Part shown: positions 1 through 33,774 of the stretch, one piece after another
Layout of the letters: each line of letters starts with the position of its first letter
Position numbering within the stretch: position 1 is the first letter of the stretch
Assembly (NCBI GenBank): GCA_903832025.1
Contig: CAIKZY010000088.1
Coordinates: 1-33,774, forward strand
Direction: 5' to 3'
Source: an uncultured Actinomycetes bacterium
GTDB lineage: Bacteria; Actinomycetota; Actinomycetes; S36-B12
Length of the DNA: 33,774 nucleotides
The notes under the pieces: model-generated
Told to the model about the DNA's origin: nothing
Seen by the model: the letters and a program-made list of their open reading frames with translations, nothing else
The model's database searches: none
Translations under genes and position numbers: made by a program

Positions 1-329
1 GCGAGTTCACCGGGCGCATGGCCGGACTGCTCTCGGGCGGGCAGCAGCAGCAACTGGCGATCGGTCGCGCGCTCATGGCCGACCCGGACATCCTGCTGCT
101 GGATGAGCCAAGCCTGGGCCTGTCGCCGACTGCGATCGACGCGGTGTTCTCCGCCCTGGATGCGATCCGCGATGCGGGCAAGGCCGTGCTGGTGGTGGAG
201 CAGCGCGCGGAGTTCACCGTGGCGTTCTGCCAGCGCACGCACGTGCTCCACGACGGCGAACTCACCTTGGAACTGCGCCCGGAGGATGCGGAGAAGGTCG
301 ACATGCTGACGGAGGCATACTTCGGATGA
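1..329 (+). CDS. livF: Branched-chain-type ABC transporter ATP-binding protein, LivF-like (5' partial)
   Basis: The gene is cut by the window edge; the visible frame begins with the codon at base 3 and leaves 108 residues. It shows the ABC signature LSGGQQQQLAIGRAL, the Walker B segment ILLLDEPSLGLSP, and the H-loop position replaced by VVEQRAE. The ending (EDAEKVDMLTEAYFG) is typical of LivF-type subunits. It would hydrolyse ATP in the cytoplasm to drive uptake through the LivH/LivM permeases encoded next. Its TGA overlaps the livH start (ATGA), so the three genes are translationally coupled. Transporters of this family often import aromatic acids or amides as well as branched-chain amino acids, so the neighbouring catabolic genes suggest an aromatic substrate; that is inference. 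Confidence 0.93.
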   Translation, partial: EFTGRMAGLLSGGQQQQLAIGRALMADPDILLLDEPSLGLSPTAIDAVFSALDAIRDAGKAVLVVEQRAEFTVAFCQRTHVLHDGELTLELRPEDAEKVDMLTEAYFG

Positions 330-1210
330 ATCAACTCATTCAGTCACTCCTGGATGCCATCAGCCAGGGCGCGATCCTGGGCCTGGCCGCCCTGGCCATC
401 GGACTGGTCTTCGGCGTCATCCGCCTGGCCAACTTCGCGATGGCCGAGATCATCACCGGCGCCGGCTACGCACTGGTCCTGACCTGGCAGTGGGGCTGGT
501 ACGTGGCCATCCCAACGGCGATCGTCGCGGCGGTCCTGCTGAGCCTGCTGATGGAAATCCTGGTCTTCTCCCATCTGCGCAAGGGCGGCCCGGCGACGTT
601 GCTGATCGCCAGCTTCGGGCTGAGCTTCCTGATTCAGCAGGTCTACTCGGTGGTCTTCGGCAACGACGTGCGCACCGCACCGGTGGCGTCCAACCTTGCC
701 CAGACATGGGATATCGGATCGTTGCGGGTGCAGTCACTGTCGATCGTGTCCATCGTGCTGACCGCGATCATGCTGGCAATCCTGCTGTGGTTCTTGCGCA
801 AGACCTCCCTCGGGCTGCAGCTGCAGGCAGCAGCCATGGACTTCACCACCGCTCGGCTGATCGGGATCCCCGCCAAGCGGGTCATCGCCGTCAGCTTTGC
901 GGTGTCCGGCATCCTGGCGGCGGCGGTGGCATTCGTCCTGACCGTTCAGTCCGGTGCGGTCGGCCCGACCTTCGGGGTGAACATCACCGTCCTGGCACTG
1001 GTTGGCGCGGTGATCGGCGGCATCGACAAACTGGTGGGTTCCCTGGTCGGTGGCTTCCTCGTTGGCTTCGCCACATCCATGCTGTCCACCTGGCTTCCCC
1101 AGGACGTGTCGAACTTCCGCGACGCCTTCGTGTTCGTCCTGGTCATCATCGTGCTGGCCTTCAAGCCCGCCGGACTGTTCATCCAAGGCAGAGGCGTGGT
1201 GCGCACATGA
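326..1210 (+). CDS. livH: Branched-chain-type ABC transporter permease, LivH-like
   Basis: This 294-residue, very hydrophobic protein has about eight predicted membrane-spanning stretches. It starts with the LivH-type N-terminus (LLDAISQGAILGLAALAIGL, then VFGVIRLANFAMAE) and carries the family's conserved segment ALVGAVIGGIDKLVGSLVGG near residues 225-245. It forms the inner-membrane channel together with LivM. The ATG overlaps the livF stop by 4 bp, and its TGA lies within the start region of livM. Length and motif order fit LivH rather than LivM. Substrate cannot be read from the sequence, and no periplasmic binding protein gene is in the window. Confidence 0.93.
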   Translation: MNQLIQSLLDAISQGAILGLAALAIGLVFGVIRLANFAMAEIITGAGYALVLTWQWGWYVAIPTAIVAAVLLSLLMEILVFSHLRKGGPATLLIASFGLSFLIQQVYSVVFGNDVRTAPVASNLAQTWDIGSLRVQSLSIVSIVLTAIMLAILLWFLRKTSLGLQLQAAAMDFTTARLIGIPAKRVIAVSFAVSGILAAAVAFVLTVQSGAVGPTFGVNITVLALVGAVIGGIDKLVGSLVGGFLVGFATSMLSTWLPQDVSNFRDAFVFVLVIIVLAFKPAGLFIQGRGVVRT

Positions 1211-1233
1211 TGATGAACACCGGAAAGGACACG

Positions 1234-2295
1234 ATGGACACCCGCAACACCCTGCGGTGGCGCCTTGCCCCCGCCTGGTCGCTGCTCAGCCTGCTGCTCA
1301 TCGTCGTGGCGGTCACCGAGCTGAACAACATGTTCGGCTCCAGCATGCAGTCGCAGATGCAGTTCGCCCTGGTCAACTTGATCATCGTGGTCGCCCTGCA
1401 GATCTTTGTCGGCAACTCCGGGGTCCTGAGCTTTGGTCACATCGCCTTCGTCTCGGTCGGTGCCTGGACGGTGGGCCTGCTGACCTTGGATCCGGCGCTG
1501 AAGCAGTCACTGCTGTCAGGCCTGTATCCGTTCTTGTCCACCGCCTCAGCACCGTGGCTGGTGGCGGTGTTCATCGGCGGTGTGGTCGGCTTGGTCCTGG
1601 CGCTGGTCGTGGCCCCGATCCTGATGCGACTGAACGGGCTGCAGGCCGGTATTGCCACCTTCGCCCTGCTCGGGGTGGTCAACCAGGTGCTCACCTATTG
1701 GTCAGGCATCGGTCCGCAGTCCGGACAGTCCATGGCCGGACTGCCCACGGATCTGAACCTGCAGGAAACCATGCTCTTCGCACTCGCAACGATCGTGTTC
1801 GCCTGGCTGATCCAGCGCAGTCGACCGGCACGGCTGCTGCGCGCTGCCCGCGAGGACGGGGTGGCGGCACCGGCATCGGGCATCAACGTGGTCACCCAGC
1901 GAGTGATCATCTTTGCCATCTCCGGCTTCGTCGCCGGAATCGCCGGTGGACTGTTCGCACTGACCAACGGCGTGGTCAGCGCGAACCTGTTCTTCGTCGA
2001 CTTCACCTTCTTGACACTGGCGATGCTGGTCCTGGGCGGTGCCTTCTCCCTGTTCGGCGCCGTGGTCGGTGCTCTTGTGTTCTCCTTGATCAACGTGCTG
2101 CTGACCAACCTGGAGAACGGGCTGACCGTGGGAAGCACGACCCTGACCATTCCCAACGGCTCCCGAACGATCGTGCTGGGCCTGGTATTGGTACTGATGC
2201 TGATGTACAAGCCGCGCGGCCTGACCGGCGGTCGAGAGCTTGCCTGGCCACTGCGCAAGCAGCCGCCGCCGGGAACCATCGTGACCAACGACTAA
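1234..2295 (+). CDS. livM: Branched-chain-type ABC transporter permease, LivM-like
   Basis: This is the second permease of the importer, 353 residues from the chosen ATG. That start is preceded by GGAAAGG at good spacing. In-frame ATG codons at 1207-1213 overlap the livH stop and would add nine residues, but they have a poorer ribosome site. Several membrane segments are visible, with the LivM hallmark GNSGVLSFGHIAFVSVGAW near residues 55-75 and the cytoplasmic loop RAAREDGVAAPASGINV typical of the family. The C-terminus MLMYKPRGLTGGRE is also characteristic. It pairs with LivH in the membrane. It is the last gene of the transporter operon and is followed by a strong hairpin. Confidence 0.92.
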   Translation: MDTRNTLRWRLAPAWSLLSLLLIVVAVTELNNMFGSSMQSQMQFALVNLIIVVALQIFVGNSGVLSFGHIAFVSVGAWTVGLLTLDPALKQSLLSGLYPFLSTASAPWLVAVFIGGVVGLVLALVVAPILMRLNGLQAGIATFALLGVVNQVLTYWSGIGPQSGQSMAGLPTDLNLQETMLFALATIVFAWLIQRSRPARLLRAAREDGVAAPASGINVVTQRVIIFAISGFVAGIAGGLFALTNGVVSANLFFVDFTFLTLAMLVLGGAFSLFGAVVGALVFSLINVLLTNLENGLTVGSTTLTIPNGSRTIVLGLVLVLMLMYKPRGLTGGRELAWPLRKQPPPGTIVTND

Positions 2296-2335
2296 GGCGA
2301 TGCCCGGCGCGCGGTCTGCGCTCCTGATCAGTCCG

Positions 2336-2372
2336 CGCTCCTGCGTGACCCATGGTCACGCAGGAGCGTTTA
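2336..2372. terminator. Bidirectional intrinsic terminator
   Basis: A perfect 15-bp inverted repeat (CGCTCCTGCGTGACC, loop CAT, complement) is followed by TTTAT. It sits between the convergent livM and the iorB-like gene. The run of T is short, but the stem is strong and could stop transcription from both sides. Confidence 0.85.
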
Positions 2373-2417
2373 TGCGGTGAAGATCAATCTGCGGCAATCT
2401 GCTGGCAGGAACTGCCG

Positions 2418-3983
2418 TCAGGCAGGCAGTGACGTCAGGGCAGCGCGCAGCGCCGTGCCGGACTCGTCGGCCAGCGCAGCAGTGCGCAGCCTTTGGAGCT
2501 CACCGGCCGGGTTGGTACCGCTGGCGACCTGATCGATGACCGCAAGGATTGCCTGGTAGTTGGCCACGCCATTGGCGTGCGTGCTGCCGTATCCGCGAAC
2601 CAGTGATTGCAGCAGGACAACCTGCTCGGCAAAGGCTCCGCCGGTCGCACATCCGCGCACCACGGTGTCCAGCCAGCTGTCGATGCGTTGCTGCTCGATG
2701 GAAAAGCGCAACGATCGGCGACGCAGCGGGCGCAGCCGGGCGGTGATGTACAGCATGGAGTACCCGGTGACCGAGCTGGTATTGAGCTTCAGCCCCTTGT
2801 GCGTGACCTTGTGGATCAGGGCGTTCATGGCCCGTGACTGCAGCACCCAGCGGCCGAGCCCGGTGGGCAAGGTGTCGGCAATCTCCTCGACCTGCGGGTG
2901 CAGGTAATCGCGCACTTCGAGCATCTGCCCGTCGCCGATGCGCACTTCGCCCTCGATGCGATCGAACCGGCGCTCGCGCGTCTTGTGGAATGCCACGCGA
3001 ATGGTGTCCTCGTACGTCATGGCCACCGCGACATGCTGGGCCGCTGCAGTCGTCAGGGCAAAGTCATCACGACCATCGTCGACGGTGGCAACGCGGGCGA
3101 CCCGATCCAGGTACTGGTCGGCGTAGGCCACGTCCTGGTATTGCGCGCACCGCTTGATGCCGTTGACCAGCATCCAGGCGGCAGCGGTGGGGAACTGGTG
3201 CGCAATGCGTTCGGCCTGGGTCTGCAGCTTGCTGCCGACCAGCCCCTGCGGATTGCTGGCTGCCATCGCCTTGTCGGCTGCCAGCTGCGCTTCGGCTGGG
3301 TCAACGGGGCGCATGCCAATCTGGATGTCCACGGTTGGTCGCTCTGATGCTGCGGCAACGCGAAATCCCTCACCGAATGCGCGCAAGCTCGCCTCGACCC
3401 CTTTGCCGCCCTGGGCAATGGCCGCCTCGAATTGCTCGCGGGAGAACGGCAGCACCGCCGCAGCGGCAATCGCGCCGAACAGCACCGCGGAGATGACACT
3501 GCGGGTGTCATCGGCGATCTTGGCGAAGTCACCTCGGACAAAGCGCAGCGAGGCTGCCTTTGCTGCGTCGATGATCTGCGCACTGTCGATGCGACCGTCG
3601 GCCATCGCGGTGCGCTCGGGCATGGCATAGGACCGCGAGGTCGATGAGATCAGGACGGTTCGCTGCGGGGTGACCAGTCCACGCTGGATGGCGCGCCCGG
3701 CCTCCATCAGCTCAGAGGCCACGACCACATCCACCTCGCCGGGAGTGGGCATGGTGCTCAAGACCGGGTAGCGATGCGGATGCTCAAGGTCCCTGGGGAA
3801 CATCTCGACGTAATAGATGGTCGCGCCGGTGCGCTGTGCCACCCCTGGGACTGACGTCGACTGCGCGAACCAGGCATTGGCTTCGCCCAGGGCCACCAGC
3901 CAGTCACTGAGGACGCCGCCGCCCTCGCCGCCCATGGCCAAGATGGCGATGGTGATTGGTCGGGTTCTCGTTGCAAGACTCAT
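2418..3983 (-). CDS. iorB: Indolepyruvate:ferredoxin oxidoreductase-type beta subunit (IorB-like, with long C-terminal domain)
   Basis: The protein has 521 residues. The N-terminal ~200 residues are a pyruvate/ketoisovalerate oxidoreductase gamma-type domain, with AILAMGGEGGGVLSDWL and QRTGATIYYVEMFP near residues 14-65. The C-terminal ~300 residues match the extra domain found on long bacterial IorB proteins. With the alpha subunit it would oxidatively decarboxylate an aryl-2-oxoacid such as indole-3-pyruvate and pass electrons to ferredoxin or another acceptor. The start ATG overlaps the stop of the alpha gene by 4 bp, so the subunits are coupled. It is last in a four-gene minus-strand operon that begins with a gentisate dioxygenase-like gene. 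Exact substrate is inferred from the family only. Confidence 0.85.
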   Translation of the reverse strand: MSLATRTRPITIAILAMGGEGGGVLSDWLVALGEANAWFAQSTSVPGVAQRTGATIYYVEMFPRDLEHPHRYPVLSTMPTPGEVDVVVASELMEAGRAIQRGLVTPQRTVLISSTSRSYAMPERTAMADGRIDSAQIIDAAKAASLRFVRGDFAKIADDTRSVISAVLFGAIAAAAVLPFSREQFEAAIAQGGKGVEASLRAFGEGFRVAAASERPTVDIQIGMRPVDPAEAQLAADKAMAASNPQGLVGSKLQTQAERIAHQFPTAAAWMLVNGIKRCAQYQDVAYADQYLDRVARVATVDDGRDDFALTTAAAQHVAVAMTYEDTIRVAFHKTRERRFDRIEGEVRIGDGQMLEVRDYLHPQVEEIADTLPTGLGRWVLQSRAMNALIHKVTHKGLKLNTSSVTGYSMLYITARLRPLRRRSLRFSIEQQRIDSWLDTVVRGCATGGAFAEQVVLLQSLVRGYGSTHANGVANYQAILAVIDQVASGTNPAGELQRLRTAALADESGTALRAALTSLPA

Positions 3984-6148
3984 GCCGGTTCAATCCCCAC
4001 CAGTCGACGTTCGATACCGCGCTGCAACCGTGCGATGTACCAATTGCGGACGCTCAGCTTTGCCCGGTCCCACCAGGTCGGATTGGTGATGAGCTTGGCC
4101 TGATAGAACGACGGGCACAGGGCTGCAGCATGGGCGTTCTCCCCGCACAGGCCGCAGCCCACGCAGCTGCTGATGACCTGGGCGATGGGGTCATCGCGCA
4201 TCGGATCGGGGTTCTCGGCGATCGTCAATGACGGACAGCCGGAGATTCGGATGCAGGAGTGGTCACCGGTGCAGGTTTCCGGGTCTACGCCGAAACGATC
4301 CTGGGTGGCCCGATGGCCGGCCTTGATGGCCTGCTGCATCGCCGGCTTCTCGCGGCGCTGCTTATTGAGCATGCACTCGCTTTGGGCGATGATGACCTTG
4401 GGGCCCTTGACGTCAGTGGTCAGCGCATCGATGAAGACCTCCTTCATCTGTGCCACGTCGTAGGTGTTGGTCACGGTCTTGGCCCAGGTCACCCCGACTC
4501 CGCGGACGGCGGCCTCGATCGGGTGCTTGGTCGAGCGGGTCGGATTCTCGGCCTGGGAGCTGAGGACATCCTGCCCACCGGTGGCCGCGGAGTAATCGTT
4601 ATCGACGACCAGCAGCACCTGGTCGTTCTCGTTGAATACGGCATTGCCCACACCGGAGGTCAGGCCGTTGTGCCAGAACCCGCCATCGCCCATGACCGCG
4701 ATCGCTCGCTTGCCGGCGGACTTGGAGTTGAATGCCGCCGCCGATGCAGAGCCCAGTCCGTAGCCCATGGTCGTCGCGCCGATATTGAATGGGGCATTGA
4801 TGCTGAACAGGTGACAGCCGATGTCCGCGGCGACATAGTGCTCGCCGACCTCGCGCTGGGCCAGGGTCAGCGCCGCGAAAATCGGCCGCTCGGGGCAGCC
4901 GGTGCAAAAGCCGGGTGGGCGCCCTTGCACCAGGGCCGGATCAATGCGCGGAGCCAGCGGTGAACGAGGATCATCGTTGGGCAACGCCAGCGCCGGAAGG
5001 CTGTCCTCGTCCAGCCGCTCAGGAGCGTAGGCGCGCAAGAACGCCAGGATGCCCTTGGTGACTGCTGCGGGGGTGTACTCACCGGCCACCGGCAGCATGT
5101 CCTTGCCATGCAACACCGCAGTGGCCCCGGCCCGACGCAGCACTGCTTGGATGTTCTGCTCGATGTAATCCGGTTGCCCCTCCTCGACCAGGAGCACTGC
5201 GCGCTTGCCCTGGCAAAAGCGCACGACCTCCTCATCGATCACGGGGTAGGTCACGTTCATGATGTAGAGCGGAACGCGAGAGTTGCCGTAGATATCGGAC
5301 TGATTGAGCAGCTCAAGGGCTCGGTTGACGTTGTTGAACAGGCCGCCTTGCAAGATGATGCCGATGTCCTGGCCATCGTCGGCAACGAATTCGTTGAGCG
5401 CGTGCTCGGTGATGTACTTCACCGCCGCAGGCCAGCGCTGGGTCACTTTCTCCTGCTCGTGCGCGAAGTTCATCGGGGGAAGCACGATGCGTGACAGGTC
5501 GCGTTGCGGATGCTCCAACGCCTGCTGGATGGTCATCGCGGGGCCGATGTTGTCCTTGGCAATGAAGGATCCATGCAGGTGGCATGAGCGCAGGCGCAAT
5601 TCCAAGATCACCGGGGTATTGGACGCCTCGGACAGCTCGAAGCCCTTTTGCACCATGTCCACGATTGCCGTCAGGTTCGGCCGCGGGTCCAGCAGCCACA
5701 TCTGGGACTTCATGGCGAAGGCATGGGTGCGCTCCTGCATGATCGAGGAGCCCTCGCCGTAGTCCTCGCCGATGATGACCATCGCGCCACCGTTGACTCC
5801 GCCGGAGGACAAGTTCGCCAGCGCATCGGAGGCCACGTTGAAGCCGACCGTGGATTTAAACGTGATGGCGCCGCGCATGGGGTAATGGACCGACGCGCCC
5901 AGCATCGCGCCGGCTGTTGCCTCGCTGGCGGAGTTCTCGAAGTAGATACCGAGTTCTTCCAAGATCTCCTGGGCATCGCCCAGCACGTCCATCAAGTGGG
6001 AGATGGGCGCACCCTGGTAGCCGCCGACGTAGGAAACGCCGGACTGCAGCAGTGCCTTGGTCACCGCCAGGATGCCCTCGCCGTGGAATTCCTGGCCGGC
6101 ACCGATGCGCAGCTTTTGCACTTCGGTGGCGAATGAGCGTTCAGCCAT
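3980..6148 (-). CDS. iorA: Indolepyruvate:ferredoxin oxidoreductase-type alpha subunit (IorA-like)
   Basis: This 722-residue protein has an N-terminal pyrimidine-binding/core domain (YVGGYQGAPISHLMDVL near residue 40; EDYGEGSSIMQERTHAFAM). A thiamine diphosphate domain lies around residues 430-520 (CTGCPERPIFAAL, MGDGGFWHNGLTSGVGNAVF, VVDNDYSAATGGQD). Near residues 620-670 are cysteine clusters, CTGDHSCIRISGCPS and CVGCGLCGENAHAAALCPS, that can hold [4Fe-4S] centres. Known family members convert arylpyruvates to arylacetyl-CoA; whether CoA is used here cannot be told. An AAGGAG site lies 10 nt before the ATG. It follows the dehydrogenase gene by 18 nt and overlaps the beta subunit. Its placement with aromatic ring-cleavage genes suggests it handles an arylpyruvate side branch (inference). 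Confidence 0.88.
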   Translation of the reverse strand: MAERSFATEVQKLRIGAGQEFHGEGILAVTKALLQSGVSYVGGYQGAPISHLMDVLGDAQEILEELGIYFENSASEATAGAMLGASVHYPMRGAITFKSTVGFNVASDALANLSSGGVNGGAMVIIGEDYGEGSSIMQERTHAFAMKSQMWLLDPRPNLTAIVDMVQKGFELSEASNTPVILELRLRSCHLHGSFIAKDNIGPAMTIQQALEHPQRDLSRIVLPPMNFAHEQEKVTQRWPAAVKYITEHALNEFVADDGQDIGIILQGGLFNNVNRALELLNQSDIYGNSRVPLYIMNVTYPVIDEEVVRFCQGKRAVLLVEEGQPDYIEQNIQAVLRRAGATAVLHGKDMLPVAGEYTPAAVTKGILAFLRAYAPERLDEDSLPALALPNDDPRSPLAPRIDPALVQGRPPGFCTGCPERPIFAALTLAQREVGEHYVAADIGCHLFSINAPFNIGATTMGYGLGSASAAAFNSKSAGKRAIAVMGDGGFWHNGLTSGVGNAVFNENDQVLLVVDNDYSAATGGQDVLSSQAENPTRSTKHPIEAAVRGVGVTWAKTVTNTYDVAQMKEVFIDALTTDVKGPKVIIAQSECMLNKQRREKPAMQQAIKAGHRATQDRFGVDPETCTGDHSCIRISGCPSLTIAENPDPMRDDPIAQVISSCVGCGLCGENAHAAALCPSFYQAKLITNPTWWDRAKLSVRNWYIARLQRGIERRLVGIEPA

Positions 6149-6166
6149 GGTGTGGTGTCTCCTTCG

Positions 6167-7234
6167 TTACGTGGTGCGTTCAATGACGGTGCACACTGCG
6201 CTGGTCACCAACGCGGTGTCTGCTGTTCCGCCCAGGTCAGCGGTGCGTGTTGCCGGATCGGCCAGGGTGGTGGCGATGGCGTCCATGATCACCTGCGCTA
6301 CCCGGCCCAGTCCCAGATGCTCGAGCATCATCGCGGCCGACCAGATCGCGGCAATCGGATTTGCGATGCCCAAGCCGGCGATGTCTGGTGCACTGCCGTG
6401 CACCGGCTCGAACATCGACGGAAAGCGATGCTCGGGATCAAGGTTGGCGCTTGGCGCGATGCCCAGGCTGCCCACCGTTGCCGCAGCCAGATCGGACAGG
6501 ATGTCTCCGAACAGGTTCGATCCGACGATGACGTCAAAGTCATGCGGGCGTTGGACCAGTTCTGCGGCCAGCGCATCGATCAGCACCTTGCGCACGGTGA
6601 CCGCGGGGTAGTCCTGGGCACAGTGCGCGACGACTTCGTCCCAGAACGGCATCGTGTGGATGATGCCGTTGGACTTCGTCGCCGAGGTCACCTGACCACG
6701 ACGGGTGGTTGCCAGGTCCAGGGCGTAGCGGGCCACCCGCTCGATGCCGGTTCGGGTGAACACGTTCTCCTGCACCGCGAATTCCCGGGGGGTGCCACGG
6801 CCAAAGCGCCCGCCGAGCTCGGAGTACTCCCCCTCGGTGTTCTCCCGGACGATGACCAGGTCGATCCGTGCGCCATCGGGCTGCACCACGCGCGCGGGGA
6901 CGCCGTCGAACTGCCGAACCGGTCGCAGGTTGACGTACTGGTCGAAGGCGCGGCGGATCGGGATGAGCAAGCCCCACAGCGACTCATGATCAGGCACGTC
7001 CGGGCGCCCGACGGCACCCAAGAACACCGCCTGATGGTCGGCCAGGACCCCGATGCCATCTGTGGGCATCATCGACCCGTGCGCGACCAGGTAGTCACAG
7101 CCCCAGTCCAACCAGGTCCAGCTCGCGGTCTTGCCAAACTTCGCCAGCGCCAGGTCGGTCACGGCGACCGCTGCCGGCAGCACCTCTGTGCCGATGCCGT
7201 CACCGGGAATGGCGGCTAGGGAAAGGTCAGGCAT
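6167..7234 (-). CDS. Isocitrate/isopropylmalate dehydrogenase-family protein, tartrate/D-malate dehydrogenase-like
   Basis: This 355-residue beta-decarboxylating dehydrogenase begins SLAAIPGDGIGTEVLPAAV. It carries the catalytic and substrate segments ENTEGEYSELGGRFGRG, ATKSNGIIHTMPFWDEV (Lys near residue 190) and VGSNLFGDILSDLAA (metal-binding Asp residues near 225-250). The C-terminal segment MFEPVHGSAPDIAGLGIANP binds NAD. The ending of the first segment and the DWGCDYLVAHGSMMPTDGI stretch fit the tartrate/D-malate dehydrogenase branch better than LeuB. It would oxidise and decarboxylate a 2-hydroxy diacid in the cytoplasm. It lies 9 nt after the dioxygenase gene and 18 nt before the alpha oxidoreductase gene, with a weak ribosome site. 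D-malate formed from maleate would be a sensible substrate in this context, but no hydratase was found. Confidence 0.85.
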   Translation of the reverse strand: MPDLSLAAIPGDGIGTEVLPAAVAVTDLALAKFGKTASWTWLDWGCDYLVAHGSMMPTDGIGVLADHQAVFLGAVGRPDVPDHESLWGLLIPIRRAFDQYVNLRPVRQFDGVPARVVQPDGARIDLVIVRENTEGEYSELGGRFGRGTPREFAVQENVFTRTGIERVARYALDLATTRRGQVTSATKSNGIIHTMPFWDEVVAHCAQDYPAVTVRKVLIDALAAELVQRPHDFDVIVGSNLFGDILSDLAAATVGSLGIAPSANLDPEHRFPSMFEPVHGSAPDIAGLGIANPIAAIWSAAMMLEHLGLGRVAQVIMDAIATTLADPATRTADLGGTADTALVTSAVCTVIERTT

Positions 7235-7243
7235 TGCGTCCGG

Positions 7244-8347
7244 TCACACGTCCTGGTGGCCGTTGTTGGACGCAAAGGACTCCTCGCGCCACAAGTCCAG
7301 CGAATGGATCATCGGGAAGTCATTGAAGTTGAACAAGAATGCGGGATTGTCCGCATCGTCGTTGTGATGCTCATGCCATGCCCAGCTCGGCACGACGAAG
7401 ATGTCGTGCTCCTTCCAGTCAAAGCGGCGCCCGTTGATGATCGAGTGTCCGCGACCCTCGGCCACGTGGTACACCACGCTGCCGGTATGGCGGTGCGCTT
7501 GGCCGGCGAAGCCGGCATGGAGCATCTGCATGTGCGCGCCCATGGTGGGCATGACCGAGCCACCGGTGACCGGATTGACGTATTCCATGATCACCCCGTC
7601 CCACACGGTTCCGTCGGAGACCTTGCCCAAGTTCTCCACGGCCTCTCGGGTCATCGCCCACGGGTAGCCCAGGCACGGGGAATAGCGCCTGCTCCAGGAC
7701 CGGCCGTCGGGCTTGAGCATGCCCGCACCGTGCGTCAGGAGCGAGGTGTTGATCACCTTTCCCGGCACCTGGTACAGGTCGGGGTGTACTTGGTAGAAGT
7801 TGGCATCGAGGGCATTGACCAGCGGGATGTCCAGGCCGTCTTGCCAGATCACGAAGTTGTCCTGCGCCTCATTGCCATGCTCGTGCCAGGTGCCATTGGG
7901 CGTGATGGCAAAGTCGTTGGGGCCAACGCGCAGACGATCGCCGTCCACGATCGTCCATGCGCCGGATCCCTCCACCACAAAGCGCAGCGCACTGGCCGCA
8001 TGCCGGTGGGCGGTCATCGACTCACCGGGATTCATGATCTGCAGTCCGGTGTAGAGCAGGCCCACCGCGGCAGAGATGTCCTTGCGGCCCTCATTGACCA
8101 GCATGATCACCCGGCGTCCGGCCTTTTCTCCCTGGACCAGGGAGGCTGATTCCACGACCAGGGGCCGAATGTCCTGGTAGGCCCAGTGCATGGGCACGGA
8201 CTTGGGCATGGGGAACCAGGGCTCGATCTCGTTGGCAACGGTCCATAGGGCGCCGGTTCCCAGCCCTTCCAGCCGCTGGTAAAACTCCTCGAGCTCCTCG
8301 GTGTCGTGGACGCGCGCGCGGCCGGCGACTTCTTCGATACGGGCCAT
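7244..8347 (-). CDS. Gentisate 1,2-dioxygenase-family bicupin ring-cleavage dioxygenase
   Basis: The chosen ATG at 8347 has AGGAG seven nt upstream; an in-frame start at 8389 would add 14 unconvincing residues. The protein is 367 residues, normal for the family. The N-terminal cupin carries the metal ligands in MTAHRHAASALRFVVEG (His114, His116) and TWHEHGNE (His155). A second cupin near residues 290-340 has AHRHTGSVVYHVAEG and SWAWHEHHND. Fe(II) members cleave gentisate to maleylpyruvate; relatives cleave salicylate, 5-substituted salicylates or 1-hydroxy-2-naphthoate. It leads the minus-strand operon and is divergent from the nitrilase-headed operon. Given the isatin- and anthranilate-type genes nearby, 5-hydroxyanthranilate is a possible substrate (inference). 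Confidence 0.9.
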   Translation of the reverse strand: MARIEEVAGRARVHDTEELEEFYQRLEGLGTGALWTVANEIEPWFPMPKSVPMHWAYQDIRPLVVESASLVQGEKAGRRVIMLVNEGRKDISAAVGLLYTGLQIMNPGESMTAHRHAASALRFVVEGSGAWTIVDGDRLRVGPNDFAITPNGTWHEHGNEAQDNFVIWQDGLDIPLVNALDANFYQVHPDLYQVPGKVINTSLLTHGAGMLKPDGRSWSRRYSPCLGYPWAMTREAVENLGKVSDGTVWDGVIMEYVNPVTGGSVMPTMGAHMQMLHAGFAGQAHRHTGSVVYHVAEGRGHSIINGRRFDWKEHDIFVVPSWAWHEHHNDDADNPAFLFNFNDFPMIHSLDLWREESFASNNGHQDV

Positions 8348-8497
8348 GACCACACTCCTGTCTGATTGCTGCAATCGCGTGAAACCCACGGAAACCTGCC
8401 GTGATCTTTGATCAAATGATACCGTACTGCCCGCAACCTGACCAGAGTTCGCCCCAAGTGGGCTGGATTGATGCAGTAGTTAAAGAGGTGTGAATCG
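8348..8497. promoter_or_regulatory. Divergent promoter region with TTTGATCAAA palindrome
   Basis: This 150-nt gap separates the dioxygenase operon from the nitrilase operon and must hold both promoters. A perfect 10-bp palindrome TTTGATCAAA lies at 8407-8416. TGATC steps recur about every 7 nt around it (TGATCTTTGATCAAATGAT), so two overlapping dyads are present. GATACC a few bases later could be a -10 element for the plus strand. No matching regulator can be assigned. Confidence 0.55.
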
Positions 8498-9493
8498 GTG
8501 CTGACCTACCCGTCCTATCGAGCCGCCGCCGTTCAGGCCGCGCCGGTGTTCTTGGACACCGACGCCACGATTGCCAAGGCCTGCGCACTGATAGCCGAAG
8601 CGGCCACCAATGGGGCGAAGTTGGTGGTGTTTCCCGAGGTGTTCGTCCCGGGGTATCCGTACTGGAACTGGACCATGACCCCGGGCCAGGGAAGCCCATG
8701 GTTTGAACGGCTGTTTCGCTCGGCGATCAACGTGCCCGGCCCGGAAGTGGACACCTTGTGCGCTGCTGCTGCCGCCGCCGGTGCATTCGTGGTCATGGGT
8801 GTCAACGAGCGCGACCCCTATTCGATGGGGACGTTGTACAACTCGCTGCTGTTCATCTCCGACACCGGTCAGCTCCTGGGCGTGCATCGCAAGCTGGTGC
8901 CGACCTGGGCCGAGAAGCTCACCTGGGGTAACGGTGATGGCAGCTCGCTGCGCATCTATGAAACATCCATCGGCCGTGTGGGCGGCCTGGCGTGCGGTGA
9001 GAACACCAACACCCTTGCGCGCTTTGCCCTCTTAGCCCAGGGGGAGAACATTCACACCGCCAACTACATCGCCTTGCCCACCGCGCCAGAGGACTACGAC
9101 ATGGTCGAGGCGATCAAGGTGCGCGCAGCGGCTCACTCCTTTGAGGGCAAGGTCTTCACCGTCGTGGCCAGCTCGGCCATTACCGACCACATCATCGACG
9201 CTGTGGCACACGATGACGCCAGCCGCGCGATGCTCTCGCGCAAGCACTGTGCGTTCTCGGGGATCTTTGGCCCAGACGGGCGCCTGATCTCCGAGCCCTT
9301 GATCGATGTGGAGGGCATCGCGTACGCCGATATCGACCTGAACAAGTGCATTCAACCCAAGCAGATGCACGACATCATCGGTCACTACAACCGCTTCGAC
9401 GTCTTCCAGTTGCGCATCAATCGCGCGCCTTTGGCCTCAGCCGAATTCGCCGACTGGCAGGACGTCACCGACCTGAACCCGCCGACCACCTAA
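8498..9493 (+). CDS. Nitrilase-superfamily C-N hydrolase
   Basis: Starts at GTG with AGAGG nine nt upstream; 331 residues. The catalytic triad is visible as Glu47 (VFPEVFVPGYP), Lys132 (HRKLVPTW) and Cys166 (GGLACGENTN). The length and the PGYPYWNW and YEMV-like helix regions fit branch 1 nitrilases, which turn nitriles into acids and ammonia. The residue after the nucleophile is Gly where many nitrilases have Trp (CWEN). It opens a long plus-strand operon with two FAH hydrolases and a maleate isomerase. Possible roles are hydrolysis of an aryl nitrile such as indole-3-acetonitrile, or amide hydrolysis of a ring-cleavage product; the sequence alone does not decide. Confidence 0.88.
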   Translation: MLTYPSYRAAAVQAAPVFLDTDATIAKACALIAEAATNGAKLVVFPEVFVPGYPYWNWTMTPGQGSPWFERLFRSAINVPGPEVDTLCAAAAAAGAFVVMGVNERDPYSMGTLYNSLLFISDTGQLLGVHRKLVPTWAEKLTWGNGDGSSLRIYETSIGRVGGLACGENTNTLARFALLAQGENIHTANYIALPTAPEDYDMVEAIKVRAAAHSFEGKVFTVVASSAITDHIIDAVAHDDASRAMLSRKHCAFSGIFGPDGRLISEPLIDVEGIAYADIDLNKCIQPKQMHDIIGHYNRFDVFQLRINRAPLASAEFADWQDVTDLNPPTT

Positions 9494-9515
9494 GAACAAC
9501 ACCGACAGGAGCATC

Positions 9516-10418
9516 ATGCGTTTTGTAACCTTCAGTTCCCCGGACAACGCCACGTCCCGCATTGGCGTGGTGCAGGGGGACACCGTGGTTGACCTGGCAG
9601 CCGCGCTGGCCGGCACCGTGGCCATTCCGCAGACCCTGTTGGCATACATCAGTGCAGGCAAGGCATTCCACGCGCAGACCGAGCAGGCACTGGCCGCGGC
9701 AACGGTGCCCGATAGCACTCGGTTCGACATCAGCTCGGTGCAGTTGCACGCACCACTTCGTCCGACCAAGGTCGTTGGGGTGGGACTGAACTACGTGGAG
9801 CACGTCGAGGAATCCTCGCGCACCCTGGACACCGACAAGGACCTGCCGACGCGTCCGGTGCTGTTCTCCAAGCCCGCGACCGCCGTCACCGGACCGGGTG
9901 CACCGATCTGGCACAACGGCGAGCTGACCGCGCAGTTGGACTGGGAATGCGAACTTGCCGTGGTGATGGGCACTGAGGCCAAGCATGTTGCCGAAGCCGA
10001 TGCCCTGGACTACGTCTTTGGCTACTCCATCATCAATGACATCTCCGCCCGTGACCAGCGTCGAAGTGGCCAGTGGTTCTTCTCCAAGGGCCAGGACTCC
10101 TACGCTCCCTTCGGGCCGATGGTCGTTACCGCCGATGAGATCGGAGACCCGCACACCCTGCAGCTGTCGCTGACGGTCAATGGCGATCAGCGCCAGAACG
10201 GCAACTCCAAGCACATGCTGTTCAAGATCCCGACGCTGATCGCCGACATCACCTCGGGCATGACGCTGGAGCCCGGCGATGTCATCGCGACCGGTTCGCC
10301 CCAAGGAGTGGGTGCGGCCATGAACCCGCCGACATTCCTGCAGCCCGGTGATGTCGTTGCGTGCACCATTGATCGCATCGGCACGCTGTCCAACCCGGTC
10401 GTGGCGGTCACGGCATGA
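9516..10418 (+). CDS. Fumarylacetoacetate hydrolase-family protein (fumaryl/maleylpyruvate hydrolase-like), first copy
   Basis: The protein has 300 residues, with AGGAG seven nt before the ATG. A FAH domain covers about residues 75-295: the metal-binding acidic residues are in QLDWECELAVVMG (E-x-E) and the later Asp of INDISARDQRR. Other conserved segments are WFFSKGQDSYAPFGPMVV and MTLEPGDVIATGSPQGVG. Family members hydrolyse C-C bonds of ring-cleavage products, here most plausibly maleylpyruvate, fumarylpyruvate or an amide analogue, to pyruvate plus a C4 acid. The stop overlaps the maleate isomerase start (ATGA), supporting consecutive steps. Confidence 0.88.
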   Translation: MRFVTFSSPDNATSRIGVVQGDTVVDLAAALAGTVAIPQTLLAYISAGKAFHAQTEQALAAATVPDSTRFDISSVQLHAPLRPTKVVGVGLNYVEHVEESSRTLDTDKDLPTRPVLFSKPATAVTGPGAPIWHNGELTAQLDWECELAVVMGTEAKHVAEADALDYVFGYSIINDISARDQRRSGQWFFSKGQDSYAPFGPMVVTADEIGDPHTLQLSLTVNGDQRQNGNSKHMLFKIPTLIADITSGMTLEPGDVIATGSPQGVGAAMNPPTFLQPGDVVACTIDRIGTLSNPVVAVTA

Positions 10419-11170
10419 GCAAGACCAAGTACCGCGTGGGCTTGATCGTTCCGAGTTCCAACGTCACGATGGAAACCGAAATCCCGGCCATGCTGCACGC
10501 GCGGGAGGCAATCCGCCCCGAGCGTTTCACGTTTCACTCCTCGCGCATGCGCATGAAGTCGGTGACCAAGGAAGAACTCGAGGCGATGGACGATGAGTCC
10601 GATCGCTGCGCCGTGGAACTGTCGGACGCCGCCGTTGACGTCATGGGGTACGCATGCCTGGTGGCGATCATGACCCGAGGCGTGGGCTACCACTGCATGT
10701 CCCAGGAGCGGCTCAGTGCGCGGGCGGCGGCTGAGGGTAGCCCCGCGCCGGTCGTGACCAGCGCCGGTGCCCTGGTGGATGCATTGCAGGTGATGGGCGT
10801 GAAGAAGATCGCCCTGATCGCCCCGTACATGAAGCCACTCACCGAACAGGTCGTTGCGTATATCGAGCACGAAGGTGTTGCCGTAGTGGACTACACCGCC
10901 TTGGAGATTGCGGACAACCTTGAAGTTGGCGCGCAGGATCCGATGAACCTGGTCGAGATCGTCAAGGGACTGAACCTTGACGATGCCGACGCGATCGTGC
11001 TCAGTGCCTGCGTGCAGATGCCCAGCCTGGAAGCCATTCAGGTGGTGCAGGATGCCACGGGCAAGCCCGTGCTGTCCGCGGCGGTGGCAACCACGTACTT
11101 CCTGCTGAAGGAACTGGGGCTGGAAACCGTGGTGCCCAATGCCGGTGCCCTGCTCAGCGGGCAGTACTAA
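10415..11170 (+). CDS. Maleate cis-trans isomerase-family protein (Asp/Glu racemase superfamily)
   Basis: The protein has 251 residues. The N-terminus RVGLIVPSSNVTMETEIP is characteristic of maleate isomerases and arylmalonate decarboxylase relatives. Two cysteines at the expected catalytic positions are present: Cys81 (GYACLVAIM) and Cys199 (LSACVQMPS). In the family a cysteine adds to the double bond and isomerises maleate to fumarate, with no cofactor. Overlap of 4 bp with the FAH gene suggests that the hydrolase releases maleate, which is isomerised here and fed to the TCA cycle. This points to a route in which the cis C4 acid is freed before isomerisation. Other racemase-like activities cannot be excluded. 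Confidence 0.85.
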   Translation: MSKTKYRVGLIVPSSNVTMETEIPAMLHAREAIRPERFTFHSSRMRMKSVTKEELEAMDDESDRCAVELSDAAVDVMGYACLVAIMTRGVGYHCMSQERLSARAAAEGSPAPVVTSAGALVDALQVMGVKKIALIAPYMKPLTEQVVAYIEHEGVAVVDYTALEIADNLEVGAQDPMNLVEIVKGLNLDDADAIVLSACVQMPSLEAIQVVQDATGKPVLSAAVATTYFLLKELGLETVVPNAGALLSGQY

Positions 11171-11178
11171 TCAGTGCG

Positions 11179-12111
11179 ATGAGTGTGGCCATCGATGTGC
11201 ATACGCACTTGGCTCCGGTTGCCGCCGCGCTGACCGATCCGGGTGTCACTGTCGATGCCGAGCGCATCGTCATCGATGGTCAGACGGTCGGCGTTGCCGA
11301 CCTGTATCGGCCTGCAGCATTGGTGGACTACCTCGATCACGCCGGATTTGCATCGGCGTGGGTGTCGGCACCCCCGCCGTTTTATCGCCAGGACCTGGCC
11401 GCGGATCGCTGTGCGCAGTGGGTCCAGGACGTGCATGCCGGACTGGTGGAGGCGTGTGCGCAGTCCGGCAGGCTGCGCCCGATTGCCTATCTGCCACTGG
11501 AGCATCCTGAAGTGGCGATCGAGCGCTACCAAGCCGTTCGCCACCAGAACACGGTGGTCACGGCCGCAGCAGGCGGAGGTTCGGTGCGCCTGGATGATGC
11601 GGCCCTGGCACCGTTGTGGCAGGCGATGAACGCCGATCAGGGGGTGCTCTTGCTGCACCCGGGCTCCACACCGGACCATCGTTTGGCTGCGCATTACCAG
11701 GAGAATCTCACCGGGAACCCGACCGAAACCGCGATTGCGCTGTCCCAGTTGATCTTCGGAAACGTGCTGAGCGCACATCAACAGCTGCGCATCGTGACCG
11801 TCCACTGCGCCGGCACGATGCCCATGCTGGCCGGCAGGTGGCAACGAGGCATAGACACCAAGCGTCCGGGCCTGCCCGAACCGGCAGTCGACCTTCCTGC
11901 CGCGCTGCGCCAGATCTGGTTCGACTCCATCGCCCATGACCCCGCAGCGATGGCCCTGGCCGTGCAGGTCCTGGGAGCTGATCGACTGGTTCCGGGCAGT
12001 GATTGGCCCTTCCCGATGGGCTCCGGTGATCCGCTGGCCGACATCGCCGCGTGCGATGCGACGCTGGTGCAGCAGGCTATTGACACCGTCGCGCAGCTGG
12101 CAACCGCATGA
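11179..12111 (+). CDS. Amidohydrolase-family protein, ACMSD-like decarboxylase/hydrolase
   Basis: The protein has 310 residues and an amidohydrolase-2 fold. Metal ligands are DVHTH (His8, His10), His209 in TVHCAGTMP and Asp275 in VPGSDWPFP. The closest characterised relatives are 2-amino-3-carboxymuconate-6-semialdehyde decarboxylase and other zinc- or manganese-dependent decarboxylases acting on aromatic or muconate acids. The gene starts 8 nt after the isomerase stop, with no clear Shine-Dalgarno site, and overlaps the following dehydrogenase by 4 bp, so it is probably read through from upstream translation. The substrate is unknown; a carboxylated ring or ring-cleavage product is plausible. 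Confidence 0.75.
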   Translation: MSVAIDVHTHLAPVAAALTDPGVTVDAERIVIDGQTVGVADLYRPAALVDYLDHAGFASAWVSAPPPFYRQDLAADRCAQWVQDVHAGLVEACAQSGRLRPIAYLPLEHPEVAIERYQAVRHQNTVVTAAAGGGSVRLDDAALAPLWQAMNADQGVLLLHPGSTPDHRLAAHYQENLTGNPTETAIALSQLIFGNVLSAHQQLRIVTVHCAGTMPMLAGRWQRGIDTKRPGLPEPAVDLPAALRQIWFDSIAHDPAAMALAVQVLGADRLVPGSDWPFPMGSGDPLADIAACDATLVQQAIDTVAQLATA

Positions 12112-13136
12112 AGCAATGCCTGGACACCGAACTCATCACGTGCGTGATGCAGCTGTTCCAGGCCGTTGGCGTCAGTCAGTCCGATGCCCGGCAGGTTGCC
12201 ACGCACCTAGTTGATGCTGATCGCCAGGGCCAGCCGTCGCATGGGGTGATGATGGTCGAGCTGTACCTCAAGCGGTTGCAGGCCGGATCGGTCAATGCCA
12301 GTGCGCAGCCGGTCATCGTCTGCGATGCCGGCGCAGTGGTGCTGATGGATGCCCAGCACTGCCTGGGCCAGATCAGCGCCGAGCAGGGCATGCAGGTGGC
12401 CATCGGCAAGGCGCAGGCGCTGGGCATCGGACTGTGCACCGTGCGTCATGCATTTCACTTCGGGCTGGCCAGCACGTGGGCGTCGATGGCCGGTGCGCAC
12501 GACATGATCGGTATCGCGATGGCCAATACCCGGCCGCTGATGCCGGCACCGGGCGGTGGTGCACCGGTGGTCGGCAATAACCCGCTGGCCATTGCCATGC
12601 CGGGCAGGCATCCGGTCGTGCTGGACATGGCGATGTCCGCGGCGGCGATGGGCAAGATCCGTCATGCGGCCCAATCGGGTCACGTGATCCCCGATACCTG
12701 GGCCACCGATGCTGCCGGCATCCCCACGACCGATCCGCAGGAGGCGATCACCGGCATGCTGCTGCCGGTCGGCGGGGCCAAAGGCTTCGGGCTGGCGCTG
12801 ATGGTGGACCTGCTCACCGGCGGCCTGTCCGGTGGCGGAGTCGGTGCCAGCGTGAACGGACTGTATGCAGACCCGGCAGTGCCATACGGCAGCTCCCAGA
12901 CCTTCATCGCGATCAATGCCGAGCTGCTGGGCACCGCGGATGCATTGCTCGCCTCGGTGGACCAGCTGTCCGGTGCCGTGCATGATTCCCATGGCCGGGT
13001 GCCCGGAGAGCGCACCGCTGCCCTGCGCGGCAGCGGTGGACACCGCATCACCCTCTCCGATGCCATCGCTGCGGACCTGGCGGATGCATGCCGGCGCCTT
13101 GATGTGCCAGGGTGTGTCATGGAGGAGGTCGCGTGA
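12108..13136 (+). CDS. Ldh-family (malate/L-lactate/ureidoglycolate dehydrogenase type) NAD(P) oxidoreductase
   Basis: This 342-residue protein belongs to the Ldh2/MDH2 superfamily, which is not Rossmann-based. Seen are ADRQGQPSHGVMMVELYLKR near residues 40-60, HFGLASTWA (catalytic-type His), GNNPLAIAMPG and the nucleotide-binding GGAKGFGLALMVDLLTGGLSGG near residues 225-245. Members reversibly oxidise 2-hydroxyacids or reduce 2-oxoacids or cyclic imines. The ATG overlaps the amidohydrolase stop, and its own stop overlaps the GTG of the SDR gene, so it lies inside a tightly coupled operon. Its substrate cannot be deduced; a 2-hydroxyacid formed in the lower pathway is the simplest guess. Confidence 0.82.
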   Translation: MKQCLDTELITCVMQLFQAVGVSQSDARQVATHLVDADRQGQPSHGVMMVELYLKRLQAGSVNASAQPVIVCDAGAVVLMDAQHCLGQISAEQGMQVAIGKAQALGIGLCTVRHAFHFGLASTWASMAGAHDMIGIAMANTRPLMPAPGGGAPVVGNNPLAIAMPGRHPVVLDMAMSAAAMGKIRHAAQSGHVIPDTWATDAAGIPTTDPQEAITGMLLPVGGAKGFGLALMVDLLTGGLSGGGVGASVNGLYADPAVPYGSSQTFIAINAELLGTADALLASVDQLSGAVHDSHGRVPGERTAALRGSGGHRITLSDAIAADLADACRRLDVPGCVMEEVA

Positions 13137-13861
13137 AGGCACGCTTTGATGCCAGTGGCTGCGTCCTGGTGGTCACCGGTGGTGCACACGGCATCGGCCG
13201 GGCGATCGGCGAGGCGTATGCCGCCGCCGGTGGAACCAGCTACCTGCTGGACATTGCCCCGAGCACGGACCTGCCGGCCAATGTGCACGCCCTGCCGTGC
13301 GACGTGTCCGATCGGTCAGCGGTGTTGGCGGCCATCGGGACCGTGAGCGATGCCCATGGCCGGATCGATGGCCTGGTTGCCGGCGCGGCCATTCAACCGC
13401 GCATCGCCGTGGCCGATATCAGTGAGGACACCTGGCGGTCGGTGCTGGACGTCAACCTCAATGGCGTGGTGTGGGCAGTGCAGGCGGTGTTGCCGGTCAT
13501 GCAATCCCGGCGTACAGGGTCGATCGTGATGTTCGGTTCAGGCCTGGGCACCAATGGTCGTGCGCAGGCTGCTGCCTATGCCGCCAGCAAGGGGGCGCTG
13601 GTCTCGCTGGCCAAGTCCGTTGCGGCCGAAGTGATCGCCGATCGCATTCGGGTCAACCTGCTGTATCCGGGGGTTATCGATACCGCGCAGTTCCGGGCAG
13701 CCAATCAGGGACCGGAGCGGGAGTTTTGGGAGCAGACCATCGGGGTGGGTACCGCCGGCGATGTCGTCGGACCGGCGATGTTCTTACTCTCCGGCGCGGC
13801 GACGATGACCGGATCGATTCTCAGCAGGGACCGAGCCTTCTCCGGAGATGACGATGACTGA
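13133..13861 (+). CDS. Short-chain dehydrogenase/reductase (SDR)
   Basis: The GTG start at 13133 is preceded by GGAGGAGG and overlaps the upstream stop (GTGA), giving 242 residues. An ATG at 13112 would put the ribosome site inside the gene. The cofactor motif TGGAHGIGRAIGEAYA is at residues 15-30, DVSD follows, and the active-site residues are in DVNLNGVVW (Asn), MFGSGLG (Ser) and YAASK (Tyr, Lys). The usual NNAG motif is replaced by VAGAA. The acidic residue after beta-2 (LLDIAPS) favours NAD over NADP. It overlaps the FAD hydroxylase gene by 8 bp. Likely a dehydrogenase for an alcohol or dihydrodiol-type intermediate; the substrate is unknown. Confidence 0.85.
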   Translation: MKARFDASGCVLVVTGGAHGIGRAIGEAYAAAGGTSYLLDIAPSTDLPANVHALPCDVSDRSAVLAAIGTVSDAHGRIDGLVAGAAIQPRIAVADISEDTWRSVLDVNLNGVVWAVQAVLPVMQSRRTGSIVMFGSGLGTNGRAQAAAYAASKGALVSLAKSVAAEVIADRIRVNLLYPGVIDTAQFRAANQGPEREFWEQTIGVGTAGDVVGPAMFLLSGAATMTGSILSRDRAFSGDDDD

Positions 13862-15428
13862 CCAGCTTCCCGTTGCCATCATCGGCGGCGGCCCGATCGG
13901 CCTGCTCACGGCACTGGGCCTGCATCGGTACGGCATCGACTGCCAGGTCTTCGAGGAGGACGGGTCACTGTCCTTGGACACCAAGGCAGGCACGATCCTT
14001 ACGCGCACGCTGGAGATCTTCGACCGGTACCAGGTGATCGGACCGGTGCTGGCCGGTGCCATGCGCCTGGACGAGATCGGCGAGATCGATCGCGCCACCA
14101 ACACCGCCAGCAATGGCGTGCACACCGATCTGCTGGCCGGCGAAACGCGCTATCCGTTTGCCGTCAACATCCCTCAGCACCACCTGGAGCCGATCCTGGC
14201 CCAGGCATTGGAGTCCAAGTCACCGGGCACGATCGCGATGCATCATCGCCTGGTCGGATTCACCCAGGATGCCACCGGCGTCGACCTGCAGTTGCAAACC
14301 CCCGAAGGGCAGGTAACCCGACGATGCCGGTACCTGCTTGCCTGCGATGGAGGTCGCAGCTTCGTCCGGGAGTCCCTGGGGATCTCGGTGGAGGGCATGA
14401 CCCTGGCCGAGCGCTACATGCTGGTCGACCTGGAAGTCGACCTGGACGTGGAGCATCAGCGCGACTATCCCTACCTTGCCTACTTCGGTGATCCGACCGA
14501 GTGGATGATCCTGGTGCGCCAGCCGCACTGCTGGCGCTTTTTGTTCCCGCTGCCCGCTGACGCTCCCGAGCCCACCGCGCAGGAGATGGCAGAGCGCGCG
14601 CTGCGATTCATCGGTGAGGTCTCGGACATGCGCATCCTGGGTTCCAATGTGTATGCCGTGCATCATCGCGTGGCCAAGACCTGGCAGGACGGACGCATCT
14701 TCTTGATGGGCGATGCCGCGCACCTGATCACCCCGATGTGGGCTCTGGGCTTGAATACCGGCGCGCTGGATGCCTCGAACCTGCCGTGGCGCATTGCCTA
14801 CGTGGAGCGCGGGTGGGCGGCGCAATCGCTGTTGGATGGCTATGCCACCGAGCAGGCACCGGTTGCGGTCGAGGGCTCGGGGGAAATGGCTGAGGAGGCC
14901 CGGGCCAACATGGAGCGGCGCAGGGGCACCTTGGACGCCATGACCGGTGGTGCGTGGGGCGTGGCGATGACCCGTGGCCTGCTCGGCGTCAGATTGGACC
15001 TGACCGGCCAGGGGGACTGGTCGATGGTCATGCATGGCCATGAGCCGGTGCCGGTGCGCGTGGGTGATCGCATCCCGGACATGCCGGTCTTCACCAGCCA
15101 GGGCCGCCAATATCTGCACGACCTGGCCACCGAAGGGTTCATCGGGCTGTGGTTTACCGACCTGCGGCGCAATCCCATCATTGCCGCCGATACCCAGCCG
15201 GGACTGCGCCACTTCGCGGTCAGCAGGTGGGATGCCCCGTTCAATCAATCGCTGCGCCCGCGGGCGATCTTCGACCCCGGTGAGTCGGTTGCCACCCGAT
15301 TGGGAGTGGCGACCAACACGTGCATGCTGGTGCGACCGGATGGGCACATCGCCTACATCGGCCCGTTTGATCCGCGCAGCGATCACGATCCGCTGACCGA
15401 GTGCTACCGCCGCATCGTGGGCGCGTAG
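13854..15428 (+). CDS. FAD-dependent aromatic hydroxylase (PheA/TfdB/MhpA-type flavoprotein monooxygenase)
   Basis: The ATG at 13854 has CCGGAG six nt before it; the ATG at 13848 overlaps that site. The protein has 524 residues. Residues 8-31 form the FAD-binding GGGPIGLLTALGLHRYG motif, CDGGRS (Asp165) is the DG motif, and RIFLMGDAAHLITPMW (Asp287) is the GD motif. A C-terminal thioredoxin-like domain (about residues 390-520) ends RPDGHIAYIG, as in phenol hydroxylase/MhpA relatives. Such enzymes use NAD(P)H and O2 to hydroxylate an activated aromatic ring. In this operon the substrate could be an indole or oxindole, or a hydroxy- or aminobenzoate. Confidence 0.9.
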   Translation: MTDQLPVAIIGGGPIGLLTALGLHRYGIDCQVFEEDGSLSLDTKAGTILTRTLEIFDRYQVIGPVLAGAMRLDEIGEIDRATNTASNGVHTDLLAGETRYPFAVNIPQHHLEPILAQALESKSPGTIAMHHRLVGFTQDATGVDLQLQTPEGQVTRRCRYLLACDGGRSFVRESLGISVEGMTLAERYMLVDLEVDLDVEHQRDYPYLAYFGDPTEWMILVRQPHCWRFLFPLPADAPEPTAQEMAERALRFIGEVSDMRILGSNVYAVHHRVAKTWQDGRIFLMGDAAHLITPMWALGLNTGALDASNLPWRIAYVERGWAAQSLLDGYATEQAPVAVEGSGEMAEEARANMERRRGTLDAMTGGAWGVAMTRGLLGVRLDLTGQGDWSMVMHGHEPVPVRVGDRIPDMPVFTSQGRQYLHDLATEGFIGLWFTDLRRNPIIAADTQPGLRHFAVSRWDAPFNQSLRPRAIFDPGESVATRLGVATNTCMLVRPDGHIAYIGPFDPRSDHDPLTECYRRIVGA

Positions 15429-15475
15429 GGGCCGGCACGGTCTACTGGCTTGTTCATCGACGAAAGGAATGCACC

Positions 15476-15829
15476 ATGACAGCCCAGGCCTCCTTGCCTG
15501 ATGGCACCGCAGTCACCCTGGGCACGGTGGGGCAGACCATCGTGTTCGAAAACGACACGGTGCGCGTGTGGGAAATCGTGCTGGAACCGGGCTCCATGGT
15601 TTCCTGGCACCAGCATCAGCACCCCTATCTGGTCATCGCATTGCGCGGGTCAAGCAATCGCATCGAGTCCGTCGATGGTGGAGTGCGGCACGTGGTCGAG
15701 CCGGATGGAGGGGTCGTCTACCGCGAGGCCGGCGAAGTCCACCGCCTGATCAATGAGGGCACCACGCAGTACCGCAGTCGCCTGGTGGAACTGATCGGCC
15801 TGCCTGGAGGGGAGCACCATGGACGCTGA
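15476..15829 (+). CDS. Small single-domain cupin protein
   Basis: Starts at the ATG with AAAGGAA seven nt upstream, 47 nt after the hydroxylase stop; 117 residues. A single cupin barrel is visible: SWHQHQHPYLVIALRG near residues 43-58 carries the first metal motif, and GEVHRLINEG near residue 87 the second histidine. Small cupins of this type act as dioxygenases, isomerases or binding proteins. The 3' end overlaps the next cupin gene by 11 bp, so the two are probably made together and may form a complex. No specific function is recognised. Confidence 0.8.
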   Translation: MTAQASLPDGTAVTLGTVGQTIVFENDTVRVWEIVLEPGSMVSWHQHQHPYLVIALRGSSNRIESVDGGVRHVVEPDGGVVYREAGEVHRLINEGTTQYRSRLVELIGLPGGEHHGR

Positions 15830-16346
15830 GGAGTATCCGATTGCCGCACCCCGTGCCTGTCCGCCTGGGGTCAGCCAGGCCGATTGGGAGAACAATCTGG
15901 GCGAACCCGGGCACTACGCCGGCCTGGCCGGTGACGCCGCCCGCGAGGAGCAGGTGGACGAGCACCTGTATCGATTCCGGGAAATCCTGGTCCATGCCGA
16001 TGACCATGAGTGGGTGGACAAGACCCTGGCCGGCCTGAGCCACAAGATGCTGTGGCGTGATGAGCAGACCGAGGCCTCGATCGGCCTCATCCGCTTTGCC
16101 AAGGGAGCCGGCATTCCCATGCGTCACTCCCACGACTCCAACCAGTTCATGTACTGCCTGTCCGGTCGGTACACCTACGTGCCAACGGGCATCACGCTGG
16201 TGCCGGGCAGTTTCTACTGGAACCCCAAGGGCAGCATGCACGGACCGACCCTGGCCGAGGAGGAGTCGATCCTGCTGGAGATCTATGACGGACCGCATTA
16301 CCCCACGCAGCCGGCGTGGTACTCCGACCCCAACGACGCCCGATAG
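15819..16346 (+). CDS. Cupin-domain protein (ChrR / dihydroxyacetophenone dioxygenase-like)
   Basis: The protein has 175 residues, with a strong GGAGGGG site inside the preceding gene. The cupin core spans about residues 70-160: GIPMRHSHDSNQFMYCLSG supplies the first metal motif (His-x-His and further residues), and GSMHGPTLAEEES the last histidine. The overall form resembles cupins related to 2,4'-dihydroxyacetophenone dioxygenase and anti-sigma ChrR barrels, but with no anti-sigma helix. It could be an Fe-dependent oxygenase acting on a ring or side chain. Function is unassigned. Confidence 0.78.
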   Translation: MDAEEYPIAAPRACPPGVSQADWENNLGEPGHYAGLAGDAAREEQVDEHLYRFREILVHADDHEWVDKTLAGLSHKMLWRDEQTEASIGLIRFAKGAGIPMRHSHDSNQFMYCLSGRYTYVPTGITLVPGSFYWNPKGSMHGPTLAEEESILLEIYDGPHYPTQPAWYSDPNDAR

Positions 16347-16354
16347 GACCGATC

Positions 16355-16759
16355 ATGAGCAAGGAACAGATCATCAGCCCGGACCTGGCCGAACCGAACG
16401 GGCACTTCTCGCAGGCGACGGCGATCACCGCGTCGGGCACGATGGTGTTCATCTCCGGGATGACCGCGCGTACCAAGGACGGAACGGTGGCCGGGATCGG
16501 GGACATCACTGCCCAGACCCACCAGGTGTGCCAGAACGTGCAGGCCGCTGTCCAGGCTGCCGGCGGGACGTTGGATGACATCGTGCGCGTTGACGTGTAC
16601 GTGCGCAACATGGAGGACTTCGCCGCTATCCATGCCGTTCGCCGTCAGTACTTCACCGGGATTGCCCCGGCGTCGACCATGGTGGAGGTCAGCAAGTTCG
16701 TCAACAAGGACTACCTCATCGAGATGAACGCGATCGCGGTGCTGGGAGCCGATCAATGA
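16355..16759 (+). CDS. Rid-family protein (RidA/YjgF/2-aminomuconate deaminase-like), lacking the usual Arg
   Basis: The ATG at 16355 gives 134 residues, as usual for the family; AGGA precedes it. Typical segments are MVFISGMTART, NVQAAVQAAGGTLDDIVRVDVYV and IEMNAIAVL. Enamine/imine deaminases of the RidA group carry an Arg in a P-A-R-S segment near residue 105; here the segment is APASTMVEV, with Ser107 in that position. Subgroups without the Arg generally lack RidA-type imine deaminase activity, although catabolic clusters often include them. Its ATGA overlap with the following FAH gene suggests they act together on one ring-cleavage product. Confidence 0.88.
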   Translation: MSKEQIISPDLAEPNGHFSQATAITASGTMVFISGMTARTKDGTVAGIGDITAQTHQVCQNVQAAVQAAGGTLDDIVRVDVYVRNMEDFAAIHAVRRQYFTGIAPASTMVEVSKFVNKDYLIEMNAIAVLGADQ

Positions 16760-17649
16760 AACTGGCGATGGTGCGTTCGGCAGCCGGCACCACCTTCGAT
16801 CGGCCACGACTGGCTCGCGTGGACGACCAGACCGTGCAGATCTACCCCGACGACGCCGGCACGCTGGACGACTACATTCGCAATCCTGCTCCGATGGCGC
16901 TGACCGGGCCGAGCCAGCCCGCACCGCTGGACCAGGTCACCTTTGACGCACCGGTTCGTCGGGTGAATCGAGACATCTTGTGCACCGGCTGGAACTACTG
17001 GGACCACTTCGAGGAGGGGTACGGCAAGCGTGGCGGCCAAGACCCCCAAGAACGCCCCGCCCACCCCACGTTCTTCACCAAGGGCCCGCACGCGATCGTC
17101 GGTCCCACCGACCCGGTAGCGGTGGACCTGGAGCTGGCCCAGGCCTGGGACTACGAAGTCGAGATCGCGGTCATCATCGGCACCCAAGGACGCTCGATTC
17201 CCGCCGAGCGCGCATGGGAGCACGTATTCGGCATGTGCGTGGCCAACGACATGACGGCCCGAGACATCCAGCGCCAGCACGGCGGGCAGTGGTTCAAGGG
17301 CAAGAGCATCGATGCCACCATGCCGATCGGCCCGTGGGTCACCACGATGGATGCCCTCGACGATCCGGCAGCCCTGGAACTGCGATGCCTGCTCAACGGC
17401 CAGGTGCTGCAACAGGCACGCGTGGGGCAGATGGCCTTTGACATCCCGACGTTGATTGCCGAATTGAGCTGGGGCATGACGCTGTACCCGGGCGATGTGC
17501 TGCTCACCGGCACCCCGGCGGGGGTGGGCTATGCCCGCGAGCCGCAGATCCTGCTGCAGCCCGGTGATGTGCTGGTCAGCGAGGTCGTCGGCCTGGGCAG
17601 GTTGCACAATGCCGTGCAGTCGGTGCCCTTGCACGAATATCGCCGCTGA
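16756..17649 (+). CDS. Fumarylacetoacetate hydrolase-family protein, second copy
   Basis: The protein has 297 residues, with GGGAG before the ATG and a 4-bp overlap with the Rid gene. The FAH core has DYEVEIAVIIGTQG (E-x-E metal ligands), ANDMTARDIQRQ, WFKGKSIDATMPIGPWV and MTLYPGDVLLTGTPAGVG. The N-terminal ~60 residues (RVDDQTVQIYPDDAG) form the small accessory domain seen in longer members. It is only distantly similar to the first FAH protein of this operon, so a separate substrate is likely, such as a decarboxylated or 2-hydroxy-dienoate intermediate. C-C hydrolase, decarboxylase and isomerase activities all occur in this family. Confidence 0.87.
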   Translation: MKLAMVRSAAGTTFDRPRLARVDDQTVQIYPDDAGTLDDYIRNPAPMALTGPSQPAPLDQVTFDAPVRRVNRDILCTGWNYWDHFEEGYGKRGGQDPQERPAHPTFFTKGPHAIVGPTDPVAVDLELAQAWDYEVEIAVIIGTQGRSIPAERAWEHVFGMCVANDMTARDIQRQHGGQWFKGKSIDATMPIGPWVTTMDALDDPAALELRCLLNGQVLQQARVGQMAFDIPTLIAELSWGMTLYPGDVLLTGTPAGVGYAREPQILLQPGDVLVSEVVGLGRLHNAVQSVPLHEYRR

Positions 17650-17713
17650 GCCCGGCCGCATCACCGCCTGCGTTTGGTGAAGTGACTTGCGCCCTGATCC
17701 GATATGTCGGAAG

Positions 17714-17739
17714 ATTTGCGATAGTCAATTTATCGAAAT
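17714..17739 (+). promoter_or_regulatory. Dyad operator upstream of the fused monooxygenase gene
   Basis: ATTTGCGATA is followed by GTCAATT and then TATCGAAAT, an inverted repeat whose arms differ by one inserted base. It lies 12-38 nt before the ATG at 17752, next to the CTGGAGG ribosome site. The 9-mer TTTGCGATA also occurs, inverted, in the divergent promoter near 22682. A repressor site is likely. Confidence 0.55.
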
Positions 17740-17751
17740 ACTGGAGGACGC

Positions 17752-20112
17752 ATGCGGATTGCAGTGATCGGTGGCGGACCGGGCGGGCTGTACTTCTCGT
17801 CACTGGTCAAGCAACTGGACCCCGCGGCGTCGGTGACCGTCTGGGAGCGCAACGCCCCAGATGACACCTTCGGCTTCGGCGTGGTCTTCAGTGACCAGAC
17901 GCTGTCGGGCATCAAGGCCTCCGATCGCGATGCCTTCGACGAGATGGGCCGTTCCTTTGCCTACTGGAATGACATCGACGTGTGGGTCGACGGGGAGCAG
18001 ATCACTATCGGCGGCAATGGCTTTGCCGCCATGAGCCGCAAGCAGCTGCTGAACGTGCTCCAGCGCAGAGCCCTGGAGCACGGGGTAGATGTGCACTTCC
18101 AGACCGAGGCGCCGCCGGTGGAAACCCTGATGGACCAGTACGACCTGGTCCTGGCCTGCGACGGCATCAACTCCCCGATTCGCGCGCACTACGCCACCGA
18201 GTTCGGGACGACCATCGATTCGCGTGAGTGCAAGTACATGTGGCTGGGCACCAACACCGTGTACGACGCATTCAAGTTCTTCGTCCTGAACACCCCCTGG
18301 GGTGTCATCCAGGTGCACGCCTACCCCATGGACGACAAGCAGTCCACCTTCATCGTGGAAATGCATGAGGATGTCTGGCGTGCCGGTGGCTTTGACCGAG
18401 TCGACGCTGCCAGTCTGCCTCCGGGGGTATCGGACGAGGAATCCATCGCACGGTTGCGTGAGCTGTTCGAACCGGTGCTGGACGGCGGTGACCTGCTGGC
18501 CAACAACAGCAAGTGGCTGGCCTTCCGGACCGTTCGCAACAAGACACTGGTGCACAAGAACATGGCGTTGCTGGGCGATGCCGCGCACACTGCGCACTTC
18601 TCCATCGGATCGGGCACCAAGCTGGCCATGGAAGACGCACTGGCCCTGGCGGCATGCGTGGCCGAGCAGCCCACGATCGAGCTGGCCCTGAAGGCATACG
18701 ACGCCGAGCGAGGCCCGGTCATCAAGAGCACCCAGCGGTCGGCACAGGCGTCGAGGGAGTGGTTCGAGGAGAACGGCCAGTACCAGGACCAGGACGTGAT
18801 GCAGTTCGAGTTCAACCTGATGACGCGCTCGCGTCGTATCACCTACGGCAACCTGCAAGAGCGCGACCCGATGTACATCCAGGCCATGGACGCCTGGCTG
18901 CTGGACGATCAGATCGCCGCCGGCAACGTCGCTGCCGGAACCAGCCCGCGTCCTCCCGTGTTCATGTCGTACACGCTCGGTGAGCTGCCCCTGGACAACC
19001 GTGTCGTGGTCAGCCCGTACGGGATCTATGCCGCCACCGATGGCGTTGTGAACAGCACGCACATTGCGCACTACGGCGCCCGAGCGCTGGGCGGTGCCGG
19101 GCTGCTGATCACCGAGATGACGGCGGTGTCACCCAGCGGTCGGATCACCGAAGGCTGCCCGGGCCTGTGGTCGGCTGAGCAGGTGCAGGCCTGGCGTGCG
19201 GTGACCGACCTGGTGCACACCACCAATGCCAAGATCGCCGTGCAGCTGGGCCACTCCGGTCCCAAGGGTGCATGCGAGCCGGCCTGGATGGGAATGGACA
19301 TCCCGATGGCACGCGGTGGCTGGGAACTGATCGGACCCGAGGCGGTCCCATACGCCCCGGCCGGAGCGGTGCCCAGGGCGATGACCGAGGCCGATATCGA
19401 GCAGGTCGTGGCCGAGTTCGTGGCGGCCACGGTCAACGCCGATGCAGCAGGATTCGATGCCCTTGAACTGCAGTTCGGTCATGGCTTCTTGCTGTCGGCG
19501 TTCTTGACGCCGGTGTCTAATCACCGCACTGACCAGTACGGCGGTGACCTGAACGGCCGCTTGCGTTTCCCCCTGCTGGTCCTGGATGCCGTGCGCGCTG
19601 CATGGCCGGCACACAAGCCGATTCTGGTTCGCATCTCGGCGACCGACTGGGTGCCCGATGGGCTGACCATGGACGATGCCGTGGCGATCTCGCGGACCGT
19701 GGTCGACCATGGTGCGGCCCTCATCGACGTGTCCACCGGGGAGACCACCGTCAAGGCACGGCCCGCATATGGGCGCACGTATCAAACCCCGTTCGCCGAC
19801 CGCATTCGTCAGCTGGCCAAGGTGCCGACGATGGCCGTGGGCGCAATCAGCAGCTACGACGATGTCAACACCATCATCGCGGCCGGCCGCGCTGACCTGT
19901 GCGCCATTGGCCGACCCCATATCTACGACCCGAACTGGACCCTGCATGCCGCTGCCGAGCAGGGCTTTGCCATGGACTGGCCCCCGATGTATGCCGTGGG
20001 TGCGGCCAAGCCGCCGGCCGGGCGGGCCGAGGATCCCAAGCCCCGCCTGGAGCTGGTCATCGACAGCTCGTCCGTGGTCGACCGCCCACGTCGATGGCAA
20101 CCGGCAACTTGA
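17752..20112 (+). CDS. Fused flavin monooxygenase/old yellow enzyme: 2-aminobenzoyl-CoA monooxygenase/reductase or salicylyl-CoA 5-hydroxylase type
   Basis: The protein has 786 residues in two domains. Residues 1-~390 are an FAD monooxygenase: AVIGGGPGGLYFSSLVKQLD at the N-terminus, LACDGINSPIR near 137, and LLGDAAHTAHFSIGSGTKL (Asp276). Residues ~400-760 are an FMN old-yellow-enzyme barrel: PLDNRVVVSPYGIYA, LGHSGPKGACEPAWMG, SNHRTDQYGGDLNGRLRFP and AVGAISSYDDVNTII. Known proteins with this order hydroxylate 2-aminobenzoyl-CoA or salicylyl-CoA at C5; the reductase half can reduce the ring. It starts at ATG after CTGGAGG and has its own operator. With the ligase at 28815 it would activate and hydroxylate an ortho-substituted benzoate. 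Confidence 0.9.
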   Translation: MRIAVIGGGPGGLYFSSLVKQLDPAASVTVWERNAPDDTFGFGVVFSDQTLSGIKASDRDAFDEMGRSFAYWNDIDVWVDGEQITIGGNGFAAMSRKQLLNVLQRRALEHGVDVHFQTEAPPVETLMDQYDLVLACDGINSPIRAHYATEFGTTIDSRECKYMWLGTNTVYDAFKFFVLNTPWGVIQVHAYPMDDKQSTFIVEMHEDVWRAGGFDRVDAASLPPGVSDEESIARLRELFEPVLDGGDLLANNSKWLAFRTVRNKTLVHKNMALLGDAAHTAHFSIGSGTKLAMEDALALAACVAEQPTIELALKAYDAERGPVIKSTQRSAQASREWFEENGQYQDQDVMQFEFNLMTRSRRITYGNLQERDPMYIQAMDAWLLDDQIAAGNVAAGTSPRPPVFMSYTLGELPLDNRVVVSPYGIYAATDGVVNSTHIAHYGARALGGAGLLITEMTAVSPSGRITEGCPGLWSAEQVQAWRAVTDLVHTTNAKIAVQLGHSGPKGACEPAWMGMDIPMARGGWELIGPEAVPYAPAGAVPRAMTEADIEQVVAEFVAATVNADAAGFDALELQFGHGFLLSAFLTPVSNHRTDQYGGDLNGRLRFPLLVLDAVRAAWPAHKPILVRISATDWVPDGLTMDDAVAISRTVVDHGAALIDVSTGETTVKARPAYGRTYQTPFADRIRQLAKVPTMAVGAISSYDDVNTIIAAGRADLCAIGRPHIYDPNWTLHAAAEQGFAMDWPPMYAVGAAKPPAGRAEDPKPRLELVIDSSSVVDRPRRWQPAT

Positions 20113-20202
20113 CCGTGCCGTGCGCTGACTTCCGCTACCGTCCACGTCACCAACTGCACATGCTCCGCACCCCACCACCACCGCACCGCGAAGGGAAATG
20201 CA

Positions 20203-20970
20203 ATGTCCGATCTGTTGAGCCTTGCCGCAGCGATCGCCAGCGGCTCCGTGCAGGTCATTGACCTGACCAGCCCGCTGCACCATGACACCCCGATCCTGGG
20301 ACTGCCGCCGGAGATGGGCCAGACCGCGCGGTTTGAACTGGAGGAGATCAGTCGGTACGACGATCGCGGGCCAGCCTGGTACTGGAACAATTTCACGACC
20401 GGCGAGCACACCGGCACGCACTTTGATGCGCCCAACCACTGGGTCACCGGCAAGGACCTCGATGACATCAGTCAGGTTCCCGTCACCCGCATGATCGGTC
20501 CTGCTGCAGTGATCGACAAGACCGCCGAGGTCGCGGCCAACCCCGACTACCTGCTGACCATGGATGACATCACTGCCTGGGAAGCAGCCAACGGAACATT
20601 GCCTGACGGCGGCTGGCTGTTGCTGCGCACCGGCTGGTCCAAGTTCGGCGACGATCCGGCGGCATTTGCCAATGCGGACGAGCAGGGCCCGCACACCCCC
20701 GGCCTGTCACCGCAAGCCGCCCGCTACCTGGCCGAGGAGACCAAGCTGCTGGGCTTTGGCACCGAGACAGTAGGCACCGATGCAGGTGGGGCCTTCGGAT
20801 TCGATCCGCCGTTCCCGTGCCACTCGCTGTTCCTGGGCAACAACAAGTACGGCCTGACCCAACTGCGCAACCTGGACAAGCTCCCGGCCACCGGCGCCGT
20901 GGTCATCGCGTTGCCGTTGCCGATTGTCAACGGCTCCGGCAGCCCATGCCGGGTGATCGCGCTGGTGTAG
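20203..20970 (+). CDS. Cyclase-family metal hydrolase, isatin hydrolase-like
   Basis: The protein has 255 residues, with AAGGGAAA before the ATG. The cyclase/kynurenine formamidase fold is marked by GEHTGTHFDAPNHWVTG, with His69, His73, Asp75 and His79 as metal or catalytic residues. Two further segments, RGPAWYWNNFTTGEHTG and GFGTETVGTDAG, match my memory of isatin hydrolases, which are about this long; kynurenine formamidases are nearer 210 residues. Isatin hydrolase opens the isatin ring to isatinate, a step towards anthranilate in some indole-3-acetate pathways. It is downstream of the fused monooxygenase by 90 nt and ends at a hairpin. Kynurenine formamidase or another arylamidase remains possible. 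Confidence 0.82.
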   Translation: MSDLLSLAAAIASGSVQVIDLTSPLHHDTPILGLPPEMGQTARFELEEISRYDDRGPAWYWNNFTTGEHTGTHFDAPNHWVTGKDLDDISQVPVTRMIGPAAVIDKTAEVAANPDYLLTMDDITAWEAANGTLPDGGWLLLRTGWSKFGDDPAAFANADEQGPHTPGLSPQAARYLAEETKLLGFGTETVGTDAGGAFGFDPPFPCHSLFLGNNKYGLTQLRNLDKLPATGAVVIALPLPIVNGSGSPCRVIALV

Positions 20971-20990
20971 CGGCCGTCAGGGCACGGATG

Positions 20991-21024
20991 CGGGCTGGGG
21001 CAGGCGGGAGACTGCGCCAGCCCG
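20991..21024. terminator. Hairpin between convergent genes
   Basis: Outer arms CGGGCTGG and CCAGCCCG enclose a G-G mismatch and inner arms GCAG and CTGC, with an 8-nt loop. The T-tract is absent, as is common in high-GC actinomycetes. It separates the cyclase gene from the convergent oxidoreductase gene. Confidence 0.6.
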
Positions 21025-21069
21025 TGTCATTGCCATGGTGTCACCAGGACAGGGTCATTGCCGCACTCA

Positions 21070-22650
21070 TCAGTGGCGAAGCAGTCGTTGGGCGACCAGG
21101 AATCCTGAGCCACCACCTAGACCCGGACCGGGGTGGGTGGATGCGCCGATATGCCACAGTCTGTTGATGTCGGTGCGGTGACCGCGTGCGGTCGACAAGG
21201 GGCGCCACGCGGCGTACTGGTCCACGCGGCAGTCCCCGCCGTAGGGATCCCCGCCCACCAGGTTGCAGTTCATGGCCTCAATCTCTGCTGGTCCCAGCAC
21301 CACGGTGCCGGTAGCCGCTGATCGAATGTTGGCGATGTGCGGCTGCAACTGGTCGATCACGCGATCGGCATAGGCATCGCGCAGCTCCGAGGTCCAGGCG
21401 CCGGCACCGGGATCGATCACCCCGGCCAGGTCCCCGCGCACGTGTCGGGGATTTTCCTGCAGCTGAATCCACAGCAGTCCCTTGCCCTCTGGCACGCGAG
21501 TGGCATCGATCGTGGCTGGTTGGCCCACCACGATCGTTGGCCGGGACGGCAGCATGCCGCGCCAGGCAGCATTGACCGATTCAGACAGCGATCCCATCGA
21601 GTCCAGCACATGGACCATGGCCGTGCGCGCAAGACGGTCATCGCCCACCCAGGCCGGCGGTGCGTCCAAGGCAATGTGAATCTGCATCGCGGCGCGGCCA
21701 TAGCGAAACGCATCAGCGGCCTGCGCCGTTGGCGCCGGCACCACGTCACTGGGCAGCAGGTGTTGATACAGGGCTTGCGGAGTGACCGATGCCACGATGG
21801 CCTTGCGTGCGGCGATCACTGAGCCGTTGGACAGATGCACCGCGCGGGCTGTTCCCTCGGTGACCTCGATGCGCTCGACGGTGGAGTCGGTCATGAGCGC
21901 ACCGCCGGCATCGGTGATGATGCCGATCAGCGCATCAACCACGGTGACGCCACCGCCGACCGGCACCGGCATGCCGCCCCAGGCGATCGCCGCAGCGATG
22001 ACCTTGGTGATGAAGGCACTGGATGCGTCATCTGGCCCCAGCCCGTTGTGCAGTGCCCATGGAGCCAGCAGGGCATGGGTCACCGGTGAGGTGAACGTGC
22101 GCTCCAGCCACGGCGCCGCCGGTTCCAGCATTTCGGCTCCCTGACCGACCAAGCCGCGAGTGCCCAGGGCACGCCAGGCCTTCCAGCCGAACTTCATCGC
22201 CGAGGAGCGCCAAAAGTCAGTGCCCAGGACCCCGAAGGCCAGATCCGCCTTGGCGGCGAAGTCACCGATCATCTGCTCCCACGCCGGCCCATCACCTAAT
22301 GCATGCATCTGCTCGGCGGTGGCTGCGGCGTCGGTGGACAGCACCGCGGTCCCGTCGGCACACACCACCCCGGTCGGGGAGTCGGTGTTCTGGTAGACCA
22401 CCCCGCGCGCGGCAAGGTCACCGGACAGCGCCCCATAGGCCGGACCACCGACAAACAGCGGATGCCAGCTCGAAAGCTGCTCCACGGTGTAGCCGTCAAA
22501 CATCGCCGTGGTGGTGGCGATCGCACCGCCGGGCACCCGGTTGCGCTCGATCAGCGCAACCGTCCACCCGCCCTTGGCCAGCATGGCCCCGGCAACCAGC
22601 GCATTGATGCCACTGCCGATGATGACGGCATCAAAGCGCTGCTGCGTCAT
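21070..22650 (-). CDS. PYROXD2/phytoene desaturase-like FAD oxidoreductase, copy 1
   Basis: The ATG at 22650 has GGAGGGGAA directly upstream; an upstream in-frame ATG at 22689 is unlikely. The protein has 526 residues. The FAD motif is DAVIIGSGINALVAGAMLAK at residues 7-26, followed by ERNRVPGGA. The C-terminal FAD segment is WHIGASTHPGPGLGGGSG. It resembles the NAD(P)/FAD-dependent carotenoid-desaturase-like group, whose catabolic members oxidise C-C or C-N bonds. It is divergent from a paralogue that starts 89 nt away, and convergent with the cyclase gene. Substrate is unknown; a dihydro- or amino-intermediate from the CoA route is a guess. Confidence 0.82.
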   Translation of the reverse strand: MTQQRFDAVIIGSGINALVAGAMLAKGGWTVALIERNRVPGGAIATTTAMFDGYTVEQLSSWHPLFVGGPAYGALSGDLAARGVVYQNTDSPTGVVCADGTAVLSTDAAATAEQMHALGDGPAWEQMIGDFAAKADLAFGVLGTDFWRSSAMKFGWKAWRALGTRGLVGQGAEMLEPAAPWLERTFTSPVTHALLAPWALHNGLGPDDASSAFITKVIAAAIAWGGMPVPVGGGVTVVDALIGIITDAGGALMTDSTVERIEVTEGTARAVHLSNGSVIAARKAIVASVTPQALYQHLLPSDVVPAPTAQAADAFRYGRAAMQIHIALDAPPAWVGDDRLARTAMVHVLDSMGSLSESVNAAWRGMLPSRPTIVVGQPATIDATRVPEGKGLLWIQLQENPRHVRGDLAGVIDPGAGAWTSELRDAYADRVIDQLQPHIANIRSAATGTVVLGPAEIEAMNCNLVGGDPYGGDCRVDQYAAWRPLSTARGHRTDINRLWHIGASTHPGPGLGGGSGFLVAQRLLRH

Positions 22651-22681
22651 TTCCCCTCCAAGGCTTGCCCATGACTGCGTA

Positions 22682-22714
22682 TATCGCAAAGATGTCGATC
22701 GTCAGTTTTGCATA
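22682..22714. promoter_or_regulatory. Dyad operator in the divergent promoter of the two oxidoreductases
   Basis: TATCGCAAA is separated by 15 nt from TTTTGCATA, a near-inverted copy, with a CGATCG palindrome at the centre (22696-22701). The left arm is the exact reverse complement of TTTGCGATA found before the fused monooxygenase gene. The site lies between starts at 22650 and 22739. Confidence 0.55.
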
Positions 22715-22738
22715 GGACACGCGGGATTGGGTCTGTTC

Positions 22739-24283
22739 ATGGCAACAGCGGTGGATGTCATCGTCATCGGATCAGGGGTCAACGGCCTGTCCGCGGCGGC
22801 CCTGCTGGCCAAGTCCGGCAAGTCGGTGCTGGTCCTGGAAGCCAACGACCGCCCAGGCGGCGCGGTGCGGACCGAGCAGATCACTCTGCCGGGGTTCCAT
22901 CATGATCTCTTCGCCATGAACCTGGGCCTGTTCGCCGGTGGCCCGGTCAATGCTGCCCTGGGCGCTGACCTGGCCCGACACGGCTTTGAGCTCGTGCCGT
23001 CGGCCAAGCCGTTCTGCTCACTGTTTCCCGACGGTTCGGTCCTGGGGGTGCAGGCAGACCCCGCGGCCACCTTGGCCAACGTCATCGCCCTGGCTCCCCA
23101 GGACGGCCTGGCCTGGCAGTGCCTGACCGAGCAACTGGGCTCCTGGGCACCGCACCTGATCGGGATGCTCGGCGCCGACATGCCCAGCGTGAAGGCGGCC
23201 AAAACCCTGTACAAGGCGCGCAAGGACCTGGGGAACGACGGTGTCTACGAACTGGTCAAGCTCGCCTTGGCATCCACGAGGTCGTTCACCGATCAGCACT
23301 TCACCGACCCACGTGTGAAGGCACTGATGGCCTCGTGGGGGATGCACTTGGATTTCGCCCCCGATGTTCCCGGCGGTGCGATGTTCGCATTCTTGGAAAC
23401 CTTCGGCGGACAGCTGTTCGGCATGGTGATCGGCAAGCACGGTGCCGCAGGCATGATCAACGCCCTGGTCGGGGTGATCGAGGAATACGGTGGAACCGTG
23501 CGCACCAGCGCACCGGTTGAGCACATTGATGTCACCAATGGTCGTGCGACCGGGGTGCGCATTGCCGGCGGCGAGCAGTTCACTGCACGCAAGGCCGTGA
23601 TCTCCAACGTCAACCCCGCGCTCATGCCGGCATTGCTGCCACCGGAGATTGCGGCCCGGCCTGCGGTGGCGCGGGCCAGGCAGTTCCAGCCCGGACTGGC
23701 CACGATGATGATGCACCTGGCATTGGACGCCCAGCCGGACTGGATCAATCCTCAGGCAAAGGACTACAACTACGTCCACATCGGTCCGTATGTCGATGAC
23801 ATGGCCATGACCTATGCCCATGCACAGGCAGGTCGCCTGCCGGACCACCCCACGCTGGTGGTGGGACAGCCAACGGTCACTGACCCATCACGGGCACCGG
23901 AGGGCAAGCATGTGCTGTGGGTGCAAGTACGCATGCTGCCGTTGACGTTGGCCGATGGCCGCACCTGGGACGACGCCGCCCCGGCCTATGCCGAGCACGT
24001 GCTTGACCTGCTGGAGCAATACGCACCCGGCCTGCGCGGGCACATCCTGGGATCGGCAGTGCTCTCCCCGGCAGACCTGCCCCGATACAACGTCAATCTC
24101 GTGCAGGGGGATTCGCTGGGCGGCAGCCACCATCCGGCACAGTTCTTCTTCCTGCGTCCGGTTCCCGGCTGGGGACGGCATCGGACCCCAATTGACGGGC
24201 TGTATGTGTGCGGCGCCAGTACCTGGCCAGGCGGTGGCGTGGGTGGCACCTCCGGTGCGCTGGTCGCAGACAGCCTGACCTAG
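22739..24283 (+). CDS. PYROXD2/phytoene desaturase-like FAD oxidoreductase, copy 2
   Basis: The ATG at 22739 gives 514 residues; the frame is open much further upstream, but that stretch overlaps the opposite gene and is not coding. The FAD motif is DVIVIGSGVNGLSAAALLAK with EANDRPGGAVRTEQ, and the C-terminal segment is GLYVCGASTWPGGGVGGTSG. It is clearly homologous to the divergent copy 1, but the two differ widely, so the duplication is not recent. Both genes share one short intergenic operator, so they are probably co-regulated. The ribosome site is weak (GGGATTGGG about 7-14 nt upstream). Confidence 0.82.
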   Translation: MATAVDVIVIGSGVNGLSAAALLAKSGKSVLVLEANDRPGGAVRTEQITLPGFHHDLFAMNLGLFAGGPVNAALGADLARHGFELVPSAKPFCSLFPDGSVLGVQADPAATLANVIALAPQDGLAWQCLTEQLGSWAPHLIGMLGADMPSVKAAKTLYKARKDLGNDGVYELVKLALASTRSFTDQHFTDPRVKALMASWGMHLDFAPDVPGGAMFAFLETFGGQLFGMVIGKHGAAGMINALVGVIEEYGGTVRTSAPVEHIDVTNGRATGVRIAGGEQFTARKAVISNVNPALMPALLPPEIAARPAVARARQFQPGLATMMMHLALDAQPDWINPQAKDYNYVHIGPYVDDMAMTYAHAQAGRLPDHPTLVVGQPTVTDPSRAPEGKHVLWVQVRMLPLTLADGRTWDDAAPAYAEHVLDLLEQYAPGLRGHILGSAVLSPADLPRYNVNLVQGDSLGGSHHPAQFFFLRPVPGWGRHRTPIDGLYVCGASTWPGGGVGGTSGALVADSLT

Positions 24284-24286
24284 GCA

Positions 24287-24309
24287 AGCACCCCTGATTG
24301 GGGCCTGCT
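24287..24309. terminator. Small convergent hairpin
   Basis: AGCACCCC, loop TGATT, then GGGG, two bulged C and TGCT form a stem between the convergent oxidoreductase and PaaX-like genes. Its strength is moderate and there is no T-tract. Confidence 0.45.
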
Positions 24310-25130
24310 CAGGTGGGAATCTGCTCCCTGGCGAAAGCCAGGGCTTGGCCGGCCAGCTTGTCGTGAATGTCGAAGAACACCGCCGTGCCGGTACGACCAG
24401 GCCAGGACTTGGGCAAGTACGCCGCCGGCAGCCCGGGATCCAGATACGGAATAGCCCGCCAGGCCGTCAGCGCACGGGTGTAGTCGGCGAAGGCGGCGCG
24501 GGACTGACTGGCGCGGGCAGGGGCCTTCCACCGATTGGCCATCGGGCGAAACGCCTTGGTGAAACTGGTGTAGAGGTCGGCGATGGCATCCAGGTCCCAC
24601 CATTGCCGGACGACCTGCGCACTGGGTCGAAAGCCGATGTGCTCGGCGGTGAACAGATCCACGCACTGCTGGATCTGCAAGCTGGACACCACATGGCGCA
24701 GGTCCTGCTCGAGCTGGCGCGGTGCGATCCACAACCCACCGCTGACCTGTGCAGAGCCGATCGCGGACAGCCGGGAGCGCAGTCGATAGCGCACGTCACG
24801 CTTGGTCTCAGGAATGGAGAATGCCGCCAGCACCCACCCCATGTCGGCCGGTGGATGCCTGCGCTGCAGCACGCGCGCATCGCCAAGGTCGAATGTCGTT
24901 CGCGCCACTGGTGCCAGGGCGTAGCCGGCCAGTCCATTGTGTCGCTCGGCAAGCACGATGCCGCGGCGCTTCATCCGAGACAGCGCACCGCGGACGCTGG
25001 ACTGGTCGATATCGACCAGGGTCAGCATGTCCACCAGTGAGGACACCGGGAACCAGCCACCCAATTGGCGGCTGTAGGCACCGTAAATCGTCACGATCAG
25101 CGATTGCGGACGCTGCGCCCGCGCGGTCAC
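24309..25130 (-). CDS. PaaX-family transcriptional regulator
   Basis: The GTG at 25130 is preceded by GGGGAAAG at 7 nt and gives 273 residues; a GTG at 25160 is an alternative. The N-terminal winged-helix PaaX domain (about residues 1-80) has LIVTIYGAYSRQLGGWFPVSSLVDMLTLVDIDQSSVRGALSRMKRRG, seen here in short pieces such as QSSVRGALSRMKRRG. The middle and C-terminal domains carry GLWIAPRQLEQDL and RTGTAVFFDIHDKLAGQA. PaaX proteins repress catabolic operons and respond to an aryl-CoA such as phenylacetyl-CoA, so this one may sense the aryl-CoA made here (inference). It faces the LLM gene across a gap that contains a 23-bp tandem repeat. Confidence 0.82.
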   Translation of the reverse strand: MTARAQRPQSLIVTIYGAYSRQLGGWFPVSSLVDMLTLVDIDQSSVRGALSRMKRRGIVLAERHNGLAGYALAPVARTTFDLGDARVLQRRHPPADMGWVLAAFSIPETKRDVRYRLRSRLSAIGSAQVSGGLWIAPRQLEQDLRHVVSSLQIQQCVDLFTAEHIGFRPSAQVVRQWWDLDAIADLYTSFTKAFRPMANRWKAPARASQSRAAFADYTRALTAWRAIPYLDPGLPAAYLPKSWPGRTGTAVFFDIHDKLAGQALAFAREQIPT

Positions 25131-25190
25131 GTCGATGCTTTCCCCGCTGATCCCCGCCACGCAGCGCAGCCTAGGGCACGCCCGCGCCGG

Positions 25191-25236
25191 CTGGACAGGA
25201 CAGCGCGTGCGGCCTGGACAGGACTGCGCGTGCGGC
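25191..25236. repeat. Two tandem 23-bp repeats in the PaaX/LLM intergenic region
   Basis: Two abutting 23-bp units (25191-25213 and 25214-25236) both begin CTGGACAGGAC and end GCGCGTGCGGC, and differ at one base. The period of about two helical turns places both copies on the same face of the DNA, as expected for a tandem regulator site. Confidence 0.8.
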
Positions 25237-25352
25237 TTGGGCTGCTTCAGCGACCAGGATTCCGCGCAAAGTGGATAGACGAAGGACGCCTGGCTTGGCC
25301 ACGATGGGACCAACGTGCTCTGGACGGTCCAGATCCCTTGGGAGGAGATCAC

Positions 25353-26453
25353 ATGGCAAAGGCGATCCTTGACGGTATGGATTTCAAACTCGGCTTGTTC
25401 TCGTCGAACTGCTCGTCAGGGCTGGCGGTCACCAAGGCCCCTGACCGGTGGTCGGGAAGCTGGGATGACAACCTGCGTCTGGCCAAGATCGCCGACGAGG
25501 TCGGCATTGATTTCCTGCTGCCCATCGCTCGCTGGATCGGCTACGGCGGCGAGACGAACTTCCATGGCAGCGTGCTGGATCCCATCACCTGGGCCGCCGG
25601 GCTGCTGGCCAACACCAAGCGCATCTTCTGCTTCGCCACGGTCCATACCGCCTACAACCATCCGATCGTGATCGCCAAGCAGATGGCCACCGTCGACCAG
25701 ATCAGCAAGGGCCGCGCGGGCATCAATGTGGTTGCGGGCTGGAACAAGCCCGAGTACGACACCTTCGGCATGGACCTGCCGCAAGACCACGATGCTCGCT
25801 ACGCCCTGGCACAGGAGTGGCTCGATGTGATCGTGAAGATCTGGACTACGCCGGGACAGTTCGACTGGGACGGGCAGTTCTACCACTTGCAGCATGTTGA
25901 GGGCCTGCCCAAGCCTTATGACGGCGTTCTGCCGATCTTGAACGCCGGTTCCTCCGGCCAGGGTCGTACCTACGCGGCCCGCAATGCCAACTTCGGCTTC
26001 ACGGTCGTTGGCGGCCCTGAGGACGGTGCGGGCGTGGTCACGGCTATTCGCGATGAGGCCAAGAACACCTTCCACCGTGATATGGGCGTCTTCACCCTGG
26101 GCCATGTCGTGGTGCGGCCCACCCAGCAAGAGGCCGAGGACTTCTTGCACTACTACGCAGAGGAAAACGCCGATTGGGACGCGGTGGAAAACCTCATGGC
26201 ATTGCAGGGGCTGCACGCGCAGTCCTTCACTCCCGAGATGCTGTCCATGTTCCGCGGTCGCTTTGCCGCCGGTCATGGCTCATGCCCGCTGATTGGCGAT
26301 CCGGACACGGTTGCCAACGAGATTGCCCGGTTCGCCGAAGCCGGATTCGGCGGCATGACGCTGGCCTTCTTGGACTACGCCGAGGAGCTGCCGTATTTCG
26401 CGCAGGAGGTACTGCCGCGCCTGGAAGCCAAGGGCGTTCGCTTGCCGCGGTAA
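25353..26453 (+). CDS. LLM-class flavin-dependent monooxygenase (RutA/SfnG-like)
   Basis: The ATG at 25353 follows GGGAGGAG and gives 366 residues. It is a bacterial luciferase-like barrel: LGLFSSNCSSGLAVTK at the N-terminus, FHGSVLDPITWAAGLLANT, VHTAYNHPIVIAKQMATVDQ, GRAGINVVAGWNKPEY and PILNAGSSGQGRTYAARNA. These segments resemble RutA-type pyrimidine oxygenase and dimethylsulfone monooxygenase, which use reduced FMN from a partner reductase. A flavin reductase and a WrbA-like protein lie just downstream. It could oxygenate a heterocycle, but the substrate is not evident. Confidence 0.88.
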   Translation: MAKAILDGMDFKLGLFSSNCSSGLAVTKAPDRWSGSWDDNLRLAKIADEVGIDFLLPIARWIGYGGETNFHGSVLDPITWAAGLLANTKRIFCFATVHTAYNHPIVIAKQMATVDQISKGRAGINVVAGWNKPEYDTFGMDLPQDHDARYALAQEWLDVIVKIWTTPGQFDWDGQFYHLQHVEGLPKPYDGVLPILNAGSSGQGRTYAARNANFGFTVVGGPEDGAGVVTAIRDEAKNTFHRDMGVFTLGHVVVRPTQQEAEDFLHYYAEENADWDAVENLMALQGLHAQSFTPEMLSMFRGRFAAGHGSCPLIGDPDTVANEIARFAEAGFGGMTLAFLDYAEELPYFAQEVLPRLEAKGVRLPR

Positions 26454-26474
26454 TTCCCGCCAAACGGCTATTTG

Positions 26475-26536
26475 ACGACCGCCACGTTCCCGTAGGATCG
26501 CGTGAACAGCGAGGACTTCCGGGAGGTGGCGGTCGT
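26475..26536. promoter_or_regulatory. Long-spaced inverted repeat before the AraC-like gene
   Basis: ACGACCGCCAC at 26475-26485 is matched by its exact complement GTGGCGGTCGT at 26526-26536, with 40 nt between. The second arm overlaps the GGGAGG ribosome site and abuts the proposed TTG start. It could be an autoregulatory site or an mRNA stem masking translation. Confidence 0.5.
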
Positions 26537-27499
26537 TTGGCTTCACGACAAGTGACCGTCGGTCATCGCACTGCCTCGGTGGTTGCCAGCCGCAGCGCGC
26601 ACGTGCTGCAAGAGCAGGTTGCCAGCGTCACCCCGCATGAGGTGCGGCCGCAGGGGATCGGTCCGTACGACCTCGATGGCATGGCCGGTGTCTTGAATCT
26701 GCCGCACACTCGGTTGGTCTTCGTGCGCTATGGCGGCTCGGTGACCGTGGAGGCTCCTGCGACCGGTGAACGGGTGGTCGCAACCATCCCGCTCGGACCG
26801 ATGGACGTGTGCATCGGGGCCGACCGTCGTGCTACGACGCACCACAGCGCCTTCGTGCTGTCTGAGCATGCTCGCACCGTCATGCGTCCAGATCCATGGG
26901 CCGGTGCGCTCGTGCTCGCGGTGGACAGCCAGTTCATGGCCGCGCACAGCGCGGACGTGATCGGGGACAGCGCGATGACCGCATTTCGCGTGCAGTCTGG
27001 CGGTGATGCCCCTGAACGGCTGGCCAGCGCCTGCAAGCGCGCGTGGAACAGCACCGCGCACATCGATGATGATATCCCGGCCAGTGGGTACCTGACCGCC
27101 GTTGAGGACGACTTGCTGACCGCACTGACCCTTGCCTGCGATGTCGACAGTCGCACGCAGCACCCGGTTCGCGTGCGCACGCAGTCGCTGATCCAATGGT
27201 TGCGGTCCAACCATGACGAATCGGTGACCGTCACGGCCATGGCACGGGTCATGGGACTGAGCGTGCGCCAGTTGCAGGATGTGGTGCTGCGAGATACCGG
27301 GCTGACACCGATCCACCTGCTTCGTCAGGTGCGATTGGATGCAGCCCATCGACAGCTGCTGTCTGCATCTAGTGACGTCACGACGGTTGCCGCAGTGGCA
27401 TATGCCTGCGGTTTCAGCCACGTCGGCCGCTTCAGCGCGGTGTATGCCGCACGATTTGGCGAATATCCGCACGCAACCCTTCGAAGGGCACCATGGTGA
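26537..27499 (+). CDS. AraC-family transcriptional regulator
   Basis: The first reasonable start is TTG at 26537, ten nt after GGAGG, giving 320 residues; a GTG at 26552 is an alternative without a ribosome site. The N-terminal ~190 residues form an AraC-binding-like sensor domain, and the C-terminal ~100 residues contain two helix-turn-helix motifs: VTVTAMARVMGLSVRQLQDV and TTVAAVAYACGFSHVGRFSA. It ends with YAARFGEYPHATLRR, typical of HTH_18 activators. It sits between the LLM monooxygenase and the flavodoxin gene, which it overlaps by 7 bp, and probably activates this set in response to an aromatic effector. Confidence 0.82.
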   Translation: MASRQVTVGHRTASVVASRSAHVLQEQVASVTPHEVRPQGIGPYDLDGMAGVLNLPHTRLVFVRYGGSVTVEAPATGERVVATIPLGPMDVCIGADRRATTHHSAFVLSEHARTVMRPDPWAGALVLAVDSQFMAAHSADVIGDSAMTAFRVQSGGDAPERLASACKRAWNSTAHIDDDIPASGYLTAVEDDLLTALTLACDVDSRTQHPVRVRTQSLIQWLRSNHDESVTVTAMARVMGLSVRQLQDVVLRDTGLTPIHLLRQVRLDAAHRQLLSASSDVTTVAAVAYACGFSHVGRFSAVYAARFGEYPHATLRRAPW

Positions 27500-28104
27500 A
27501 GCAGGTAACCATCGCAGTGATCTACTACTCGTCAACGGGCAATGTTGCGCAGATGGCGCATGCAGTGGCCGATGGCGCTCGAGCTGCGGGCGCGGAGGTA
27601 AAAGTTGCCCGCGTTGCCGAGACGGCCCCGCAGCAGGCGATCGACCACAACCCCAAATGGCAGCAGTTTCTCACCGAGAACACTGACCCCATCGCGAGCC
27701 TGGAAGACCTGACCTGGGCGAACGGCCTTGCCTTCGGGAGCCCGACCCGCTTCGGCGGCCCGGCCTCGCAGCTGAAGTCCTTCTTGGACACCACTGGCAG
27801 CCTGTGGTTCCAAGGCGAGCTGGCCAAGAAGGTGTGCACTTCATTCACCACTGCGTCGACGCAGCATGGCGGCCTGGAGTCGACGATCCTGGCGCTGAAC
27901 AATCACTACTACCACTGGGGCTCGATGGTGATGCCACTTGGCTATGGCGACCCGCACGTGATGAAGGTAACCGGGAACCCGTACGGCGCCTCCTGGGTCT
28001 CTCGTTCGGGTGCCTCGCCAGATGCCGACTGCCTGCAGGCCTGTCGCGCTCAAGGTGCACGCCTGGCACAGGTCACCCGGCAACTGAACACCCCGATGGC
28101 ATGA
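27493..28104 (+). CDS. WrbA/flavodoxin-like NAD(P)H:quinone oxidoreductase
   Basis: The protein has 203 residues, with AAGG before the ATG. The FMN phosphate loop is VIYYSSTGNVAQMAHAVADG at residues 8-27, and the ring-binding loops are GSPTRFGGPASQLKSFLDT near 80 and STQHGGLESTILAL near 120. WrbA-type proteins carry out two-electron reduction of quinones, avoiding semiquinones. Its partners here are the overlapping AraC regulator and flavin reductase genes. It may reduce a quinone or quinone-imine formed from a 5-hydroxylated aminobenzoate, or serve as a flavin carrier for the LLM enzyme; both are inferences. Confidence 0.88.
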   Translation: MVKQVTIAVIYYSSTGNVAQMAHAVADGARAAGAEVKVARVAETAPQQAIDHNPKWQQFLTENTDPIASLEDLTWANGLAFGSPTRFGGPASQLKSFLDTTGSLWFQGELAKKVCTSFTTASTQHGGLESTILALNNHYYHWGSMVMPLGYGDPHVMKVTGNPYGASWVSRSGASPDADCLQACRAQGARLAQVTRQLNTPMA

Positions 28105-28757
28105 CGGGGATTCCCGAGCGCATCCTCACCGACCCGAGCAGCCAGGGGGTCTACGGATTGCTCGGCGCTCTGGTCAGCCCACGGCCGATCGCGTGGGTCA
28201 GTACCAAGAGTGCTACCGGCGTGGACAACATCGCCCCGCACTCCTTCTATCAACTGGTCAGCACCACGCCGCCCATCGTGATGATCAGCTCGATGGGGGA
28301 GAAGGACACGGTGCGCAACATCCGTCACAACGGCCAATTTGTGGTCTGCGGAAGCGCGGGGCAGTGGGTGGAGCAGATCAATGCCACCGCGACCGAGTTC
28401 GGACCGGACGTCAGCGAATTCGACATGGCGGGCCTGACCCGCGAGCCAAGCCAGATGGTCACCCCGTGCCGCGTCGCTGAGTCACCGTATGCACTGGAAT
28501 GCCACCTGGTCGACATCCACGAAGTCGGCAATGGACTGGTGGTGTACGGACAGGTGGTGCTGATTGCGGTCAGCGCATCAGTCATGAACGGTTCTGGCAT
28601 CGACATGGCCGCTTTGAATCCGATTGCTCGATTATCTGGCTCGGACTGGTCGCTGCTGGGGCGCACGATCACCGTCGATCGGATGAGCGTGGACACCTTC
28701 CGGGAGCGGTATCCCCACGGCATGGGACCGGCATCGGGGCGCCCGTCTGGGGATTGA
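28101..28757 (+). CDS. Flavin reductase-family (DIM6/NTAB-like) protein
   Basis: The ATG at 28101 overlaps the WrbA stop (ATGA) and gives 218 residues. The FMN-binding split barrel is marked by PRPIAWVSTKSATGVDNIAPHSF (in short: PRPIAWVST, NIAPHSFYQLVS) near residues 27-53, PPIVMISSM and KDTVRNIRHNGQFVV. Such proteins supply reduced flavin to two-component monooxygenases. The LLM monooxygenase encoded 1.6 kb upstream on the same strand is an obvious partner. It is last in the gene run before the operator of the ligase gene. Confidence 0.85.
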   Translation: MTGIPERILTDPSSQGVYGLLGALVSPRPIAWVSTKSATGVDNIAPHSFYQLVSTTPPIVMISSMGEKDTVRNIRHNGQFVVCGSAGQWVEQINATATEFGPDVSEFDMAGLTREPSQMVTPCRVAESPYALECHLVDIHEVGNGLVVYGQVVLIAVSASVMNGSGIDMAALNPIARLSGSDWSLLGRTITVDRMSVDTFRERYPHGMGPASGRPSGD

Positions 28758-28775
28758 CATCGTGAATCCGGCAAA

Positions 28776-28808
28776 AGGTCAACACCGTTGACCTGAAGTG
28801 CCTATTCT
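28776..28808 (+). promoter_or_regulatory. Promoter with perfect dyad operator; leaderless ligase transcript likely
   Basis: A perfect 19-bp dyad AGGTCAACACCGTTGACCT lies at 28776-28794. A -10-like TATTCT is at 28803-28808, seven nt before the ATG at 28815. No Shine-Dalgarno sequence fits between them, so the mRNA may start at the ATG. The dyad covers the -35 position, as expected for a repressor site. Confidence 0.6.
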
Positions 28809-28814
28809 CCCGAT

Positions 28815-30413
28815 ATGACCACTGCGCAGGTCGATACCTTTGCATTGGATCGGCTACCAGCACGTGCCGCCTGGCCGGTCATGACCGCCATGGGCTACCC
28901 CGAGCGCACCAACTGCGCCGTGACCCTGCTGGACCAGACGGTTGCTGACCTGGGCCCGAATCGACCGTGCATCACGGCCGACGATGCGACGTGGACCTAC
29001 GGCGAGCTCCTGGACAGCGTTGAACGCTGCGCATCGGTGCTGGCGAACTGGGGGGTCCAATCGGGCAACCGGGTACTCCTGCGCATTCCGAATAACGCCT
29101 GGCTGGCTGCATCATGGCTGGCGATCTTGCGCATCGGCGCCATCCCGGTCACCACGATGACCATGATGCGCCATCTGGAACTGGCCAAGGTCATCGATAT
29201 CGCCAACGTCCAGTGGGCCATCGTCGATCACCGATTCACGCAGGAGTTCGATGACTTCGCGGTGCCGACGCTGATCAGCGGCGGTGAGCAGGCTGACACC
29301 CTGCAAGCCCAGGCTGCGCGTGTGCGCGACCGCGTCGCACCCTGTGCGACCTATGCCACCGATATCGCCCTGCTGGCCTTCACCTCAGGCACCACGGGCA
29401 AGCCCAAAGCCACCATGCACACCCACGCCGATGTCCTGGCAATTGCCGACACCTTCAGTGCGCAGATCCTCAAGCCCAACGCCGATGACGTGTTCTGCGG
29501 CACTCCGCCGTTGGCGTTCACGTTCGGGCTCGGCGGCCTCCTGATCTTCCCGCTGCGCGTTGGGGCATCCACAGTGCTCATCGAACAGGCCGACCCCGCG
29601 GCGGTATTGCAGACGATCGCCGGTCATCGGGTGTCATGCCTGTTCACCGCTCCGACGGCCTATCGGGCGTTGCTGTCGGTGCTCGGCCAGGCCCAGGCGG
29701 CCGGGGCCATGGTGGACATCTCATCCCTGCGCCGGTGCGTGTCCGCAGGGGAAACTCTTCCTGAGGCGATTTGGACCCAGTGGTTCACCCAGACGGGCGT
29801 GAAGCTCATCGATGGCATCGGCGCGACCGAGATGCTGCACATCTTCATCAGTGCCGCAGATGACGACATCGTTCCCGGCGCAACCGGGCGCCCGGTGCCC
29901 GGCTACGAGGCGATGGTCGTGGACGATGCGTTCAAGCCGGTTCCCCCCGGTGAGCTCGGCCGTCTGGCGGTACGCGGCCCAACCGGCTGTCGCTATCTGG
30001 ATGACGATCGGCAACAGATCTATGTCCAGCATGGATGGAATGTCACCGGCGACATCTACACCTGCGATGAGCGCGGCTACTTTCGCTACATCGCCCGCGG
30101 CGACGACATCATCGTGTCCTCCGGGTACAACATCGCCGCTCCGGAAGTCGAGGCGGCGCTGCTGATGCACGACGCAGTCGCCGAAGTCGCAGTCGTCGGC
30201 GATCCAGACGAGCAGCGAGGCATGATCGTGCATGCGTTCGTGGTGCTCAACGACGGAGCCGATGCAGCGCAGATGACCGTGACACTGCAAGAGCACGTCA
30301 AGTCGATCATCGCGCCCTACAAGTATCCGCGCAAACTCACGTTCGTGGACGCGCTACCGCGGACGGCAACCGGCAAGCTCCAGCGCTTTCGACTGCGCGA
30401 CGGGCTGGGCTAG
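28815..30413 (+). CDS. Aryl-CoA ligase, 2-aminobenzoate-CoA ligase-like (ANL superfamily)
   Basis: The protein has 532 residues. The AMP/ATP loop is TSGTTGKPK (residues 190-198), followed by the motif regions GTPPLAFTFGLGGLLIFPLR, LRRCVSAGETLP, DGIGATEMLHIF, GWNVTGDIYTCDE and SSGYNIAAPEVE. The C-terminal catalytic lysine is Lys521 (RTATGKLQRFRLR). The set SLRRCVSAGE, GATEMLHIF and GWNVTGD is, from memory, most typical of 2-aminobenzoate-CoA and benzoate-CoA ligases. It would make the aryl-CoA used by the fused monooxygenase. It has its own operator and overlaps the convergent Lrp-like gene by 4 bp at the stops. Salicylate is an alternative substrate. Confidence 0.85.
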   Translation: MTTAQVDTFALDRLPARAAWPVMTAMGYPERTNCAVTLLDQTVADLGPNRPCITADDATWTYGELLDSVERCASVLANWGVQSGNRVLLRIPNNAWLAASWLAILRIGAIPVTTMTMMRHLELAKVIDIANVQWAIVDHRFTQEFDDFAVPTLISGGEQADTLQAQAARVRDRVAPCATYATDIALLAFTSGTTGKPKATMHTHADVLAIADTFSAQILKPNADDVFCGTPPLAFTFGLGGLLIFPLRVGASTVLIEQADPAAVLQTIAGHRVSCLFTAPTAYRALLSVLGQAQAAGAMVDISSLRRCVSAGETLPEAIWTQWFTQTGVKLIDGIGATEMLHIFISAADDDIVPGATGRPVPGYEAMVVDDAFKPVPPGELGRLAVRGPTGCRYLDDDRQQIYVQHGWNVTGDIYTCDERGYFRYIARGDDIIVSSGYNIAAPEVEAALLMHDAVAEVAVVGDPDEQRGMIVHAFVVLNDGADAAQMTVTLQEHVKSIIAPYKYPRKLTFVDALPRTATGKLQRFRLRDGLG

Positions 30414-30694
30414 AACGTTTCCATCCCCAGTGAGAAGCCGGCATCAAGATCGCTCGGGTTGTACGTGCGGAAGGCGATGTGCGTTTCGGTGCTGTTGACC
30501 CCCTCGATCGTGCCGATGCCCTCGTTGATCACGTCAGCAACCGCGTCGTGATTGGCAACCGAGACGATCACGACCAAGTCGATCTTTCCGGTGACCGAGT
30601 ACACCGATGAGACCCCGGACAACTGCGCAATGGACGTCGCGACGTCATTGATGCGACCACTGGCGACCTGGACAAAGCACAAGGCAGTAATCAT
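30410..30694 (-). CDS. Stand-alone Lrp/AsnC ligand-binding domain protein
   Basis: The ATG at 30694 gives 94 residues, all accounted for by a RAM-type ligand-binding domain: MITALCFVQVASGRINDV, GVSSVYSVTGKIDLVVIV and NSTETHIAFRTYNPSDL. There is no helix-turn-helix, so it is not a full Lrp regulator. Such short proteins are common in actinomycetes and may bind amino acids or modulate partner regulators. The ribosome site is weak. Its stop overlaps the ligase stop on the other strand (CTAG), and it is divergent from the TetR gene across a 106-nt gap. It may be a chromosomal neighbour rather than part of the catabolic set. Confidence 0.8.
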   Translation of the reverse strand: MITALCFVQVASGRINDVATSIAQLSGVSSVYSVTGKIDLVVIVSVANHDAVADVINEGIGTIEGVNSTETHIAFRTYNPSDLDAGFSLGMETF

Positions 30695-30800
30695 GCAACC
30701 AGCGTAGTCGCCGCGATCATTACCGCGAGGCAATACCGCAGGGAAGCGGTCAGTGCGTTGCACGATGCTCGCGAAGTGGCCATTCAGGTAGCCTTCGGCA

Positions 30801-31436
30801 ATGGTGACGAGCAAGCGCGGGACGTTATCCCGAGAGGTCATCTGCCAGGCGGCCATCACGCTCATCGAGGCCAAGGGTGTCAACGCCTTCAGCCTGCGAG
30901 CCGTCGCGAAGTCGCTCGGTGTTGACCCGGCAGCGATCTACCGTCACTACGCCGACGTGGACGACCTCATGCGCGAGGTCAGCGACCTTGCCCTGGCGCC
31001 GACGGTCCGTGATTTTCGTTGCACCGATGACCCACGGGCCGATGTCCGCCTGCTGATGACCCGTCTTCGCGATGTCCTGCTGGTCAACGGAGTGGCTCGC
31101 CTGTCGGCCCTGGGTCCAACGCGCTACCCGAATGAACTGTTCATTACTGAGACCATGCTTGATGCCGCGTTGCGCTGCGGCCTGGCCGACGAGCAGGCGG
31201 TGCTGGCGTATCACGTCCTGGTGGAGTACACCGTGGGCTCTGCCACCTTGGATGCGCCGTTGTCGCAAGATCCACACACGCGGGCACGAACGTATGACAT
31301 CTGGCGCGGCGACTATGCTGAATTGGCCGCGGCCGACTATCCGGTGATCGCGCAATTACGAGGGTTGTTGTACCCAGGCAGTGACGTGGTGTTCGAAGCC
31401 GGACTGGATGCGCTGATTGCCCAGTTCCTGCACTGA
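30801..31436 (+). CDS. TetR/AcrR-family transcriptional regulator
   Basis: The protein has 211 residues. The N-terminal helix-turn-helix is ITLIEAKGVNAFSLRAVAKS then LGVDPAAIYRHYADVDDLMRE, at residues 18-60. The rest is an all-helical ligand and dimer domain with no recognised ligand. Starts at ATG 30801 or GTG 30804; the ribosome site is poor, with AGG about 12 nt upstream. It is the nearest candidate for the perfect dyad before the CoA ligase gene, about 2 kb upstream. The 106-nt gap to the divergent Lrp-like gene contains ACCGC..GCGGT arms that could be an autoregulatory site. Confidence 0.83.
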   Translation: MVTSKRGTLSREVICQAAITLIEAKGVNAFSLRAVAKSLGVDPAAIYRHYADVDDLMREVSDLALAPTVRDFRCTDDPRADVRLLMTRLRDVLLVNGVARLSALGPTRYPNELFITETMLDAALRCGLADEQAVLAYHVLVEYTVGSATLDAPLSQDPHTRARTYDIWRGDYAELAAADYPVIAQLRGLLYPGSDVVFEAGLDALIAQFLH

Positions 31437-31874
31437 CGGCAGGGCAGGCACTTCGGTGCTGCAGGTACTTCGGTGCTGCAGGTACTTCGGTGATGAGTCG
31501 TGATGACGCATCGCTGCTGACGTGGCCACGGACTCCACAGCGTCAATGCTGGCTGCACGTGAGGTGTCACGAGCATCCAGCATTGAGCAGGTCATGCGAT
31601 TGCGTGTACGTACCGTGAAACAGTTGAGACGCGCCTGGATGGCGCATCTGGATGCAGCACCTGGTCTGAAGCCCCAGCACCTGCGTCAGGGGAAGAACGC
31701 GGTGCAGGTGTTGATCTGCACCGCGTGGCGTGTGCAACCACGCTGAATCTCCCAGATTTGGGATGCCCGATCGCTACAGTGAAGGCCAGAAGCAGGACCA
31801 GCCCGGTCCTGCCCGCAGGGAAACGCGCTATCACTGAAGGACGTCACCGAACATTTCGTGCGAAGGAGTCTGAC
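31437..31874. other. Non-coding stretch with hairpins upstream of the secreted-protein gene
   Basis: No convincing gene was found in this 438-nt stretch. It holds the 17-bp repeats, a 10-bp perfect stem (CGCGGTGCAG, 8-nt loop, complement; 31698-31725), a smaller TCCCA/TGGGA hairpin near 31750, and an 8-bp perfect stem (GCAGGACC, loop AGCCC, complement; 31792-31812). TACAGT near 31775 is a possible -10. The 31698 hairpin may terminate upstream transcription, and the 31792 hairpin may lie in the next gene's leader. Confidence 0.5.
31447..31497. repeat. Three tandem 17-bp repeats
   Basis: The units GGCACTTCGGTGCTGCA, GGTACTTCGGTGCTGCA and GGTACTTCGGTGATGAG follow each other directly, 10 nt after the TetR stop. 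They begin a stretch with no convincing gene. Confidence 0.8.
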
Positions 31875-32539
31875 ATGAAGCGACGCACCCCACTATTGGC
31901 TGGCGCGGCGGTCACCGCGTTGGTGGCTACGTCGGTCATTGCCAGCCCCGCCAGAGCCAGTGGCGTGCTGTTCCTCACCGTCCCCGGCAATTTCAGTGCG
32001 TCGCCGACAGCACCTCGGTTGACGTGGAGATGACCGGCGCAAACGGCGCCGCCGATGGTAGTGGAACCAACCCCGGCGGATTTGGCGCAAATGTCGGCGG
32101 CACCTTGACGGTCACCGCCGGGGAAACATTGTTCATCACGGTCGGCAGCGCGGGAACCCCTGCAGCGAATGCGACCGGTGGCGGTGGTGGCGGTGGGTAC
32201 ACCAGCGTTGCCGACGGTTCGGGCCCCCTCGTGGTGGCCGGTGGCGGTGGTGGCGGCGGCTATGACGACGGTCCGGAGACCAATGGCGGCAGCGGCGGCT
32301 ATGTCTTGGGAGATGGATCTGGCGGTAATGGAGCTAGCCCGGACGGCACCGGTGCAGATGGAACAACGCTGCCTGTGACTGCGCTGGTCCTGGGCGGAGT
32401 GGGCGGTTCTGATGTCGGCTCGGCCGGAGTTGGTGGCAACGGTGGAAGTGTGGCCAGCCCGGCTGGATCACCGGGAACCCTGGCCGGCGGTGGTGGCGGC
32501 GTGATCCGTGTCAAGAATTCCGGACAGTCTCTCGATTGA
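31875..32539 (+). pseudogene. Glycine-rich secreted protein, frameshifted and 3'-truncated
   Basis: AAGGAG precedes the ATG. The first frame encodes a signal peptide (KRR, then LLAGAAVTALVATSVIA, likely cut after SPARA) and GVLFLTVPGNF, then runs off frame and stops at 32033. The adjacent frame continues in register with TSVDVEMTGANGAADG, GGTLTVTAGETLFITVGSAG and several Gly-rich blocks to 32539. A one-base indel near 32000-32012 would join them. The last codons after GGGGGVIR lie in the terminal repeat of the IS element, so the native C-terminus seems lost. Similar Gly-rich secreted proteins are surface or adhesin-like; function is unknown. A sequencing error could explain the frameshift. 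Confidence 0.65.
32509..32533 (+). repeat. IS3 element terminal inverted repeat (orfB side)
   Basis: The 25-nt end starts TGTCAAGAATTCC and contains GGACAG and TCTCTC. These blocks pair in order with GAGAGA, CTGTCC and CTTG at the other end, with small indels. Confidence 0.65.
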
Positions 32540-32552
32540 TTCCTTCTGGTCA

Positions 32553-33416
32553 TCAGGCCGCGAGTGCGGCGCTGCGGTAGTCGTTGAGGGCTTGCGCGGG
32601 GGTGCGGTAGCCGATCGATGAGTGCATGCGTTTTCGGTTGTAGAACACCTCGATGAACTCCGCGACCGCGAACCTGGCGCGCGCCTTGGTCGCGAAGACG
32701 TACCGGTAGTACATCTCGTTCTTCAACGTCGCGAAGAAGGTCTCGGCCGCGGCGTTGTCCCAGCACACGCCCGTGCGTCCCATCGACCTGCGCACGCCGA
32801 TCTTGACGCAGTACTTCGCGTAGTCTCCGGACGCGTATTGCGTGCCTCTGTCGCTGTGACAGATCGCGTTCGGCTGCAGATGCCCGTGCAATCGTGCCAT
32901 CTCCAACGCGTCGACGATCAACGTCGTGCGCATGTGGTCGGCGATCTGCCACCCGACGACCATCCGCGTGGCCAGGTCGATCACGGTCGCCAGATACAGC
33001 CAGCCCTGACCCGTGCGCAGGTAGGTGATGTCACCGACCAGCCTGGTACCAGGCTGCTGGGAAGTGAAGTCCCGCTCGATCAGGTCGACCGGGTACTCAT
33101 CATCAACGCCGTGCACGGTGGTAACCCGATACGCCCGTGGTTGCACGGCCTTCAAGCCCATCTCGCGCATCAGGTCCGCGACCAGGCCGACACTGCACGC
33201 GATCCCACGGGCGTTCAGCTCACGGGCAATTCGCCGGCACCCGTAGGTCTGCCGGAACTCGGTGAACACCTCACCCACGAGCACCGCCAATTCCGCGCGG
33301 CGCACAGCGGTCGCGGTCAACGCGCGGCTGCGCCATTCATAGAAGCTCGACCTGGGCACGTGCAGCATCGAGCACATCCACGCGATCGGATAGTTGGCCT
33401 TCTCCGCATCGATCAA
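32553..33416 (-). CDS. IS3-family transposase OrfB (DDE integrase core)
   Basis: The protein has 287 residues from a TTG codon. An HTH_21-type segment (TYGCRRIARELNARGIACS) is followed by the rve integrase core with the DDE triad in VGDITYLRTG, CHSDRGTQYAS and DNAAAETFFATLKNE. The C-terminus YNRKRMHSSIGYRTPAQA is typical of the family. The frame is -1 relative to orfA and stays open back to the A6G slippery site, so the active transposase is probably an OrfAB fusion made by -1 frameshifting. It appears intact. Confidence 0.93.
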   Translation of the reverse strand: MIDAEKANYPIAWMCSMLHVPRSSFYEWRSRALTATAVRRAELAVLVGEVFTEFRQTYGCRRIARELNARGIACSVGLVADLMREMGLKAVQPRAYRVTTVHGVDDEYPVDLIERDFTSQQPGTRLVGDITYLRTGQGWLYLATVIDLATRMVVGWQIADHMRTTLIVDALEMARLHGHLQPNAICHSDRGTQYASGDYAKYCVKIGVRRSMGRTGVCWDNAAAETFFATLKNEMYYRYVFATKARARFAVAEFIEVFYNRKRMHSSIGYRTPAQALNDYRSAALAA

Positions 33417-33430
33417 CGCGCAGCGCTCGG

Positions 33431-33721
33431 CTACGGTTGCGTCTTGGCGAAGAAGGCCGCTGCTTTTTTCAGGAACTCGTTCTCCATCCGCAGCCTGCGG
33501 ATCTCGTCTTCCATCTCGGCCACGCGGGCACGCTCCACCGGGGTCAGGGCCTTCTCAGGCTCAGGATTGGACTGCTTCCACTCGTTCACCCAATTGCCGA
33601 GCGTGCCCTCGTTGATCTCCAACTCGCGGGCAATCTCAGCGATCGGGCGACCCGTCTCGATCACGAACTGCACCGCCTCAGCCTTGAACTGAGGCGAGAA
33701 CTTGCGCTTCATTCGGGCCAC
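33431..33721 (-). CDS. IS3-family transposase OrfA (helix-turn-helix protein)
   Basis: The protein has 96 residues. An HTH_Tnp_1 domain covers residues 1-55 (KRKFSPQFKAEAVQFVIETG, IAEIARELEINEGTLGNWVN), followed by a leucine-zipper-like helix (VAEMEDEIRRLRMENEFLKK). It binds the IS ends and inhibits or forms part of the transposase. It ends 14 nt before the first codon of orfB. Confidence 0.92.
   Translation of the reverse strand: MARMKRKFSPQFKAEAVQFVIETGRPIAEIARELEINEGTLGNWVNEWKQSNPEPEKALTPVERARVAEMEDEIRRLRMENEFLKKAAAFFAKTQP
33463..33469 (-). other. -1 programmed frameshift site, AAAAAAG
   Basis: On the minus strand, orfA reads CTG AAA AAA GCA. A -1 slip on this A6G run continues in frame through SSGLLRQDATVAERCALIDA into OrfB without a stop, joining the two proteins. 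The phasing is AAA-AAA-G rather than the textbook A-AAA-AAG. Confidence 0.7.
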
Positions 33722-33740
33722 AGACCCATCCTCTCGTCAG

Positions 33741-33769
33741 GAGAGAACCTGTCCAAGAACCTTGATACA
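33741..33769 (-). repeat. IS3 element terminal inverted repeat (orfA side)
   Basis: The 29-nt end contains GAGAGAACCTGTCC and ends CTTGATACA. It is the imperfect complement of the end at 32509-32533 and lies 20-48 nt upstream of orfA. Confidence 0.65.
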
Positions 33770-33774
33770 CGTCA

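Follow-up and report, generated by a model that had tools for sequence, protein, structure and literature searches.

The window analysed here, a stretch of 33,774 nucleotides from an uncultured Actinomycetes bacterium, carries a gene island to which we assign, with moderate confidence, the aerobic breakdown of isatin (derived from indole or indole-3-acetate) by an eight-step route. Isatin arises when indole or the plant hormone auxin is broken down. The enzyme families named in a first-pass annotation do sit together in the window, each at the position given for it and each confirmed by profile or PDB matches; the gene set is genuine, and the island more probably serves an isatin/aminobenzoate than a salicylate pathway. 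The bounds given there (7244-30413) enclose island genes but are too short at the left, where an indolepyruvate oxidoreductase (IOR) gene pair at 2418-6148 is part of the island, which is truncated by the left contig end. The features are as follows.

490-2295, plus strand: branched-chain-type ABC permease (liv; PF02653); the reading frame may start too early
2418-3983, minus strand: IORb, indolepyruvate oxidoreductase beta-family subunit (POR and DUF6537; NF006179), IadB type
3980-6148, minus strand: IORa, TPP/iron-sulphur subunit (PF02775; TIGR03336 below cut-off), IadA type
6167-7234, minus strand: TTC, accessory protein of the tartrate dehydrogenase family (TIGR02089, 488 bits, cut-off 470)
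7244-8389, minus strand: GDO, two-metal-type bicupin dioxygenase (3bu7; Met at codon 15)
8498-9493, plus strand: NIT, nitrilase-superfamily (CN) hydrolase (PF00795), signature CGENTNTLARF
9516-10418, plus strand: FAH1, fumarylacetoacetate-hydrolase family (PF01557)
10415-11170, plus strand: MAI, maleate cis-trans isomerase (closest to 4fq7)
11179-17649, plus strand: insertion block with amidohydrolase, Ldh_2, SDR, FAD hydroxylase, two cupins, RidA and FAH2 (Pfam)
from 16756, plus strand: FAH2, FAH hydrolase family, inside the insertion block
17752-20112, plus strand: FUS, fused FAD monooxygenase/OYE (NF006101)
20203-20970, plus strand: ISH, predicted isatin hydrolase (full-length alignment to 5nnb)
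21070-22689, minus strand: CRTa, CrtI/CrtO-like FAD oxidoreductase; a conserved neighbour of ISH/IOR
22508-24283, plus strand: CRTb, second CrtI/CrtO-like FAD oxidoreductase; real start probably near 22742
24309-25352, minus strand: PaaX-family regulator (PF07848/PF20803/PF08223), also in G001, G002 and G010
25065-26453, plus strand: LLM, luciferase-like flavin monooxygenase, SfnG/RutA-like (PF00296); start near 25380
26174-27499, plus strand: AraC-family regulator (PF12833); true start later
27493-28104, plus strand: WrbA-type NAD(P)H:quinone oxidoreductase (NF002999 above cut-off)
27804-28757, plus strand: flavin reductase (PF01613); true start later
28815-30413, plus strand: LIG, aryl-CoA ligase of the benzoate/2-aminobenzoate type (PDB matches 4wv3 and 2v7b)

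The order IORb-IORa-TTC-GDO / NIT-FAH-MAI ... FUS-ISH-CRTa/CRTb-PaaX-LLM is repeated at 53-86% identity in the congeners G001 and G002 (in the latter spread over two contigs), and because it recurs in both, the arrangement is not a matter of chance. Both congeners lack 11179-17649 between MAI and FUS; this block is probably a separate, lineage-specific insertion which the proposed route does not need, and FAH2, one of two FAH hydrolases previously placed in the pathway, thus lies outside the conserved set. Similar gene sets occur in distant bacteria as well. All eight proposed functions are found in one cluster of Caballeronia sp. SBC1: the row IORa-IORb-thioesterase-FUS-GDO-FAH-NIT-racemase runs along one strand, a MarR gene on the other strand and then ISH come next, and the 32 kb read contain no ligase. 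ISH, IOR, thioesterase, FUS, GDO, FAH and NIT also occur together in Pseudomonas gessardii and Paenalcaligenes hominis and, with a distant paralogue as the nitrilase, in Novosphingobium Leaf2; the 3bu7 gene of Ruegeria pomeroyi lies in the same kind of cluster.

According to the proposed route, ISH would hydrolyse isatin to isatinate (2-aminophenylglyoxylate; step 1), and the TPP enzyme IORa/IORb would convert isatinate and CoA by oxidative decarboxylation to 2-aminobenzoyl-CoA (step 2), so that free anthranilate and an ATP-dependent ligase would be unnecessary. The FAD half of FUS would hydroxylate C5 of this ester (step 3), the ring staying aromatic because the OYE half lacks its catalytic residues, and a 4HBT thioesterase would free 5-hydroxyanthranilate (step 4). 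GDO would open the ring between C1 and C2 (step 5) to give an amide, maleamylpyruvate, because C2 carries nitrogen; FAH1 would split it into pyruvate and maleamate (step 6), NIT would take ammonia off maleamate (step 7) and MAI would isomerise maleate to fumarate (step 8), with pyruvate, ammonia and fumarate as end products. Steps 1 and 8 are predicted from closely similar enzymes of solved structure; gene linkage and residue changes are computed results, and the reactions of steps 2-7 are inferred. The succession from isatin to isatinate, CoA-bound 2-aminobenzoyl, 5-hydroxylation, ring cleavage, pyruvate and fumarate had already been outlined in the first-pass annotation, and this part of its scheme is supported.

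ISH matches isatin hydrolase A (5nnb) over its whole length of 255 residues (E 2e-87; 134 of 253 positions identical) and retains the Mn-site and catalytic residues of LaIHA (H69, H73, D75, H79, D193 and H207, together with W59, W61 and W80), with T for Q219 and F for Y204; on this basis it is predicted to be an isatin hydrolase. Isatinate is a 2-oxo acid, and its direct conversion to 2-aminobenzoyl-CoA and CO2 is therefore the most likely reaction of the IOR pair, a predicted isatinate:CoA oxidoreductase. IORb is placed in the family by a score of 638 bits with NF006179 (NCBI subfamily cut-off 348) and lies close to ISH in many lineages; IORa is placed there by PF02775 and has a TPP motif and seven C-terminal cysteines that are invariant across 10 aligned sequences, and it falls well short of the equivalog for indolepyruvate oxidoreductase proper (TIGR03336, 273 bits, cut-off 650.9; Caballeronia homologue 290). 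Among 166 genomes of the order, IORa is present in 19 of the 19 with ISH versus 4 of the 147 others, it being understood that related sequences are not independent of each other and that Fisher values for such counts are uncorrected for kinship. Four genomes of genus g3 have both ISH and IOR, side by side and apart from FUS, and six have neither. The two are 3-42 bp apart in distant bacteria (L182, L192-L195, L247, L256), and the 36 FUS loci with ISH contain IOR in 23 cases and in seven a TPP enzyme that resembles pyruvate oxidase and lies 3-81 bp from ISH, never both, and neither in six, whose genomes carry IORa elsewhere. Of 95 IORa stretches, 27 showed neither ISH nor FUS/GDO nor the iad oxygenase set; 17 of these are truncated, and the other 10 extend at least 9 kb to either side.

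The thioester, previously ascribed to the ligase with the IOR pair left out of account, is more probably formed by IOR, which is present in all ISH genomes of the order. LIG is indeed of the benzoate/anthranilate-CoA ligase type (4wv3 anthranilate-CoA ligase, 275 bits; 2v7b benzoate-CoA ligase, 272 bits), but it is probably not, or not the sole, thioester maker, since this type occurs in 10 and is missing from 9 of the 19 ISH genomes and the sequence read around four proteobacterial clusters (L183, L211, L233, L256) revealed no ligase; it may instead admit free anthranilate arriving from elsewhere. In line with an entry by IOR that needs no ligase, a FUS-type ligase accompanies 4/23 FUS/ISH loci with IOR versus 7/7 with the other TPP enzyme. 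Less probable, though to be taken seriously, is a route in which isatinate gives free anthranilate, LIG makes 2-aminobenzoyl-CoA, FUS hydroxylates and GDO cleaves, IOR being a bystander from tryptophan/indolepyruvate metabolism. The location of LIG within the island and its divergent position next to FUS in G099 and G102 would fit such a route, as would the presence of a ligase in all seven loci with the other TPP enzyme next to ISH. Excerpts of an independent Variovorax preprint (PMC12633357) describe that strains with the iad locus deleted and iadC-K2 overexpressed accumulate C8H7NO3 and C7H7NO, which correspond in formula to isatinate and the compound left on its decarboxylation; these strains, we infer beyond what the preprint states, are without iadAB, and the accumulation speaks for step 2 by IOR. 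In the same work iadC-K2 restored anthranilate, so that IadAB seems dispensable for anthranilate formation in Variovorax, which speaks for the rival. However, ISH is tracked by IOR and not by LIG, the spacing of IOR and ISH in distant bacteria is short, and iad loci, whose pathway begins with indole-3-acetate, offer an indolepyruvate enzyme no obvious place.

FUS scores 1060 bits with NF006101 (bifunctional salicylyl-CoA 5-hydroxylase/oxidoreductase), barely below the cut-off of 1078, which Caballeronia FUS exceeds (1333). Q574 and F579 of FUS stand at the positions of a His/Tyr pair present in four solved OYEs, the intact pair being our own choice of feature to mark a 2-aminobenzoyl-CoA monooxygenase/reductase; we propose that FUS is a 2-aminobenzoyl-CoA 5-hydroxylase with an impaired ene-reductase half. 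In the main clade the dyad is altered in 10/12 GDO-linked FUS versus 0/53 others, and GDO linkage requires five changes on the tree. The dyad is kept despite linkage to GDO in G005 and G010, is intact in seven genomes with GDO apart from FUS (G004, G014, G025, G031, G033, G121, G122), and is missing in 15 of 20 members of a distant clade without nearby GDO. It is rather improbable that FUS is a classical 2-aminobenzoyl-CoA monooxygenase/reductase feeding beta-oxidation of a reduced CoA ester while GDO, NIT, FAH and MAI serve another substrate: many FUS loci do contain enoyl-CoA hydratase and acyl-CoA dehydrogenase, G010 has neighbours of both kinds and many family members have the intact dyad, but the window, G001 and G002 combine GDO and an altered dyad with no such pair in the stretches read, and FUS directly adjoins GDO in Caballeronia, Cupriavidus, P. 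gessardii and Paenalcaligenes.

A 4HBT thioesterase, 57% identical to its G001 counterpart, is encoded on a neighbouring contig (G000:C71:3819-4232) which maps with the window to adjoining parts of the G001 island; no match was found in four genomes of genus g3 or in G092. GDO has the two-metal bicupin gentisate-dioxygenase fold (best PDB match 3bu7, 469 bits) with the His ligand motifs kept in both cupins, and falls below the gentisate 1,2-dioxygenase equivalog TIGR02272 (331 bits, cut-off 442.1), as do its relatives from R. pomeroyi (290) and Caballeronia (330). It is proposed to be a 5-hydroxyanthranilate 1,2-dioxygenase, and since its closest relative with a structure is named a gentisate dioxygenase, gentisate may also be accepted. 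NIT, left unused in the earlier scheme, gives the strongest hint of an amine substrate, because such an enzyme beside GDO is needed only with nitrogen at ring C2. Its Glu, Lys and Cys occur in 14/14 aligned sequences and the signature in 13/14; with this catalytic triad it is a candidate maleamate amidase, its closest solved relatives being nitrilases, not amidases. A CN hydrolase adjoins or faces GDO in 17 of the family's 18 genomes with GDO (in the remaining one the contig begins inside GDO) and lies within the GDO module of 7/9 proteobacterial loci; no NIT was seen in the stretches of Cupriavidus L318, where an IS66 element comes next, and of Novosphingobium L182, which starts at GDO. FAH1, a candidate maleamylpyruvate hydrolase, has maleylpyruvate hydrolase 6jvv among its matches (E 3e-38), and in 13 of the family's genomes it adjoins GDO or NIT. 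MAI belongs to the maleate cis-trans isomerases (4fq7, 332 bits, E 1.8e-98; both active-site Cys regions conserved in 7/7 aligned). No MAI was seen next to the GDO module of G004, G005, G010, G013, G031, G033 and G122, nor in the stretches of L233, L256 and L211, the last of which runs to a contig end; the last step is therefore not always linked.

Kynureninase lies within 8 kb of FUS on three named plasmids, in Thalassospira within the same gene run, and the quinaldine/anthranilate plasmid of Arthrobacter Rue61a carries FUS. This strain, according to the accessible part of PMC3534580, grows on anthranilate and not on salicylate or 5-hydroxyanthranilate, has anthranilate-CoA ligase activity and, when grown on anthranilate, contains a CoA ester fitting hydroxyanthraniloyl-CoA. 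Rue61a FUS sits in another gene context. The salicylate-to-gentisate route, formerly the main competitor (salicylate via salicylyl-CoA and gentisate to maleylpyruvate, SdgABCD type, with ISH an unrelated neighbour), can draw on the NCBI name of the FUS family and the similarity of GDO to gentisate dioxygenases, but is weakened to the point of being very improbable by ISH, by the kynureninase, isatin hydrolase and quinaldine genes near FUS on the annotated plasmids read, by the growth of Rue61a, by a CN hydrolase useless for gentisate, by the low TIGR02272 scores and by the lack of any maleylpyruvate isomerase family among 30 window ORFs scanned.

Several accessory genes accompany the island. 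The ABC permease, a conserved left neighbour at the same place in G001, G002 and G010, likely serves uptake. TTC adjoins GDO in G001, G002, G005, G013, G017, G031, G113, G120 and G122; the tartrate dehydrogenase family includes D-malate dehydrogenases. CRTa perhaps contributes to upstream oxidation towards isatin. LLM is conserved (77-84% identity in G001, G002, G005 and G010), and the flavin reductase, which adjoins it in G005, G010 and G113, is its likely partner.

Phenylglyoxylate oxidoreductase is a multi-subunit enzyme that converts an aryl-glyoxylate and CoA to aryl-CoA and CO2; its chemistry would match that of IOR, the island having a two-gene IOR-family enzyme beside oxygenases. The Streptomyces sdg genes specify a salicylyl-CoA 5-hydroxylase/gentisate pathway (SdgABCD) and share the fused-enzyme annotation, ligase type and gentisate-dioxygenase fold, whereas the island has isatin hydrolase, IOR and CN hydrolase. 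With the aerobic 2-aminobenzoyl-CoA pathway of Azoarcus evansii and Arthrobacter Rue61a, the island has in common the aryl-CoA ligase type, the fused monooxygenase/OYE and CoA-bound 2-aminobenzoyl, but differs in the IOR entry from isatinate, the altered dyad and the ring fate, a bicupin dioxygenase and amide tail replacing beta-oxidation of a reduced ring. The window IOR pair is the counterpart of IadA/IadB in the iad auxin-degradation loci (Variovorax, Achromobacter, Bradyrhizobium). The available text of PMC9613470 identifies IadA/IadB as an IOR alpha/beta pair, names isatinic acid among the metabolites and gives IadAB no role. The public loci read contain IORa-IORb together with an ISH relative, by gene order probably IadI; the window is without the genes that attack indole-3-acetate (Rieske iadCDE, a ligase and a thiolase), and no Rieske oxygenase occurs among the 30 window ORFs scanned. 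A gentisate pathway of anthranilate was reported for Nocardia opaca (Cain 1968) and Alcaligenes In3 (Claus and Kutzner 1983), as cited in the parts of PMC4539516 and PMC6221969 consulted; it resembles the island in the 5-hydroxyanthranilate intermediate (Nocardia) and gentisate-type cleavage, but the island would retain nitrogen through cleavage and lose it as amide.

The island thus offers candidate genes for anthranilate/isatin breakdown via 5-hydroxyanthranilate or gentisate, a chemistry described as early as 1968 and again in 1983 and, in the available part of a 2018 review (PMC6221969; see also PMC4539516), still without a known gene. It suggests another natural substrate for the crystallised "gentisate dioxygenase" 3bu7 and allows a sequence-based prediction of fused monooxygenase/reductases that stop at hydroxylation. 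A testable role is offered for IadA/IadB, which excerpts of PMC9613470 describe as exclusive markers of auxin-degrading loci; bacteria with these loci reverse the inhibition of root growth. On balance, we favour the joint reading that similar islands in distantly related bacteria reflect a route used in Actinomycetota and Pseudomonadota and that the IadA/IadB-type IOR of iad loci and island alike is an isatinate:CoA oxidoreductase (aryl-glyoxylate dehydrogenase) that would carry out an aerobic reaction not assigned before and yield 2-aminobenzoyl-CoA without ATP. With an ene-reductase-dead 5-hydroxylase and an amide tail it would make up a new and complete route by which indoles end as fumarate, pyruvate and ammonia.

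All enzyme families named in the first-pass annotation are present in the window, which corresponds to the entire contig C88 of a 2.2-Mb assembly (187 contigs, 98% complete), and the outline of a route from isatin to fumarate given there proved largely right, with a corrected CoA step and an added amide tail. We propose the corrected route, in which an indolepyruvate-oxidoreductase pair (IORa, IORb) forms the CoA ester, with moderate confidence, because the steps between isatin hydrolysis and maleate isomerisation have no close relative shown for the reaction in question. The IOR pair and a gene of the tartrate dehydrogenase family (TTC) are located to the left of the region covered initially, and a nitrilase-superfamily gene had been left unused:

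2418-3983, IORb
3980-6148, IORa
7244-8389, bicupin dioxygenase (GDO)
8498-9493, nitrilase-superfamily gene (NIT), between GDO and FAH1
9516-10418, FAH hydrolase (FAH1)
11179-17649, block of amidohydrolase, Ldh_2, SDR, FAD hydroxylase, two cupins, RidA and a second FAH hydrolase
17752-20112, fused FAD monooxygenase/OYE (FUS)
20203-20970, isatin hydrolase (ISH)
28815-30413, aryl-CoA ligase (LIG)

The congeners G001 and G002 possess the same genes at 53-86% identity, the G002 copy being split over two contigs. The set kept comprises an ABC permease (liv), IORb, IORa, TTC, GDO, NIT, FAH1, the maleate isomerase (MAI), FUS and ISH, and also two CrtI/CrtO-like oxidoreductases (CRTa, CRTb), PaaX, a luciferase-like monooxygenase (LLM), AraC and a flavin reductase; the ligase is found on contigs other than that of the island. 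The block at 11179-17649 separates MAI from FUS, interrupting the conserved gene order, and may represent a second aromatic-degradation module; since neither congener has it at this position, the block with its second FAH hydrolase was rejected as part of the pathway. A stretch 3' of the ligase (30470-30707) corresponds to G001:C1:16664-16901, which lies there between MAI and FUS and contains an ORF resembling, by eye, an Lrp/AsnC ligand-binding domain; this shift is a sign of rearrangement. Near the right contig end, a transposase gene with integrase core (rve, HTH_21) is located on the minus strand (32553-33416). The region 25065-28757 encodes LLM together with a flavin reductase and WrbA; LLM, which could make the isatin precursor, shows strong conservation alongside the island (77-84%).

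Isatinate, which is phenylglyoxylate with an ortho-amino group, belongs to the 2-oxo acids, and enzymes of the IOR family convert such acids and CoA to acyl-CoA and CO2. IORa and IORb would convert isatinate and CoA to the CoA ester. Among 166 genomes of the order, ISH was detected in 19 (71-100% identity), IORa in 23 (74-100%), GDO in 18 (74-100%), LIG in 19 (59-100%) and FUS in 26, and 11 further genomes contain ISH relatives at 38-42% only. All 19 ISH genomes also contain IORa and FUS, and IORa occurs in four of the 147 genomes without ISH (G013, G017, G120 and G005, the last on a contig that stops within FUS). In genus g3, ISH and IOR adjoin each other away from FUS in four genomes and are both absent from six, several of these ten genomes being 57-85% complete. 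IORa is present in 20 of the 26 FUS genomes and LIG in the six that remain, which would fit two alternative means of charging the substrate with CoA, a count to be read with the divergent AMP ligases (25-29% identity) that sit on some of the same contigs.

Among the matches listed, the best 80 named genome loci with an IORa alignment include 43 with ISH in the retrieved stretch. Within the actinobacterial IORa clade, 13 of 16 loci have ISH and the remaining three FUS or GDO; the tally that gave these clade counts excluded ISH matches below 50% identity, so that L188, where an annotated cyclase-family gene adjoins IORa, was entered as lacking ISH. The gap between ISH and IORa, taken between tblastn match ends, is 3-42 bp in Pimelobacter, Nocardioides, Nocardia, Sphingomonas and Novosphingobium. 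At L206 and L250, where ISH was not seen, IORa is surrounded by genes for transporters, a LysR regulator, a ferredoxin-like protein and a thioesterase. No relative of IORa was found in the PDB at E 0.001.

The rival reading with the ligase as the sole CoA step was downgraded on the distribution of IOR and LIG over the order and on the neighbourhood of FUS. ISH is present in 36 of 88 FUS loci, accompanied by IOR in 23, by another TPP enzyme in seven, by both in none and by neither in six, the latter being contigs of the window's family with IORa elsewhere in their genomes. The other TPP enzyme, pyruvate-oxidase/benzaldehyde-lyase-like and 3-81 bp from ISH (L180:9729-11369, L282, L293, L295, L296, L299, L304; IOR absent), is a candidate isatinate decarboxylase. 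A FUS-type ligase accompanies it in seven of seven loci, versus four of 23 with IOR (Fisher 1.6e-4, uncorrected for kinship), as expected if the other TPP enzyme yields a free acid or aldehyde and IOR a CoA ester.

IadA and IadB of the iad auxin loci are described as an IOR alpha/beta pair in the accessible text of PMC9613470, and the loci of Variovorax and Achromobacter combine IORa-IORb with an ISH relative. In the portion available of a 2025 preprint on the iad locus (PMC12633357), whose main text does not contain the words iadA and iadB, C8H7NO3 and C7H7NO accumulate only in iadC-K2-overexpressing strains in an iad-locus deletion background; these are the formulae of isatinate and its decarboxylation product. 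The overexpressing strains presumably lack iadAB, since iadA (gene 72) adjoins iadR (gene 73) within a 25-gene hot spot, according to the accessible text of PMC9613470. Anthranilate was restored by iadC-K2 (PMC12633357, available portion), an argument against an essential role of IadAB in anthranilate formation. For the CoA step, no published assignment of an isatinate:CoA oxidoreductase was found in the accessible text of the literature searched.

Judged by its gene company, FUS is an anthranilate enzyme. Kynureninase is encoded within 8 kb of FUS on plasmids of Aminobacter, Thalassospira and Arthrobacter, in Thalassospira in the same gene run and together with kynA, and the alkylquinolone dioxygenase gene aqdC1 is near FUS in Rhodococcus BG43. 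In Arthrobacter Rue61a, a FUS gene adjoins the ligase gene on pAL1, the quinaldine plasmid. According to the accessible text on this strain, ARUE_113p00220 and ARUE_c41730 have anthranilate-CoA ligase activity, cells grown on anthranilate contain a CoA ester presumed to be hydroxyanthraniloyl-CoA, and the strain grows on anthranilate but not on salicylate, gentisate or 5-hydroxyanthranilate (PMC3534580). The salicylate route, previously regarded as the main competitor, is unlikely and was rejected as the main reading.

The OYE half of FUS deviates from four solved relatives, in which the motif reads E-[ILV]-H-x-x-H-G-Y versus E-L-Q-F-G-H-G-F in the window; the positions of Q574 and F579 are those we take to be the substrate-binding His191 and proton-donor Tyr196 of OYE. 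Within the main FUS clade, 10 of 12 GDO-linked genes have a changed His/Tyr pair versus none of 53 others; L190 (same contig as G005) and FUS genes truncated ahead of the OYE half (those with a gap at these positions, e.g., G099, G102, L257) were omitted, G113 was counted as GDO-linked though its GDO is on a different contig (nine of 11 without it), and other genomes with GDO on a separate contig were counted as not linked. GDO linkage requires at least five changes on the FUS tree, and the altered dyad appears at four separate places (a Burkholderiales/Pseudomonas clade, a Novosphingobium pair, the window's genus and G113). Between window and G001, the OYE half is 63% and the FAD half 80% identical; FAD minus OYE identity ranges from +2 to +19 points for the window against eight partners, versus -10 to +6 points for intact-dyad pairs. 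Contrary to the pattern, the GDO-linked G005 and G010 have an intact dyad, as do G004, G014, G025, G031, G033, G121 and G122 with GDO elsewhere, and a distant FUS clade, defined by us from the tree plus the short rows L303 and L308 and tallied separately, lacks His/Tyr in 15 of 20 genes with no close GDO.

Between the FUS and GDO steps a thioesterase would be needed. With a Tsukamurella-type query, 25 of 40 relatives showed matches (29-42% identity); the match in the window's genome was not cluster-linked, and the query was dropped. A broader query revealed a 4HBT gene in the islands of G001 and G002 and at C71:3819-4232 in the window's genome; the right end of C71 and the left end of the window map about 80 bases apart on G001, so C71 is most likely the left neighbour of the window. 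Such a 4HBT thioesterase is present in 15 of 20 genomes with FUS or IOR versus none of eight without (28 genomes chosen by us).

GDO is closest to 3bu7 (469 bits), whose chain is identical over 362 residues to a cupin gene product of Ruegeria pomeroyi (L187:9797-10921), encoded between CN hydrolase and FAH/racemase genes and a few genes away from IORa-IORb-thioesterase. The 3bu7 bicupin has two iron centres, unlike the typical case of a vestigial C-terminal cupin (PMC10306065, accessible text). The window GDO keeps the His motifs of both cupins, and like its R. pomeroyi relative it falls under the NCBI gentisate cut-off. By analogy with gentisate chemistry, GDO would cleave 5-hydroxyanthranilate between C1 and C2 and leave the nitrogen as an amide. 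Of the 18 GDO genomes of the family, 17 have a CN hydrolase gene adjoining GDO; in the exception, G121, the contig starts within GDO. This gene also belongs to the GDO modules of Caballeronia, Shinella, Ruegeria, P. gessardii, Paenalcaligenes, Pseudoduganella and Novosphingobium Leaf2, in some with FAH in between. It was not seen in the Cupriavidus stretch L318 (IS66 element after FAH) or in L182, which starts at GDO. The Leaf2 gene occupies the same divergent position as NIT in the window and codes for a distant paralogue (38%). The window NIT keeps Glu, Lys and Cys and reads CGENTNTLARF where the paralogue has CWEN. MAI is a clear relative of maleate isomerase, but some clusters show no linked copy.

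Caballeronia sp. SBC1 plasmid pSBC1_4 encodes, in a row, IORa, IORb, thioesterase, FUS, cupin dioxygenase, FAH, CN hydrolase and Asp/Glu racemase, followed by MarR and cyclase-family (ISH) genes and without a ligase; P. gessardii and Paenalcaligenes hominis encode the same functions, with no racemase within the stretch read. Plasmid 13 of Tsukamurella tyrosinosolvens carries IORb, IORa, ISH, a nitrilase-related gene, MFS, FUS and a ligase, and also thioesterase, small cupin, FAH, RidA and PaaX. Around FUS in four actinobacterial loci (L178, L322, L323, L327), small cupin, 4HBT_3-type thioesterase, FAH, RidA, ligase and PaaX recur, a conserved set that suggests a further lower pathway starting at 2-aminobenzoyl-CoA. 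Genes of this actinobacterial family also occur on CALPZT020000074.1 (L191), whose title, Bifidobacterium breve, looks mislabelled. Azospirillum thermophilum has IORa-IORb-reductase-Rieske genes-ligase-SDR and then FUS-SDR-ECH-ACAD-thioesterase-RidA. These varied clusters imply that ISH, IOR and FUS can lead into two or more lower routes, namely ring cleavage by GDO and the known beta-oxidation type, with a possible third in the small-cupin sets found in Tsukamurella and Rue61a.

Follow-up and report, generated by a model that had tools for sequence, protein, structure and literature searches.

An isatin-hydrolase-like cyclase encoded with 2-aminobenzoyl-CoA-type and IorAB genes in an uncultured actinomycete

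Introduction

Which reaction is catalysed by a Cyclase-family protein encoded next to a gene of the 2-aminobenzoyl-CoA type, and does it tie the genes around it to the catabolism of indole or indole-3-acetate (IAA)? This question is raised by one contig of an uncultured actinomycete, of which we analysed a stretch of 33,774 nucleotides (hereafter the window). The host genome is 98% complete and probably derives from a freshwater organism, a habitat deduced from the names of its relatives. Isatin hydrolase genes in indole degraders have been flagged as worth functional study, according to the excerpts of PMC6221969 used here. The features of the window relevant to the argument are:

18..2295, + strand: branched-chain/urea-type ABC transporter with an ATPase and two permeases, truncated by the contig start
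2418..3983, − strand: IorB-type subunit, 'indolepyruvate oxidoreductase subunit beta family' (NF006179, 638 bits, cut-off 348)
3980..6148, − strand: IorA-type alpha subunit of a ThDP 2-oxoacid:acceptor oxidoreductase, carrying C-terminal Fe-S cysteines (CVGCGLC); isatinate oxidoreductase is the function proposed for it
7244..8389, − strand: gentisate 1,2-dioxygenase-like bicupin (331 bits, cut-off 442); candidate lower-route ring-cleavage enzyme
8498..11170, + strand: nitrilase-superfamily amidase, FAH-family hydrolase, and maleate isomerase/arylmalonate decarboxylase-family enzyme
17752..20112, + strand: FAD monooxygenase and OYE fusion (ABM), 786 aa, of the 2-aminobenzoyl-CoA monooxygenase/reductase or salicylyl-CoA 5-hydroxylase type
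20203..20970, + strand: isatin-hydrolase-like protein of the Cyclase family (PF04199), 255 aa, with HxGTHxDxPxH, a WYW pocket, and GLTQ in place of GLQC/GLAS
21070..22689, − strand: NAD(P)/FAD-dependent oxidoreductase (FADox1) of the amine oxidase/CrtI superfamily, possibly for oxidation toward isatin
22745..24283, + strand: NAD(P)/FAD-dependent oxidoreductase (FADox2), paralog of FADox1 (36%)
24309..25352, − strand: PaaX-like regulator
25356..26453, + strand: FMNH2-dependent luciferase-like monooxygenase, RutA/SfnG-like
28050..28757, + strand: flavin reductase (PF01613) that could plausibly serve the FMN monooxygenase
28815..30413, + strand: benzoate-CoA ligase-type enzyme, plausible 2-aminobenzoate-CoA ligase

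Results

The cyclase groups with isatin hydrolases

The cyclase gene is an intact ORF that lies 3' of GAAGGGAAATGCA, starts with ATG, and ends with a stop at 20968-20970. The first-pass annotation had placed its product closer to isatin hydrolase than to kynurenine formamidase, and the features it invoked are all present: the 255-residue length, the HTGTHFDAP core at residues 69-77 (20407-20433 of the window), and the segment GTETVGTDAG at residues 186-195. The gene also lies, as described there, 3' of the 2-aminobenzoyl-CoA-type gene on the same strand, 90 bp behind it. The protein matches the PF04199 profile with 136.7 bits (cut-off 23.1) and is 50-53% identical, at equal length, to three assayed isatin hydrolases. 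This resemblance is far above chance. When all PDB chains were searched with phmmer, the top four belonged to LaIHA, RsIHA, and LaIHB (296-275 bits), the best being isatin hydrolase A (296 bits, 2.2e-87), whereas the kynurenine formamidase 4cob reached only 26 bits (3.9e-5). Orthologs of the cyclase with 71-79% identity are found in 18 further genomes of the same family.

The phylogeny of the cyclase family, which had been suggested as a check, gathers the protein and the assayed isatin hydrolases in one clade (100/98) apart from other cyclases; the outgroup sequences, only one of them arylformamidase-like, have long branches, which leaves the exact relations beyond this clade uncertain. Inside it, LaIHA, RsIHA, and LaIHB share a proteobacterial branch (96/87), whose sister is the actinobacterial branch of the window's protein (99/97). 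All assayed isatin hydrolases belong to the former; for the latter, we are aware of no assayed enzyme. The AlphaFold2 monomer of the cyclase has isatin hydrolase chains as its first 12 structural matches (E 2.8e-27), followed by other cyclases and then by KynB (1.3e-10). The mean pLDDT of this model is 67, with poor values over most of the active-site region (32-69, 76-86, 192-212), and the model is weak in the part swapped between subunits in solved dimers. Given this low pLDDT, we left side-chain geometry out of the argument. Sequence, tree, predicted fold, and active-site residues agree in bringing the protein closer to isatin hydrolase than to kynurenine formamidase, in line with the initial proposal. 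By sequence, it is a member of the isatin hydrolase clade and most likely acts like an isatin hydrolase.

A conserved active site with a GLTQ motif

We compared the cyclase with LaIHA at the active-site residues named in PMC6117287. Nine of them (W59, W61, H69, H73, D75, H79, W80, D193, and H207) are the same residues with the same numbering, and Y204 of LaIHA corresponds to F204. The metal motif HxG[T/A]HxDxPxH takes the form HTGTHFDAPNH (residues 69-79), the aromatic pocket WXW/FXW that of W59-Y60-W61, completed by W80 and the aromatic F204, and the proton relay of His79 and His207-Asp193 is conserved with identical residues and numbering. Across 30 members, the only deviation at these nine positions is an F in place of W59 in a single protein.

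The motif GLQC or GLAS, in which Q219 partly coordinates Mn2+ and the following C or S regulates proton flow, has been proposed as a signature of isatin hydrolase activity (PMC6117287). It is absent from the cyclase, which has GLTQ at that place. All 12 family members compared have G(L/V)TQ, and 80 actinobacterial relatives have GLTQ in most cases, GLTS in six, and GLAQ in two, while the proteobacterial members sampled retain QC or AS. Since the cyclase does not carry the signature, we name it isatin-hydrolase-like and not a proven isatin hydrolase.

GLTQ could mark a changed specificity, with the protein acting as a cyclic amidase on another aromatic lactam or imide (e.g., dioxindole or oxindole-3-acetate) and its product acid still being fed onward. 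Such a change would fit a differing motif that is conserved through the sister clade, all assayed enzymes being on the other branch. It would also fit the observation that deletion of iadI in Variovorax accumulates C8H7NO2, so that IadI acts downstream of a compound with the formula of dioxindole, even if its exact substrate is unsettled (PMC12633357). Yet the pocket and the catalytic residues are otherwise as in LaIHA, enzymes known to be active already differ in the motif (GLQC, GLAS, and the engineered GLAC; PMC6117287), and the partner enzymes described below point to a 2-oxo acid product, which is given by isatin and not by dioxindole. We consider a different lactam or imide as substrate to be unlikely.

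The genes around the cyclase

The ABM protein matches PF01494 and PF00724 and scores 1060 bits with NF006101, slightly below the cut-off of 1078. Its fused FAD monooxygenase-OYE architecture suggests the 2-aminobenzoyl-CoA monooxygenase/reductase type, with a putative substrate for which salicylyl-CoA is the alternative. What looked like an in-frame TAG in one relative's ABM ortholog proved to be the natural stop codon. The distant iorAB genes (2418-6148) and the two FAD oxidoreductases had been left unconnected to the cyclase in the first-pass annotation. IorAB retains its Fe-S cysteine motifs, and phmmer found no PDB relative of IorA. FADox1 and FADox2 (21070-24283) are two divergent CrtI/amine-oxidase-like paralogs that both Actinobacteria and Roseobacters retain along with the cyclase; the listed ORF of FADox2 begins at 22508 and its homology at about 22745. 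In other Actinobacteria, ligases encoded next to ABM and the cyclase are 53-58% identical to the ligase of the window, and an ABC transporter of the same type accompanies the cyclase in several relatives.

Other parts of the window are less easily placed. The tartrate dehydrogenase-type gene between iorA and the dioxygenase (6167-7234; TIGR02089, 488 bits, above the cut-off of 470) has no obvious pathway role. The segment 11179-16759 (Amidohydrolase_2, Ldh_2, SDR, FAD hydroxylase, two cupins, and RidA) mostly lacks close counterparts at that place in the compared relatives and is possibly another inserted aromatic module. An IS3-type transposase pair lies at the contig end (32553-33721).

We searched for these genes in 85 genomes of the host's family, 19 of which encode the cyclase. 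IorA is found in 19/19 of the latter and in 4/66 of the others (Fisher 2e-15), and full-length ABM in 19/19 and 5/66, respectively (Fisher 1e-14), p values that overstate independence because these are related genomes of one family. FADox1 is present in all 12 cyclase genomes tested and in 0/4 genomes devoid of cyclase and IorA, and the FMN monooxygenase in 9 of the same 12. Outside Actinobacteria, Proteobacteria repeat the cyclase-IorAB neighbourhood: it occurs in Paracoccus, on two plasmids of Novosphingobium, and in Burkholderia multivorans, whose cyclase is 79% identical to RsIHA. A cluster of the freshwater-actinomycete type (76% cyclase, ABM, FADox1/2) also appears in a record titled Bifidobacterium breve MAG, which is probably mislabelled.

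The proposed link to indole or IAA held in part. The segment from isatin to aminobenzoyl-CoA is backed by the presence of ABM in every cyclase genome of the family, and the window carries both iorA and iorB, which PMC9613470 names as markers exclusive to iad-like loci. The specific tie to indole or IAA found no such backing. In the iad route, IAA is first attacked by IadCDE (PMC12633357). A search for the IAA oxygenase IadD found no ortholog in the host genome, whose four Rieske alpha proteins, none of them encoded in the window, give partial matches of about 25-27%. On this basis we rejected IAA degradation by an IadCDE-type locus. A search of the host genome for a StyA-type indole monooxygenase, run without positive control, gave no match. 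Indole or IAA is plausible as the upstream substrate.

IorA and a ThDP decarboxylase-type enzyme alternate beside the cyclase

In 65 of the 80 nearest named actinobacterial cyclase loci, the cyclase gene is followed on its own strand, mostly after 6-130 bp, by the gene of a ThDP enzyme from the acetolactate synthase/benzoylformate decarboxylase superfamily. IorA is encoded within the fetched flank of nine loci; none has both partners and six have neither, some of them being truncated. The two partners are mutually exclusive beside the cyclase (Fisher 2e-8), but a tree-based test counted about 3-5 independent switches, too few for significance (sign test, median p 0.5). In the window's family, the genomes have no close homolog of the ThDP decarboxylase (25% in the host, at best 45% over a fragment elsewhere). 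An ortholog of the ThDP enzyme (57%) is found in Agrobacterium pusense near a cyclase, a thiolase, and an SDR. The cyclase and ThDP genes resemble a two-gene unit in Streptomyces, Nonomuraea, Blastococcus, and others.

Both partner families, IorAB and the ThDP decarboxylase type, act on 2-oxo acids, and so the product of the cyclase is probably isatinate. Hydrolysis of isatin gives this compound, with the keto acid free on the ring, unlike what formylkynurenine or dioxindole would give. We propose, with about even confidence, that IorAB is an isatinate:acceptor oxidoreductase whose direct product would be 2-aminobenzoyl-CoA, so that the CoA pathway is entered without ATP, and that the ThDP decarboxylase found with this cyclase in other Actinobacteria is interchangeable with it. 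The role of iorAB as a marker of isatin-forming iad loci would then be accounted for. In the literature searched, neither the turnover of isatinate, including a step to 2-aminobenzoyl-CoA, nor the part played by iorAB in iad loci is assigned, and the cluster offers a concrete, testable answer: the excerpts of PMC6221969 and PMC9613470 do not assign isatinate to IorAB, and we found no paper joining isatin with benzoylformate decarboxylase and anthranilate, or isatin with indolepyruvate, oxidoreductase, and indole degradation.

The cyclase might instead be an isatin hydrolase next to a functionally unrelated IorAB, which would convert indolepyruvate to indoleacetyl-CoA in the metabolism of tryptophan or auxin, while another enzyme turned isatinate into anthranilate for the ligase at 28815. 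The named relatives of IorA and IorB are indolepyruvate enzymes, a benzoate-CoA-ligase-type gene does lie in the window, and the nine-gene iadC-K2 region, without iadA/iadB, suffices for anthranilate in Variovorax (PMC12633357, the main text of which does not mention iadA or iadB). We judge this arrangement rather improbable, because no aminotransferase was noted in the window, IorAB and the cyclase occur together across two phyla, IorA and the ThDP type exclude each other beside the cyclase, and the window's family is devoid of a close homolog of the latter.

A proposed pathway

We think it fairly probable that the cyclase opens isatin, or a ring-substituted isatin, that IorAB makes 2-aminobenzoyl-CoA, and that the FAD/OYE fusion then acts on it. 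The cyclase, a metal-dependent cyclic amidase (Mn2+ by homology), would hydrolyse its substrate to isatinate (2-aminophenylglyoxylate), with the metal held by H69, H73, and D75 and the water activated by the D193-H207 dyad and H79, as in the solved enzymes. The conserved linkage suggests that IorAB would then convert isatinate and CoA to 2-aminobenzoyl-CoA and CO2 by an oxidative decarboxylation without ATP. The domain architecture of the adjacent FAD/OYE fusion points to a subsequent 5-hydroxylation/reduction of 2-aminobenzoyl-CoA. We infer the substrate and metal of the cyclase, the substrate of IorAB, and the order of the steps from the observed clade membership, residues, linkage, and co-occurrence. 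In most other Actinobacteria, the second step would be carried out by the ThDP decarboxylase-type enzyme directly downstream of the cyclase. FADox1, FADox2, and the FMN monooxygenase are candidate sources of isatin, and the ligase at 28815 may recapture free anthranilate.

The block 7244-11170, next to iorAB, resembles one found by iorA in Sagittula stellata (16032-20721 of that locus; 51-75% identity). Because this gentisate-dioxygenase-like/nitrilase/FAH/maleate isomerase block is mirrored there, we conjecture a lower route in which ring cleavage of 5-hydroxyanthranilate would lead to maleamate, maleate, and fumarate.

Several points count against the proposed pathway: the replacement of the signature motif by GLTQ in a branch for which we know no assayed enzyme, co-occurrence counts drawn from related genomes of one family, the small number of independent IorA/ThDP switches, the presence of a CoA ligase that would be superfluous for the IorAB route, and an IorA for which phmmer gave no PDB relative and whose named relatives act on indolepyruvate. 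Anthranilate could also reach the CoA pathway from tryptophan catabolism, with the cyclase as kynurenine formamidase or as a different Cyclase-family enzyme of that route: the Pfam fold is identical, and 2-aminobenzoyl-CoA genes elsewhere can follow kynurenine-route anthranilate. This has a negligible probability, since the cyclase scores 37 bits with the NCBIfam arylformamidase model TIGR03035 (cut-off 223), of which it is the sole match in the host genome, has GLTQ where KynB has the second-metal motif I(L/I)E (PMC6117287), and is encoded in a window where no kynureninase or tryptophan dioxygenase was seen; on model score, motif, and tree, we rejected a kynurenine formamidase identity.

Discussion

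With this cluster, the isatin hydrolase clade gains a large actinobacterial branch that is uncharacterised and has an active-site motif of its own, and isatin metabolism probably reaches into freshwater actinobacteria. Its cyclase shares the metal site, proton relay, WxW/FxW pocket, and predicted fold with LaIHA and RsIHA (GLQC) and LaIHB (GLAS), known from PDB entries 5nna/5nnb, 5nmp, and 4j0n/4m8d, and differs from them by its GLTQ motif and its position in the sister actinobacterial clade.

The iad auxin loci of Variovorax and Bradyrhizobium, represented here by Roseibium and Sulfitobacter, have, like the window, a gene of the isatin hydrolase clade, located at the iadI position. In Roseibium, a gene 96% identical to the assayed LaIHA is part of an operon (reductase, Rieske alpha and beta, AMP ligase, thiolase, SDR, cyclase, SDR) that agrees with the iadC-J gene roles of PMC12633357, and Sulfitobacter plasmids show the same order. 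We count the Roseibium operon, and with it the C8H7NO2 accumulation on loss of iadI in Variovorax (PMC12633357), in favour of the proposed pathway. No IadD ortholog was found in the window, which has instead the FAD/OYE fusion, the two FAD oxidoreductases, and the FMN monooxygenase.

The Roseobacter clusters of the LaIHB type share cyclase, FADox1, FADox2, IorA, and IorB with the window, and differ from it by the GLAS motif and by MarR regulators. Their order in Tritonibacter is FADox2-cyclase-FADox1-MarR-IorA-IorB. Alloyangia pacifica (styrene/indole monooxygenase, flavin reductase, FAD/OYE fusion, RidA, FAH, cupin, cyclase, FADox1, MarR, IorAB) has ABM, RidA, FAH, and cupin in common with the window, to which it adds the styrene/indole monooxygenase.

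Finally, the 2-aminobenzoyl-CoA pathway of Azoarcus evansii and Arthrobacter Rue61a, where the activity of the FAD/OYE fusion has been described (PMC3534580), combines, as does the window, a FAD monooxygenase/OYE fusion with a CoA ligase. In those organisms the CoA ester comes from anthranilate and the ligase; in the window it would not arise in this way only, but from isatinate via IorAB.
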